NCBI GenBank assembly: GCA_036768485.1
Contig: JAVLUZ010000339.1
Span: 535,001-599,000 of the forward strand
Direction of reading: 5' to 3'
Source: Mermis nigrescens
Lineage: Eukaryota > Nematoda > Enoplea > Mermithida > Mermithidae
Length of the DNA: 64,000 nt
The position numbers were made by a program, and so were the translations under genes. Below, in pieces: positions 1 through 64,000 of the stretch. The first letter of the stretch is position 1. Each line of letters begins with the position of its first letter. A model generated the notes under the pieces. That model saw only the letters and a list, made by a program, of their open reading frames with translations, ran no database searches and was not told the origin of the DNA.

Positions 1-329
1 TGACTAAAGACTTTCCAATTTAAGCTCGTATGGATGATGCAAAATCCCTCCATCTAGTTAAAATTGTCCGAAATATTGTTCTTTCATTTAAATCTACGAC
101 AGTATTTGACCATATTTTTTCACTTCTATTCGAATCGGGGATGGGGACGTCAGATCCCCAACTCCAGAGTCGGTCGTCCCCTTATCCCTCCAATGACTGA
201 GATTTTTAATCCGGCCTCCTCCTCCATTTTTGACAAAAACTTGCATTTTTAGAGCAATTTTCGGTCGTGTTCTTCATTTCTGGCCAAAACTTACAGCTCT
301 ATTACTCTCTCCTAAAAATGGCCGGTCAC

Positions 330-570
330 CATTGGTGGGTGGCACCAAAATTCTAGGGGAGTGCAAGATTTTTCATAGATCATAAAATGGCCTTTAAAAT
401 GTTGGTATGGTGAAAAACATAATTTTTCAACGTTTCTCATCGAGCACTATCCATTGGCATCAAAGAATTGCGAGAAAAAAACCAAAAAATTTCAGCTATT
501 GAATTCTGGGAGGTGTTTTGTTTCTCGGGGTTGCATACTCCCCCAAACCCTACCCCCACGCCCATGTGTG
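330..570 (+). mobile_element. Family A MITE (hAT-like), copy 1
   Basis: Starts CATTGGTGGGTGGC and ends GCCCATGTGTG. The flanks CCGGTCAC and CCGGTTAC are a 7/8 target duplication. The interior carries the family hallmarks: AAGATTTTTCA, a GGTATGG stretch, CACTATCCATTGGCATCAA and a G-rich GAATTCTGGG run. Confidence 0.8.
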
Positions 571-851
571 CCGGTTACCCCTTCCTAAAGTTTTGAGCTG
601 TTGTACGTGTCGGATTCTAATGCTTCATTTTTCAAAGTTGTCAAGACCCTGCCTTTCGGATCCCAAACTCCAAACCCTTAGACTTTGGAGCGGACTTGTT
701 TGAAGGTTTTGTTTGTCAAGTTCATCCTTATTTTATGTTGCACTCCAATGTCTTTAGATGTGGGGACTCCCAAACCCGGCCTGTTTTAAGATAATTATCC
801 CCCAAACCCCTCTGAACCCCCATAATTTACGCCTGAGTGTGGTTTGCATCA

Positions 852-1004
852 CATATGGGCGTGGGGGTCTGGCTGGATCCCCCAGAATCCGGCGGACCCT
901 CTTCCCAAATCGATAAACCCCCAGGATTGAATTTTGGCGCTATTTCTGACAATTTTGTACTGTGTGACCCCCAGAATTTGGCTGCTGCCCATGTTGGTTT
1001 ACAC
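852..1004 (+). mobile_element. Short relative of family A (compact ~150-bp MITE)
   Basis: Begins CATATGGGCGTGGGG and ends near GGCTGCTGCCCATGTTG, with CCCCCAGAAT runs between. Related blocks occur at about 7130-7268, 8380-8505 and 55760-55890. It lies just upstream of the exon at 1026. Confidence 0.5.
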
Positions 1005-1025
1005 TCGTTTCGTGCCGTTTTGCAG

Positions 1026-1159
1026 ATAAATATCAAGTTTACTGTCAAGCTATGCCTCTGTTGACAGTTCTCGTCGCCGAAGGCGATAGCTTAATACGAA
1101 TGAGCGGAGAAAAGGTTGAACACAGCATGGAATCGATTATTCGTAATTGGATTAATACG
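1026..1159 (+). CDS. Internal exon of an unrecognised gene that begins upstream of the window
   Basis: The exon runs from TTTTGCAG to GTAATAAA and is open only in the frame that starts after two bases. It reads KYQVYCQAMPLLTVLVAEGD then a segment rich in Glu and Ile ending RNWINT: 44 codons with no stop and higher GC than the flanks. It looks helical. I do not recognise the family. It ends in phase 0, which matches the start of the exon at 3138. Confidence 0.55.
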
Positions 1160-1200
1160 GTAATAAATTGCATCGTTGCTTATAGCAGCAAGTCAGTACT

Positions 1201-1329
1201 CCTGGGCGCGGGGGGATTCTTTTGTCTTTTTCGCAGAGTGTTTTTTCGCCATACCACCATTTTTAAGGCCATTTTTTTACTTTTGAAAAAACCTTGCACC
1301 CCTTAGAACTTTGGTGCCGCCCACCTATG
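1201..1329 (-). mobile_element. Family A MITE, truncated, minus orientation
   Basis: Contains GCCATACCACCATTTTTAAG and ends GCCGCCCACCTATG. The inner part with CACTATCCATTGGC is deleted. Confidence 0.65.
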
Positions 1330-1639
1330 GTACTCAGTATTATTTCTGATTCAGTAAGATTAACAATTTTTCTTTTTTCTGAGTGTATCTTATGTGTTTT
1401 TTAAATGAAAAGGCTTAAGAATTTCGCGTTATACTATATAATTTAGTTTAGGACCAATGAATCTCTTCTTAGACTTCTTAACGGTTGTGTATTCAGTCAA
1501 AAAATTGATATGTCTTGTAACAGTGCGCCTTTATACTAATGTACAAAAACACTTTTGCTCGTGCAAAATTTTTCAGGAGATCGTTCAAAAGAAGAGTTGT
1601 GTCAGTCGAGTCTTCTCTGAAAGTTGGCATGATATCCTT

Positions 1640-2310
1640 TTATTCCCATAGGGGGTGTTGGGGGAGGGGGTTGGGGGTATCTACCTTCCCCCCGAGAAAC
1701 CAAAATACCCCCAGAATTCAATAATTTTTTTTTTGTTTTTTTTTCGCAATGTTTTGATGCCAATGGATAGTGCTCGATGAGAAACGTTGAAAAGTGGTGT
1801 TTTTTTCGCCATACCACCATTTTTAAAACTATTTTTAAGACGTTTGAAAAATATTGCACCCCCAGAATTTTGATGTCACCCACCTTGTGGTGTACCCTCA
1901 GGCTCCAAGACTCGAGTCACTGCCAGACGGTTTTGAGGTATCAAACATTTTCTGTATAATGTTCGGGAACAAAAATAGCAGAGATCTTAGATAATTTTTG
2001 CCGCAGTACATTTCCGTTTTGTTTACTCATGAAATGCCTAGAATGAAGTTGAAATGATCTGAAAAGTCAAAATTTTCGAATGAATTTTTATATATTTTAC
2101 TGATAAGAGTGACAAAACGAGTCAGAATTGGGTAAAAAGTTCTAAAAAATGCAGTTTTCTACATTGAAACATTTCATATAGGATGTTCTAATCATTTTTC
2201 ATATTTCACTTGCGAATAAGGCTCGAACTCTAAATTTACTAGTTCCGAATTTCGGGATTTCACCCCTCTTAACTTTCGACCTTGGGAAACTACGATGATA
2301 TTAGACATGT
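1640..2310 (-). mobile_element. Family J element, minus strand, split by a family A MITE
   Basis: The left end CCCATAGGGGGTG and the part beyond 1890 (ACTCGAGTCACTGCCAGACG, ending near CTTTCGACCTTGGGAAACTA) match in reverse the copies at 43370-43830 and 54790-57410. About 1660-1889 is a family A MITE in minus orientation (CCATACCACCATTTTTAAA, CCAATGGATAGTGC). Confidence 0.6.
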
Positions 2311-3137
2311 ATATACGTACGGAACGGCCTGAAATTTCTGAAGGAGGGTCGTGGTAGTCGGCCATTTTTAGAAGGGTAAACGAATTTCAATTTTTGGCAA
2401 TGGGCCTGAAATGGCATATTTCCCAAAGTTGAGAGGAAGAGTGAAAAATCGCAGTCTTCGAGGGATAGGTAATCCCTCCACTCATTGCCCAAGGCACGTA
2501 GCTGGCCGTCCTATTTTGGGGGTAACAACACCAATTTTGGGGGTACTAAAGCCAAAAAGAACAAAAATAGCACAAATTAACGTCTAAAAAGTCATATTTT
2601 TCCGATTTTTCTGAATACTGAGGGGGTCCTGACCCCCATTCCATTCCCCCCAGAGCTACCTGCCTGCATTGCCCCTGTTATGTATGTACTTGCTGTATCA
2701 AGTAAACTCGCATTTCGTTTGCAGCTGGTAAGCCGATTCAAGGTGAATAGTTTTCTGTAATTCATCAGCGGTAATGTTGTAAGAGATTAGACAACGGTAC
2801 AAAATTTCTGCCCGTGTCAACCACCAATTCTGGAGTGGAAATGACTTTCTCATTTTTTTAAAAATCTTATCGTACAATTTTTCATTTTTTACGGTAAACG
2901 GATCTTTTTAGACTTGTGTTAGCCCCTTCCCTACTTCATATTGGCTGATTGCATTGTTTTTATAGCTATTCAAGAGGCGTATCTAACGGAGTAGGTCAGG
3001 TTTAACATACATACTCGCTCGTAGCAGGAGCTTAGTTCATATTTGAGATTTAATCCTCATCTTGTTATTCTTTATTCTTATCTTTTACAATCATTTTGAA
3101 TCCAAATTTATTTCAAATTTGCGTTTATTTCGTTCAG
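2311..3137. other. Intron DNA with MITE debris
   Basis: Holds a family P-like block at about 2311-2500 and a block at about 2500-2660 (TAGCTGGCCGTCC, CACCAATTTTGGGGG) that recurs near 38310-38420. 2660-3137 shows nothing recognisable. Confidence 0.4.
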
Positions 3138-3273
3138 GACCAAGAAATTATGAAAAATCCGTCGTTAGTTGTATCGAAAGCTCAGCAGTTGGTAATGACC
3201 CTGCGCGACATGCTTTCTGCCAAAATGACGCAGATAAACGCGGCTAATCGTAGCGCGGCTCCTCCAACTTACC
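3138..3273 (+). CDS. Second exon of the unrecognised gene (helical, Ala/Gln/Met-rich)
   Basis: It follows TTCGTTCAG and reads DQEIMKNPSLVVSKAQQLVM, then TLRDMLSAKMTQINAANRSA and a PPTY end. It looks like one amphipathic helix pair. The proposed donor is TACC|GTAATC (phase 1). The open frame runs on to 3596, but the base composition collapses to AT-rich after 3275, so I treat that as chance read-through. Earlier GT sites, for example at TTG|GTAATG, are alternatives. Confidence 0.55.
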
Positions 3274-3823
3274 GTAATCCATTTTTTTATTTTTCTTCAT
3301 TTTATCAGAATTACCGTAATTCTTTGTTTCTTGATTTTTTCATTTTTTCCATGCTCTACGCAAAATTTGAGCTGTTGGAAAATTCTCAAATTTTGCCAAG
3401 TATCCTCTCTGGTACATGCGTGCGTATAGCATATCACGACGTCCTATGTTTTAACGTAGGCCTTTGTGTTGCATCCTTAGCAAACAAATATCGTGGCGAG
3501 TACTATATGTATTTGTACCACCTGGTCGCGCTTGGTCTTTGCTGCCCTCTTGCTAAAAGTAAAGCCACGAATGTGCTTAATGTCCTTCGCTTGTGAAATT
3601 TTTTTTATTTTTATTTCGAAATAAAAAACGTATCTAATCTAGTTTCTGATAAAAATTTGTATAATATTTACAAAAATGCTCGAACGAACTTCCTTGAAGC
3701 CCTAAAATAATTTGAAGAATATACTTCGTTTGGGCTCCATAAGCGGCTCTATTATATACAAGTAAATACATGATGCACAAAGGTTTACAGCCACCCTGCA
3801 AACTTAGATGGGTACGTGTAATC

Positions 3824-4020
3824 AGGCTTGTATCCAGGATTTTATTTCGGGGGAGGGGTGCCGAAAATTTTGAGGTCACTTATCTCGAGAACCATTAGGA
3901 GATAGGCAAAAATAAAGGCATTTTCGAGCGCATCTCGGTGACCTCTATGCAATGATGAAAGAAGTTCAAACAAGTTTTCAGTTTATGTCTTACTGAAATG
4001 AAACAAATCTGACATTTAAA
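3824..4020 (+). mobile_element. Family N element fragment
   Basis: Starts CAGGCTTGTATCCAGGATTT, followed by AATTTTGAGGTCACTTATCT and GGAGATAGGCAAAAATAAAG. The same order recurs at about 57500-57620, and the terminal word recurs at 46683-47137 and 52765-52963. Confidence 0.5.
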
Positions 4021-4255
4021 CCATGTATATGAACATATGTATACAACTGATTTCACATCTTCAATTAAAAAATAAAATAAACGTGACCTTGTTCCCGTGA
4101 TGGAAGCTCTGTTGCTTACCTTTTCTCATTTGAAATCGCCCAAATAAGCCACAGAACCAATTCGTCTGTTAAATACGTGTAGATACCTAGAATAATTGAT
4201 ATACGAAAGAGTGCATGTATAATTTTCAGTGTCTATAGTCTTTGGCATGCATGAC

Positions 4256-4475
4256 CATACGTGGGAAGCACCAGGGTGCAAGATTTTTCAAAGGTCAAAA
4301 ATGACCTCTAAAATGGTGGTATGGCAAAACAACACTATTTTTCAACGTTTCTCATCGAGCACTATCCATTGGCATCAGGAAATTGCAAAAAAAAACAGAA
4401 AAAATTTCAAAAATTGAATTCTGGGGGGTATTTTGGTTTCTCGGGGGGTGACCCCCAACCCCACGTCCAGGTGTG
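4256..4475 (+). mobile_element. Family A MITE, copy with 7/8 target duplication
   Basis: Starts CATACGTGGG and ends CCAGGTGTG. Flanks are TGCATGAC and TGTATGAC. It lies in the intron after the 3273 donor. Confidence 0.8.
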
Positions 4476-4499
4476 TGTATGACAATTTTTATTTTCCAG

Positions 4500-4900
4500 T
4501 CATACTATACATAGGTGTGCAAAGTCAAACTTTCAGGAGGTGTGAAAATCAAAAACTTGGAGATAAGTATACATTGTAAAAAACGATAATTAGCGAAGAA
4601 ACGACGATATACATAGCTTCAAAACCATCGTTTTCGAGTATTTATGGCAAATGCTTAGCCTTCTTGAAGTCACCAACATAGCTGCATAGCCTTTTTGAAC
4701 CACAAATAGATATTTAGCCCTTTTTGAAGTCAACAAAATAGCTATAAAGCCTTTTGAAACTCTGAAAAAACTACTATTAGCATTTCTGACTTAACACGGT
4801 AAGTTTTTGAGTTCAAAAAGCTATATAGCTATTTTTGAGCCCAAGAAAAGGCTCGATAGCAATGTTCGGCCAAAATGTCTATATAGCTAAAATATTGAAA
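4500..4900 (+). repeat. Family K array, copy 1 (AGCTATATAGCC words)
   Basis: Begins with a GTCAAACTTTCAGGAGG block, then about seven degenerate ~40-45-bp units. Each unit pairs AGCCTTTTTGAA or its complement with ATAGCTATATAGC. Confidence 0.6.
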
Positions 4901-5063
4901 GCGAATTCATGAAAAAACCAGCACAATATGTTGAAGCAGTGCACGATCAAGTGAATTTCGTTAGTTAAATTAGGTCAGGCTCGATTTATGGGCTTTAAAT
5001 ATTCTGCTGTGTCTTCCATTTGGCAATGCTTGCAACCAGACATGCACAGCATGGGAATTCTGG

Positions 5064-5515
5064 GGGGCATAGGTATGCAAGGTCAAACTTTCAGGGAGGG
5101 GCGAAAATCAAAACCTTCGGGATAGCTGATTGGCTTGTAAAAAACGATTCTACAGCGAAAATACGACGTTATCGCTTTATCGTCTTCTAGCATTTCTGGC
5201 AAATATATAGCGTTTCTGAACTCCTAAACAGCTATTTAGCGTTTTCGGACTCAAAATAGCTATAAAACCGTACCTGAAAAGAAAAAATGGCCATGTTTCC
5301 ATCCTTTTTGAAACCCATAAAAAACCACTATATATGTAGCGTTTAACTCATACGGTATGTTTCTGAGTCCAAAAGAGGCTATAGCTAGCTTTCTGAGCTC
5401 AAAAAAGGTAATATGGCAATGCTATTTCGGCTAAAATGGCTGTATAGCTATCAGCTTTATAGAGCCCAGGGGGTGATACCCCCTCTCACCCCTCCCCATG
5501 CCAATGTGTGAGAGG
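5064..5515 (+). repeat. Family K array, copy 2
   Basis: Starts GGTCAAACTTTCAGGGAGG, continues with TATAGCGTTTCTGAACTC-type units, and ends in GGCTGTATAGCTATCAG followed by GGGGGTGATACCCCC. Confidence 0.65.
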
Positions 5516-6420
5516 GTGAAATCCTAAAGTGCCTTTTTTGGCCCAAAAATGGTGGTTACGCGTCAAAAACATTTTTTGGCGTTTCTGACGATGTTCTATC
5601 TTTCTAGAGCATAAAAACATTCAAAAAATTCCGAAAAAAGTCAACTCAATTCAGTAATATATAGGTTAAAACATGAGTATGTGGCACGAAGCGCTGAAAT
5701 TTTTGCACTTTTGAGCAAATAGATAGCTAAATACACTTAAAAAGGTACTTTTTCCACCGATTTCCTGGAAAGTTTTGGAAAAGTTTTAAAAAATCTTCAA
5801 ATCTCGGAGTTAAAAAATTTTTACGGGGGTTGCAACTCCCCTCCTAACCCCCCTTCCCCAAGATCATGTATGTTTGCAACCAATTTTCGATCTTTTTCTT
5901 TCTCGAATTTTAAACAGTCTATCTCCAATAACTTAATCAGCAAAATCAACCATAAAATCCGAATTATTTAGAAAGTCCTCGAGTCATGAGTACAGAATAT
6001 TCGTAAAACGATAAAACAATCCATTCACATAGCCTATCAGTGTCTATTGCGCGGCGCAAAAGTAGCTCTTGCTGCAGTAAGAAAATTTTTTTGGTATTTT
6101 GGCTTCAAGAACTACTTGAATAATTTTGACGTACGAGTAACACAGGAGGACTGCAGGACCACTCGTTGGCGTGGGGGTCGCATCGCACCCTTTCAGAAGT
6201 TGAAAACCTCTCGCAGATTACTGTACACCCCAGAATTCTAATTTTAGTAACATTTTTGGCGAATTCACCCAACCAGCGCCCCAGAATTTCCTTGTTGCAT
6301 TTTTTTCAATTTCCATTTCTAATTTACAATAGCAGGTTCAGGTCCTCTGACAAAAACTGATCTATAAACTTGTGATGTTGACTTGCTATTTTTTCAAGGT
6401 CCATCACAAGAAGGCGTGTG
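5516..6420. other. Family L block and unassigned intron DNA
   Basis: 5516-5720 matches 53090-53340 in order (GCGTCAAAAACATTTTTTGG, then CACGAAGCGCTGAAATTTTT). The rest to 6420 shows only the possible microexon at 6041. Confidence 0.4.
6041..6076 (+). CDS. Possible 36-nt microexon of the same gene
   Basis: A GC-rich 36-nt block sits between CTATCAG and GTAAGA, close to consensus splice sites at both ends, in AT-rich DNA. With phase-1 entry it reads LSIARRKSSSCC and keeps phase. It may be chance; the support is splice-site quality, composition and matching phase. Confidence 0.25.
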
Positions 6421-6424
6421 TAGT

Positions 6425-6870
6425 ATAGATGCGCAAGGTCAAACTTTCAGAGGGGGTGGGGTAAAAACAAAAAATTGGTAGATACGAGTTGCTAAATGCT
6501 TCGTAAAAACGGTTACATAGCCTTTTTTGGCTAAGAAAATTACCTACATATATAGCCTTTTTGGACTCAGAAAACTAACTATACAGCCTTGTTAGAGTCA
6601 AGAAAATAGCTATATATGTATGTATATCCTTTTGAAACTCAGAATAGACAACTATATAGCATTTTTGAGCTCACTCGGTAAGTTTCTTAGCCCAAATAAG
6701 GCTATACAGCTAGTTTTCTGAGCCCGAAAAGGCTACATAGCTAATTTTCTGAGCATAGAAAAAGCATATGCAGCAATGCTTTTTCGGCCAAAATGGCTGT
6801 ATAGCTATCAGTTTTTCAGAGCTCAGGGGGAGTAATACCCCCTCTCACCCTCATGCTCTCATCTGGTGCG
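6425..6870 (+). repeat. Family K array, copy 3
   Basis: Same layout as the 5064 copy: GGTCAAACTTTCAGAGGGGG, GCCTTTTTGGACTC units, and the end GGCTGTATAGCTATCAG. Confidence 0.65.
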
Positions 6871-7371
6871 TAGGTTGCTGTTTTATTTGAGCATTTATTT
6901 GTTTATCATGCATATACGTTACGGCTCTAATTTTGGTAGTGAGTATGGGGTAGTTAGTCATTGCTTTGGATAGGTGGCACTCTATCTTTGGCCAAAAAAC
7001 TCAAAAAGCACCTAAAATGCATCAAAATTTTTCACAAAAATCGAGGATGGTAAAATTTTGATCTTTGTGAGGATAGAAATAGGCCAACTTTGGGTTGGGT
7101 CCTAAAGCAAGAAGTGGTAGGCACAAATTGGCGTGGGGGTCTGGAATCTATGTACCTAGAATCCCCTTCCCCGAAATCGATAGACCCCCAAAATTGGATT
7201 TTCGGTGTTATTTTTTGGCAATTTGTCCCATCCGACCCCCCTTCCCCAGAATTTGGCTGCTGCCTATTTATGGTAGTAGGTGGACAAAGTGATTTTGTGA
7301 CCTCTTCCGCCGAATTTGTGAGATGTTATTATTTGTAGGTACTTACGCACATTTTGCATCCTGTTTTGCAG

Positions 7372-7456
7372 CTGCGACATATCGCTGATCGACGCGAATG
7401 GAAATTCGATGGACGAAACTGTCAAATGCATAGCTAAATTGTGCAGTGAAACTTGA
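7372..7456 (+). CDS. Candidate terminal exon of the unrecognised gene
   Basis: It follows CTGTTTTGCAG and has raised GC and coding-like codons. The best-looking frame reads CDISLIDANGNSMDETVKCI and ends at TGA (7454-7456), but this needs phase-2 entry, which neither the 3273 donor nor the 6076 donor supplies. With phase-1 entry the protein ends after TATYR at 7388. The exon is likely; its frame is unresolved and a missing intermediate exon may exist. Confidence 0.4.
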
Positions 7457-7718
7457 ACGCCATTTTGTGAATTATATAATTGTATCAATTTATTGTATTG
7501 ATTTCTTTATTTGTTTGTACCTAGTTGATGTTTTAAACGTGTCCTGTGTTATTATCAAATGTTAACTGTCGAGCGACTTGCATATACGAGCAAAAATCGC
7601 GATTTTTACCGCTCGTTTGTTTGGCTTAAGATTGATAATCTTTCTCAAACTCGATCGCTTTTTTTAAATCAAGATTTTTCTTCAAGAGAAAATTATAAGG
7701 GTTGCATCTAGTGATGTA

Positions 7719-10413
7719 AAAGATCATCTGGATCTGATCTTTTTATCCAGATTCAGATCCAGATCCAGATCATCTGGATCTGGATCTGGTTATTTTCTGA
7801 TCTGGTTATCTGATCTGTATCTGGATCTGCCAGAAAATCAAAACCCGATCTTTATCTGGATCTGGATCTGATTAGTCAAGTTATATCTGGTTAAACAGAT
7901 CAGAAAGTTATTTTTGCACGATGGTATTCTTTCTGTTTTACGATTTATTGTAGGTAGGTTATCTAATTAGTTGTAGCCTTACATGCATGGATTGTGTCCC
8001 AACAGCCCCACCAGTCCCAACAGCCCCACTTTCCCAACAGCCCTACCATCCCAACAGCCCCACCAAAAATCCCAACAGCCCCACCCATCCCAACAGCCCC
8101 ACCAGTCACAACAGCCCACCGTCCCAACAGCCCCACCAATAATACCAACAGCCCCACCGATCCCAACAGCCCTACGAATCCCAACAGTCCCACCGTCCCA
8201 TCAACCCCACCGTTCCAACAGCCCCACCGTCTTTACAGTCCCACCAATAATCCCAACAGCCCCACCAGTCTCAGGAGCCCCACCAATTCCCAACAGTTCC
8301 ACCGTTTCAGCAGTCCTACCGTTCCAACAGTCGCACTGTCCTAAGAACACATAAGCGTGTGGGAAGGGATGTTTAGAGTTTAACCCCCACCGAACCGAAA
8401 TTCTGGAAATCGCCCAAATTATGTTAGACCCGAGAACTTTATTTTTAGCACATTTCTGGTAACCCAACAGACCCACAGAATTTGTTCGCTGCCAATGTTG
8501 GTTCCAACTGCCCACTGTTATAATCATAGATGCACAGCACGACCGGTCTGGAGAAGGAGTTTTGGGCCAAACATTGACCTCAAAACTGGTATGAATGTTA
8601 AAATAGCGTAAAAACTACGCTAATCCACATTTTCTGGCTATTTTGAAGCAGATAGTATGAACGTTTTGATTTTCATTTAATTTTAACACTATCTTTCCTT
8701 TTTCACTAGAACATTTTTCATTTTTTCCTAACAGTGTGAAGTAGACCATAATGAGCAGGAATCCAATCTTGTGAGATGATTCGAATGAGGCAAAATCCTG
8801 GATTGCGCACAAATGCTGAAGCTTCAATTCTGGCAGGTCTACCAGTTTCTCAGGTAGACTTATTCTGAAAATGTAAACCTGCACACTCGTTTATGGTCCT
8901 GATGAAATATACGAATTCGGAAAATAGGCAAAAAATATCTGTCATAAAAAATTAATATTGCCTGATTTTATTATATCGTATAATAGCGATTGCAGTAATG
9001 GTGAGGCTGCTGGGATTACTGGTGGGGCTGCTGGGTAGGTGGGGCTGTTGGAACGGTAGGGCTATTGGGATTGGTGGGCTGTTGGGATTGGTGGGACTGT
9101 TGGGATTTGTGGGGCTGTTGTGATTATTAATGGGGCTGTTGGAACGGTGGGGCTGTTGGGACCGGTGGGGCTGTTGGGATTTTTGGTGGGGTAGTTGAAA
9201 CGGTGGGGCTGTTGGGACGGTGGGGCTGTTGGGACTGGTGAGGCTGTTGATACATCACCCATGCACGCGGGAATGGGGAGAGGGGTCTGCTGGGGGTTTT
9301 GACCCCCAGATCCGTGCTGACCCCCCAGAATAGCCAAAAAAGTGCCGCTGACCCCCCATAATTTTTTGCATTCAGAAAAATTTTTGAAGCTCTGCAGAAA
9401 AGCAACTCAAGTGATAAAAATGTATTGAAGGTTGTTTTTTCACATAAATGATCATCAGAATTGACCTTTGAGAGACTTTTTTGCCTAAAAATGAGAAAAT
9501 CTTAAATTTTTTCGAAACATTTTTGTTAAAAAAGTTGTTTTAGTCGATGCGCGACATCGAGAAACGTCTAAAAACAATGTTTCTAGTGCCCATGGGCCAT
9601 TTTTATCGCTTTTTTGATGTTTGAAAAAAAATTTGACCTTGATCTCCCAGAATTTCTATGCTGTACATGTATACTTTTAATAGTTGCATCTGTCATTTTT
9701 CAAGAATTTTAAGAGCGTTTTTCTTTGTTGAGCTGAAATTAAGCTGGTTTCTTCATAGTATTGCATTTTGTGTTGTTAGGTATATGTATTGTTTGTGTTA
9801 TTTGACAGTGATATCCCCCTGAAATAATACATTCTTTCTTTCTTACAAGCGATCGAAAGAAGCATTTGTTTCTCTTGTTTAACCACAATGTTGCCAAATT
9901 CCAGACATCTCACGTTCCTGTGAATATTTAATGCCGTTTCGTTTATAAAGTTGTCAATTAAAGCTGTTGTAATAATTTTTACATTTTTATGCCTCAATTT
10001 CATGCCCATTGGTAAATGTCTAAAGTTGTGAGTTTTTACTTTTTAGACAATTTTTACTGATATCATTTTTATGTAAAAGCTCTAAAATGCAAATTTTCCT
10101 CGGCTCTGCCCCAGACCCCTCTGGGGGCTCTTATATTAGTCCTGCCACCCGAGACCCCCCCAATCCATGTGGGCTCGGGCGCTTTACGCCCTCCTTTTCA
10201 GCAATACAAATTGCTGCACAAAAAATATTTTTATCTGGATCTGTATCTGTATCTGGATCTTTTTAAATTTTGATCTGGCAAAACGATCTGGATCTGGATC
10301 TGGTTATTTTCTGATCTGGTTATCTGATCTGGATCTGGATCTGCCAGAAAATCTGAACCCGATCTTTATCTGGATCTGGATCTGGGTAAAAATCTGGATC
10401 TTTTACATCACTA
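7719..10413. mobile_element. V1: hAT-type element with inverted GATCTG-word termini
   Basis: Left end TAGTGATGTAAAAGATC, right end GATCTTTTACATCACTA, flanked by perfect 8-bp GTTGCATC duplications at 7711-7718 and 10414-10421. About 170 bp inside each end is built from CAGATC/GATCTG repeats in inverted orientation. No transposase is visible, so it is non-autonomous. A second element (7990-9259) is nested inside. The length of 2695 bp is inflated by that insertion. Confidence 0.9.
7990..9259. mobile_element. Family I element with 18-bp inverted VNTR arms, copy 1
   Basis: The left arm (about 7997-8340) is some 19 copies of an 18-bp unit like TCCCAACAGCCCCACCAG. The right arm (about 9003-9250) is the same unit in reverse. 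Ends are GATTGTGTCCC and ...ACATCACC; flanks CATGCATG and CATGCACG give a 7/8 duplication. The long Pro/Ser/Gln open frames over the arms are products of the repeat, not genes. Confidence 0.85.
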
Positions 10414-10421
10414 GTTGCATC

Positions 10422-10643
10422 CATACGTGGGCAGCAAGAAAATTCTGGGGGGGTCCAAGATTTTTTGAAGGTCAAAAAATGGCCTTAAAAATGGTGATAT
10501 GGCGAGAAAAACACCATTTTTCGACGTTTCATCAGCACTATCCATTGGCATCAAAAAATTGCGAAAAAAAAACGAAAAAAATTTTCAAAAAATTGATTTC
10601 TGGGGGGTCCAGACCCCCCCAGATCCCCCCACGCCCATGTGTG
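10422..10643 (+). mobile_element. Family A MITE inserted beside V1 at the same target word
   Basis: Starts CATACGTGGGC and ends GCCCATGTGTG, with perfect GTTGCATC duplications at 10414-10421 and 10644-10651. The left duplication is also the right duplication of V1. Confidence 0.9.
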
Positions 10644-10651
10644 GTTGCATC

Positions 10652-11127
10652 CACACTACATACGTATTTGCATTTTTTCGAACCCTGAAACCCCCTCCAT
10701 TGGGCGAAATTTTGCCGGAAACGGGGTTGGGGTTTTCACTATGATGGGTCCTACCTGGGGAAACCCGGTTCCGGCACTTTGGACCACCCCAGGGCGGAGA
10801 AACCCGACGGAACCGAGGTCAGCTTCGCATATGATTTATGGGTTACCCCCGCTTCCGAGCCCCTAAATCCCTCTTTAGTGGGTCAAATTTTGCCGGAAAC
10901 GGGTTTGGGAGGGAGACTCCGGTCAAAAACTAAGTTCAATAGCGGGCCAAAATAAACGGACCTGGATGTACCAACAGCCGAGAAGCGTAGCGATCTGGCA
11001 AGCCTGAATTGATTAATTTCTGAAGTTTTTCCGCTCGAAAAGTCGTGAAAACGACAGCCAACACGTGCTCTGGAGTGCTCTTTTATTTGTAAACGTCTGG
11101 GACTACATAGTACTCTTTCTAAGACAT
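10652..11127. other. Unassigned G/C-rich repeat DNA
   Basis: Contains two similar ~60-bp blocks (GGCGAAATTTTGCCGGAAAC at about 10700 and GTCAAATTTTGCCGGAAACG at about 10882) about 180 bp apart. No gene recognised. Confidence 0.4.
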
Positions 11128-11440
11128 TTCTAAACGTCAAGCTTTATAATTTATCTAGCAATCACACCCAACTTCAAGATGATATCGCAAAACTCGTAGT
11201 CTGGTCCAAGGATTGGCAGTTAAAAATTCCTACTGAAAAATGCTACGCGTTATATCTAGGTTTTGGAAATCCTAAGCATTCTTATAGAATTTCTGACCTG
11301 ACTGTAGAACAGAGTGTAAATTCTGTAAAGGATTTGGGTGTTAACGTATCAAGTAAACTTGATTTTAATTTTCACTATAATGATATAACGCGTAGAGCTT
11401 ATGCTAATTTCAAAGTATTCGCTTCTAAAAATCATAGGTA
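11128..11440 (+). pseudogene. LINE reverse transcriptase fragment, 5' piece of a split copy
   Basis: Open frame reading FLNVKLYNLSSNHTQLQDDI, then LVVWSKDWQLKIPTEKC, VKDLGVNVSSKLDFNFHY and RRAYANFKVFASKN. This is the region after the catalytic domain of Jockey/CR1-type RTs. It breaks off exactly where the 18061 fragment resumes, so one copy is split by about 6.6 kb of later insertions. Confidence 0.8.
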
Positions 11441-13089
11441 GCGCGATAGCGCTACCTATAACTGGCCATCCTTTTTTCTTATATGTTTTTCACAGCGAGT
11501 GCGAAATTTGTGTCCCCCCTCAACTATAACGGCACACATCTGAGAGGGTCGGTTTTTTAAAAGGTAGATAATAAAACTTAGTGCCCCCATTTTTTTTCTT
11601 GTTTACACTCAAAACGGAGCGCGTCGTGAAAGTAAAATTTACACAAAAATTCAAATGGCCAATTTTTTTTTAAAACTTTTCCCTAATTAGTAGGTTACGA
11701 ATCTGGTCTTAAAATTTCTTTACACTCATTGGTTGTTGCACAGGAGTGTAAATTAGACAGCTTTTTACAGTTTTCATGTGGCCAAGCATATCTAACTCAG
11801 TTTTACATTCTGGTCTGATTGGTTTTCAAAATGTAGACGGTTAAAATCTAGGGAGACTTTTTTTAATTTTTTTAAAGTAATATTCTCGAATTTAGAGGCG
11901 GTTTATTGTTAGCGCGTACCTATAATATACTTGGGTACCCTTAACACCTGTGCACGCCCCTACAGCTATAACGGGACACTTCTGGAAGGTGCGGTTTTTA
12001 AAGAAAGATAATAAAAAAATTCGCTGCTTGTGTTTTTTTGTTTTCTTGAAACTCAAAACTGACTGTGTAAAGAGGTTTAAAGTTTTTGTGTAACGTTATA
12101 ACATGGGACAAATTTTGGGACATTTATAATGCGGCATATGGACAACTGAGTATTGATGACTCGAATTGAACAGCATAGGATAATAGAGGATGAATTCTAC
12201 AGATGGCATTTCTTTTGTTTTTGAAATTCGCATTAATTATCGAATGGCAATTGTAAAGAATACGAAAATCTGGGGTAAAAAAGCACTTTTTGGTCGAGTT
12301 TTCAACCTGCTTATGTCCGATACTAAGTCCGGTTATGAGTTTTTTCCAAATGTTTTCTGACAGAAATGTAGAGCGGATCAGGGCTGCATTCTGCATATAA
12401 GCAAAGTCTTCTATGCTCTATGGTGAGTTAGATCCTGGGGTTTAAAGTTTACACTCTAGTGGATGATGTAAAAAAACGGATTTTGACTAAGATTTCTCTG
12501 CCAAATTTTCCCGCTTATGAGTCAGCGTGAATTGAATACGGCAGTAATAAAGTGATTCTCTGGGGCTACACATGTAATAAAACCGCATTTAAAAAAACGC
12601 AATATTGAGTTATTTATAGGTGTAAAGTTCGAAATTAGAGGTAAAAAATGGGCGGAAAACACGTTTTCCGGGTACGATTAATAAATCATACCAAATAATT
12701 TTTGCAAGAGAATTTTGGCACAGAGGAATGTACACTACGATTTAAAAGCTACAAATTGTACCAAACCGAATTTCTTTAAATTCAATGGGAGTTCGGTAAA
12801 ATTTTAAAGTTTACAGTGTTCTAAATGATGGAAAATACGTTTTTATTGCGTTTTTGTTCCACTTTCTCCGTCCAGAAGTCGAGATAAGTCTAATAGAATA
12901 AAAATAAAGTGCTTTATATCGGGTGCATGTCAAAGCAAATTGTCTATACATTAATATTTAGCGAGTGTAAAGTCAAAAATTTGTGTTTAAAATGCGTTTC
13001 TGTCTTGTTTTCTGCCTGCTTCTCTGGTTATGAGTCAGGGACACGATTATCAAGTCTAGAAATGGACCAGGAACCAAAATTGATATGCC

Positions 13090-13960
13090 AGTCTGGCGCA
13101 TATGTTTACACTCTACAGTGTTGTAAAGTGGTTTACACCAATTGTTAGTTTGCACATAGAACATTATAGAGACTTAATTTTTCATAAATATTAATCGTAA
13201 TATCGGAACAATATCAAAATTACGAATTGACCAAATTTTCTTTAAACTAGGTGTTTACATGAAGTTTACACTACATATGTATTTATCTTGGTTTTTGAGC
13301 ATTCCAGAAACCCAATTTTTTCTGGTCAAAATTTTCAAAGGATCAAATGTGAGACGTCACGTAGGCGCGTTTGTTTACATCCAGCAGTGATGTAAAGTAG
13401 TTTACACTCATTGTTTATTTGTCCTCAGACCCTTGTAGAGACATAATTTTTTCATGAATGTTGATCACAATATCGGTAATTTTTACACTGCATATTTAGC
13501 CTTTGTTCTGACATTGCAAAACAAAATTTTTCCTGAGATCTAAAAATTTACAGGGAATGAAATATATACGTCAGTTGGGCGCGCTTGCTTACACTCAGCG
13601 AGTATTGCAAAGTGGTTTAAATCTAATATTTATTTGTCTTTAAAACATTATGGAGACTCATTTTTCCATAAATGTTGAAGCTAATATCGGAGCGATATCA
13701 AAATTACGAATCCGACTAAAATATTCTTTACGCAATGTGTTTGTGTAAAGTTTACATTACGTGTTAAGCTTAATTCGATAGACTTAGAGACTTTGTAACT
13801 GGAGTCAAGAAATTTTCAAGGATTCATATGTGAGACATCAATTAAGTGAGTTTGTTTACCCTCAAAAGTAATCTAAAGTGATTTAAAAATTATGTTCAAG
13901 TGTCCTTAGATCATTGAAGAGATGTAATTTTGTCTTAAATGGGTTGCATTAAACTTAAAT
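13090..13960 (+). repeat. ~270-bp degenerate tandem repeat, about 3.5 units
   Basis: Units begin at a GGCGC..TTTGTTTACA word near 13096, 13365, 13577 and 13845 (spacings 269, 212 and 268). They share in order GTAAAGTGGTTTA, TTATTTGTC, GAGACATAATTTTT, AATATCGG and AAATTTTCAAGGAT. Confidence 0.7.
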
Positions 13961-15164
13961 CATTCTTAGCCGTGTTAAAAATATGTTTCACAAAATCTTG
14001 CACGTGGAGAGCAATCATTTAATTGATGTAAATTGCCTGCAAAAGTGGTTTAAAATGAACCAGCAATCACTACACTGTGCACAGAGTCAAACAAGATATG
14101 CAGCTTTATTGTAGTCATGTACATACATTAATAAGCCGTAAATCGGAAATACACCATTTGGAATGGAAAAGACTGCCGATAGCGCTACCTATAATATACT
14201 TGGCCATCCTTTTTCTTATATGTTTATCACAGCGAGTGCGAAATTTGTGTCCCCCTCACAGCAACAACGGCACACACCTGGGAGGTGCGGTTTTTTTAAT
14301 CGATGGATAATTAAAAAATTCGATGCCCGTGTTTTTTCTTTTGTTTACACTCAATACTGAGTTAGCAATGAGCGGGTCAAGTGTAAAGCAAAAAATTAAA
14401 TAATTTGCGGAGGGCAAAGGTTTTTAAATGTTGCCCCCCCCCAGCTGTAGATTACGGATCTGACCTTAAAAATTACTTTACACTCAATGGTTGTTGCACA
14501 AAAGTGTAAAGTATACGTGTTTTACTCTTGGCGTGTCCTTCAGCTTATCTAACTCAATTTTGGTTTCTGTGCAGTCCAATCGGTTCTATAATGTAGAGGG
14601 TTGCAAAATCTCAAATCGATTCTTTTTCTTTATTATAACGCAATATTTCTTGATCTGTGATCGTTTTAGTGTAAAGGGTTCGAGACGAAAAACGATATCT
14701 CTTCAACTACTTCGCTAAGTAGGCGGAACATGCTAATTATGCTCAAAGGTGCCCTGACCTTAACGTTACAGATCCCAGTTTATTTTGTTTTATACACCCA
14801 ATATTGCGGTATTAGCACACGTGAAGTTTACACCTAGAAGCATTTTGCGCCCAGAGCGTCGTGGATGATGAATTTTTTTAAATGTTCTCCGTAAGGTCAG
14901 AATAACGAATCTGACCTTTAAACTTTTCTGCAGCCAGTGTTTGTTGAGGTAAAAGAGGTGAACTTTGAATTATACCTACATCTATTTTCTAATGCCGATA
15001 GATAATTCCGTATTACATATTTTTGATCAGATTTTTCGTATTTCAGAGGTTTTTGACTCGTCTTAAATAAATAATTATTTTATCATCATAAATGCACTAT
15101 TCTTAAACTTCAGTAGAATGATGAATATCTTTCAAGATAGGATAATCAAGCTGAAATCTGCTGA

Positions 15165-15245
15165 TATGTCGAGTTGGCGCAGTGGTTGACAACTCCGTTC
15201 TCGAATGCGGTATTAAACAAAGAATGATGGGTTCAGATCTTCTGA
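15165..15245 (+). repeat. tRNA-like sequence, probably a SINE head
   Basis: TTGGCGCAGTGGTTGAC fits a Pol III A box and GGGTTCAGATC about 45 nt later resembles a B box. The arms do not pair well enough to call a working tRNA. Confidence 0.35.
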
Positions 15246-17273
15246 ATGCTGACTTTTTTCATTTTTTTTTAATTCTCTTGGCAAAACCATGTACTTCATT
15301 TGACTCATATATCTATTTAGGTTCTGCAGATAACACTTTTTCGTTTTTGAATTTCGCCTCAGTTCTCGAATGGGAGTGTAAAGTCACGAAAATCTGGAAT
15401 AGCGAAAAAAGACACATTTTAGCCGAGTTTTCGACATGTTTATGTCTGCCAACAACTCCAGTTATAGTTTTAAGGAAATTTTTTCTGACAGAAATGTACT
15501 TCGGATCAAAGGGGCTATCTTGTGCTTACCAGCAAACTTTTCTACAATCAATACGCAGTTAGTACCAGGGCTTTGAACTTTACTCTCTAGTGGATGAGTA
15601 AAAAAAACAGATTTTTTGTCCAAGATTTCTGTGCCAAAAGTTGGGGTTGATTAAATAAAATAGAAATAAAGTAACTTCTAATGGCTACACGTCGAAGCGA
15701 GCCGCGTTCAAAACGTTATATTGAGTTGTTTATGGGGTGTAAAGTTCGAAATCTGAGGTGTAAAGTGGGCGAAAAAACAGGTTTTTCGTATTTTGATTGA
15801 TAAATCATATCAAATATTTTGCGGAACATAAGTTTGGCACATACAAACATACTACAATCAAACGGCAACAAACTGGACCGAACCGAATTTATTTACATTC
15901 AATGGGCGTTAGGTTCAGATTTTTAAAGTTTACAATGTGGTGGACAGTGGAAAATACGTGTTTGTACACATTTTTTGTTTGCCACTTTCTCTGTTCAGAA
16001 GTCGGGCGAGGTCGAATAGGATAAAAATAAAGTAAAGTTCTAGTTTTTTTCCACGTAAAATCAAAATTGAGAATCTGACTGTTAGTATTCTCTACACTTA
16101 GTAGTTTTGTAAAGTTTGCACAATTCATTTGTTTTTAACATGTAGTTTATACTACAAATTTATTTTACTACCAAATCTGAGCGTTAGTGTTCCTTACACT
16201 TGATATTTGCGTGAAATTTTGGAATTTTTGCGGAAAACTTTGTTTTTTAATTTACCAACATCCCACCTTTTCAATTTTCATAAAGTTTAAAATCTTTTAC
16301 CATTCTCTTCATAATTTAATGAGTAGCTTTAAACCTTAAGTTTCTCTTGGTTTACAACTCTCGCTTAGCAAGCTCATTTTTCAAAACTTTTCCATAGTGA
16401 TCAATCGCGTTTAGTTCGGAATTGGTGGACGGCCCTTATTTTATTACTTGGCTTAAATAATCCAATTTACTGTCTTTTGATTATTTTCTTTATCACAAAT
16501 TCAAACACCCAAATTTCAATTTAAAAATCATAAAAATTATTTCATAATTTTTATGTAAGATAACTGGCTAGTTTAGAGCTCTTTTTTGTTGTTTTTTCTG
16601 TTCATTGTGCTCGTAGGAACCAGAAAAGAAATAGTTTTTCGCCATAGGTATTCTCTGGCGAAAACAAGTTAACAAAGCTTTTGCGTTAATTATTATTTTG
16701 GTCCAAAATAGGTCAACTGACCTAGGGCAAAATTCCGGGTTACTTAATTACTACTGCGTTAGGTTTTAGGGCTGTATAACAGCTCCGTAGGTACGGATAG
16801 ATTAGGTCGAAGGAGTTTGAGACAGTAGTTTTGAGGGTCGTGTGGTTGAGTCCGGCGTTTCGCCCTAGCAACCTGACCAGCGCTAAGTGTAGCCAGGTAC
16901 TTAAGTAAGTCCCGTAGGTACGTTATGTCGTTTCAAGTTAATTTAAATTTGGAACGACCTCTACCACAGGACTGTTTAGAATGTAACATATATTTACTAT
17001 AGCTAATAAAAAATAGTAAACTTTATACTTCCGACTAATCAAGAGCATAAACTCAGTTTTAAATTCTATGCAGTCTGATTGATTTCAAAGGTAGACGGTT
17101 ATAAAATCTAGGGAGTCTCTTTTTAAAATAATATTTTAAATTTAGAGGCAATTAATTTATGTTAAGAACAATATTGTTTTCCGCGTTCTTGGACTGCTGT
17201 CATTATTGTAGTATGTTACTGTATGTGTTTGCTGACTGATGCACTGAAATCATGCTAATTAAAAGTGGGGGTA

Positions 17274-18060
17274 CTAGCAAAGAAAAATGCTCCGATGGAA
17301 CAAAAAAGTCGATATACTTGGAATTGTGGATTACTAAGGATGTAAAAAGGAGGGGACTAGGAAGAATCTACCTAAAAAGTCGCAAAATCTGCTAAAAATC
17401 ACACTTTCTCTAAGCAACGCAAAAAATCGAAGTATATTCTGCGGTCAACACATTAGAATAAATATTTAACCATAAAAATGATTTGAAAAAGCAGCACGTT
17501 AGCTATGCAGCAACTATGGGAAATGATATCGAGTAACAGTCTTTCTAAGCCAATTGAATGAAATAGCAAACATCGATGCATCCAAAACAATTGCAAGAAT
17601 TGTTGGTTCAAAACAGTAGGAAACGCGTGAGTTGACTTGAAACAGACTTAATGTAGATACACTAGCATGCCCGTAACGATTGTGCACTAATCAATCAGCC
17701 CCTGCTTTCGCTTGCTATAATGCTCATAGCAAAATAAAACAACTTTAAATACAATACCACTAAGTTTTCTTTCAATCAGGATACGAAGCTAGTCAGTCTT
17801 GCTACTTGCCAGCAATTTAAAAAGGAAACATTATAGATTTCGTTTATTATCTGAAATTTTGAAAATTATTTAAAAAGGCACTTTTTAGAGGCCGCAGAAT
17901 ATACTTCGATTTTTTGCGTTGCTTAGAAAGTGTGATTTTTAGCAGATTTTGCGACTTTAGGTAGATTCTTCCTAGTCCCCTCCTTTTTTACATCATAGTA
18001 ATCCACAATTCCAAGTATATTCATCTTTTTTGTTCCATCGGAGCATTTTTTCTTTGCTAG
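17274..18060. mobile_element. MITE with ~170-bp inverted repeats and TA duplication
   Basis: CTAGCAAAGAAAAATGCTCC starts the left arm and GGAGCATTTTTTCTTTGCTAG closes the right. The arms match for about 170 bp with a few indels. TA flanks both ends, typical of Tc1/mariner-type elements. The ~430-bp centre is not coding. Confidence 0.85.
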
Positions 18061-18780
18061 TAAACTAAATATGTCTAGGGCTTTTACTGTTTACGTCAGA
18101 CCGCTTCTTGAGTATTGTAGCACTGTTTGGAATCCATACCGTAGGACCCATGTTTCAATTATCGAAAATGTTCAAAGGAAATTTACACGTAAAATTATTG
18201 AATTTCGGGGACTTTCTTATGCTGAAAGACTCAGTTCCTTAGAATTGGATAGCCTGGAATTCGCAGATTGCGTAGTGATCTGTGTATGATGTATCAGATA
18301 TTGAGTGGTAGATGCGTTTTGCAGCAAGCCGACTTTTAACTTTTTATGAAAACAGCACGCGTGCTCAAAATTCAATATGTGAATGCATTCCTTTTCGGCT
18401 TGATGTTCGTGGGTATGATTTATCCAATAGGTGGATTCACGTATATGGAATTCCCTCCCTGAAGCTGTTGTAAAATCTTCTAGTGTTGCTTCCCTCCGTG
18501 AAAAGTTGAAAAAAGTTGATCTAACGGGGTATTTGCTAGGGGGCGTGTTCTAAGTGCATAATTTATTTAGCCTGCGCGCCTACCTTCGTCTTTTGCACTA
18601 ATCTCGTATAAATGTGCTTTAATTAATAATTTCTTGCTTTTAGAATATGTAAGTGATTTTGTATGATGATTCATGTCGAATGTTTATTTATAATTGTATT
18701 GCATTGTATGTATATTAATGTTTCTTTTCTTATTGTGTTCTTTTTTGTGCGACGAAAATAAAATATTTGTATTGTATTAT
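18061..18780 (+). pseudogene. LINE fragment, 3' piece of the split copy with 3' tail
   Basis: Reads SKLNMSRAFTVYVRPLLEYC then STVWNPYRRTHVSIIENVQR, the conserved YVRPLLEY..VW.P block near the C-terminus of Jockey/CR1-type RTs. Frameshifts follow; the AT-rich 3' tail contains AATAAAATATTTG near 18760. Confidence 0.8.
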
Positions 18781-19251
18781 CCATTAAGTCAGAGCACAAA
18801 AGCAAAGCATACCAATCGTAGCACAAGCCATTCCAAAAACGAGAATGAATCAATGTTGCAGAAAGTACAAAGACCGATAAAATTCAAAAAGCAACTACAT
18901 GCTAATTAATTACAAGTTTTGATAAAAGCGGAAACCGTTGACGTAAAACGAATAAGTGTATAGTAGTATACATCAAATAAGCATAATGTAAATAAGCGAT
19001 AATTTAGTGCGTCTGGGCCGACTGAACGAGGCCAATCCAGGTGGATAAAGCCTTCTAGACACCGTGTATGTAAAGTGGCAGGCAGTGCACCCTTACAATT
19101 ACGTACATTAGTGATAATTAATTAAATTGGTATTGACATTCATGCAAATCAACAAAAGGTATTTACATACAGTAAGATTGTATAATGACATTTGCTACGG
19201 TTGCACTATACTCACCGGGAAACTACAGTAAGCGACTCGCACAAGTGGACC
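18781..19251. other. Unassigned AT-rich DNA
   Basis: No conserved frame, repeat pair or terminal inverted repeat recognised. Confidence 0.4.
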
Positions 19252-19253
19252 TA

Positions 19254-20017
19254 TAGTCTGTTTCATTTATTCGGAAGCTTTTTTGGTCAATTTTTTAAGG
19301 GCGACAATAATGCAACGGGGGCGCCGCCTCCCACCGTTACGTGAGCAAAATTTTACCCGCACCGGTTTCCCGGATCTTCCGCTCTGATTCGCGTGTATAG
19401 TACTAATCGACTACTCGGGCTCTTGCTCACAACTGCGCGAAGTATTGAATAATATTGAGAAACAATGAAACATCAACGTCACGGGTTAAAGTTCAAAGTA
19501 GGCATTTCTAGCCGTGCAGTAGCACTCCTGCTACAATAAGCAAAACAAGACGAATTACTGTAATTCATTAGATCAGCTCAATGAAGGCGAGTAGCTGGAA
19601 TTCTTCCATTCGTACTAATCCACCCATATAAATTTAATTTAGGCATTTATTCAGTGCCGACATACTGCAGTAAGTGCGCTAAACAAAGAGCTGCCGGCTG
19701 GAATCGAAACCGGGTTGCTCCGACTACAAACAGAGGTTTTACCACTTAGCTATGCGGGAATTAGCGACGTTTCTTAACATCTTACTCTATTGTGTTTAAA
19801 AGGTCAATTTAGAATACCTAAGTTAAATGCGCGAAGATTTTATCTGTAAGTAAATTGATCTGCTGGAAGACGAGAATACATTATGCCGCAAAAATGTTAT
19901 TAAAAAACCCTTCTTTACTACGTAGCTTTAGTGAACCTACAGTAAATAAGAAAGAAGGGGTTACTGTAACCTCCGAAAACATTTACTTAAAAGCTCTCAT
20001 ATAAATGAAACAGACTA
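19254..20017. mobile_element. TIR element, TA duplication, 764 bp
   Basis: Left end TAGTCTGTTTCATTTAT, right end ATAAATGAAACAGACTA, with TA on both sides. No transposase inside; it contains the tRNA-like sequence at 19689-19757. Confidence 0.75.
19689..19757 (-). repeat. tRNA-like sequence (SINE-type) on the minus strand
   Basis: On the minus strand TAGCTAAGTGG matches an A box and GGTTTCGATTCC a B box with one extra T, about 45 nt apart, ending CCAGCCGGCAGC. The related end CCGACTGCCAGC occurs at 22500. Confidence 0.4.
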
Positions 20018-20019
20018 TA

Positions 20020-20589
20020 ATGGCGAACACCCATGGAAAACGCCGTCTAACATTATTCAAAATAGCAGTGCTGATTTCGATGAGTGCGTAAGTACCGCTT
20101 CACTTACATATATCATCACTTGGTACATATTGCCTTATAGAATTACAGGCAAAAAATAAGCGCACGAGAAGCGAAATGCATCGTTCAAATTAAATTTTGA
20201 ATACAAATCGAAAAAATTTGTAGACAGCGTGCTGTTAATTACTCATTGCATGATTATCTCGTTCGAAAAATAAATGAAAAGCATGTTGCTCATCGTTGCT
20301 TGTAAAGAACTACATGTTTGATTACTGTATGGCAAACATTTAAAATTCGAATTTACCTACTTTTTGCAAGCCGCTCGCGTTTGGGCCGGTTATCGGGGTT
20401 GTCAAGTTGGGGTTCCCCTCATTGTAGGGTTTTTTGGGGCCGTTGGAGGCATTTATTAGCGATAGAGGTTTTTTGCGCCTATGCTTAACCATTGGTTGGG
20501 GGGTTTTGAAGCAGTTTGAGGCTAAAATTGGGGGTTGACAAGAGCAGTTGGCTTGACATCCCTTGGGGGAAAGGGAATTCGAAATGTCG
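20020..20589. other. Unassigned DNA with a G-rich + strand stretch
   Basis: 20380-20580 has many G runs (TTGGGGGGTTTTG, ATTGGGGGTTG, TTGGGGGAAAGGG), bounded by TTCGAATTT and AATTCGAAATG. The minus-strand open frame over it is Pro/Lys/Asn-rich and not convincing. Confidence 0.35.
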
Positions 20590-21710
20590 ATGTAATTTGT
20601 ATGCATGGTTAAAGGCCTATTTGTTTAATCGTTCCCAATGTGTTCGCGTTAATCAGTCTTTTTCAGATTATGTGCCTGTTACCAGCGGTGTCGTCCAAGG
20701 AAGTGTCCTTGGACCTACGCTCTTTTCGATTTTTATAAATGATATATGTGATAATATTTGTTGTACGGTTTATATGTTCGCAGATGATATCAAAATTTTC
20801 AATATTAGTCGTAACTGTAAATTATTACAGTCCTGATTTAGATAAGATTATTGACTGGGCAATTGCATGGGATTTACCTTATTTCTCGAACCAAAAGTCA
20901 AGTTCTATATTTGGGTAATAATAATCAAAAAGCTGTTTATAGACTAAATGGGAAATTATTTCTAGTGATCCGTTTGTCCGTGATTTAGGAGTTTTGATTC
21001 CTCGAAATTTAAAATTTAAGGAACATTATAATTCTTTGATTAAAAAAAGCTTTCTTTAGATGTATTTTAATACGCAAATCATTTTTTTCGCGTGATAAAG
21101 GTAATCTTGTTAAAGCTTATAGTTGTTATGTTAGACCTTTATTAGAGTATTGTTGCAGTGTATGGAACCCCTCTTATCTTAAGGATATAGATAGATTGGA
21201 AGCTGTTCAACGTAGATTCACTAAATATATTTTTGGCTATAATAATATTCTTTCTTACGAGGATCGTTTAACACAACTTAAATTGTGCAGACTTGAATTA
21301 AGACGCTTGCAGATTTGTCTGTGTATGATGTATCAAATTATTTGTCATAAATCATGTTTGGACGCTGATGATTTTTTTGTATTTAATCATAATATTACCC
21401 GTAGCATTAATAGATTTAAATTAGTCATACCTATTGTACATTCTAATTTAGAAAAGTTTGATTTCTTTTACAAATACATCGCAGTTTGGAACGATCTTCC
21501 TGACTTCATTGTTTTACCCCTAGCCTAAACATATTTAAATCTAGATTAGCAAACTTTGATTTATCTAGATATCTTGTGGGAGCGCGCGTAAAACTTGTCA
21601 TTCCATTGACTCGCATGTCCCTTTACTAATTCGTAATTGCATTTATTATATATCTTGTCATTTTGTATTTTAACTGTTGATATTAGTAATAAAATTTTCT
21701 TTCTTTTTGT
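20590..21710 (+). pseudogene. LINE RT fragment with FADD box and 3' end
   Basis: Reads WLKAYLFNRSQCVRVNQSF, then VVQGSVLGPTLFSIFINDI and MFADDIKIF (FADD at 20777-20788, the catalytic RT box). After frameshifts comes a YVRPLLEYCCSVWNP block near 21130, then EAVQRRFTKYIFGY and KYIAVWNDLP. This is the C-terminal half of a Jockey/CR1-type RT. The tail ends in AATAAAATTTTCTTTCTTT. Confidence 0.85.
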
Positions 21711-21912
21711 AAAGGCGAGCCTAGGTAGAAAGAATGTTCAAAGTGATCATCATTGGACAGTTTGTCGGCATTGGTGTAGCTGGTTCACATATGTATTAAG
21801 ATAGCCACGTTATAGGTACGTATACAGCAAGTAGTATCCGGTGAAAGCTGCCACCTAACTGGTTTGATTTGAGTCAAGTCGAAAACAAATAAGGCAGTCA
21901 TCAGATTTTTCC

Positions 21913-22378
21913 CGTAGATTCATGTGACTGACCAAAATGTTGGTGCCAGCGTTTAAAATAAGCCTAAGTGATGGGATGCAACCATACATGGGCAGCAAGA
22001 AAATTCTGGGGGGGGTCAAGATTTTTTGAGGTCAAAAAATGGCCTTAAAAATGGTGATATGGCGATAAAAACACCATTTTTCGACGTTTCTCATCAAGCT
22101 CTATCCATTGGCATCAAAAAATTGCGAAAAAAACGAAAAAATTTTTCAAAAATTGATTTCTGGGGGGGGGGTCTTTTGATTTCTGGGGGGTCTTTTGATT
22201 TCTGGGGGGGGGGGTCTTTTGGTTTCTGGGGGGTCCAGACCCCCCAGATCCCCCACGCCCATGTGTGGATGCAACTCGCGTCGCTCGCTAAGCTCGCTCC
22301 GCTCGTTGCATCTCATTACTCAGGCTTATTTTAAACGCTGGCACCAACATTTTGGTCAGTCCATGATACTAAGCCTAA
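21913..22378. mobile_element. Family D foldback element interrupted by a family A MITE
   Basis: Left arm GACCAAAATGTTGGTGCCAG then CGTTTAAAATAAGCCTAAG; the right arm is its reverse complement, ending CTAAGCCTAAGCC. The A MITE sits in the loop. Relatives lie at 28975-29522, 40441-40620 and 46388-46550. Confidence 0.75.
21983..22267 (+). mobile_element. Family A MITE, perfect GATGCAAC duplication
   Basis: CATACATGGGC to GCCCATGTGTG, flanked by GATGCAAC at 21975-21982 and 22268-22275. Contains three near-identical G-rich blocks ending in GGTCTTTTG. Confidence 0.9.
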
Positions 22379-22449
22379 GCCTAATCAGCTGGTAAACCAG
22401 CAAAACATCACGAATACCTTGCAATCTTTATCGAAAGTAACCAGCTTTA

Positions 22450-22515
22450 GTCGATTGGCTATGGTTCTGGACTTTAGAGCAAGGAGTCCACGTTTCGAAT
22501 CCGACTGCCAGCAAC
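22450..22515 (+). repeat. tRNA-like sequence (SINE-type)
   Basis: TTGGCTATGGTTCTGG resembles an A box and GTTTCGAATCC matches a B box; ends CCGACTGCCAGC. Not a good cloverleaf. Confidence 0.35.
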
Positions 22516-22711
22516 TTACTCTCGTTTCCTCAGATGCTATCGACCGCACACATACGCCCTTATAATATGACCATGTTAATACATATGTGAACCAGCTACA
22601 CGAATGCCCAGTTTGTCGAACATTTAAAAAATCAGCCGAAATTCATAAATTTTACCTACGGCTCTTCGGGCGAATTATAGAATACCTCCATGTCCCAAAT
22701 TCTGAAAAAAC

Positions 22712-22892
22712 AGCGTTTTTATGCGATTTCAAGCAGGTATCTTCAACATAAAGCGGAAAAAATAGACGTAAAAGCATATATTGAAAAAACAATTTTAAAA
22801 AATTTCATTTTTTTACTTTCATTTCCGTCTATTTTTTCAACTTTTATATTCAAAACTCCTACTTGAATTCGCATTAAAACGCTATTCTCTAT
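22712..22892. mobile_element. Foldback MITE, ~180 bp hairpin
   Basis: CAGCGTTTTTATGCGATTTC pairs with GAATTCGCATTAAAACGCTA, and AAAAAATAGACG with CGTCTATTTTTTC. Nearly the whole element is one stem with an AT-rich loop. Confidence 0.7.
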
Positions 22893-23769
22893 GATCGTCG
22901 TCTTCGCTGTCGCTTGAGTCGTATTCTGTTAATTCTACCTCTCGCTGCTTCGACGGGTCGTACAATCGGGCCGCCAACTTTAAAAATTCCAACGTCAGTC
23001 GAGTTGGCTTTCTTGACACTTTTTGAGGAACATGTACTTTGCCAGATTACCGGGAATGTGCGTTTTTTTGCGGTTTGACAATGTGCACACTGCCTTTGCC
23101 GCTCTGCAAGTAGACTATCACATAGTGATCGACCAGGGCGACTTTTTTGGCCGGGGCCGGGGCGGTACCGGGGCTGGAAAAAAATCCCGGCCCGGCCGGG
23201 GCCGGGGCGGGGCTGGCCGGGGTCAGACAAGGAAAATATTATTGCATGACACATACTTGGGGTGGGCATAGGAAAAGAAATAATGAGCGACTGCTCCATT
23301 CAGTAGTAAATGGCAAGCGCAAAGTTAGGTGCGCCTTTTCATATCAAGTTTTATTACTATTTATGTCACAAGAAACAAATTTAGTTCAGTGTTTCATTGT
23401 CTGAATCATCAATAAAGTCTATGTCGCTACTATTAGCATACTCTATATCATTTGAATCTTCGCTACTGCTACTGCTGCTGTAGCGATTGGATGCAATAGG
23501 TATTGGATGTAATAAATGAGACATCACACATTCCCATAAGGGGGAGGGGTATAACCCCCTCAGGGTCCAAGACACAAGTCACCGTCAGACGATTTTTGGT
23601 GAAAACCCTTTGAATTTTTCGAACTTAATTTTTTAGTATAGCAAAAGTGTACCTATCTATTAGAATTTCACGAAGTGATATATTATTTTAGAATGTGAGC
23701 TAGATTAAATAGAGAAACTATCACGAATAAAACATGCATGTAATCGCTTAAAATTTTATGAGGGTCCCT

Positions 23770-24060
23770 CAGTATACATGTAACGGCTGGAAATCTAGGA
23801 TAGGGGTCCCTCGCCATTTTAGAAGGAGAGGGTTAGCGACTAAATCAAAAATGGTAAAAACACATAAAAATAGCCAAGAAAGCGCAGGCTTTCGCCAAAA
23901 AATGGGGGAGGGTGATCAAATATTTTCTGACTTTCAAGGAAGTTTGGGGCTTCAAAGCGTGGATGGGGGATGGCCCAAACCCCCTGTCACTTGTATATTT
24001 CTCGGCCATTTTCAGGGGAAGAGCAGCCGCTTACCCCCTGAAAATCTTTAAAATGGTAGA
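23770..24060 (+). mobile_element. Family P MITE remnant inside V2
   Basis: TATACATGTAACGGCTGG at the left and CCCCCTGTCACTTGTAT near 23995. Matches the delimited copies at 41482-41724 and 62865-63041. Confidence 0.55.
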
Positions 24061-24074
24061 ATTTGCAATAAGGA

Positions 24075-24990
24075 ATTCTACACTTTTTTACAGTTTTTTC
24101 TCCAAAAATCTTTGTACATGTACAAAGATTGTCCTGAAACGTCTTTGTACATCAGCAAAAATCTTCGCCAAATACAAAAAATTGTGGTTCTAAATGTGAT
24201 AATTCGGCCTGAATTTAGTTGATAATATTAGTTTGGCGCGAAGTGCCGAAATTTTTATGAGCTTTTGATTGAATTCACACATAAAACTCGACTGAGAAAG
24301 CTAAAACAACTTGTACTACAAAATCAGAAATATTACAAAAATTGTAATATGCGAATTAAATCTTGTAATAAGCAACACTGCGCTTAGAATGGAAAAATGG
24401 AAAAATGTCAAATATTCAGAAACCCAAAAATTAGCCAAATACACTACTAAAGGTCGAAAAACTACGTTCTACCACACTGAAATCGTTACTGTACCATATA
24501 AAAGTATACAAAAATTTGCATGTACAAAACAGTGTTTTATTGTATTCGCCAAAGATTTTTCCCGATGTACAAAGACTTTTCAGGACTATCTTTGTACATG
24601 TACAAAGATTTTTGGGAAGATAAAAACTGTAAAAAGGTGGTAAATTCGAAAAAATTTTCGGCGCTTCGCTCCGATATGAAAACTTGTCTGTCCTATATAT
24701 CTTTAAAAGGGCAAAATTTGTATTTAGAATGGAAAAATGTCAAATTTTTAGGCGCTTTGCGCCGTTTTGAGACAATTTTAGTAATTTTTGGCGTTAGAAA
24801 CCCAGAAATTAGCTAAAATATACAATCAAAAGTCAAAAGACCCTGTTTTACCACACTAAAATCGCTACTGTACCATATTATAGTAACCAAAAATGTTTAA
24901 AAATATATTTATATAATATAGCTACAAAAATTTGTTAGCTCATACAAAGACCTTTTTGGAGATCTTTGTACAAGCACAAGAAGCTCGTAC
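24075..24990. mobile_element. Family F-derived block inside V2
   Basis: Two F ends (24085-24187 reversed; 24500-24650 forward) with CTTTGTACATGTACAAAG palindromes enclose DNA matching 42140-42350. A third partial end lies at about 24940-24985. Confidence 0.6.
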
Positions 24991-27900
24991 AACAAAATAG
25001 AGTCGGCTAATAATAGTCCACACTTAATTTTCTGGTCCTCCAATTTTGGATTTCATCCCTCCCTCAACTCTGGACCTTAGGAAACTATTTGAGACATATT
25101 AAGTTTATCGGATCGGACGCAATTCTGCAGCGTAGTTTACATTCGCCTATAATTAACCTCCGTCCTAATAACTATTACAAAAGAAACGCGTTTTAAAGCC
25201 CGTGGTTCCCATTCAATTAAATATAAAAGTGTTTTTGTAAAAATAGTTTGTTGAAAACGCACAATTTCCAACTATAAATAGAACGTATTTGTCAACTCTA
25301 AATCTTTTAGCCATAGCTATGAATGAATGAGTTAAAAGTAGCATTTAGTTTAAATAAGTTAAGTGGAGGAATCAAAAACATGAAGATTTTCCTGAACATT
25401 TTTTCAGTAAAGGATTAAGTAAGTATACATATGGTCTAATCAGTACAGTTCTCAAAATTAATACTTGCTCATTGATAAATAAGAGCCAGTATCACAGCCT
25501 GTATCAAAATACGAATTACACTAAATTTTTCCTCGGCCCTCGGCCATTTTTTGACCTTGCCCCGGCCGGGGCCGGGGATGCTCAAAAATGGCCGGGGATT
25601 GCCGAGCCGGGGCCCCGGTCGATCACTACTATCACATTAGCCAACTTGTCATAAATCGTAACTGCACATCAGTAAAATGTAACAAATGCCAAAAATGGTG
25701 CCATTTTTGCAAATGCTCAGGCCTAACTAACACTGCTGATTGGAACAACAAGTTCATTGCTCGATGTTGCCTTCAGCCTTCCAGTGATCGATCATCCCTG
25801 ATAAAACACCAACCTGCAGCCTTTCGTGTCCTGCAACTTGACTGCAATGGTCTATCCAATAAAACTGCAGAAATCACCAACTATTTTGAACGCAATAATA
25901 TCCTGCTTGGTGTTCTTCAAGAAACCAAATTGACCGCTCGGTCAACCCTAAAATCATTTGACAACTACACAGTCGTTTGACAGGACAGAGCAAATGCTGG
26001 CGGTGGCCTCGCTTTCATGATACATAAAACGGTCAAATACCGTTTAATCAACACGCCTGCACCGAACAGACATGATCAGTTCCTCAAACAACAAGCTATC
26101 ATCATTACATCTGGCAAAATTGATATCATTGTTTACAATGTTTATGTGCCACCAACAAGCAGCTGTGAACCTGGATACATTCCGTCCATTGAACACCTTC
26201 TTATCAGCAATGATGCACTCATTCTGGGTGATCTGAATGCTCATCATGATGCTTGATACTCAAAACTTGGTAACGACCAACATGGTATCAAATTTGCCAG
26301 ACAAATTGATGGCTCAACCTTCAGCATTCTTAACAAAAACAGCATACCAGAATCTCTGAAACTGCTCTAGTTCACCCGACATCAGTCTCGCCAATCCCAG
26401 CCTCCTGACCAGCATCTCTTGGTCCACAGCACTTACACTCGGTTCTGATCATCTACCAATCACAATCACCATCGAACATGCTGTTGACTTGGCAATCTCG
26501 GAATGCTGCACATATGTCAATTTTAACAAAGCTGACTGGGCATCATTTACTACCGAGACTGAAAAACATTTCTCCACACTACATGCACCCACCAATATCT
26601 ACAATGGTGAATGCATGTTCCAGAAAATTGTTTGCTAATCAATGACACATAACATACCAACTGGACGAATTCCTAAAATTCGTCCTTACTTTCCCACATC
26701 TGCTGCATTACTTGCCGATGAACATGATGCAGTTAGATCAGCTGATCCTTCAGACCCCAGTATACAGCAGCTAAACAATGAAATACGGAGATTGGTCAAT
26801 GATCACAGACGGAAAAATGGTCTGAACACCTGAACAATTGCAACCTGAGTCATGGTGTCTAGAAACTTTGGAAAACCGTCATGGCATTATCTAATCCTAT
26901 CATACGCAATGATAATATTGCAATTGATTTTGCTGGCACTGAAATAAATGACCCCAAGAAATGTGCCAAAGCATTTAATCGTCAATTTGTTGAACACCCA
27001 TCAAAACTTGACCCAACATGGCGCGCTACAATTTGAGCTTTTCATGCTCTTAACAACAATGGAAACATCGAGTTCACAACCGATGAAGTAGCTGCTGCGA
27101 TAAAATCATCTAAAAGTTCAAGAGCCATAGGCCTTGATGGCATTTCCAATATTGTGCTCAAACACATTGGTGCAAATAGTTTGAAATACCTAACCTACCT
27201 TTTTAACATTTCCTCTATCGTCATTGTTCATTCCCAGCATTTGGAAAATTGGGCGTATCATCCCGCTACCTAATGCAGGAAAACCAATAAATCAGAGCAA
27301 ATCATACCATCCTATTTCCTTGCTCTCGCTGGTAGCCAAAACACTTCAATCACTCATTCTCCCATTGCTGAATGAACATCTGCCGACAATGCCACACCAA
27401 CATGGCTTTCGGAAACTGCACAGCACCACAACTGCACTTCATGCCATCACAAATCAAATGAAAAATGGCCTTAACCAACAAAAACCAGCCCATCGTACTA
27501 TTGCTGTTGCTCTTGACCTGTCAAAGGCCTTTGACACAGTTAGCCATGCAACTCTACTGCAAGACATTCTTGTCTCTACACTACCCAACATGATAAAATG
27601 CTGGCTATGCAACTACGTACATGGTCGACAGTCATTCAATGAATTTAGAAACGAAAAGTCAGAACTCCCGAAAAGTCAAACAAGGCGTCCCACAAGGTGG
27701 TGTGCTGTCACCAACACTGTTCAATCACTACCTATCAAAAATCCCACCGCCAGCAAATGGCATCAACATTGCTAACATATGCCGATGATTGCACAGTTTT
27801 TGCAACTGGTCCCAATGTTGCAGAACTCTGCATCAAAATCAACAACTACCTTAAAGTCCTACACAAGTTTTCCACTAGTCGAAACATGAATCTCTCGACC

Positions 27901-28974
27901 AAAAAATCAACGGCTACACTTTTCACCACATGGTCGACAGAAATCAAAAATGAACTTGATGTGCAAGTTGCAGGACATCGCATTCCAACAGTGAAGAATC
28001 CCAAACTGTTGGGTGTTGTGTTTGACAACATGCTCACTTTCTCAACACATGCAAACTACATTTGCAACCGCCTCTCGTACACGCAATAATGTACTGAAGT
28101 CACTAGCGGGTAGTACATGTGGCAAAGACAAAGAAACACTACTGACAACATGCAAAGCTGTTTGTCATTCTGTTGCTAACTATGCCGCCCCAATCTGGAC
28201 ACCTCAACTCCGTCCAATCCACTGGACTACCCTACAAACAACACAAAATGCAGCTATGAGAACTATCACTGGCTGCCATCTGATTACCCATGCAGATCAT
28301 CTGCAAACTGAAACTAAATTGCTGCCCATTAAGCAACACAACAAAATGTTGTCAAGACAGTATCTACTGTCATGCAATTTGACCAACCACCCAAACCACA
28401 ACCTGATCACACAAGCCCGTACACCAAGAAATATCCGCAAAGATATTTCACACTACCAACCTGACATAGACCCAAACACTGAGCGACTCAACGCTGACAA
28501 TGCAAACTACAAAGGAGCCCTCAAAGATATACACAGCAAGGCAGTTGCAGACGGAATTGCAGGCTACAGACCAAACCTGGTGCTGGGCGGCTACCCACCT
28601 CCTGTAACATCAGCCGAACTTTGGCTTCCACGTGCCACAAGGACCGTGTTAGCTCAACTTTGCTTAGGATGGTGTCGGATGCTAAACACCTATCTGACAC
28701 GCCTCAACCCAACCATTGACAATCTATGCCCGGACTGTGAAAATGGGCCACATGACGTCCACCATCTTTTCCACTGCCCTACAAAACCGACCAATCTTCG
28801 TACAATCGACCTATGGAAACATCCAGTGGAAGTAGCATGCTTCCTGGGGCTGGATTCGACTGATCAATGATTGAGCACTGCTACAACAACCAACTATTGC
28901 ATTAGTGTGGGCGCCCATGTTTTATCTTTGAACGTGATGCTGTGATTAACCTGCATGAAAGAACTCATTAGGTA

Positions 28975-29522
28975 TGCTAGGACTTAGTGCGTCTTCAGAT
29001 TAGTGCCAGGGGATGATCTAAGCCTAAGAAAAAGATGGGGCAAAATACACCTTATTTGTTTTGCTTTATCCTTTTATTATCAGATTATTAATGGAAAATC
29101 ACACATTCTCTGTGATGAGTTTTTTCGCTTTTAATTGCAACTATACTTGCTCGTCAATAACCTTAAATTGACTGTTCCAGTAGCTCGTTCAGATATTCTT
29201 AAGTATGATTTCAGTCATAGATATGTGAATCTGTGGAATTCACTTCCAGTTGATGTTGTAAATTCAACTAGCTTAGAAATTTTTAAACGTAAGCTCAATG
29301 CTTTTGATTTTTCTGTTCATCTGAAGGGGCACGCATAAGTTTTCACTTTCGTGACTGTGTGTCGTGTTGCTGACGTTTTAGTCATATGTCGTTTGATCAT
29401 ATCTTTGTATCGTACGCTGTGTCTTTATTTTTACCATGTCTTGTACGTTTTGCAATAAAATCTTTGTTGTTAGGCTTAGATCATCCCCTGGCACCAATGT
29501 GAAGGCACATAACTAAGCCTAA
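28975..29522. mobile_element. Family D foldback enclosing a LINE 3' end
   Basis: TTAGTGCCAGGGGATGATCT at the left and AGATCATCCCCTGGCACCAA at the right pair, then CTAAGCCTAAGCC. Between the arms lies the LINE fragment at 29130-29465. Confidence 0.65.
29130..29465 (+). pseudogene. LINE 3'-terminal fragment
   Basis: Reads VARSDILKYDFSHRYVNLWN then SLPVDVVNSTSLEIFKRKL and a stop: the C-terminal WNSLP..V...S...FKR.L signature of Jockey/CR1-type RTs. The 3' tail ends GCAATAAAATCTTTGTTG. Confidence 0.8.
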
Positions 29523-29960
29523 GCCTAACAAAAATATATTAGAAGAGACATAGGAAGAACATGACGCATGTACCTTCATTTACTAATACTAATACTAATA
29601 CTTAATTCGAAAAAAACGAGTAAAACAAAGTCACATCATTTGTAATCCTTCCCTTTTAACTAACTCTAACAACAAAAGCCTAACAAATATATATTAGAAG
29701 AGCCATCGGAAGTACATGACGCTAGCACTTTCATTTTCTAATACTAATACTAATACTTTATTCGGCAAAAGAAGGAAAAAAACGCAAGGGTAAAACAAAG
29801 TCACATTATTTGTAATCCTTCCCTTCTTAACTAACCCTAACAACAAAAGCCTTACAAATATATATTAGAAGAGACATCGGAAGAACATGATGCTAGCACC
29901 CTCATTTGTCACATTATTTGTAATCCTTCCCTTCTTAACTAACCCTAACAACAAAAGAAT
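29523..29960 (+). repeat. ~155-180-bp tandem repeat, about 2.7 units
   Basis: Units open with AATATATATTAGAAGAG (29526, 29682, 29862), include (CTAATA)n and GTAAAACAAAGTCACAT, and end CTTCCCTTCTTAACTAACC with AACAACAAAAG. The last unit is shortened. Confidence 0.8.
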
Positions 29961-30024
29961 GATAATGGGATGGTTTGCTCCTCTTGATTATTATAATTAC
30001 TAAAGTATAATTTCCCACTCACTT

Positions 30025-30288
30025 TCAAATGCTGATATCCTCCTGATCGAAACAGTCATACGCCTTCCAGCAGTCGCTAATAATCATCGTTCCAGGCAAG
30101 ACCCACTCCTTTATAATAGGAATCAGCACTGCCGAACTTCGCTCATTTACTGCAATGAGAAATACTCGCCCGGTGCCCCGCTTGTAACCACCAAATACCC
30201 ACTGGCCATCAACGGGATGCCCCTTATTGTACTTCCATTTACCAAATTTGGATTCATCAATTTCTACCATCTGTCCAGGGCCTCCAAT
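30025..30288 (-). pseudogene. Merlin (ISXO2-like) transposase, C-terminal catalytic part
   Basis: On the minus strand: GGPGQMVEIDESKFGKWKYN, then VDGQWVFGGYKRGTGRVFL and WVLPGTMIISDCWKAYD. These are the first two acidic blocks of the ISXO2/IS1595-like DDE domain used by Merlin transposons. The third block is missing or frameshifted after 30025. It continues upstream, after the insertion, at 34507. Confidence 0.85.
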
Positions 30289-32098
30289 CAGTGTTTTTTT
30301 TTTGTACAAGGTCCATTTGTACATGTACAAAGATGAACCCTAAAAGTCTTTGTACGTTTCGTACACACAAATTTTTGGGTACTATAATATGGTACAGTAG
30401 CAATTTTAGTGTGGCAAAAACAGAGTTGTTTGACCTTTGATTACATATAGTGCTGGCCTCTAAAAACCATTTTCATGTTTTTGGCTCATAACTTCAGAAC
30501 AAATAGCATTGAAGAAGTCAACAAACACCTATTTTTGACAGCTGCCCTAGGCCTATAACTTGCTGCATGGAAGAATTTTTAAGCGCCATATTTCATAGCA
30601 AGCTTGCATGAAATACAAAATTTTGAATAAAAACCACTTTTTCCTAAAAAAACCATGGGAACTGAAAAAACCACCCCCAAAATGTTATGCAAAGTGCATG
30701 GTTGGTAGCGTGAAACAGTTAGTTGACCTTAAATGATCACAATTTTGAAAAAAATTCATTTTTTACGATATTTCCGTTCATTTTATCACATTTATATAAA
30801 AATCAATAATTTTTTCTGAATTTCATTAAAAATTCTATAAATTTCACAAATAAAGTCTTCGAGTGATAAGAACGACTCTAGGTAAGTCTTTTCTACATCC
30901 TCTGCAAGAAATCAGTGCAAAATTATGCAACTTGTTGAAAAGTAATTTCGTTGCCATGGCAACGTATACTTAGCATTGGTCTTTTTTTAGGTTACAGTGG
31001 TTTTTTTAGGTTACAATCAAACTTTTTTCGCAGTTCTTGGGGTGATTCTTATTTTTTGTGAAAAATAAATATCAGGCATCATGAAAGGTGCTACAAGGCA
31101 CATTCCTGCTAAGTTTTGTAAAAATTGGCGCTGGTTTTTTTCAGGTTACAACTGGTTTTTTTTTAAGTTTGGCTTTGAAGGTATACTGTAGCTATGTGGA
31201 TGACATTGGACAACTAAATTTTTTTCTGACAGTAGTCTGCAAGGGAGCCTAACGTGAAAACATAAAAGATTCCACCAAATATGAATACGGGTAGAAATAC
31301 TGACCCTCAAAAATGCTTTAAAAAAATCATTTAAAAAAATGGCAATTTTTAGGAACTTTTCGACAAATTTATATCTCAAGTTTCTGAATGATCCGGAAAG
31401 CGAACAGGGGTCAGTTGTAATCCTCACGGCATAGCTTGTTCGCCAGTATAATATCATCAGTCATCTCCATTTGGTTATGGAAAAAAGGGGTGGTTTCTTT
31501 AGGTAACAAATTGACTGGTTTTTTTAGAGGTCAGTAGTGATCGACCGGAGCGGCCAAAATGGCCGGAGCCGGAGATCCGGCCGGAGCCAGATTGAACCAT
31601 GTTGCTCCGGCCGGAGCCGGAGGCCGGAGCCGGAGAAATATAATTTTACACGTGCGGATAGATAAGACATCTTTGTGACCAAGACCTAGACCATAGTGCA
31701 CATGCATCTTTACTGCATATCAGCTAGTTAGTTATATGAAATACAGGGGCGGATTTAAGGGGGACGGTGGGGGGAACGGCCGCCTCCCCCATTGGCCAAA
31801 AATATTTGGCGAGATAAAGAATGGATATGCAATTTGCAATGATTTTCGGCCGTCAGTGACCATAATTTCTCAGAATTTTTCTGGTGCTATGCGTCGGATG
31901 ATATGTACCTATTAATGAGATTTATTTACTTTCCTGGCGACCTGGAAGCCATTATCTGTTCATGTAGGTTTCAAAACAATTTTTACAGCAGAAACAGCTA
32001 TTTTTGCATAGTTTTCTTCTATTTTCGATTAAAAATTTCGATGTTTCGCATCAAATGCTATAAATACAAGAAATCTAGCAGTAAATCATGCTTCTAGA

Positions 32099-32521
32099 CA
32101 CGATTTTTTTCGTATTCGGCAAAATTTTTCCCGATGTACAAAGATTTTTTGGCACCGTCTTTGTACATGTACAAAAATTTTTGGGAAGACAGAAATTGCA
32201 AAAAAGATCTGTAATTCGAAAAACGAGTGATTGTGTGATCTATATATCTTTATAATGGCAGAAATTGCATTTCAAAAGGAAAAATGTCAAGTTTTTTGGC
32301 GCTTCACGCTGTTTTACGAATATTAGTGATTTTTGCCCTAAGAGACCCAGAAATTACCTAAAACACACTACCAAAATTCGAACAACTCTGTTTTTACCAC
32401 ACTAAAATCGCTACTGTACCATATAATAGTACCTAAAAATTTGTGTGTGCAAAATGTACAAAGACTTTTGGGGACGATCTTTGTACATGTACAAAGGACC
32501 TTGTACAAAAAATACTGACTG
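32099..32521 (+). mobile_element. Family F MITE with paralogous empty site
   Basis: CACGATTTTTTTCGTATTCG to a GACTG end, flanked by CTTCTAGA on both sides (32091-32098, 32522-32529). The related G copy at 38046-38070 has the unfilled CATGCTTCTAGACGTC. Confidence 0.88.
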
Positions 32522-32772
32522 CTTCTAGACGTCTATCCGCCTTGATTTCACAAGTTTTCGGCGCTTCGCACCAGATTTTTATAAGCCAAAGAAAGTTAAT
32601 GATTTTATCGCACAAAAATGTCGAAAATTTCAAAATTTTTAGGAAAAATATTGCATTAAAAGTGATTTTATGTAAAAGTACACAATGTAGAACAACGAAA
32701 AAACGCTATTTCGCGTGTTAAGGACATTTTTGCACCTATTTTTGACTAATTTAGGAAAAGTAGGGATACCGC

Positions 32773-33046
32773 CACACCTGGGCGTGGGGGTTCGGGGGGG
32801 GTATGCACCCCCCAGAAACCAAAATACCCCCCCCCCAAAAAAAATCAAAATACCCCCCCCCCCCAGAATTCAATTTTTGAAAATTTTCTTCGTTTTTTCG
32901 CAATTTTTTGATGCCAATGGATAGTGCTTGATGAGAAACGTCGAAAAATTGTGTTTTTATCGCCATACCACCATTTTTAAGGCCATTTTTTGACCTTCAA
33001 AAAAATCTTGCACCCCCCCCCAGAATTTTCTTGCTGCCCACGTATG
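32773..33046 (-). mobile_element. Family A MITE, perfect GATACCGC duplication
   Basis: CACACCTGGGCGTGG to GCCCACGTATG, flanked by GATACCGC at 32765-32772 and 33047-33054. Confidence 0.9.
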
Positions 33047-34514
33047 GATACCGCCCCCCCTTAGGAAAATTCTAAAGAATGGATATGCAATTTGCAATGA
33101 TTTCTGGCCGTCAGTGACCATAATTTCTCGAATTTTTCAGGCGCTACGCTGCGGATGATACCTATTAATGACATTTATTTACTTTCTTGGCGACCTAGAA
33201 GCACGGTTTTTCTATGTTCGGCAAAGATTATTCCCGATGTACAAAGACTTTTCGGGACCGTCTTTGTACATGAACAAAGATTTTTGGGAAGATCAAAACC
33301 TGCTAAAAAGGGCTAAAATTCGCATCAAGCAATAAATCATGTTTCTTGACATCTATCCGCTTTAATTTCACAAATTTCCAGGCGCTTCGCGTCAGGTCTT
33401 TGGTAAAGTCAAAGAAATTTAATGATTTTTTTCTCACAAAATTTTCTAAAATTTTAAAATTTTAAGGTAAAATATTGCGTCAAAAGTGATTTTATGTGAA
33501 ACTATACAATGTAAAACCCTGAAAAAACGCTATGTCGCGCTTTGAGGACTAATTTTTGGACCTATTTTTGGCTGTTTTTGGAAATGTAGGGACACTGCCC
33601 CCTTAGGAAAATTCTAGATCCGCAACTGGTAAAGTAGACTACATTCAACAAAATTTTATTCAATGCTTTTATTTAGAAAAAAGCTATCGTCAATAGGCAA
33701 TATTTGATGTTAAAGCATGATTGTGTGTGACCGTATATACATAGGTACGTTGCATACTATATTATGTTCAGTGAACCGCGAATATGATGTACAGAATGGA
33801 CAGCAACATTGTCTGGAAAATCAGTATAGCATGTGCAGTGCAGGCCAGACTGCATCTTATGCTACCCTCTGACTTCCAGTGTTAACAGTAATTTACTGCA
33901 GCAATTTTCACAATTTTTGTTTCATTTTCATTTTCGTTTTTTTCCTGAAAATAAATATTTTACGATTGTGGTGGTGATAGACACTTTATTTGGTGTCATT
34001 TCCTTTTTCTGCTGTTATGTTGTGCTCTGACTAAATTAATAAAAGCATAATGTTAGCAATTAATACGTTTGGTCACTTTGCGAAGAACGAAAAAATTCTC
34101 CGGCCTCCAGCCGATTTCTAAATGTCCTCCGGCTGGAGCACCGGAGTGGAAAAAATGGCCGGATTTGCCGGAGGCCGGAGCCGGATCTCCGGTCGATCAC
34201 TAGAGGTCAGCACTATATTTTAGCAATTTCTAGGTTTCTGAGGGCAAAAATCAGTAATGATCGTTTCAAAATCGACGCGAAGTGCCAAAAAATTTGGCAG
34301 TTTTCCTTTCAAAATGCAATTTCTGAAATTATAAAGATATATAGAACACACAATTGCTCATTTCGGCGCGGAGCACCAAGAATTTTTGCGAATTTCGAAC
34401 CTTTTTTGCAGTTTTTGTCTTCCAAAAATCTCTTTACATGTACAAAGACAGTCCCCAAAAGTCTTTGTACATCGCAAAAAATCTTTGCCGAATACAAAAA
34501 ACCGTGCCTCCAAT

Positions 34515-34862
34515 CCTTTCTGGGTTCTCCAACAGCGTATGTAATAAGACTTCGCGACAAAACAACGCCTATTCCAATAGAGTCTTTGGTACTAGTCTAA
34601 GCTGTACCGCAATTAAGTCTAATCCAGCACCATATACCCACAGATTTACAAATGATAAAATTTCGTATATCGATAGTTTAGAGCATTTGAAAAATGTGCC
34701 ACGTCAAAATGATATTTGATTTCCGCATAATCTTCTTTTCTGCTTATTTTTTGAAACCGTATTTATTTGGACAACGCCATACTCGTCCATCAATAGCTGC
34801 TGTCAATTGAGACAATTTCAATGCTCCGCCACACTTATCACATTTATAATTGGGCCCTTTTG
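34515..34862 (-). pseudogene. Merlin transposase, N-terminal zinc ribbon and helical part
   Basis: Minus strand: YKCDKCGGALKLSQLTAAID then GRVWRCPNKYGFKK (zinc ribbon). After a frameshift come RGTFFKCSKLSIYEILSFVN, LWVYGAGLD and FCREVLLHT, the region before the DDE domain in ISXO2-like transposases. It contains stops and is not functional. Confidence 0.8.
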
Positions 34863-36024
34863 CAGTGATCGACCGGGTACCTCCGGCCCGGCCGGTCAGA
34901 GCAGGGCCTCGGCCCGGCTGAAAACCACCGGGTCTCAGCCAGGCCTCAAATAATTATTGTTAATATTTTAGACGTTTACTATTTCAGCTGTTGTCCGTAT
35001 TTCTTATGAATTTGCTAGCCTGTGATTCTATTTAAATCCATTAAAGATGTATCAATGACAATTTTGTTCTTATCGTTTTCAGGCCCATTTGTGGCCTTCT
35101 TATTAACAAAATATAATTCAGAAAACAGAAAATGCGCAAAAGCATAAGAAAATTTGGCCATTCCTTTCATTTAAAATAGGATCATGTGTCCTGTCCTTGT
35201 AAAGAAAGACAAACAAAGCAAATAATAGACAAACTGGTACACAATCATTTTCTGCACATTTACTGGTATGCTTAACAAGCATGCGCAGTTTCATTCAACA
35301 AACAAATAGAGCAATAAATCACTAAAGTGATGTGAATTGATCGATTATTTTAGCTAATTTACGCTTTTGAACTCATTGGATCTATATAACAATAAATATA
35401 ATAAAGACTCGGCATGAAGCGCCGGAAAATTTTTGACGTTTTTGCCTTTTTGAACTCAATTTTCTGGACACAATTATAACACTCAAAAAATTGGCTTCAA
35501 TACGTGTGCTATCCTTTACACTACACTATTTCAATTGACGTCAATGTACGCTATAGTTTGAGTTCTAAAATCCAAACAGCATATCTTGTATCCGACCATA
35601 TCATAGTCGCTGTTATGTCTGAATGCATAAATTTAATGCTCAATTTCCTTTAAATATCTACATGTAACCTTGTGCTTTTTCAAACCGTGTTTAGTTGCAC
35701 GTGCATTTTCATAATGGAATTGCGCGCTATTGTATTAAAAACTTTGTTCTTGCTTGAATAATGCTACCAAAATCCTTGCTAACTACTTAATTTATTTTTA
35801 GAAAGATTGAATAATTAACAGAGCTTATAATTCAAAAATCTTCTTGATACAGCAGTAAGCCTTGCGTTTGACAAATGACAAATGTAAAATCGGTCTAAAT
35901 ATGTATCTTATGCATAACATTATATTGGAAGCAAGTCATGTTGTTAGTATATAAGCCCGGGCCCGGTACCAAGCCCGGCAGCAAAGTCTGGGCCTGCGTA
36001 TTTTTTGAGCCCAGTCGATCACTG
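34863..36024. mobile_element. V4: hAT-type element with GGCCC/CCCGGGC-word termini
   Basis: Left CAGTGATCGACCGGG, right CCCAGTCGATCACTG. GGCCCGGC-type words lie at 34880-34950 and 35950-36015. The flanks CCCTTTTG and CTCCTCTA do not match, so the site was rearranged or a deletion occurred. The interior matches V8 in reverse. Confidence 0.75.
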
Positions 36025-36122
36025 CTCCTCTAGTACTAATCGTAAATCTTGTAGCCACTGTGACAGTTTCTGCCAAATCCTTGGTTAATTCATTGGTAAT
36101 TTCTCTAAGATTCAGAAACATG
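36025..36122 (-). pseudogene. Merlin transposase, N-terminus
   Basis: Minus strand MFLNLREITNELTKDLAETV then TVATRFTISTRG. It is separated from the zinc ribbon by element V4. The junction lacks a matching duplication, so a few codons may be lost. Confidence 0.55.
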
Positions 36123-36780
36123 ATTAGTCGCCGTACCAGAGCAACGCATAAACAACCTTGATTAACAAATCAAACACATAGGTATTATGTGCATCACTCA
36201 TAATTGAAAAAAGAAAAAAATTTGCATAGAAAAATAATGTCGACTTCCACCTCAGCATATGGTTACTAATCCAACACCAACCGTTATCAACAATTCTCGC
36301 ATCGAAACCCGAGCCTATTACGTAAATCACTCATGATTAAAGAAAATTTGCATAGAAACCCTACATTGACTTCCACGTGAGCAAAAGATTACTGATCTAA
36401 CATCCTACAGTACATAAGTATTGTCAGTTAAATTTACTCCACAGATCACCTGCCTGTCATGTTAAGCACAACTTTTATCAAATTCATTAGGAACGGAGTG
36501 TTCTATCAAGGTAACAGCAACTGCGCATAAGTTCCATTCTTTTATATTTCAGTCCTGTTAAAAAAAATCGACCATTCACAATGTATATCAGTACATCAAG
36601 CTCTACATAAAAACCAATAAATGCATTGTGGTTAGTTTCCTATGTACGTACTTCATATATGCTACTCTTGTGCCCGTCTGTACAAATAAACCTGTCTTTT
36701 CCTTCATCATAGAGTAATCTATCATCAGCTTTGTTGCCGTCGCTCTTCGCTAATGTATGTACATACTTCCTATGCACCTA
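36123..36780. other. Unassigned AT-rich DNA
   Basis: Two related ~90-bp stretches (36190-36270 and 36310-36390) share ATTTGCATAGAAA, GACTTCCAC and GGTTACT/GATTACT words. No gene seen. Confidence 0.35.
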
Positions 36781-36806
36781 CTTACATACATACATACATA
36801 CATACC
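36781..36806 (+). repeat. (CATA)n microsatellite
   Basis: About six CATA units directly left of element V5. Confidence 0.85.
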
Positions 36807-37282
36807 TATGTAATAGGGTTGTGCCGGGTACTCGGACCCGGACTTGAAGAGCCGGACACCCGGCTAAAATTTTGTACCCAGACCCGGACCCGACAATCCT
36901 TAATTTGTGACCCGGACCCGTACCCAGACCCGGCTGTATCCATAAACTTGGACCCGGACCCGGACCCGCCTTCAATATGGTGTCAGTTCCAGGTCCAAAC
37001 ATATAATGCACACATGCTGCATTGCTGAAATATTGAAAAACAACGAAAAATGACGTAGACTTAAAAACAGGCAAATGGATCATTTTCAACATTTTAATCA
37101 ACTCAGCAACAAACTGATGGCCTCATCAAACATTAAAATTCAAGGTGACAAATAGTAACAATGTGACAAATATTGGCGCTATATTAAAGCCGAAGCCATG
37201 TCTCTTGGGCGTGACACAATTGCAATATAAAGCATGGTTTAAGTTATTTATAGATGCACTTTTAGTAACAATACGCTGTTAG

Positions 37283-38452
37283 CAGAGGCGGGGGGCGACC
37301 GCCCTCCCCCATTGGCCAAAAATGTTTAGCGAGATAAAGGATGGATATGCAATTTGCAATGATTTTTGGGCGTCAGTGACCATAATTTCTCAAATTTATC
37401 CAACACTACGCGCCGGATGATACCTCATTAATGACATTTATTTACTTTCTTGGCGGTCTGGAAGCACGTTTTTTGAATCGGCAAAAATTATTCCCGATGT
37501 ACAAAGACTTTTTGGGACCATCTTTGTACACGTACAAAGATTTTTGGGAAGTCAAAACCCGCAAAAAGGTCTAAACTTTGCATAAATTTTTGGTGCTTCG
37601 CGTCGAAATGAGTAATTATGTGTTCTATATATCTTTATAATAGCAGAAATTGCATTTCGAAAGGGAAACTGTCAAATTTTTTGGCGCTTCGCACCATTTT
37701 AAGACGACACTTAATGATTTTCGCCTTCTTTAACCCTGGAATTAGCTATAATACGCTACTAAAGGTCGAACAACTCTACCACACTGAAGCCGCTACCGTA
37801 CTATATCATAGCACCCTAAAAATTTGTGTGTACAAAATGTACAACGACTTTTAGGGACCATCTTTGTACATGTACAAAGGGACCTTGTACAAAAAAAGAC
37901 TGCCTGTACGCCATTTTCTGTTCATGTAGGTTTCAAATCAATTTTAGCTGCAGAAACAGCTATTTTTGCATAGTTTTCTTCTAATTTCAATTAAAAATTC
38001 CGATGTTTCATATCAAATACTATAAATACAGGAATTCAAGCAGTAAATCATGCTTCTAGACGTCTATCCACCTTAATTTCACAAATTTTCCGCGCTTCGC
38101 GCCAGAGTTTTGTTAAAGTCAAAGAAATTTAATTATTTTTTCGCACAAAATTGTCAAAAATTTCAAAATTTTCAGAAAAAATATTGCGTCAAAAGTGATT
38201 TTATGTAAAAGTATACAATGTAAAATACCGAAAAAACGCTATTTCACGCGTTAAGAGCAAATTTGTGGACCCATTTTTAACTGTTTTTGGAAAAATTGGA
38301 ATCAGGCTCCGTAGCTGGCCATTTTATTTTGGGGTGCCACCAACACCAATTTTGGGGGAACTAAGCCCAAAAGGGCCAAAAATAGCACAGAATAATGTTT
38401 AAAAAGTCCTGGGATACCACCCTCCCTTAGAAAAATCCTAGATCCGCCACTG
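37283..38452 (+). mobile_element. Family G element, copy 2
   Basis: CAGAGGCGGGGGGCG to GATCCGCCACTG; flanks CGCTGTTAG and CGCGTTAG. Colinear with the copy in V3 apart from nested elements. Confidence 0.75.
37465..37902 (+). mobile_element. Family F MITE in the G copy
   Basis: CACGTTTTTTGAATCGG to AAAGACTG; flanks TCTGGAAG and CCTGTACG are diverged. The unfilled site GACCTGGAAGCCATTATCTG is at about 31940. Confidence 0.75.
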
Positions 38453-39799
38453 CGCGTTAGCATATTACAAGCATCTATGGAGACGTTCTTTTGGGTTCAT
38501 GCTGCACACACCAACAGGCATCAGACACAGTCGCAACTTAGTGCACTGCTGTTTGTTTGCTTATTCCTTTGTTGCACCATTCCTGAACTGAACCTATCCT
38601 GGAACAAAGAAACTAACAAATAAATGTGCAAGCATGCGGACATGAGGGAAAAATTGATAGGATATGGTAGTTTGGTAGGTACAACACAATGTTATGTTAA
38701 CGGACCCGGACCCGAGGTTGATAGAAATTTTGGACCCGGACCCGTACCCGACTTTCTAAAAATGTTGGACTTGGACGTGGACCCGGACCCAAATTTTCAA
38801 AAAAACGGACCCGGCACAACCCTACTATGTAATGTACACACAGTCGATTCGATCAATTGTTGCAACGATTTTTGCAATCGCCTTCCCAAAACATTGCGTA
38901 CCTACATTCAATTCAATGCACCTTGTGTCAGTATACATTAAATAATCAATGAACCATTTACGGCAATTGCCTTCCCATGCTTTGTGCTTCTATCACTTTA
39001 CAACTTCATCATCGCATTTCTCCCCTTCTATATGCTTTCCGTCGATAATTTCTTTTGAATATCTTCTTTACTACTTATTATCTTTTGATGAATACCCATT
39101 AATTTAAAGTCTATTACTTCTATCTTTTCTATAATTTAGCGCAGCTCTTCTTAGGTTCATTCAGTATTTTCCTTTTTTTTTTGATTTGCCAAGCAAATAA
39201 TTCCAATTAGATCGTGCATTACTTCTTTGCATTTGGTCAATTGTAGTCTTGGTTTCGTATGGCATGGCTAAACAACGGTAGTAATTATTTGCAGTCAACT
39301 GCAGGTAATATAGCACACAATGTAAAATTATATGCAGTCAAAAACCAGCGGCCTAGACTGCAGGTAATATAGCACACAATGTAAAATTGTATGCAGTCAA
39401 AAACCAGCAGCCTAGACTGCAGGCAATATAGTACACAATGTAAAATTATATGCAGTCAAAAACCAGCGGCCTAGACTGCAGGTAATATAGCACAAAATGT
39501 GATATTATATGCAGTCAAGTTGAATGCTTATTGATATGGGAAGCTGGCGCTTTTCTCGAATTTCAACCTGTAGTAGATGGTTTTAGAAGGCACTTTTATT
39601 TGAGATGGTCTGGCAGATTTGCTTCCTCAATAGGGAAAGTTTTTTTGGGAGTAACTCAAGAATATGGTACTTTCAAAATATTATAAAATAAACTTCAGAA
39701 GAGCGGATATTTTTGCTCAGCACTTAGAACATGTTGAAAGAAAGCGTGAAAAAAATTTCATCCGTTTATGAGCAATATTATAAAAGCTATGGGTTTCGT

Positions 39800-39985
39800 T
39801 AAGTAGCCTCTTCTCGACCTAAGCAAGCATCTTCACGACCTAAGTATTTAAAGATTCAAAAGCTGAATGCAAAATCACATGTAGATACCCAATTTACGTC
39901 GACCTTAGCATCTATACATTGACCTAAGCATCTATACATCGACCTAAGCATCTTTACATCGATCTAAGCATCTATACAACTTTTC
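39800..39985 (+). repeat. 20-bp minisatellite
   Basis: About four tight units of CATCTATACATCGACCTAAG at 39903-39980, with two looser ones at about 39812-39846. Confidence 0.75.
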
Positions 39986-40124
39986 AAAATTTCGAACAGG
40001 TTTCCGCGCCTTTTTTCTTTTTCTCCTTCATTGCTATGCTTCCTTCCGTAATTCCAGCCCATATTATTTATTTCTGACAAATGTGTAAGTCCTTATCGAG
40101 CCGTTTAATTGTCCCACCCAACAC

Positions 40125-40260
40125 TCAAATCGAGAGTTGCCTGCAACTTTGCAAAGTCTAGCTGTTTTTGCGCTGCATGGGTAGCAGCTTCAATAGCTGC
40201 CCAGTCACCCATTAGCGCATTTTGATGGGCCAGCGTAAGCTCTGGTCCTGCATGATAGAT
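40125..40260 (-). pseudogene. Coding-like fragment in the left arm of H
   Basis: Minus strand reads PELTLAHQNALMGDWAAIEA then ATHAAQKQLDFAKLQATLDL and ends GWDN-stop. It looks like the tail of a real helical protein. The same first half occurs in the right arm. I do not recognise the protein. Confidence 0.45.
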
Positions 40261-40440
40261 AGTGAATAGCTGTTACTGTTCTTGTCCTCATTCTGGGGAA
40301 TTGTTCTATTTAAGTGGAAATTAAATGCCTCAAGTTTATTCGCCAATGTGAAACAAGGATTCCGAAAAGCATTTGGGAATGTTTCAGATTAGTCTCCAAA
40401 GTGTTGGGGGACTGTAACTGAGTGGGGTTACCAATGTCTT

Positions 40441-40620
40441 TGGCTTAGGCTTAGTTATGTGCATTCACATTGATGCCAGCGCATGGGCTAAGCCTGAGAT
40501 GAATGGAGCAAAATTGTGGAGTGAGCATCGCTCACTCTGCAATTTTTGCTGCATTTATGCCATAGGCTTAGCCCATGTCTGGCACCAATCTGAATTCGCA
40601 ATCAATTGCTGTCGCCACAC
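40441..40620. mobile_element. Family D foldback element in the loop of H
   Basis: GGCTTAGGCTTAGTTATGTG at the left; TGCCAGCGCATGGGCTAAGC pairs with GCTTAGCCCATGTCTGGCA. Confidence 0.7.
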
Positions 40621-40721
40621 ACACCATCCTTACCAGTATCCATATGTACCTGCTGTATAATTTTATTTCCACTAAAGTAAAACAATTTCCCAGAATGAGG
40701 ACAAGAACAACGACAGCTGCG

Positions 40722-40863
40722 CAATATCTATCATGCAGGAGCAGAGCTTACACTGGCCCATCAAAATGCGCTAATGGGTGGATGGGCAGCTATTGAAGCT
40801 GCTACCCATGCAGCAAAAAAATTCCACATTGATGAAGCAAATCTGCCAGACCATCTCAAATAA
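40722..40863 (+). pseudogene. Coding-like fragment in the right arm of H
   Basis: Reads RNIYHAGAELTLAHQNALMG then GWAAIEAATHAAKKFHIDEA and ends in PDHLK-stop. Its first 30 or so residues equal the left-arm fragment; the tails differ. Confidence 0.45.
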
Positions 40864-41481
40864 AAGTGCCTTCTAAAACCATCTACTACAGGTCAAAAAG
40901 TGAGCAAAGCGCCAGCTTCCCATCAGTGATCGGACCGAGGGCTCGGCCTCGGCAAGCCTCGGCGTTTTTTGGAGCCTCGGCGCCAAGGGCGAAGCTGAAA
41001 AGTGCCGAGGCGCCGAGGGTTAAAATCAAATTTGAATAAGTTTAATATATCCGTTGAATATTAACTATTTAGAATGCATCTGCAGTACACAATGGCTATT
41101 TTTTACCTATAGACTTTTCTTATGGTTTTAGTCGCGTACCCAGTTACACCAAGTTGCATACAGCAAAGTGCCAATTCATTATTCATGTGATGACTAAGTT
41201 TTAATTCTCATGCTCGCTACATGGATCGGAAACACACATTCAAAAAGGGGGGTCGGGGAGGGTTATTACCCTCCTCTCAGGGTACAAGACTCAAGTCACT
41301 GTCAGACGATTTTTAGTGAAAACCTTTTGAATAATTTTTGAAGTTAATTTTTACTATGGCAAAAGTGCAGCTAACTATTAATTTCAGTGATACAGTATTT
41401 TTGAATGTAAGCAAGAGTGAATAGACTATCACAATAAAACATGCATGCAACAGCTCAAAATTTTCGGGAGGGGCTCCTCGG

Positions 41482-41724
41482 CATACATGTAATGGCTTGA
41501 AATTTCGGGTAGGGGTCCCTGGCCATTTTTAGAAGGAGGGGGATTAGCGACTCTAATTTTATGTCAAAAATGGCAAAAGCACCTAAAAACAGCCAACAAA
41601 GCGCAAATTTTCGCCAAAAATGGGGAGGGTGGGTCAAAATTTTTTGACATTGGAGGGAAGGGTGTGGGAAGGACGTCCGACCCTGGGTGGATGGGGGATT
41701 CACCAAACCCCTGTTACACGTATG
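41482..41724 (+). mobile_element. Family P MITE in V6
   Basis: CATACATGTAATGGC to GTTACACGTATG; flanks CTCCTCGG and GTTTTCGG match 5/8. Confidence 0.65.
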
Positions 41725-42357
41725 GTTTTCGGCCATTTTTATGGGAGAGGGGGTAAATGATCACGAATTTTCGGCCGAAAATCGCAAAAACGCACCTAAA
41801 AATGGTCAATAAATGCAGGTTTTGCAAAAAATCAATTTCGGCTCGTGTATTTTTTAGAGCCATTTTTACACAATGTTAAAATACTTTCTTGGACAAAGTG
41901 ATATTAATTATATATTTTTCAGTATATTTTAGGAAATTTCAAAAAATTTTTCGGCGCTTAGCGCAAAATATCGCTAATATACTGTATTTAGATTGAAGCA
42001 GGGGAAATAAACACTCCAAAATCAATTTTTGTGTAATCTAGGCATCTTTATGCATATTTAAATATCTTTTGTATCTATTTATACTGTTTTTAAAAATTTT
42101 ATGCAAAATGAGTATTATTTAATAACTTTGCACTTTTTTGCCTTTCAAAGATAAAATTGACTAATTTATCCTGATGTTGCATTGGATTTCTAAGCACAGT
42201 AGTGCTTATTACAAGATTTGATTGGCATATTACAATATCTGTAATATTTCTGATTTTGTAGTACAAGTTGTTTTAGCTTTCTCAGTCGAGTTTTATGTGT
42301 AAATTTCATCAAAAGCTGATATCAACTAAATTCAAGCCGAATTATCACATTAAGGGC

Positions 42358-42745
42358 CACGGTTTTTTGTATTCGGCAAAGATTTTTCATAATGTACAGA
42401 ATCTTTTCAGGACCGTCTTTGTACATGCAGAAAGATTTTTGGATAGACAAAAACTGTAAAAAGGTGTAAAATTTTCGAAAATTTTCGGCGCATCAGTAAT
42501 TGTCTGTCCTATATATCTTTAAAATAGTAGAATTTGCATTTAGAATGGAAAAATGTCAAATATTCAGAAACCCAGGAATTAGCTAAGATACACTACCAAA
42601 GGTCGAAAAACCCTTTCTTACCACACTAAATCGCTACTGTACCATACTATAATACTACACAAAAATTTGCATGTACAAAATGTTCAAAGACTTTGGGATA
42701 CCATCTTTGTACACGTAAAAAGGTATCTTGCACAAAAAAACAATG
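42358..42745 (+). mobile_element. Family F MITE in V6
   Basis: CACGGTTTTTTGTATTCGGC to AAAAAAACAATG; flanks TTAAGGGC and TTTGGGAC match 5/8. V2 carries the same junction (AAATTGTGGTTCTAAATGTG reversed), so the insertion predates the split of V2 and V6. Confidence 0.75.
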
Positions 42746-43369
42746 TTTGGGACTGCATGCCGGTGGCAGGTCACACAATGGCAGTATGTAAAATGTGTAG
42801 GTTTAAAAATATATTTATATAAAATATCTACAAAAATTTGTTCGCTCATACAAAGACACTACTTAATTTACAGGTCCCCCATTTTGGGATTTCGCCCTTC
42901 CCTCAACTCTGGACCTTGGAAAACTATGATCAGAAAGTACAGTGCAGTTTTCGTCATATTACCTGCCACACCAGAATTGGATGACCGAAAAAACGTATTT
43001 AAACATGCATTACTGCAAAAGCGAGCACAACAATGGCTACAGTTCTGTCTTTACTTAGCTTATTTTGTTTGTTCGTTTATTTCTTCGACACTTATTCTTA
43101 TTTATAGTAATAAAAGTTTCTAAGTGCTTGTTCAGCCATATTTTTATCAACTTTTCCAAGTCTTCATCAATGGCAACTTGTTAAATTAAGTATGCTTTCA
43201 GGCTGCTGACTTTATTCAATAAATCCTTCACGCATTTAATCTACTATTATTGGAAATAAAAATGAATTGTTTGACATTTGATAAAGTATTTAATATTACG
43301 ATTATTCTCTAGCTCATGTGCATACAAAATATTCTAAGAGTACTATTTATAGGTATAGGTATATAAGCT

Positions 43370-43830
43370 TGACCCTCGGCACATAGTTTCCCAAGGTCGA
43401 AAGTTCAGAGGGGGTGAAATCCCAAAATTTGAGACCACTAAATTTAGATTTCTAGCCTTTTTTGCAGGTCAAATATGCAAAACGCTTAAAACATCCTATA
43501 TAGCATGCTTTAATGTGAAAAACTGCATTTTTAACGACTTTTTGTCCCATCTTGACTAGTTTCGTCACTCTTGTAAGTGAAAAAATATAAGAATTCATCG
43601 AAAATTTTGACTTTTCAGATCATTTTAAGTTCATTCTAGGTATTTTATGGGTAAATAAAACAGAAATGTAATTAGTCGGCGCGAAGCGCCGAAAAATTTT
43701 TAACATCTGTGCTGCTTTTTGTACCCAAAAATCATTGCAGAAACCATTTGATAGCTCAAAATCGTCTGACAATGATTCAAGTCTCAGACTCTGAGGTGGG
43801 GGTAATACCCCCCTCACCCCCTATGGGAAT
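43370..43830 (+). mobile_element. Family J element
   Basis: From CCCAAGGTCGAAAGTTCAGA through TTTCGTCACTCTTGTAA, a GGCGCGAAGCGCC hairpin and GACAATGATTCAAGTCTCAG to CCCTATGGGAATGTGTG. Colinear with 54790-57410. Confidence 0.65.
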
Positions 43831-45086
43831 GTGTGCCTCAGCATTACCCTCGGCCGAGGCAAGGATTTTAAGTCGCCTCGGCCTCGGCCGAGGACATGAG
43901 TCCAAAAAGTACCCTCGGTCCAATCACTGCTTCCCATATCAATAAACATTTAACTTGAGTGCATATAATATCTCATTGTGTGCTATATTACCTGCAGTCT
44001 AGGCCGCTGGTTTTGACTGCATATAATTTAACATTGTGTACTATATTGCCTGCAGTCTAGGCCGCTGTTTTTTGACTGCATATAATTTTACATTGTGTGC
44101 TATATTACCTGCAGTCTAAGCCACTGGTTTTTGACTGCATATAATTTTACATTGTGTGTTACATATATTATCTGCAGTTGGCTGCAAATAATTACTGCCC
44201 TAAACAACTCGCTGACTTTCTTTGCACTTGCACGCTATAGCACATATGCGTGCAATCGGTATTAAGGGTAACATGGGGCTACTTTGATCATGGAGCAACT
44301 TTGATCACTTTTGCGCGAATGGCTGAAAAACTTTAACCAACAGAGATAATTATGTTCTAATTTTTGTAAATCTTATATAAGTGGATGTCCCACTCACTAC
44401 AGAAACCTTAATTCGCATAATCTCATTGGTTTTATGTTATTTGCAAAATAGTAGAGAAAAACTTCAGTGCAGAATTTTTATTTTTAAGTAAATTATGATT
44501 TTTAACTTTTTCATGTGAAATTCATATTTCGGTTTCAGAAAGTCGTATGTTTTTAATCTATCTGGGTAAAAAAGTTTAGTTTTTAAACAATGCTGGGTGG
44601 GTAACATTGATCGCACACCAATTGTGCTGCTCTTAATTTTTTTGTTGGATTGCGTTGATCACTCTACTGCTTTGATCACCCTGTTGTTATGTATGTTCAC
44701 CATGTTAGGTGATCAAAGTAACCCACCTAAGTGGGTTGCTTTTGATCACACAACAGATTTTAAAAAAATAGCAAATAAAGCTCAAAATGATCATTTCAGT
44801 TTTGAAAAGGTCATCTCATTCAAAAAGTCGAGTTTTACTGACAAACAATAATTATAAGCTGAGAAAAAGGAAAAAAACAAGACAGTGATCAATGTAACCA
44901 CACCAATAAATACCGGTGATTACATTGCCAACATTTTTTAATTCTCTGTGCAAGTGATTTCATGAAAGTTTTCTTCATCATCTACTTGAGAAAAAGATTG
45001 GTCTTTCTATTTATATCATCTGAAATCGAAATTCATTCTCAGTGATCAGCAATTTTAATGGAACTGACCATAAATCAAATCAAAAT

Positions 45087-45880
45087 GGGTTTGGGGTCGC
45101 CATTTAGGCGCCTGACAGTTTGGCGCCGCCGTTTTGGCGCCAGCCCACTTTGGCGCCGCCGTTTTGGCGTCAACCCAATTTGGCACCGCCGGTTTGGCGC
45201 CTAGACAGTATGGCGCTGCTGTAGAGAAAAAATCAAAATTCCTGTGCAATAAAGAAAACATTTTTAAATTTTTTCCATGTTTATGTTATCACCGTGGAAG
45301 AAAGCAGATTTTAAACAGAAAAGCTGCAACTTTTACGGGCATGATTTCTTAATAGAGGACCCGTGCTTTTCACAGCATATCCTTTCAATCCCTTTCTTCA
45401 AAAGATCGAAAATTTATTTTGTACTCATTATATACATTCTGTAAGTGGAAAGCACGGGTCCTCTACTCCAAAATAAATTATGCGACTTTTACGACTGAGT
45501 AAAATGTTACGGCATGGTTGACAACTACAATGTATTCCATATGAGGAGAAACACTATTTCGTTTGGAAAAAATCTATGTCAAATGAATCAATGTGTTTTT
45601 GACCGAAATTTTCAGCTAAAGTCAATGTCAACTTGTTGCATTGATTGCAAGTATGTTATCTGTTTTTTCGTGTAATATGTTTTCCGTTATTTCATGCAGT
45701 TAATGAAAAACCTTTTCCAACTTTCAGAAAAAGGCAGAAAAAACCTGGCAGGATGAGAAAGGAAGCAGTATAAGAGATACATATGGCGCCAAACTGGCAG
45801 CGCCAGAAAGGGTTGGCGCCAAACCGGCCTGGCGCCAAAACAGCGGCGCCAAACTGACGGCGCCAAAACGTCGTAGACCC
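45087..45880. mobile_element. Inverted-VNTR element with GGCGCCAAA words
   Basis: GGGTTTGGGGTCGCC to TCGTAGACCC; flanks AATCAAAAT and AAATCAAAT (7/9). The arms at 45098-45220 and 45785-45870 are runs of TTTGGCGCCGCCG in opposite directions. GGG/CCC ends and a 9-bp duplication suggest a Mutator-like element. Confidence 0.7.
45353..45465. repeat. 113-bp hairpin with a ~20-bp stem
   Basis: TAGAGGACCCGTGCTTTTCA pairs with GTGGAAAGCACGGGTCCTCT across a loop of about 65 nt. Probably a tiny MITE; a hairpin RNA precursor is possible. Confidence 0.6.
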
Positions 45881-46148
45881 AAATCAAATTTATGGCACTG
45901 TTTAGCATTGCAGTCAAAGTAATCCACCGGGTGGGTCTCTTCGATCACAAGAATGGTTCTTGAAAAATGAATATTGCACCCTAAAGAAAATGTAGTACAG
46001 GGTGCCAACTATGTAGCATGTTTGATAGAGAAGATGTAATACTTAAAAGTAGTACCACTATGATCTAATAATCTCTCGAATTTAAAGTATGGCAAGTGAT
46101 CAAAGTAAAATTAATCGAATTTTGATCTAAGTAGTCCCACATTAAGGT

Positions 46149-46387
46149 GCGCACCTACCTTTTGTATGTGCAAGTACTTTACTTGCAGTAAGTCGTGTAA
46201 TAGCGCTTGGCCACGATTTCCCTTGGTTTTTGCTTGCGCTGCTTTCATTAGTGATCTTTTATGCTACAAAGTTTAGCGCACTAGCGAAATAGACCTTCAG
46301 CATGATAAAAAATATCATGTCTCGACAGCTGTGGCAGCAGGGTGCTGGCAAAATTCCTTAACTTAGGAATGGTCGTTGTTTCCATTG
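46149..46387. other. Unassigned DNA with an AGCGCTTGGCCACG arm
   Basis: 46160-46230 resembles 47213-47270. Nothing else recognised. Confidence 0.35.
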
Positions 46388-46550
46388 TCCGACACTTAGG
46401 CTTAGTTATGTGCACTACCATTGGTGCACTGCCAGCGCATGGGCTAAGCTTGTGATAAATGGCACAAACCTTGCGAAGCGAATGAAGCGAGAGTAGCATT
46501 TTTACCCCATTTATGCCTTAGGTTTAGCCTATGTCTGGCACCAATCTGAA
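46388..46550. mobile_element. Family D foldback element
   Basis: TTAGGCTTAGTTATGTGCAC, then GCCAGCGCATGGGCTAAGC pairing with GGTTTAGCCTATGTCTGGC. Confidence 0.65.
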
Positions 46551-46682
46551 TTCTCAAGCAATCCCATAAATCTCCCTGATCAATAATAATACAAAAGTCA
46601 TTAATAACGTTTTCTCCATATCGAAATGAAACGGCTCTCGTCGATTGGTGGAAACATCGGATTTTGAATTAAGAGGTCCACG

Positions 46683-47137
46683 CAGGCCCATATCCAGGAA
46701 GGGATAGGGGGCACGTGCCCCCTACCCTCCCGAAGCGTAATATGAGAGTGATTTTTTCCTTTGATCCCCCTCTGCTTTTTTTAGCCGAAAATAGCGAAAA
46801 ATTTCGGCTCTTCGCGCTCAATTTCACAATTATTATTAGAGTCTTTGTAGTCCCAAGCGTGTGGTTTGAACACTCAATTTTTAGTACCTATACTACCTAA
46901 AGCGTATTTTGCATCAAGGTTTTCTGTTTTGCACAGGTTTTATGCAGAAAATTAGATTTGTACAAGAGGGTGTCCAATGGATTTACACCATATTCAAGGC
47001 TTTTGGGTAGCAAAATTTACAAAGTGTTCAGCCCTAGTGGTCGTAAAACGTCTTTTTTAAGTCATCCTCCTTTGGTCCCGCCTTATGTTTTAAAAAATTT
47101 TGGTTGTGCCCTCAAATAAAATCCTGGATACGGGCTT
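46683..47137. mobile_element. Family N element upstream of the SLAIN gene
   Basis: CAGGCCCATATCCAGGA at the left and TCCTGGATACGGGCTT at the right. No clear duplication. Confidence 0.55.
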
Positions 47138-47250
47138 AGATTTACGGTTCGAGTGCAGCAAGCAGCAGTTTTCTCTTCTTTCCTCAAACGAAGTACGATC
47201 TATGCCATACCTTTTGTTTGTGCAATACTTTACTCGCACTAAGCCTTTGT

Positions 47251-47390
47251 AATAGCGCTTGGCCACGTTTTTCCTTAATTTTTGTAAAATCATGGCCAAG
47301 CGCTATTTAATTTGTTGTTCACAATTTTATAAATTTAAAATTATTATCGTTAGCTCTTTTATTAGATCGAGCATATAAGTCCTCACCTGA
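47251..47390 (+). promoter_or_regulatory. Candidate 5' flank of the SLAIN gene with a hairpin
   Basis: An imperfect inverted repeat built on AATAGCGCTTGGCCA and TGGCCAAGCGCTATT occupies about 47250-47311. It is followed by AT-rich DNA with a TATA-like GCATATAAG about 25 bp before the ATG. A related single arm occurs at about 46200, so the hairpin is probably a small MITE. Promoter function is inferred only from position. Confidence 0.3.
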
Positions 47391-50300
47391 ATGGCCGCAG
47401 CCGCAGGAAACGAAATTAAATTGACTCCATCCGTCAGTTCTGAGTTTAATTTAACCCCAGCCATTCAGAAAAAGGGTGACGATTCAGCTATCGGATCGTT
47501 ACTTAGCACTGCATCGACAGATCAATTGCCTTGCAGTACTCTATCGGCGTCGAGTACAAGAGTTGATAGTTTTGCTGTGTTAAACCAGAATGATAAGACA
47601 TCGGATATCAAAAGCTTGACTAATCGTAAAATGAGCAGCGCGGACGATGAGATATTTGATCTGGCACGCCTTGATCTTAACGATGACCAATCATGGTACT
47701 CCTTTTTCTAAGTGTGAGGCTCGCCTGAGCATGTGATAATTGGGTGTTCATCGTGTGCAGAGAGATGGAGATCCTTTAACTAACTCAGTCGCACCCCCAT
47801 CCCCTTCCAATGACTGAGAGGTTTTACTCCCTGCCATGCCATTTGTAAGAAAAATTTGAAAATTTAGGTCATTTTAAGGTGTTTTTTTGTCATTTTTTAC
47901 CAAAAATTGAAGGTCATATACCCTCTTCTCCTCTGATTATCCCACTCTTCCTCCACTTTTTAGCTGTTACGTGTATGCTGTATGCATCTGACGCATCTGA
48001 CGGCTCAAAATTCTGGGTGGGAGTGGGTAGTTGGGGAGGCACAGCATGGTCGGTCTTGCGTTATAGTCTGGTCTTCGGTCACGGGTCAACTAGAAAGGTT
48101 TTCTTAGCTATAATGGTCGTAATATTGAATATAAATCACAAAACTCAAGATAGAGTAAAAAATTACTCTATCTAGCAGCTTCGGGCCAATTTTAAGCACT
48201 TTTGCAACAAAAGTCGATTTGTATGTTTTTTGGCATAAATTTTGCCTTATTTTGCCAAAAAAATTTCTTCTTTTGCCTAACTGGGAGACGATTCGACGAG
48301 ACCCGAACGCAACTCCCACATTCACGTTTGTCGATTTTATGGTGGAGAGGCGTATAAATGAGCAACCTTAGTCGGGTGTTGAAAATGGCAAAAAAACGCT
48401 TATGAAAAAAACATGATATTGTTTAATAGTTCGTTCAAGGAAATAAAAAATCTTGACCTTTGACCTGCTATCATTGTTGCATCTTATCATCCGCATCTTA
48501 CGTGTTTTTAACTATTCACGTTCAATTTTGAAATAGCTTGGCTGTCGAATGATCATTGGGTGAGGATTTGATTATTGCATGAAAATACTCTATTTAAAAT
48601 TCATAGGATTGATGAAAAATGAATAATGTCGCAGCATTTCGGTGCTTGTATAAAATTGGATCGTTCGGTTTTTTTGGCTTAAGCTAAATATACTGAATTA
48701 GCTTGGGTATGTATCTCCATAAATAATTTTTGACATCACTTGTTAAAAATTTTTCACAAGATTTTATTAAAAAACTTTAAATTATCCTCGCCGGTGGTAA
48801 AACAGGTTATGCGCTGCACCCGGTGAAGCGAGAACAAGTGATGATATATTGGACTGGCTATACAAAGATCTGAATAGGACTGATCTGAGGACGAGAAAGG
48901 CATTAGCAACCAGATTGGATCAAATTTTACACAGCAACAAAAGTATGATTTTTCTGAAATTATTTTATTAAAAAAGTTGTATCTTTTTTATGTACATGTA
49001 CAAGATCATTTAAAAGTCCTTGTACTAGGAAATTGCTAGGAGAATCAACTTTTGCATTTTTCTCATTTTGTATCGAAAATTGATTTATGTTTCAGTTTTT
49101 TATGCAGAGAAATTTGGGTTGTTTTTCGATTATTTAATTATTATGTATATTTACTTATTTATTGTTTTAACTGATGTAAGATATTTTTATTTGCGAAGAC
49201 GGTTACCAAAAATTTTAACATACTCTATCGCTAGAAATAACTATTTACCGTTACAAAGTTCTGAGTTTTTGCGCGCGTTCATACATTTAACGGTTAAAAA
49301 ATTTAGTAGGAGGATAGTCGGTCATTTTCAGGGGAGAGAAAGAAGTTAATGATCTTTTATTTTTGCAAAAAGAATTCGGGGGAATAAATGGGGGTCATAC
49401 GTGGGCAGCAAGAAAATTCTGGGGGTGCAAGATTTTTGAAGGTCAAAAAATGGCCTTTAAAAATGGTGGTATGGCGAAAAAACACCATTTTTCGACGTTT
49501 CTCATTAAGCACTATCCATTGGCATCAAAAAATTGCGAAAAAACGAAAAAAAATTTCAAAAATTGAATTCTGGGGGGTTATTTTGATCTCTGGGGGTATT
49601 TTAGTTTCTGGGGGTGCATACCCCCCCAAACCCCCCACGCCCAGGTGTGACGGGGGTGCATTTTGTTACAACTAATATTTCATTATGATCAATATCATTT
49701 ATTGTTTATTCCTTTGTATCTTCTATATTTATTGAAGTATTATTTTCATATTTATTATTTATTTTATTATTGTTGATTTTTTGTCAACTATTTTCTTATT
49801 ATTCTGTTGTTTATTATGCATTCAATGATTTATGTTCGTATTATTTTGACAATTTTGTCTTAGGAGACGCTCAACTATCCTCTTCATTACCGGATAGCCA
49901 TGATCGTTTCAGAACCGTTACTAAACGACAGTCCGACGAAGTTGCCTCCAGAACGTACAAAATTAATAAAATGGCCGGTACGGCGTCTTACTGAAGCATT
50001 TTTGTTTGTTTTTTTCAAATTTTTGTTTCAAATATTTTTAACATTTTTTCTTTTCTTTCAAAATTTATTTTTTATATTTTTTGAACAGCGATCGATAAAT
50101 CGACGAATGATAATTCGATTTTGAGAAAGTTATCGTACGACGATCAGTTAGAAAACGATCCCTACGCCAATAATACTACTAATAATTATAATAATAGTGA
50201 TATAACGTTGAGCGGTAAAAAATTGAGCTTACAATCGAAAACCCAGGGCAAAGAAGCTAACGCGGATATTGACGAAATTTGGTTCCTGGCCAACAAGCAA

Positions 50301-53300
50301 GAACAAGGTCATTGTTAAATTTTAATGCGAGTTATAGCAGTGTAAAGTCAGGAATTATATTTGCATGACTTTCATACATATAACAGGGGTTTCGGGAGTC
50401 ATTCCCACCCAAAATTGGTCTTCCTCATCCTCAAAGTCAAAATATTCTTGATCCTCTCCCCTGATTTTAGCAAAAACTTGCGTTTTTAGCCATTTTGAGG
50501 TATTTTTTGCCACTTTTTGGCCAAAATTGGAGTCAGTTACCCTCTCTTGAAAATGGTCGGTGTGGAGAACCCCACTTAAAATTCCGAGCCGTTACATTAT
50601 GATGATCTTCCATTTTCATCGATTTTTCTACTGAAAAATCGATCGAACTCTGGACAGACTACTAATTTGAATTTTCGCTGAAATTTAGCTTTTTTGGCTT
50701 TATTCGTTTAAAGCTTTTAAAACTATATTTAATTGAATTTCAATGTTTAACACTGTATATTTATTATGAGAAATAATTATTTAAGCAGTTTGCGCTTATC
50801 ATATTTGGATGTAACTTTTCTTGTTAAATTATCTGATTTTTCAGCTTATGAAGACTTAATTTAATGTCGATTCGTTTTTCCTCTTTTGCAATTTCTCGTC
50901 TAAAAATCAAGTTTAGTCTGTCACAATCACGGTTGTTTTTTGTATTCGGCAAAGATTTTTTGCGATGTACAAAGACTTTTGGGGACCGTTTTTGTACATG
51001 TACAAAGATTTTTTGGAAGACAAAAACTGCAAAAAAGGTTCGAAATTCGCAAAATTTTCGGCGCGCATCTTTATAATTTCAGAAATTGCATTTTGAAAGG
51101 AAAAATGCCAAATTTTTTGGCGCTTCGCGCCGTTTTGAGACGATTATTACTGATTTTTGCCCTCAGAAACCTAGAAATTGCTAAAATACGTAACCAAAAG
51201 TCGAACAACTCTGTTTTTGCCACACTAAAATCGCTACTGTACCATATTATCGTACCCAAAAATTTGTGTGTACGAAATGTACAAAGACTTTTAGGGACCA
51301 TCTTTGTACATGTACAAACGGACCTTGTACAAAAAAAAACACTGGTCACAATTCTTCAGATCCATGGGTTTTCGATTTTCTAACAAAATTGAACATAGCC
51401 CTCAAAAAGAAGCCCATAATCTAAATAAATTCAACTATTTATTTATGTATGTATGTGTACATATGTATCGATATTTTCCTAGATTTTACGATTTTCTAAT
51501 TTGTAACCTACTGACACTATTACAGATTTACGAAAATGTATGCAAGAAACTCAGTTATCGCATCATCAACGGCGAAAGGTTTCTTCCGATCATCCAGAAA
51601 TTTGTAAGTATGTACGTATACCTTTGCCTTGTTTTCGCGAATTCAAACGTTTTTGACTCCGCCCAATACCGGTGTCACGCCCGGTAGTGGGTATACATAA
51701 CCACGACATATTCATTATAGCGTGGGTCACTCCGCGTATTTACGTCTGTCGAGCCCCGTAATAATATTCATTTTGTAATATACTCCGCGTGTCTTTGTGC
51801 ACGTCAGTCGAGTTCAATCAATAATTTAGGTCAATATACTTCGACCACCTACCAGACTGACCATATGTTTGTTAAAGTCACTAGCTCGGACTGAGCTGTC
51901 TTGCGGATGGTGCAGCTGTATATATCGTCTGTGCGCACATGCATACAAAACCGTTGCTATTGGGCGAACCCAATAGCATTTATCAGCGCTGTCTCCTCAC
52001 TTAGCACTTAAACGTGCTGAGCTCGGACCGGTTCGCTTCAGTTGTCATGTCCCTTCAATATATGCGTTGAATTCCTGTTGTTTTGACGTGCGCATATAGC
52101 TTACAATAGTAGCGTGTCGCGTTTTCACCTGACACCGGGATGGCAATTTAATCCTAGGATAAAATACTTTAAACGAATTCGAAAAGCTTTAACCTTATTG
52201 TAGGATAGGATAGTTTGAACGCAGTTGTAAGACTTAACCTAATCGTTGGATAAAACAGTTTAAACGATGTTGCAATATACACCTGACCATGGGATAAAAC
52301 ACTTTAAACCAAGTTGCAAACTCTGAATGTTATGAAGTTGCAACGTTTGAGCCTAATCGTAGGATAGAACAGTTTAAACGAATTTGTGCAGCTTAAACCT
52401 AATCTTAGGTTAACACAGTACAAACAAAGTGAAAAAGTTAAAACCTAATGGAAGGATAAGACTGTTTAAACGAAAGTGCAGAGTTTAACCTGGTCATAGG
52501 GTAAAGCAGTTCAAACGAATTCGCAAAGCTTAACCCTAATCGTGGAATAAAACAGTTTAAACGAAGTTGCAAAGACTTTTCATTAAATTTTTAATCGCGG
52601 GCGATGGAATGTACTGATTTTTGAATGTGTCTATGTTTACTTTCCGACGTTTTATTTATGGAATCCGTGTGCAACGACTTGAAAAATTTAAGCTGTGATT
52701 TTTATCAATTTTGGGCATCTTTTTGAACTCTTCCTGAAAGTAGAAATGAAGAAACGTCCGTACACAGGGCTGTATATAACGGGGACGCCGGCGGCCCCCC
52801 CCTTGGCCGGAAAAAAATTTTTTGAGAGGTAAGGCAATGTATGGAAAGAGCATGTCGAAAAACGTGGTTTTTGCGAGTCATTTCGACGAATTTTCCGAGA
52901 TATAGACCAATTTATGTTGGATCCTTCCCCATCCCCCTTGGCCAGATACTGGATACGGGCCTGTATGTACATACATAAAAAACATTAAGGATTTAGCTTC
53001 AATCTTCGGCTAAAAGTCAGAGGAAAACAGTATGGTAAAAAATTTGCACTCTAAAGAACATATACATGTACAGCATGGGAATTCTGGGGGTAAGGCCCAA
53101 AAATTTTTTAAAAAGTTCCTTTTTGGGCTAAAAACCGATGAATACACGTCAAAAACACTGTTTTTTGGCGTTTCGGGCAATGCTCGTTCTTTCTAGCACA
53201 GTAAATGTAAAAAATTGAGAAAATTTGAAAAAAAATTGAGTAAATTGAACAAAATACGGTCAAAAAAATATGTGTATGGTGCGGAGCGCCGAAAATTTGA

Positions 53301-56300
53301 GATTTTTGAGCTAAAAATGGGCTAGAAACGTTCAAAAAGGCACACTTTTTACAACTTTCACCCACTTTAATCCATAATTCTAGGGGGTCGCAACCATTTT
53401 GCGGGGAGTCAGATGCCATTCTGAGGGGTCAACCCTCCCCCAAAGAAGACGTCTGCTAAAGAACCCATTTTTTACTTTCCATGCGATTTCTCTTCACGCG
53501 TATTCTCCTGCCTGTGGTTTTTAAGCTCGTTTATCGCGGCTACACTATGGCTAAGTATTCCACTACTTAGTTTGATTCAATATCCCCTCATCGTTCAAAT
53601 ACATTTCTCAAAAGAGTGCAATTTTAAAAACCCTGCCGTACCCAACTCTCTTTCACATGTATGCTTATAAGAAATTAATTATATATTTTATTAATTAAAT
53701 TTATTATAGCTCACAATGTTACGCTTCCGCCTCAGAGAACCCGTGATTATCACGCAACAGCGGCCAGGAGACCCGTTGTTGCTACTGCGAAACTGTCTGT
53801 TCCTAAGGTCGCGCCGTCGGTCAGCAAAAATAATGTCCTTAATCAAAAAGGTACCATAAGCATTAAGCACATTCGATACGGACTCTTTACCTTAATCTTA
53901 ATAAAAGTCGGCTTATTTCCTTACTGTATTATTGCTTTAATCATTTAATGCTTCCTAATATGTTTAGTTATTTATTGATGTATGTATTTTTAAAGTCAAT
54001 CGATAGTAGTCATACCTGGGCGTGGGCGGATTTGGGGGGCATGCATCCCCCTCCCCCAGAAACCAAAATAACCCCCAGAATTCAATTTTTGAAATTTTTT
54101 TGTTTTTTTCGCAATTTTTGATGCCAATGGATAGTGCTCGGTGAGAAACGTCGAAAAATGGTGTTTTTTCGCCATTTTATCATTTCTAAGGCCATTTTTT
54201 GACCTTTGAAAAAAGCTTGCCTACCCTCCTAGAACTTTGGTGCCGCCCACCTATGGTAGTAGTGTTTCTACCTCTGTAGTCTTAAATTTTTCTGTTTATT
54301 TCGCGAAATTTTTGTTGCTTTGTTCCGTTATGTAGTCAAATTTTAGCATTATGATTTTGCGGTCCCCAGTGTTTTTTATGTGTGCGAGGTGTCTTTTATG
54401 TACGTGTACAAACACGGTCCCCAAAACTCATTATACATCTTGCACTTGCGAATATTAGTTAATTGTAGTATGGCGCAGTAACACGGTCTTATAATAAAAG
54501 AAGATTTTGCTACCTTTATTAGTGTAGTTTAGCCAATTTATGGTATTCTGACTGTTAAAAATACAGAAATTTGGAAAACCTTTTAGAGACTTTAAATTTT
54601 AAATTTATTACATTATTAAACTTATAAGTGAAATTTCCAAAAACCTTTTAAATTTAAAGTATTTACTTTTAACACTTTTATGTTACAAAATTTTCTAGCA
54701 TTTTATCTTTTTTGTTCTTCCTTAAATCTGTTTGCTTCGGGAAAAAATATTTGTGAATTCAAAAAGTATGTATATTATGATGGTGAATATGATGATTATG
54801 CTATATGGTCATAATGTCCCAAGATCGAAAGTTCAAAGGGATAAAATTCGAAAATTTGGGACCGCCAAACTTAGGGTTATAGCCTACTCTGCAGGTCAAA
54901 TATGAAAAATGGCTAAAACATTATATATAACATGTTTTCAAACGAAAAACTGCATTTTAGAGTACAATTTGTCCAATTCTGAATAATTTCGTCACTCTTG
55001 TAAGGAAAGAATATAAAAATTCATTGAAAACTTTGACCTTTCAGATCATTTCAACTTCATTCTAGGTATTTCATTGATAAACAAAACAGAAATGTTCTCG
55101 TAGGCACGAAGCGCCGAAGAAATTTTGAGATCTTTGTTGCTTTTGTACTCAAAAATCATGCTGAAAAGCTTTGATGGCTCAAAGTAGGGATCGGACGAGG
55201 CCTCGGCCTCGGTAATCCTCGGTCTTTTTTGAGATCCCTCGGCCTCGACCGAGGGTCAGGTGAAAAATGGCCGAGGGACCGAGAGTTTTTCTAATTTTGC
55301 ATTTTTTGTGTGATACCGAAATAGCACAAATACAGTGAAAAGACGCATGTGCTACAAAAGACCCATTGCCTCAAATGTTATGCTAAGTCAATGCTGTAAT
55401 ATGCCAGCCTATAGACGGCAGAGACAAGACGCGTATGCTGATTAAAGGATTGTGTCTCAACAGCCCCCACCAGTCCCAACAGCCCCACCGTCCCAACAGC
55501 TACACCAAAAACCCTAACAGCCCCACCCGTCCCAACTGCCCCACCATCCTAACAGCCCCACCCAAATTCCAACAGCCCCACCAATCCCAGCAGCCCCACC
55601 AATCCCAGCAGCCCCACCAATAATCCCAACAGCCCCACCAGTCCCAAGAGCCACACCAATCCCAGCAGTTCTACCGTTCCAAGCAGTCCTACCGCTCCAA
55701 CAGTCGCACTGTCTTAACCAAACTACACATAGCGTGGGGGAGGGAACGTTTAGAGTTTAGTTCCCTCCCAACCCGAAATTCTGGGAATTCCCCAAATTAT
55801 AGTAGACCCCCCGAATTCTATTTTTAGCACATTTCTCGGTCACTTTACCCCACCAGACCCACAGCATTTGTTCGCTGCCAATGTTGGTTCCAACTGCCCC
55901 ACTGTTATAATCATGGATGCACAGCGCGACCGGTCTGGAGAAGGAGTTTTTAGCCAAAAATGACCTCAAAACTAGTATGAATGTTAAAACAGCGTAAAAC
56001 CTACGCTAATCCACATTTTCTGGCTATTTTGAAGCAGATTAGCGTGAAAGTTTTCATTTTCATTAAATTTTAACACTTATCTTTCCTTTTTTAACTAGAA
56101 CATTTTTCATTTTTTTCTGGCAGTCTAGACTAGGCCATAATGAGCAGGAATCTAATCCTGCAAGACGACTCGAATGAGGCAAAATCACGGATTGCGCAAA
56201 AATGCTGTAGCTTGAATTCTGGCGGGTCTACCAGTTTCTCAGGTAGAGTTATTCTGAAAATGTTAAGCTGCACGCTCGTGTATGGTCTTGATGAAATATA

Positions 56301-59300
56301 CGAAGTCGGAAAATAGTCAAAAAATATCTTGATCAAACGGAGCCCGTATAGGTTCTATGTTTATAAAGTACATTCGCCAAGCGCATTTCTCGTATAATAA
56401 CGACTTCAGTAATGGTGAGGCTGCTGGGATTACTGGTGGGGCTGTTGGAACGGTGGGGCTGTTGGGAAGGTGGGACTGTTTGAACGGTGGGGCTGTTGGG
56501 ACTGGTGGGGCTCTTGAGACATCACCGATTAAAGTTGGTACATTATGTGGGCGTTTTCCGTGTCCATGCATGCAAAACCTACTTAATGCATAAGCCCAAG
56601 TTGGGCATGGGTAGAAAATTCAAACGTTTTTCGCGATCGCGTTTTCGTTCCTTTTTTGTGAGCTGCATGGTGTATTATGCACATCGCATTTTGCTTCTCT
56701 TGCTCAGTGGAGCAGCCGAAAGTATGAGCATCTTTATAGAGAATTCAGCTCAGACAAAAACAAGACGGATTCTGCATTATGAACTCGATTAGCAATTTGT
56801 CACTACTGTGCCTGTCATTTGCATACCTAACGTTGAATAAAATTTAAATAATAGCTTGTTAGCTTTGAGCTATATTACACTAATCAAACCTATCGCTACT
56901 GTACCCACATCACATGGAGCATATATGTCCTATATTGTTTGTACTCATATACTCATATTATATCTATAACAAATCCTCGGCCCCTCGGCCTCGGCCGAGG
57001 TGAGGATTTCAAAGATCCTCGGCCGAGGGAAAAAAACCCTCGTCCGATCCCTAGCTCAAAGTCGTGTGAAAGTGATTCGAGTCTCGGACCCCGAGGGGCG
57101 GGGGCTAATACCCATACCTGGGCGTGGGGGGAGTTTGGGGGATATGCACCCCCCAGAAATCAAAATACCCCCCAGAAACCAAAATACCCCCCAGAATTAA
57201 ATTTTTGATTTTTTTTTGTTTTTTCGCAATTTTTCGATGCCAATGGATAGTGGTCGATGAGAAACATTGAAAAATTGTTTTTCCGCCATACCACCATTTT
57301 TAGGGCCATTCCTTGACCTTTGAAAAAATTATGCATCTCCCAGAGCTTTGGTGCCGCCCACCTATTGTAATACCCCCTCATCCCCTTCCCCCTACCATGG
57401 GAATGTGTGTATATGCTTATATGGTTTTGTGCTCATCAGACTTACACACCTATGTACTATCATTCGGTTTCCCTCAGATGTTTATCTGGCGTGTTTCTTG
57501 TCCAGACTCGTATACAGGATTTTATTCCAAGTGGGCTGAAAATTTTGAGGTTAAATATCTCGAGAAACATCGGGAGATAGGCAAAAATAAAGGCATTTTT
57601 TTAGTTAATATGTGCGAACTCTATACAATGATGAAGAGAAATTTCAAAACAATTTATAACATTTTTACTTTATTTCGAACTGAAATAAAAAATCTATTTT
57701 TAAACTATCTGTTCAACCGATTACACATCATTTAATCGACAAACAAATTTCTTAGCTTTTATTTTTTTATTTAACCTTTGTGGTTTGCAATGAATAACAA
57801 TACAGGAAATGAATAATTAGGCGCGAAGCGCCGAAAAAAATTTGACATGTTAAACATATACATATCTAACTCAAATTTGAGCGATTCGAACGGATAGAAT
57901 ACCGAAACTTCAAATAAACAATAAATAATTTAGCGTTTCCTAGCTTAAAAGTACCCAAAAGAAGCTGTTTTGACTGCGTTTTAGACCTACTATTTTTCCC
58001 TTGAAGCAACTCTTGCTTGAATCGTGAAAAAGCGTAAAACGACGTCTAAACGTATAATCTCAAATCATTTATTTTTCGAGCTGTTAATTGGTCCATCATT
58101 GGTGACCTTACATTTCGGGATATGTTCGCTGGGGGGGCAAAATAAAGTGCATTTCCTGACGTTGTCGAAGATGCACTTCGCATCAAGCTCATGAAATTCA
58201 AATTTTTCAAAAAAAATTTATCCCCTCTAATTTGGTATGAAAATGACGTTTTTTTTGACCGCGCTCGAAACAACCTTATGGAAAAGAATGAATTTATGGC
58301 GCTAAGCGTCAAAAATTTTGAGATCTCCCGGCAAAAAGGTGCCAATTTTCATTATTTTTTATGCAGGGCGGCCGCCCCGCCACGCGTACGTCCATGCTCA
58401 CAGGTCATTCCATCGCCCTTATTGTTATTTGTTTGAATGCAAATTTAAGCAAAAATATTTATGAACAATACACAAAATGCAACGAATTAAGTAGGTAAGT
58501 TTGAGAATTCGGCATTAAATTATAACAAAATTACTCATTTGAACCCCGCTTACCCCGCCCAAGGAAACTCGGTTACACTGTACATGTATATATGTAATTA
58601 TGTATATTGCATTATATTTCATTTTGTATTGTTCTATTTATGATGTATTTGACTCAGCGATCTTAAAGTTCTGTTTTATCGAAGAAATTGGCCTACAAAA
58701 AAGTATGCCAAATTTATTGGACGTTAACGCAAAGCCCGCCTTGACTGCCAGTTGTCATATAAATGGCCTGAATGCGTCTACGTATCGCAATCTCGACGCT
58801 TGTATGTCGTCGAGTATAAGCGAAAAGGGTTCCTACAGTAACATAAGCAACAATGGCATGCGGTGTACTGCGCCTTCTGTTACAGTAAACTATTTTTTTA
58901 AACTTTTTTCTCTCTTTTATACTTTTAATCCTCTAATTTGAGGAGATGCACATGCTGATATATTATGTACATAGGTTGCTTTGTTTCCCTGGACGTGCTT
59001 ATTTTTACTTTATTTCGCCTACGTTTTTAAGAATATATTTACTACATAACGTATTGTTAGCTCTGTGCTCGAAATCTTCATGGAATTTATACGTGACCTT
59101 TTCCGAATTGTGAATTTTTACATGGGATGGATAGGTCCTGTTGAGCACAGCCGAAGCTTTCTAGTTTTGAGATATGTCCGCTAGGCTTCTTTTTGCATAT
59201 ATTTCTATTATTATTATTATCATCATCATCATTATCATCACCAGACATCCAAAGCTTGAAAATTCTGGGGGGTTTGAAAACGAAATATTCTTGTAAAACG

Positions 59301-59807
59301 CCTTTGAAGGGTTTAAAAGAGGCGAATAATCGTCAAAATAATGTTTTTTGGCTGTTTTAGCTATGTGTATTTTTTTAAGGACGTAAAAACAAAATTTCGG
59401 AAAAAAATAATGATTGAAGAGATTGAGATTGAGACTGAGAAAAGATGAAGAAAAGATCAAAGTATGGGCGCGAAGCACCGAAAAGTTTGATTCCTTGAAA
59501 CAAACGGATGGGTAAAAACGCTCACATCAGCTCCTTTCTACGAATTTTTCGAAAAATCACCAATTGTTGATAATTTATTATTATTTTTTACTATCATTAT
59601 AATTAATGTTATCATTCTTATTGTCATTAACATTATTATCATTATTTTTTATTTGTTTATGTTGATTTTCAGGCGACAAAAAACGAATTTAAGAGGCCAA
59701 CCTCCGCGTCGAGACTGCCGACCCCCAGAAGTCGGTTACCAGTGCCCGGTGGAAAGTCCAGTCTACCTCTTAAATTAGCTGTTCCTGTGTCAAGGCCTAG
59801 TTGGTAA
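47391..59807 (+). CDS. SLAIN (family; no specific orthologue assigned): SLAIN-motif microtubule plus-end protein, complete, 8 coding exons
   Basis: Spliced model: 47391-47695, 48806-48942, 49864-49977, 50089-50307, 51526-51603, 53710-53850, 58685-58884, 59673-59807. Every exon is bounded by AG/GT and the junction phases (2,1,1,1,1,1,0) agree throughout, giving 442 codons plus TAA. Seen: an acidic, Ser/Thr-rich N-terminus; DDQSWLC across the exon 1/2 junction (about residues 98-104), then ILDWLYKDL and ATRLDQI (about 115-142), which match the SLAIN core; QKSMPNLL near residue 336; a basic Pro-rich tail with three SxLP motifs (S411, S418, S427). Vertebrate SLAIN1/2 are about 570-580 residues, so this copy is shorter. 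Family knowledge: SLAIN proteins track growing microtubule ends, bind EB1, CLIP-170 and ch-TOG, and promote polymerisation. The ATG at 47391 is chosen because it opens exon 1 and has GCC after it; an upstream non-coding exon is possible. Introns 4-7 are full of transposons. Confidence 0.88.
47770..48010 (-). mobile_element. Family P-like MITE in SLAIN intron 1
   Basis: A GGGGG/CCCCC-flanked body ending GCTGTTACGTGTATG near 47975, as in the P copies. Confidence 0.4.
48806..48942 (+). CDS. SLAIN gene exon 2, carrying the SLAIN core motif
   Basis: The 137-nt exon follows AACAG and precedes GTATGA. It completes the split TGG codon of exon 1 and reads WLCAAPGEAR, then LDWLYKDL, then a basic helix ending ATRLDQILHSN. 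The second WLY and the RLDQ end are the strongest family signals. The frame is closed in the unspliced genomic reading, which supports splicing rather than a longer exon 1. Confidence 0.87.
49396..49649 (+). mobile_element. Family A MITE in SLAIN intron 2
   Basis: CATACGTGGGC to CCAGGTGTG; flanks ATGGGGGT and ACGGGGGT (7/8). Confidence 0.88.
50389..50600 (+). mobile_element. Family P-like MITE in SLAIN intron 4
   Basis: CATACATATAACAGGGGTTT at the left; GAGCCGTTACATTATGATG at the right. Confidence 0.45.
50928..51344 (+). mobile_element. Family F MITE, intact 417-bp reference copy
   Basis: CACGGTTGTTTTTTGTATTC to TGTACAAAAAAAAACACTG with perfect GTCACAAT duplications (50920-50927, 51345-51352). 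Each end carries a pair of GTACAAAGAC words and a CTTTGTACATGTACAAA palindrome. It lies 181 bp before exon 5 of the SLAIN gene. Confidence 0.92.
51669..52139. mobile_element. TIR element CCGGTGTCA...TGACACCGG in SLAIN intron 5
   Basis: CCGGTGTCACG at the left and CCTGACACCGG at the right; GC-richer than the flanks. Contains a perfect 9-bp hairpin at 51956-51977. No clear duplication; no coding frame. Confidence 0.5.
52149..52580 (+). repeat. 46-bp minisatellite, about nine units, in SLAIN intron 5
   Basis: Units start TAATCGTAGGATA near 52150, 52196, 52241, 52286, 52352, 52398, 52446, 52491 and 52537. Each has ACAGTTTAAACGAA and GTTGCAAAGCTTAA. One unit has an extra ~20 bp. Confidence 0.85.
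52765..52963. mobile_element. Family N-type short hAT-like element
   Basis: CAGGGCTGTATATAAC to GGATACGGGCCTG; flanks TCCGTACA and TATGTACA (6/8). Confidence 0.65.
53068..53450. mobile_element. Family L block in SLAIN intron 5
   Basis: CAGCATGGGAATTCTGGGGG, then ACGTCAAAAACACTGTTTTT and GGTGCGGAGCGCCGAAAATT. Same order at 5515-5720 and 59255-59500. Confidence 0.5.
54011..54255 (-). mobile_element. Family A MITE in SLAIN intron 6
   Basis: CATACCTGGGCGTGG to GCCCACCTATG; flanks ATAGTAGT and GTAGTAGT (7/8). Confidence 0.88.
55185..57053. mobile_element. V7: hAT-type element with inverted CTCGGC-word termini
   Basis: Left TAGGGATCGGACGAGG, right CCTCGTCCGATCCCTA, perfect GCTCAAAG duplications (55177-55184, 57054-57061). 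A family I element is nested inside. Confidence 0.92.
55448..56526. mobile_element. Family I element with 18-bp inverted VNTR arms, copy 2
   Basis: GATTGTGTCTC to GAGACATCACC, perfect GATTAAAG duplications (55440-55447, 56527-56534). The left arm has about 14 units; the right arm (56410-56515) has about six. The interior is colinear with 8345-9000. Confidence 0.9.
57113..57366 (-). mobile_element. Family A MITE inside family J
   Basis: CATACCTGGGCGTGG to GCCCACCTATT; flanks CTAATACC and GTAATACC (7/8). Confidence 0.85.
57500..58640. other. Intron 6 DNA of the SLAIN gene with family N sequence
   Basis: 57500-57700 is colinear with the N block at 3824. Hairpin words GGCGCGAAGCGCC (57819) and GGCGCTAAGCGTC (58296) are present. 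The rest is unassigned. Confidence 0.4.
58685..58884 (+). CDS. SLAIN gene exon 7 (KSMPNL motif), alternative acceptor possible
   Basis: The exon reads EIGLQKSMPNLLDVN then a Ser/Asn-rich linker and ends before GTAAAC. In vertebrate SLAIN proteins a related RRSMPNL motif sits in the C-terminal half. Two acceptors fit: TATCGAAG before 58685, or GACTCAG before 58658. They are 27 nt apart and in frame, so use of the upstream one adds nine residues (451 in total). The upstream site has the better pyrimidine run; sequence alone does not decide. Confidence 0.8.
59200..59242 (+). repeat. (ATT)n/(ATC)n microsatellite in SLAIN intron 7
   Basis: Runs of ATT then ATC. A second looser run of ATT/ATC words fills 59575-59650, just before the last exon. 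Confidence 0.8.
59673..59807 (+). CDS. SLAIN gene last exon: basic tail with three SxLP motifs
   Basis: The exon follows TTTTCAG and ends in TAA. It encodes 44 residues: RPTSASRLPTPRSRLPVP, then a GGKSSLP segment and a Lys/Arg/Pro tail ending SRPSW. [ST]x[IL]P in a basic Pro-rich setting is the known EB1-family binding motif; three copies lie within 20 residues. No clear AATAAA is seen between the stop and the transposon that begins 98 bp downstream. Confidence 0.85.
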   Translation, partial: ATKNEFKRPTSASRLPTPRSRLPVPGGKSSLPLKLAVPVSRPSW

Positions 59808-59904
59808 ATATAAGAACGATGTACATTTATCAAATTTCTATTGGCCGCCTAAAATGATATTTTTATAATTTTTCTTTATTTCGTGATTTTTTAGATGTCT
59901 TACT

Positions 59905-61664
59905 CAGTGATCGTACGGGGACCCCGACCCCGACCCCGACCCCGAAAAACCCCGGCCTAAACCCCGACCCCGACCCCCGACCGGGGGCATGATTTTTCGA
60001 GTCGGGGTTGAACTTTTTCGGGGGTGAAATATAACATTTTATTTGTTGGTACATAGAAGAATTGTATAAATAACAAATAAATTCGGAACAAGGACGATTC
60101 ATTCACCAGCAAAATTAATATGTTAAACTCGACACTCGCAATATTTCATAAAAAGTAAGCCTGGTCGCCATGTTGTTATGACGTGTACATACATGTTCGC
60201 ATATTTTCCATTTTGAAGTGCGCCGAAATTGCTGCGGAATCACAGGCGTAGCCGGGGGGAATGGAGGCACATGCCGCCCGGAATTTTTCAGAAATTATGT
60301 TGATTTTTCTGGCGCAATGTGTCCAGAACATTGAGTTTAAAAAGGCACACACGTCAAAATAATCCGGCGCTTCGCGCCGAGTCATTATTATTTATTGTTA
60401 TACAGATCCAATGAATTTAAAAGCTTGAATCTGTTAAAATAATCCAGCACTTCGCAGCACTTTAATGATTTAATGCACTATTAGTTCATTGAATGAAAAT
60501 GCACATGCTTGTTGAACATAATAGTAAAAGTGCGAAAATGTTTGCGTACCAATTTGTCTATTCTCTGCTTTGTTTATCTTTCTTTACAAGGACACATAAT
60601 TCTATTTTAAATGAAAGGAAATGCCAAATTTTCTTGTGTTTTTGCGCATTTTCTGTTTTCTGAACTAGTTCATAAGAAGGCCACAAATGGGCCTGAAAAT
60701 GGTAAGAACAAAATTCTCATTGATACATCTTTCAATGACTTATTGGTTGCGACCCGTTGCTGCGCTACATACTTAGCCAAGGTCGAAAAACGCATTTCAG
60801 CTCAGAAGTTTTGTGCAGTGGTGTTCATCAATTTTAAGTTTTTTTTGACTTAATTCAGAACCGAGATTTTGCCGATTTGCGGAAATTTTAACTTTACTAA
60901 TTAAAAATTAGAGTGCTTTTTTACAAAATTTTCGGGGGTTCTGCTCTGGACCTCGCTGGTGGCGCTTGAGCGCGCCACCCCAGACCCCCAGCCGTACAAT
61001 CTCGTTCTACATGTTAAAAGAGATTTTTAGGAGGACAGAAAAGGTAAAAGGATTAGGAATTTTTAAAAATTTTCGGCGCTTCGCGCCGCAATTAGTTTAT
61101 CTGTGCTGTATGATTTAAGCGGTATAAATTGAGTTTAAAGATTAAAAACGTCAAAATTTTCCTGCGCTTAGCACCGTCGATTATTGTCTTAGAGCGGTAA
61201 AATATGACTGAATTTCTTGATGCTTTGCGCCACTTATGATTTTCGAACTGTTTGTCATTAAAAAGGCGTAAATTCTACATGAAAACGGTAAAAATTTCGA
61301 AAATTTCCGGCGCTTCGCGCCATTGGCTCCTCTACAATCAGTGCGCCATAGAAAACCGTTATGAAAAAACTGTGGAAGAATACGAAAAAGCGAGAGCGAT
61401 TAGTGATTAAAATTGAAAGTAATGCTAAATTGCTAAAACCATGCTTGAACTTGGAATGAAAATAAAATGTTGAACATAACCAGCTTTATTAGAATGCTGT
61501 ACAAACAAGTGAAGGTATCGTTTTTATCCTTTTCAAATTGGTATGTAATCATGCAATGTTGATTGTTAATCTTCAACCCCGACCCCGACCCCGAAAACCG
61601 GGGTTTTTCATTCCCCGACCCCGACCCCGATCGGGGTCGAAAATCTGACCCCGTACGATCACTG
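59905..61664. mobile_element. V8: hAT-type element with inverted CCCCGA-word termini
   Basis: Left CAGTGATCGTACGGGG, right CCCCGTACGATCACTG, perfect GTCTTACT duplications (59897-59904, 61665-61672). CCCCGA words fill 59919-59990 and 61576-61645. The interior matches V4 in reverse. It begins 98 bp after the SLAIN stop codon and may lie in or beyond the 3' UTR. Confidence 0.92.
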
Positions 61665-61767
61665 GTCTTACTATATAATCGTTAATTAACACTAAAGAAA
61701 TAGTTTTATTTGATATAAGTGAAATGTGTAAAGCATTTTACATTTTATTTTGATAAACACGCATATG

Positions 61768-62374
61768 CAGGGTCGACATTGGCCAAAAATAATTGGTTGT
61801 ATAAAGAACGGATATGTGATTTGCAATAATTTTCGGCCGTCACTGATCATAATTTATCAAATTTTTACGTCGCTTCGCGCCAGATAATACATATTAATGA
61901 CATTTATTTACTTTATTTGCGACCGGGAAGCCATTTTATGCTCATGGAATAGCTTCCAAAACAATTTCAAGAGCAGAAACGACTATTTCAGCATAAATTT
62001 CTTCCATTTTCGAGCATAACTTATAGAAAATTTTCGACGTTCAGCGTCAAATGCTACAAACACAGTAAATTTATCTGTAAATTAAGGTTCTAAATGTCCT
62101 TCAGCCTAAATTTCACAGATTTTTCGGCGCTGCGAGCTGGATTGTCGCTATAGTGAAAGGAATTTAATGATTTTTTCGCTTAAATTGTCGAAAATTTCAA
62201 CATTTTTTGAACAAATGTTGCGCCGAAAGTAATTTTAAATAAAAATAGACAATGCAAAAGGCCGAAAACACGCTATTTCGCATGTGAGGGGCCAATTTTC
62301 GGACCTATTTTGACTGTTTTTGGAAAAATTGGGGCACCGCCCGCCCCCTTAGGAAAATCCTAGATTCGCCACTG
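61768..62374 (+). mobile_element. Family G element, unfilled 607-bp copy
   Basis: CAGGGTCGACATTGGCC to GATTCGCCACTG; flanks CGCATATG and CACATACG (6/8). This copy lacks F and A insertions and shows the basic G layout. Confidence 0.78.
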
Positions 62375-62864
62375 CACATACGGTTGCTGTTCAATAACAA
62401 TAGAAAAATTTCATAGATAAGTTTAGTGAATTATTTGCAAGCAACGTGTCTTATTGTAAGCTATAAGTTTTAAAATAAACTGTTCTGTTAAGGATTCGAG
62501 TGTAATTCTGGGGGTCTAATTCCCTCTCAAGCCTTCATGCTCATCTGTATATATAAGTGATATCGGGTTCGAGTACTGAAAAAAATCAATAATAATCGAG
62601 TTTTTTGCGATTTTGCCCCATTAAAACTCGCCGGAATTGAATTTTCAAAGTAAATTTTCGTTTTTAGCGATTTTAAAGGTCGTATATTGAGATTGATAAA
62701 AATAATCTAAAATTAGTATTTTTTGCTCCCAAACGGTCAATTTTTCGGCAGTTTTTTGACCAGTAAAATTTATGGACCCTCTTAATTCAGGCCGTCCGTG
62801 CACTGGTACGTATGACTCAAATTTTTGGCCCAATGAATCGTTACGTCCTGATGTAATGTACAAC

Positions 62865-63041
62865 CATACATGTAATGGCTCAAAAGTGAGGGGGTCCTTG
62901 GCTATTTTTAGAGGGGTAAGTGACCTTTTTCGGCCAAAAACGGCCCAAAACTTTGATATTTTCCAGAATTTTCTAGCTTTGGGGGATGGGGAGGGTGGCC
63001 GACTTTGGGTGGGGGATCCCCATCCCCCTGTTACATGTATG
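62865..63041 (+). mobile_element. Family P MITE, best-delimited copy
   Basis: CATACATGTAATGGC to GTTACATGTATG; flanks TGTACAAC and TGTGCAAC (7/8). Hence P is an 8-bp-duplicating, hAT-like family. Confidence 0.82.
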
Positions 63042-63289
63042 TGTGCAACCCATACTACGTTTCATTTAGCTCATTCGGTAGGCCAACCAGATCGGATTTG
63101 AGCCGAACATGCACTAGCATGAAGGACAGTTGGAAAGAGGGCTGCATTTGAATCAATAACGGTCTTATTTGGCTGGATAAAAGAAGCATTTTTCTGTTCT
63201 CCGTCTATTTATTGAGACGAAGTCGGCATTTTTCTTCGAACGTGTTCGTAACAGTTCGGTAACTCGGTCAAAAGCTATTGTTTTCGATA

Positions 63290-63480
63290 TATGTACATTT
63301 AACAGGGGTATAGGATCTCGTTTCCCAGAAAAATCGGTCACCCCAGCCAGACTGAAATTATTCACCCCCCCCCAATTTTTGGCAAAAACTTGCATGCATA
63401 TTTAGGCAATTTTTATGTATTTTTTGCCATTTTTGGCCAAAACTAAATCAGTTAACATCTTTGTATATAAAAGGGGATGA
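63290..63480 (+). mobile_element. Family P-like MITE, diverged
   Basis: TATGTACATTTAACAGGGG start; C-rich middle and CATTTTTGGCCAAAACT as in other P copies. A further diverged copy may fill 63715-63960. Confidence 0.4.
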
Positions 63481-63489
63481 GGTGCACAC

Positions 63490-63706
63490 CGTAGGTGGGC
63501 AGCACGGAAATTCTGGGGGTGCACAGGTCTAAAAGTGGTCCTAAAAATGGTAGTATGGCGAAAAAATCATTTTTCAACGTTCCTCATCAAGCACTATCTA
63601 TTGGCATCAAAAAATTGCTAAAAAACAAAAAAATTTCACAGAATTCAATTGTGGGGTATTCGGCCTTCTGGGGGTGTATACCCTAAACTCCCCACGCCTG
63701 CGTGTG
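63490..63706 (+). mobile_element. Family A MITE, last copy
   Basis: CGTAGGTGGGC to GCCTGCGTGTG; flanks GTGCACAC and GTGCACGT (6/8). Confidence 0.82.
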
Positions 63707-64000
63707 GTGCACGTCCGAAGTTGGTCTTTCACCATCCAACAAAGTCAGAAATTCCCCAGTCCTGATTTTCGGCAAAAACTTGCGTTTTCGGTCATTTCAT
63801 AGGCTTTTTGTCCCTTTTTTGGTCAAAAATTGAAGGTTATTTACCCCATCGTAAAACTTTCTACTGCCGCATAAACCAAATTTCGAGTTGGGTCGCGTCT
63901 GGTTGACCCCCTAGAAATACGTATTTTTTCCTCCCAAATTTTAGAGCAATTACATGTTTGGTTTTCGCTAATTCACCCTGAAACCCGCGCCTTTAAAATG

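Follow-up and report, generated by a model that had tools for sequence, protein, structure and literature searches.

Eight hAT-type elements with related subterminal words in a 64-kb window: putative transposase-binding sites that may have shifted family by family

Eight elements of hAT-type anatomy, V1 to V8, lie in a 64-kb stretch of Mermis nigrescens DNA (the window, meaning the whole of the stretch analysed), and most carry, at both ends and inside the terminal inverted repeat (TIR), a repeated 6-bp word largely restricted to that element. With moderate confidence, we explain these words as putative subterminal binding sites of hAT-type transposases, changed from one family to the next, the elements being non-autonomous DNA transposons.

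Results

A scan of the window for pairs with a perfect 8-bp target-site duplication (TSD), TIRs matching in at least 14 of 16 bases and a spacing of 150-6000 bp gave nine matches, namely V1, V2, V3, V5, V6, V7 and V8 together with an inner register of V1 and a palindromic dispersed repeat, whereas 20 second-order Markov controls, scanned likewise, had 0 pairs apiece. The eight elements of the first-pass annotation were confirmed at about the places it had given, the seven named having a perfect TSD and inverted TIRs that match in 15-16 of 16 bases. V1, a non-autonomous hAT-type element, occupies 7709..10413 (positions of elements and nested insertions carry no strand) and has TSD GTTGCATC, which puts its start at 7709 and not at 7719 as first proposed, TIR TAGTGATGTAAAAGATC (16/16) and the word class AGATCC (GATCTG). 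V2 (23123..25628; TSD CTATCACA; TIR 15/16) carries the hub word class CCCCGG, V3 (31535..34202; TSD GAGGTCAG; TIR 16/16) the class AGCCGG (CCGGAG), V5 (36814..38824; TSD CTATGTAA; TIR TAGGGTTGTGCCGGGT, 16/16) the class ACCCGG (GACCCG), and V8 (59905..61664; TSD GTCTTACT; TIR CAGTGATCGTACGGGG, 16/16) the class ACCCCG (CCCCGA); AGGCCG (CTCGGC) is the class of both V6 (40924..43929; TSD CTTCCCAT; TIR 15/16) and V7 (55185..57053; TSD GCTCAAAG; TIR TAGGGATCGGACGAGG, 16/16). V4 (34863..36024) has the tips CAGTGATCGAC at both ends, weak and mixed words, TIRs matching in 14/16 bases by reading, and no TSD (flanks CCCTTTTG / CTCCTCTA).

The hAT superfamily is characterized by short TIRs starting YAGNG, a TSD consensus nTnnnnAn, and a transposase with a BED finger and a PF05699-type C-terminus. 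All eight elements begin their TIRs with TAGTG, CAGTG or TAGGG, which fits YAGNG, and by reading the seven TSDs have T at position 2 in five cases and A at position 7 in four. A TAG/CAG tip continuing mostly as TGATCG had been claimed; it is indeed common, but TGATCG is absent from the tips of V1 (TAGTGATGT), V5 (TAGGGTTGT) and V7 (TAGGGATCG) and is replaced by TGATTG at the right end of V6, the shorter GATCG being kept in all tips except those of V1 and V5 (GATTG at the V6 right end). The YAGNG tips, the 8-bp TSD in 7/8 elements and the short subterminal repeats at both ends (clear at 14/16) support hAT-type anatomy.

At E 0.05, no Pfam transposase was found in any of the 48 frames of the elements (three sub-threshold matches were disregarded), and the longest stop-free run was 137 aa; the absence of transposase is expected of non-autonomous elements, and lack of coding capacity is also a trait of MITEs. 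MITEs are below about 600 bp and occur in many copies; the present elements measure 1.16-3.0 kb, nested insertions counted in, and no second copy of any family, recognized by the same interior, was seen in the 64-kb window.

Short repeated words, already noticed at first pass, do occupy the outer ~70-190 bp of the element ends, V4L being mixed and V4R weak. On the forward strand, the left and right arrays lie at 7726..7890 and 10233..10397 in V1 (strand direction at right as at left), 23149..23222 and 25534..25612 in V2, 31562..31635 and 34098..34185 in V3, 36833..36968 (38 forward windows, 0 reverse) and 38701..38790 (24 forward, 0 reverse) in V5, 40942..41018 and 43848..43893 in V6, 55201..55276 and 56975..57028 in V7, and 59921..60023 and 61576..61639 in V8. 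Lag 6 was the best period in 12/16 ends (missing V2L, V3R, V4L and V4R) and in 184/3519 random windows outside the elements, taken as the comparison set. In a table of ends by words, the words are mostly restricted to the ends of their own element. Using 6-mers, the true pairing of left and right ends was alone among 40,320 permutations in reaching its own score, in three of three settings; using 5-mers, 1, 2 and 2 of 40,320 pairings reached it in the three settings. Furthermore, the inner TIR carries the word of its own element (in three settings, 2, 3 and 6 of 40,320 pairings did as well or better), and its bases match the element's own arrays best in 6/8 elements. That each element has its own word, as had been stated, is therefore mostly correct; V6 and V7 carry the same one, as in the annotation's own list, which makes seven words for eight elements.

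The words differ from one another mostly at a single base, the pattern that a radiation would leave. Five of the six other distinct words lie one cyclic substitution from the V2 word CCCCGG, a count that a GC-matched null matches in 100 of 20,000 draws; the V1 word is an outlier, 2-3 substitutions from all others, and with V4 dropped the hub CCCCGG has four one-step neighbours, not five. V2 and V3 have similar tips, and likewise V6 and V7, so the members of these pairs are not independent. With most words only one base apart, a single transposase family may yet serve them all: one tolerant hAT transposase would mobilise most or all of the elements, the words being its sites, which drift under a degenerate rule while specificity stays unchanged. 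This we regard as possible, though rather unlikely. It would account for the five words one base from that of V2, for a GATCG tip lacking only in V1 and V5 (GATTG at the V6 right end), for the two words at the V2 right end (mainly CCCCGG in the outer copies and, in most inner ones, AGGCCG, which V6 and V7 carry) and for the several in V4 (CCCGGG class commonest, with 12 windows vs 8 for CCCCGG), and Ac can act on some elements without exact hexamers (PMC3260210). The words are, however, nearly pure in most elements and common to both ends and the TIR, and free drift should mix arrays more often than is seen, mixing being clear only in V4 and part of V2 and slight in V3 and V5L. The word change is common to most copies at both ends, which a joint shift of word and transposase specificity, as in the family-by-family reading that we favor, would lead one to expect.

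The first-pass annotation had described inverted runs, which proved wrong: inward of the TIR, the two ends of an element have their words pointing the same way along the strand in 7/7 orientable elements (majority of overlapping windows), V6 being marginal. Strand-specific k-mers gave direct over inverted matches in 8/8 elements in one setting and in 7/8 in five settings, and the orientation of V6 is slight, with 13 forward and 7 reverse windows at its right end and a k-mer tie or miss in most settings. The proposal of sites diversified by family is partly supported, namely by the word shared by ends and TIR and by the single-substitution network; the arms-race-like change of transposase specificity proposed with it is conjectural. 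The same polarity bears on a second alternative, in which the words have no binding role: as microsatellites they would have spread by slippage that began in the inner TIR, and conversion between the ends would have kept them alike. The inner TIR does contain the word, the arrays resemble hexamer VNTRs, and in V1 ~145 bp of the left end recur near the right end in direct orientation at 86%; yet slippage from an inverted TIR predicts mirror-oriented arrays, whereas the direction observed is the same, spacers interrupt the arrays, and apart from V1 the left and right arrays align only over stretches of 14-96 bp, with no array match in V4 and V6. Such an origin is accordingly improbable.

Among the ends, V2R and V7L align over ~100 bp (101 columns) at 80%. 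With words and TIR masked, this pair is third of 120 end pairs, behind V3L/V8L and V1L/V1R, and its score was reached by 0/300 shuffles, as was also found for three of the seven other pairs so tested. Grouping the ends by A/B polarity ranked 1 of 32 unmasked and 14 of 32 masked, spacer homology being weak; since masking words and TIR abolishes the grouping, the alignment of like ends is word-driven, and the sequence comparison is only suggestive of descent of the ends. As single-stranded DNA, 8/16 ends fold much better than shuffles (z -6.2 to -3.4) and some words are G-rich. Structure at the ends, whether hairpin or quadruplex, is nevertheless a most improbable common factor in place of the word: in this folding computation, which covers hairpins, V4R, V5L and V5R do no better than shuffles (46, 34 and 156 of 200 shuffles fold equally well or better; z -0.6, -1.0 and +0.7), so that hairpins as the common factor are rejected, and three consecutive Gs occur in none of the words of V1, V3 and V6/V7.

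Common descent on account of the interiors shared by V1 and V7 (Y) and by V2 and V6 (Q) was considered and rejected, these being nested insertions with their own duplications at different places. Y, a different element, is nested in V1 at 7990..9259 (TSD CATGCATG/CATGCACG, 7/8; own inverted CCCAACAGCCCCACC arrays) and in V7 at 55448..56526 (perfect TSD GATTAAAG); the Q block, for which no TIR could be assigned, is nested in V2 at 23525..25089 (perfect TSD TGAGACAT, recognized by eye) and in V6 at 41233..42928 (TSD ATCGGAAA/ATCAGAAA, 7/8, spotted by eye). Two of these four duplications are thus 7/8, Q shows no clear TIR, and a search of the window for empty sites of the four insertions found none. 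Related empty sites are present in the window for 2/8 elements: that of V6, a paralogous site at 39415..39647 on the reverse strand, matches the joined flanks plus one TSD copy at 92% over 233 bp, and that of V7, at 43639..43810 on the forward strand and inside the right part of V6, aligns through the junction at 79% in 175 columns. Blocks shared by V3 and V5 recur elsewhere in the window; V4 and V8, which share an inverted block of 435 columns at 84%, may be of common descent; and V6 and V7, with the same word and similar TIRs, have no interior match.

The window also holds a LINE remnant at 27995-28870 with 126 protein matches; among the 120 listed, the six named to organism come from insects, five of them matching most of the query at 44-50% and the sixth 19% of it at 63%. 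Four TIR patterns (the V1, V4 and V8 TIRs left out), searched for in viral contigs, gave 13 stretches; the opposite element end was found in 0/13, and no word array in the 90 bases inspected (31 in one stretch), so these matches are ascribed to chance.

Discussion

In the explanation that we favor, each end has two parts. The tip, nearly constant (YAGNG, in most cases continued by GATCG), would act as the cut site of a hAT transposase, and a further ~45-175 bp inside it (less in V4R), with repeated 6-bp words, would offer subterminal binding sites to the BED zinc fingers of a transposase multimer. The first word copy of an end sits within the TIR itself; as the words run the same way, one end presents them as they stand in the TIR and the other turned round, which could give distinct end identities as in Hermes, and the family word departs from CCCCGG mostly by single-base steps. 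We infer protein binding, a use of polarity, a distinct transposase for each word and co-evolution of the two.

Among the titles and abstract beginnings listed, from a literature in which most subscription journals fell outside coverage, there was no report of a genome holding several hAT families, each with a subterminal word of its own. Plant hAT MITEs have a similar look, with YAGGGGTG tips and runs of GGGCC, GAGCC or CGGGT, and their runs are mirror-inverted. Ac and Kat1 resemble the present elements in unit length, Ac and Hermes in the terminal zone, and Hermes and Kat1 in polarity.

Ac/Ds, a maize hAT, has an 8-bp TSD, an 11-bp TIR, terminal zones of ~200 bp and multiple subterminal 6-bp AAACGG repeats bound cooperatively by transposase (PMC3260210). 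Ds1 has little in common with Ac beyond the TIR and a few hexamers, a relation that V6 and V7 resemble; moreover, the hexamers are neither sufficient, as the tested Ds-l elements carrying them did not excise, nor strictly required, as some Ds1 are without them (PMC3260210). Ac/Ds has a single word for its family, whereas seven words, mostly GC-rich and often tandem, occur here in 64 kb. Kat1 of Kluyveromyces lactis has hexamer repeats (AATTCA/TGAATT) near its TIRs with a polarity that differs between the two, their role being a speculation of its authors (PMC4763223); it is, unlike the present elements, a domesticated hAT at a single locus with no family radiation.

Hermes, a house fly hAT, has left-end repeats STR2-7 antisense (STR1 not) and right-end STR1-5 sense, counted tip-inward in our own reading, with repeats concentrated near the tips and the first right-end repeat within the TIR (PMC10368747). 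The present elements are alike in having repeats near the tips, opposite at the two ends (in Hermes except LE-STR1), and the first right repeat in the TIR; Hermes differs in being one family whose repeat, AAG(T/C), is scattered and not a tandem hexamer. Symmetrised LE/LE ends give little mobilisation, and BED contacts are with the left end only, the right-end repeats having none (PMC10368747). Polarity may therefore matter less than suggested, also because the symmetrised transposon was not rescued when its repeats were made asymmetric again within 50 bp of one tip, and because ~70% activity remains when the inner left-end repeats are mutated (PMC10368747).

The transposase of Herves, an Anopheles gambiae hAT, binds one short motif, CG/AATTCAT, that lies subterminally at the left and at the right, the two ends being handled differently (PMC3143072); it differs in being a single family with a single motif, hexamer arrays not being among the features described in the available part. 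Soybean CACTA/Tgm elements form two subfamilies that coexist in one genome with different subterminal motifs and different transposases, and co-evolution with the binding protein was raised as an idea by the authors (PMC2613891), but these belong to another superfamily (3-bp TSD, CACTA TIR) and have longer motifs (17 bp in Tgmt*), only two in number.

Going further, we tentatively put forward, as a possibility held with less confidence than the shift itself, that a single hAT lineage, while staying within one genome, has divided into several addresses that do not cross-react, with the word changing one base at a time from a CCCCGG ancestor in both arrays and the TIR copy together and each step being matched in the BED finger of one transposase. 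If so, non-autonomous elements would be sorted by word, and the V2 right end, where the hub word prevails in the outer part and that of V6 and V7 in the inner part, would belong to an element in mid-shift.

When the transposase of a cut-and-paste transposon changes specificity, both ends and many repeat copies must follow. In this context, one-step word variants behind similar tips would form a natural series for studying recognition of DNA words by BED fingers, and the same-strand polarity would extend Hermes-type end asymmetry to a wider group. Such word series could thereby show how transposon families become isolated from each other.

Results

The eight hAT-type elements (V1 to V8) proposed by the first-pass annotation, each carrying a short hexamer (hereafter, word) repeated in its terminal zones, were borne out, with seven of them recovered by target site duplication (TSD) and terminal inverted repeat (TIR). 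The whole window was scanned for a perfect 8-bp duplication together with at least 14/16 inverted terminal bases (spacing 150-6000 bp), and nine pairs were identified, seven of which were V1, V2, V3, V5, V6, V7, and V8, and two an inner register of V1 and a dispersed palindromic repeat; in 20 second-order Markov sequences, the same scan gave 0 pairs. The true start of V1 is 7709, ten bases earlier than first annotated, and in V4 the tips match each other and the flanks differ. When flanks were joined, one duplication copy removed, and the product matched within the window, a paralogous empty site was found for V6 (39647-39415; 92% over 233 columns spanning the junction) and two related ones for V7 (79% over 175 columns; 68% over 156 columns), and therefore V6 and V7, at least, are genuine insertions. 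No empty sites were found in the window for the other six elements or for four nested insertions. An inverted pair built of 59-bp tandem repeats (39277-39544 and 43929-44199; 92.6% identity) overlaps the V6 empty site by its left member.

Hexamers were counted across the two ends of each element, with rotation and strand ignored; the dominant cyclic classes were AGATCC (V1), CCCCGG (V2), AGCCGG (V3), ACCCGG (V5), AGGCCG (V6 and V7), ACCCCG (V8), and, weakly, CCCGGG (V4; 12 windows vs. 8 for CCCCGG). The best period was lag 6 in 12 of 16 ends (exceptions V2L, V3R, V4L, and V4R; L and R, left and right), compared with 184 of 3519 random windows outside the elements. Outside the 16 terminal zones these word classes are present too, with 10 to 135 windows per class across the other 61.6 kb, but their density is higher within the zones, where 2.4 kb holds 15 to 104 windows per class. 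The two ends of an element carry a common word, as determined by permuting pairings of k-mer vectors: among 40,320 permutations, only the true pairing attained its score in all three 6-mer settings, and 1, 2, and 2 pairings did so with 5-mers. Likewise, the inner TIR fits the word of its own element, the observed match being attained by 2, 3, and 6 of 40,320 pairings in three settings.

Word polarity was scored as the majority + strand direction per end in overlapping windows, leaving out V4, whose word is its own reverse complement. The inverted runs of words described at first pass were not found; word direction was equal at both ends in 7/7 orientable elements, most clearly in V5 (38:0 and 24:0) and most slightly in V6 (13:5 and 13:7). 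Strand-specific k-mers under six settings gave direct above inverted likeness in 8, 7, 7, 7, 7, and 7 of eight elements, V6 being the tie or miss. Within the outer 300 bp of V2, V3, V5, V7, and V8, the sole inverted alignment between ends was the 16-17-bp TIR, the rest being direct; V1 had both kinds, V6 the TIR only, and V4 no alignment. Given inverted TIRs and directly repeated words, the word runs with the TIR at one end of an element and against it at the other, as read by eye.

Five of the six other distinct words are one substitution from the V2 word (four neighbors without the weak V4) and the V1 word is three away; an equally good hub arose in 100 of 20,000 draws of random GC-matched word classes. 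The V2 right end carries mostly hub words in its outer part and mostly V6/V7-type words in its inner part. Neither this one-step network nor the same-strand polarity is part of the first-pass finding.

Long interior stretches are common to V1/V7 and to V2/V6; these were rejected as evidence of shared ancestry, since they are a nested element (Y) and a nested block (Q), with their own duplications and in different places. Y lies at 7990-9259 in V1 (8-bp TSD, 7/8) and 55448-56526 in V7 (8/8), and bears 17-18-bp words in true inverted arrangement, with tips G, not YAG. The Q duplications were found by eye, two of the four nested duplications are 7/8 matches, and Q has no clear TIR. Other interior matches fall mostly in stretches recurring elsewhere in the window, and V4 and V8 share a block that is 84% identical over 435 columns. 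The tips of V6 and V7 are alike and their word is identical, and no match between them appeared in the interior comparison. Between elements, the best-aligned ends were V2R/V7L, V6L/V7L, V2R/V6L, V2R/V3R, and V2L/V3L; with words masked, the alignment was weak and the polarity grouping disappeared. Judging from sequence, ends of different elements may share descent, which we do not claim as proven.

Among other repeats, a 417-bp element (50928-51344) has a perfect TSD, GTCACAAT, and the TIR CACGGTTGTTTTTTG/CAGTGTTTTTTTTTG (13/16); its relatives (68-84% identity) lie inside V2, V3, V5, and V6 as well as at other places. At 45090-45201 and 45784-45869, separated by about 600 bp, TTTGGCGCC-type repeats form two arrays in inverted orientation, possibly a further element whose termini carry repeated words; no distinct TSD was seen around them. 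A 155-bp tandem repeat occupies 29521-29907 (2.4 copies), and a decayed LINE (non-LTR retrotransposon) lies at 27194-28870, with a reverse transcriptase domain (PF00078) in 27194-27775; among the 120 matches listed for this LINE, the six relatives with an organism name were all insect proteins.

Discussion

The anatomy of these elements fits hAT subterminal repeats, such as AAACGG in Ac (PMC3260210), AATTCA in Kat1 (PMC4763223), and AAG(T/C) in Hermes (PMC10368747). In Hermes, left-end repeats 2-7 are antisense and right-end repeats sense, the TIR contains one right-end repeat, and most activity is lost with symmetrised left ends (PMC10368747); the V elements are similar in word polarity and in having a word copy within the TIR. 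By profile search, no transposase domain was detected in 48/48 frames of the elements, three sub-threshold matches being ignored, one of them a weak hit to DUF7027 in V4, so that mobilisation would be in trans.

Published results speak against a simple reading of the words. In Hermes, BED contact with the right end was not found, restoring repeat asymmetry in one of two left ends gave no rescue, and mutated inner left-end repeats kept ~70% activity (PMC10368747); in maize, carrying the hexamers was not enough to mobilise Ds-l elements (PMC3260210). One tolerant enzyme could possibly serve the different words. In soybean CACTA elements, motifs diverging together with proteins have been proposed (PMC2613891). 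For the window, we infer that each word would have a separate transposase.
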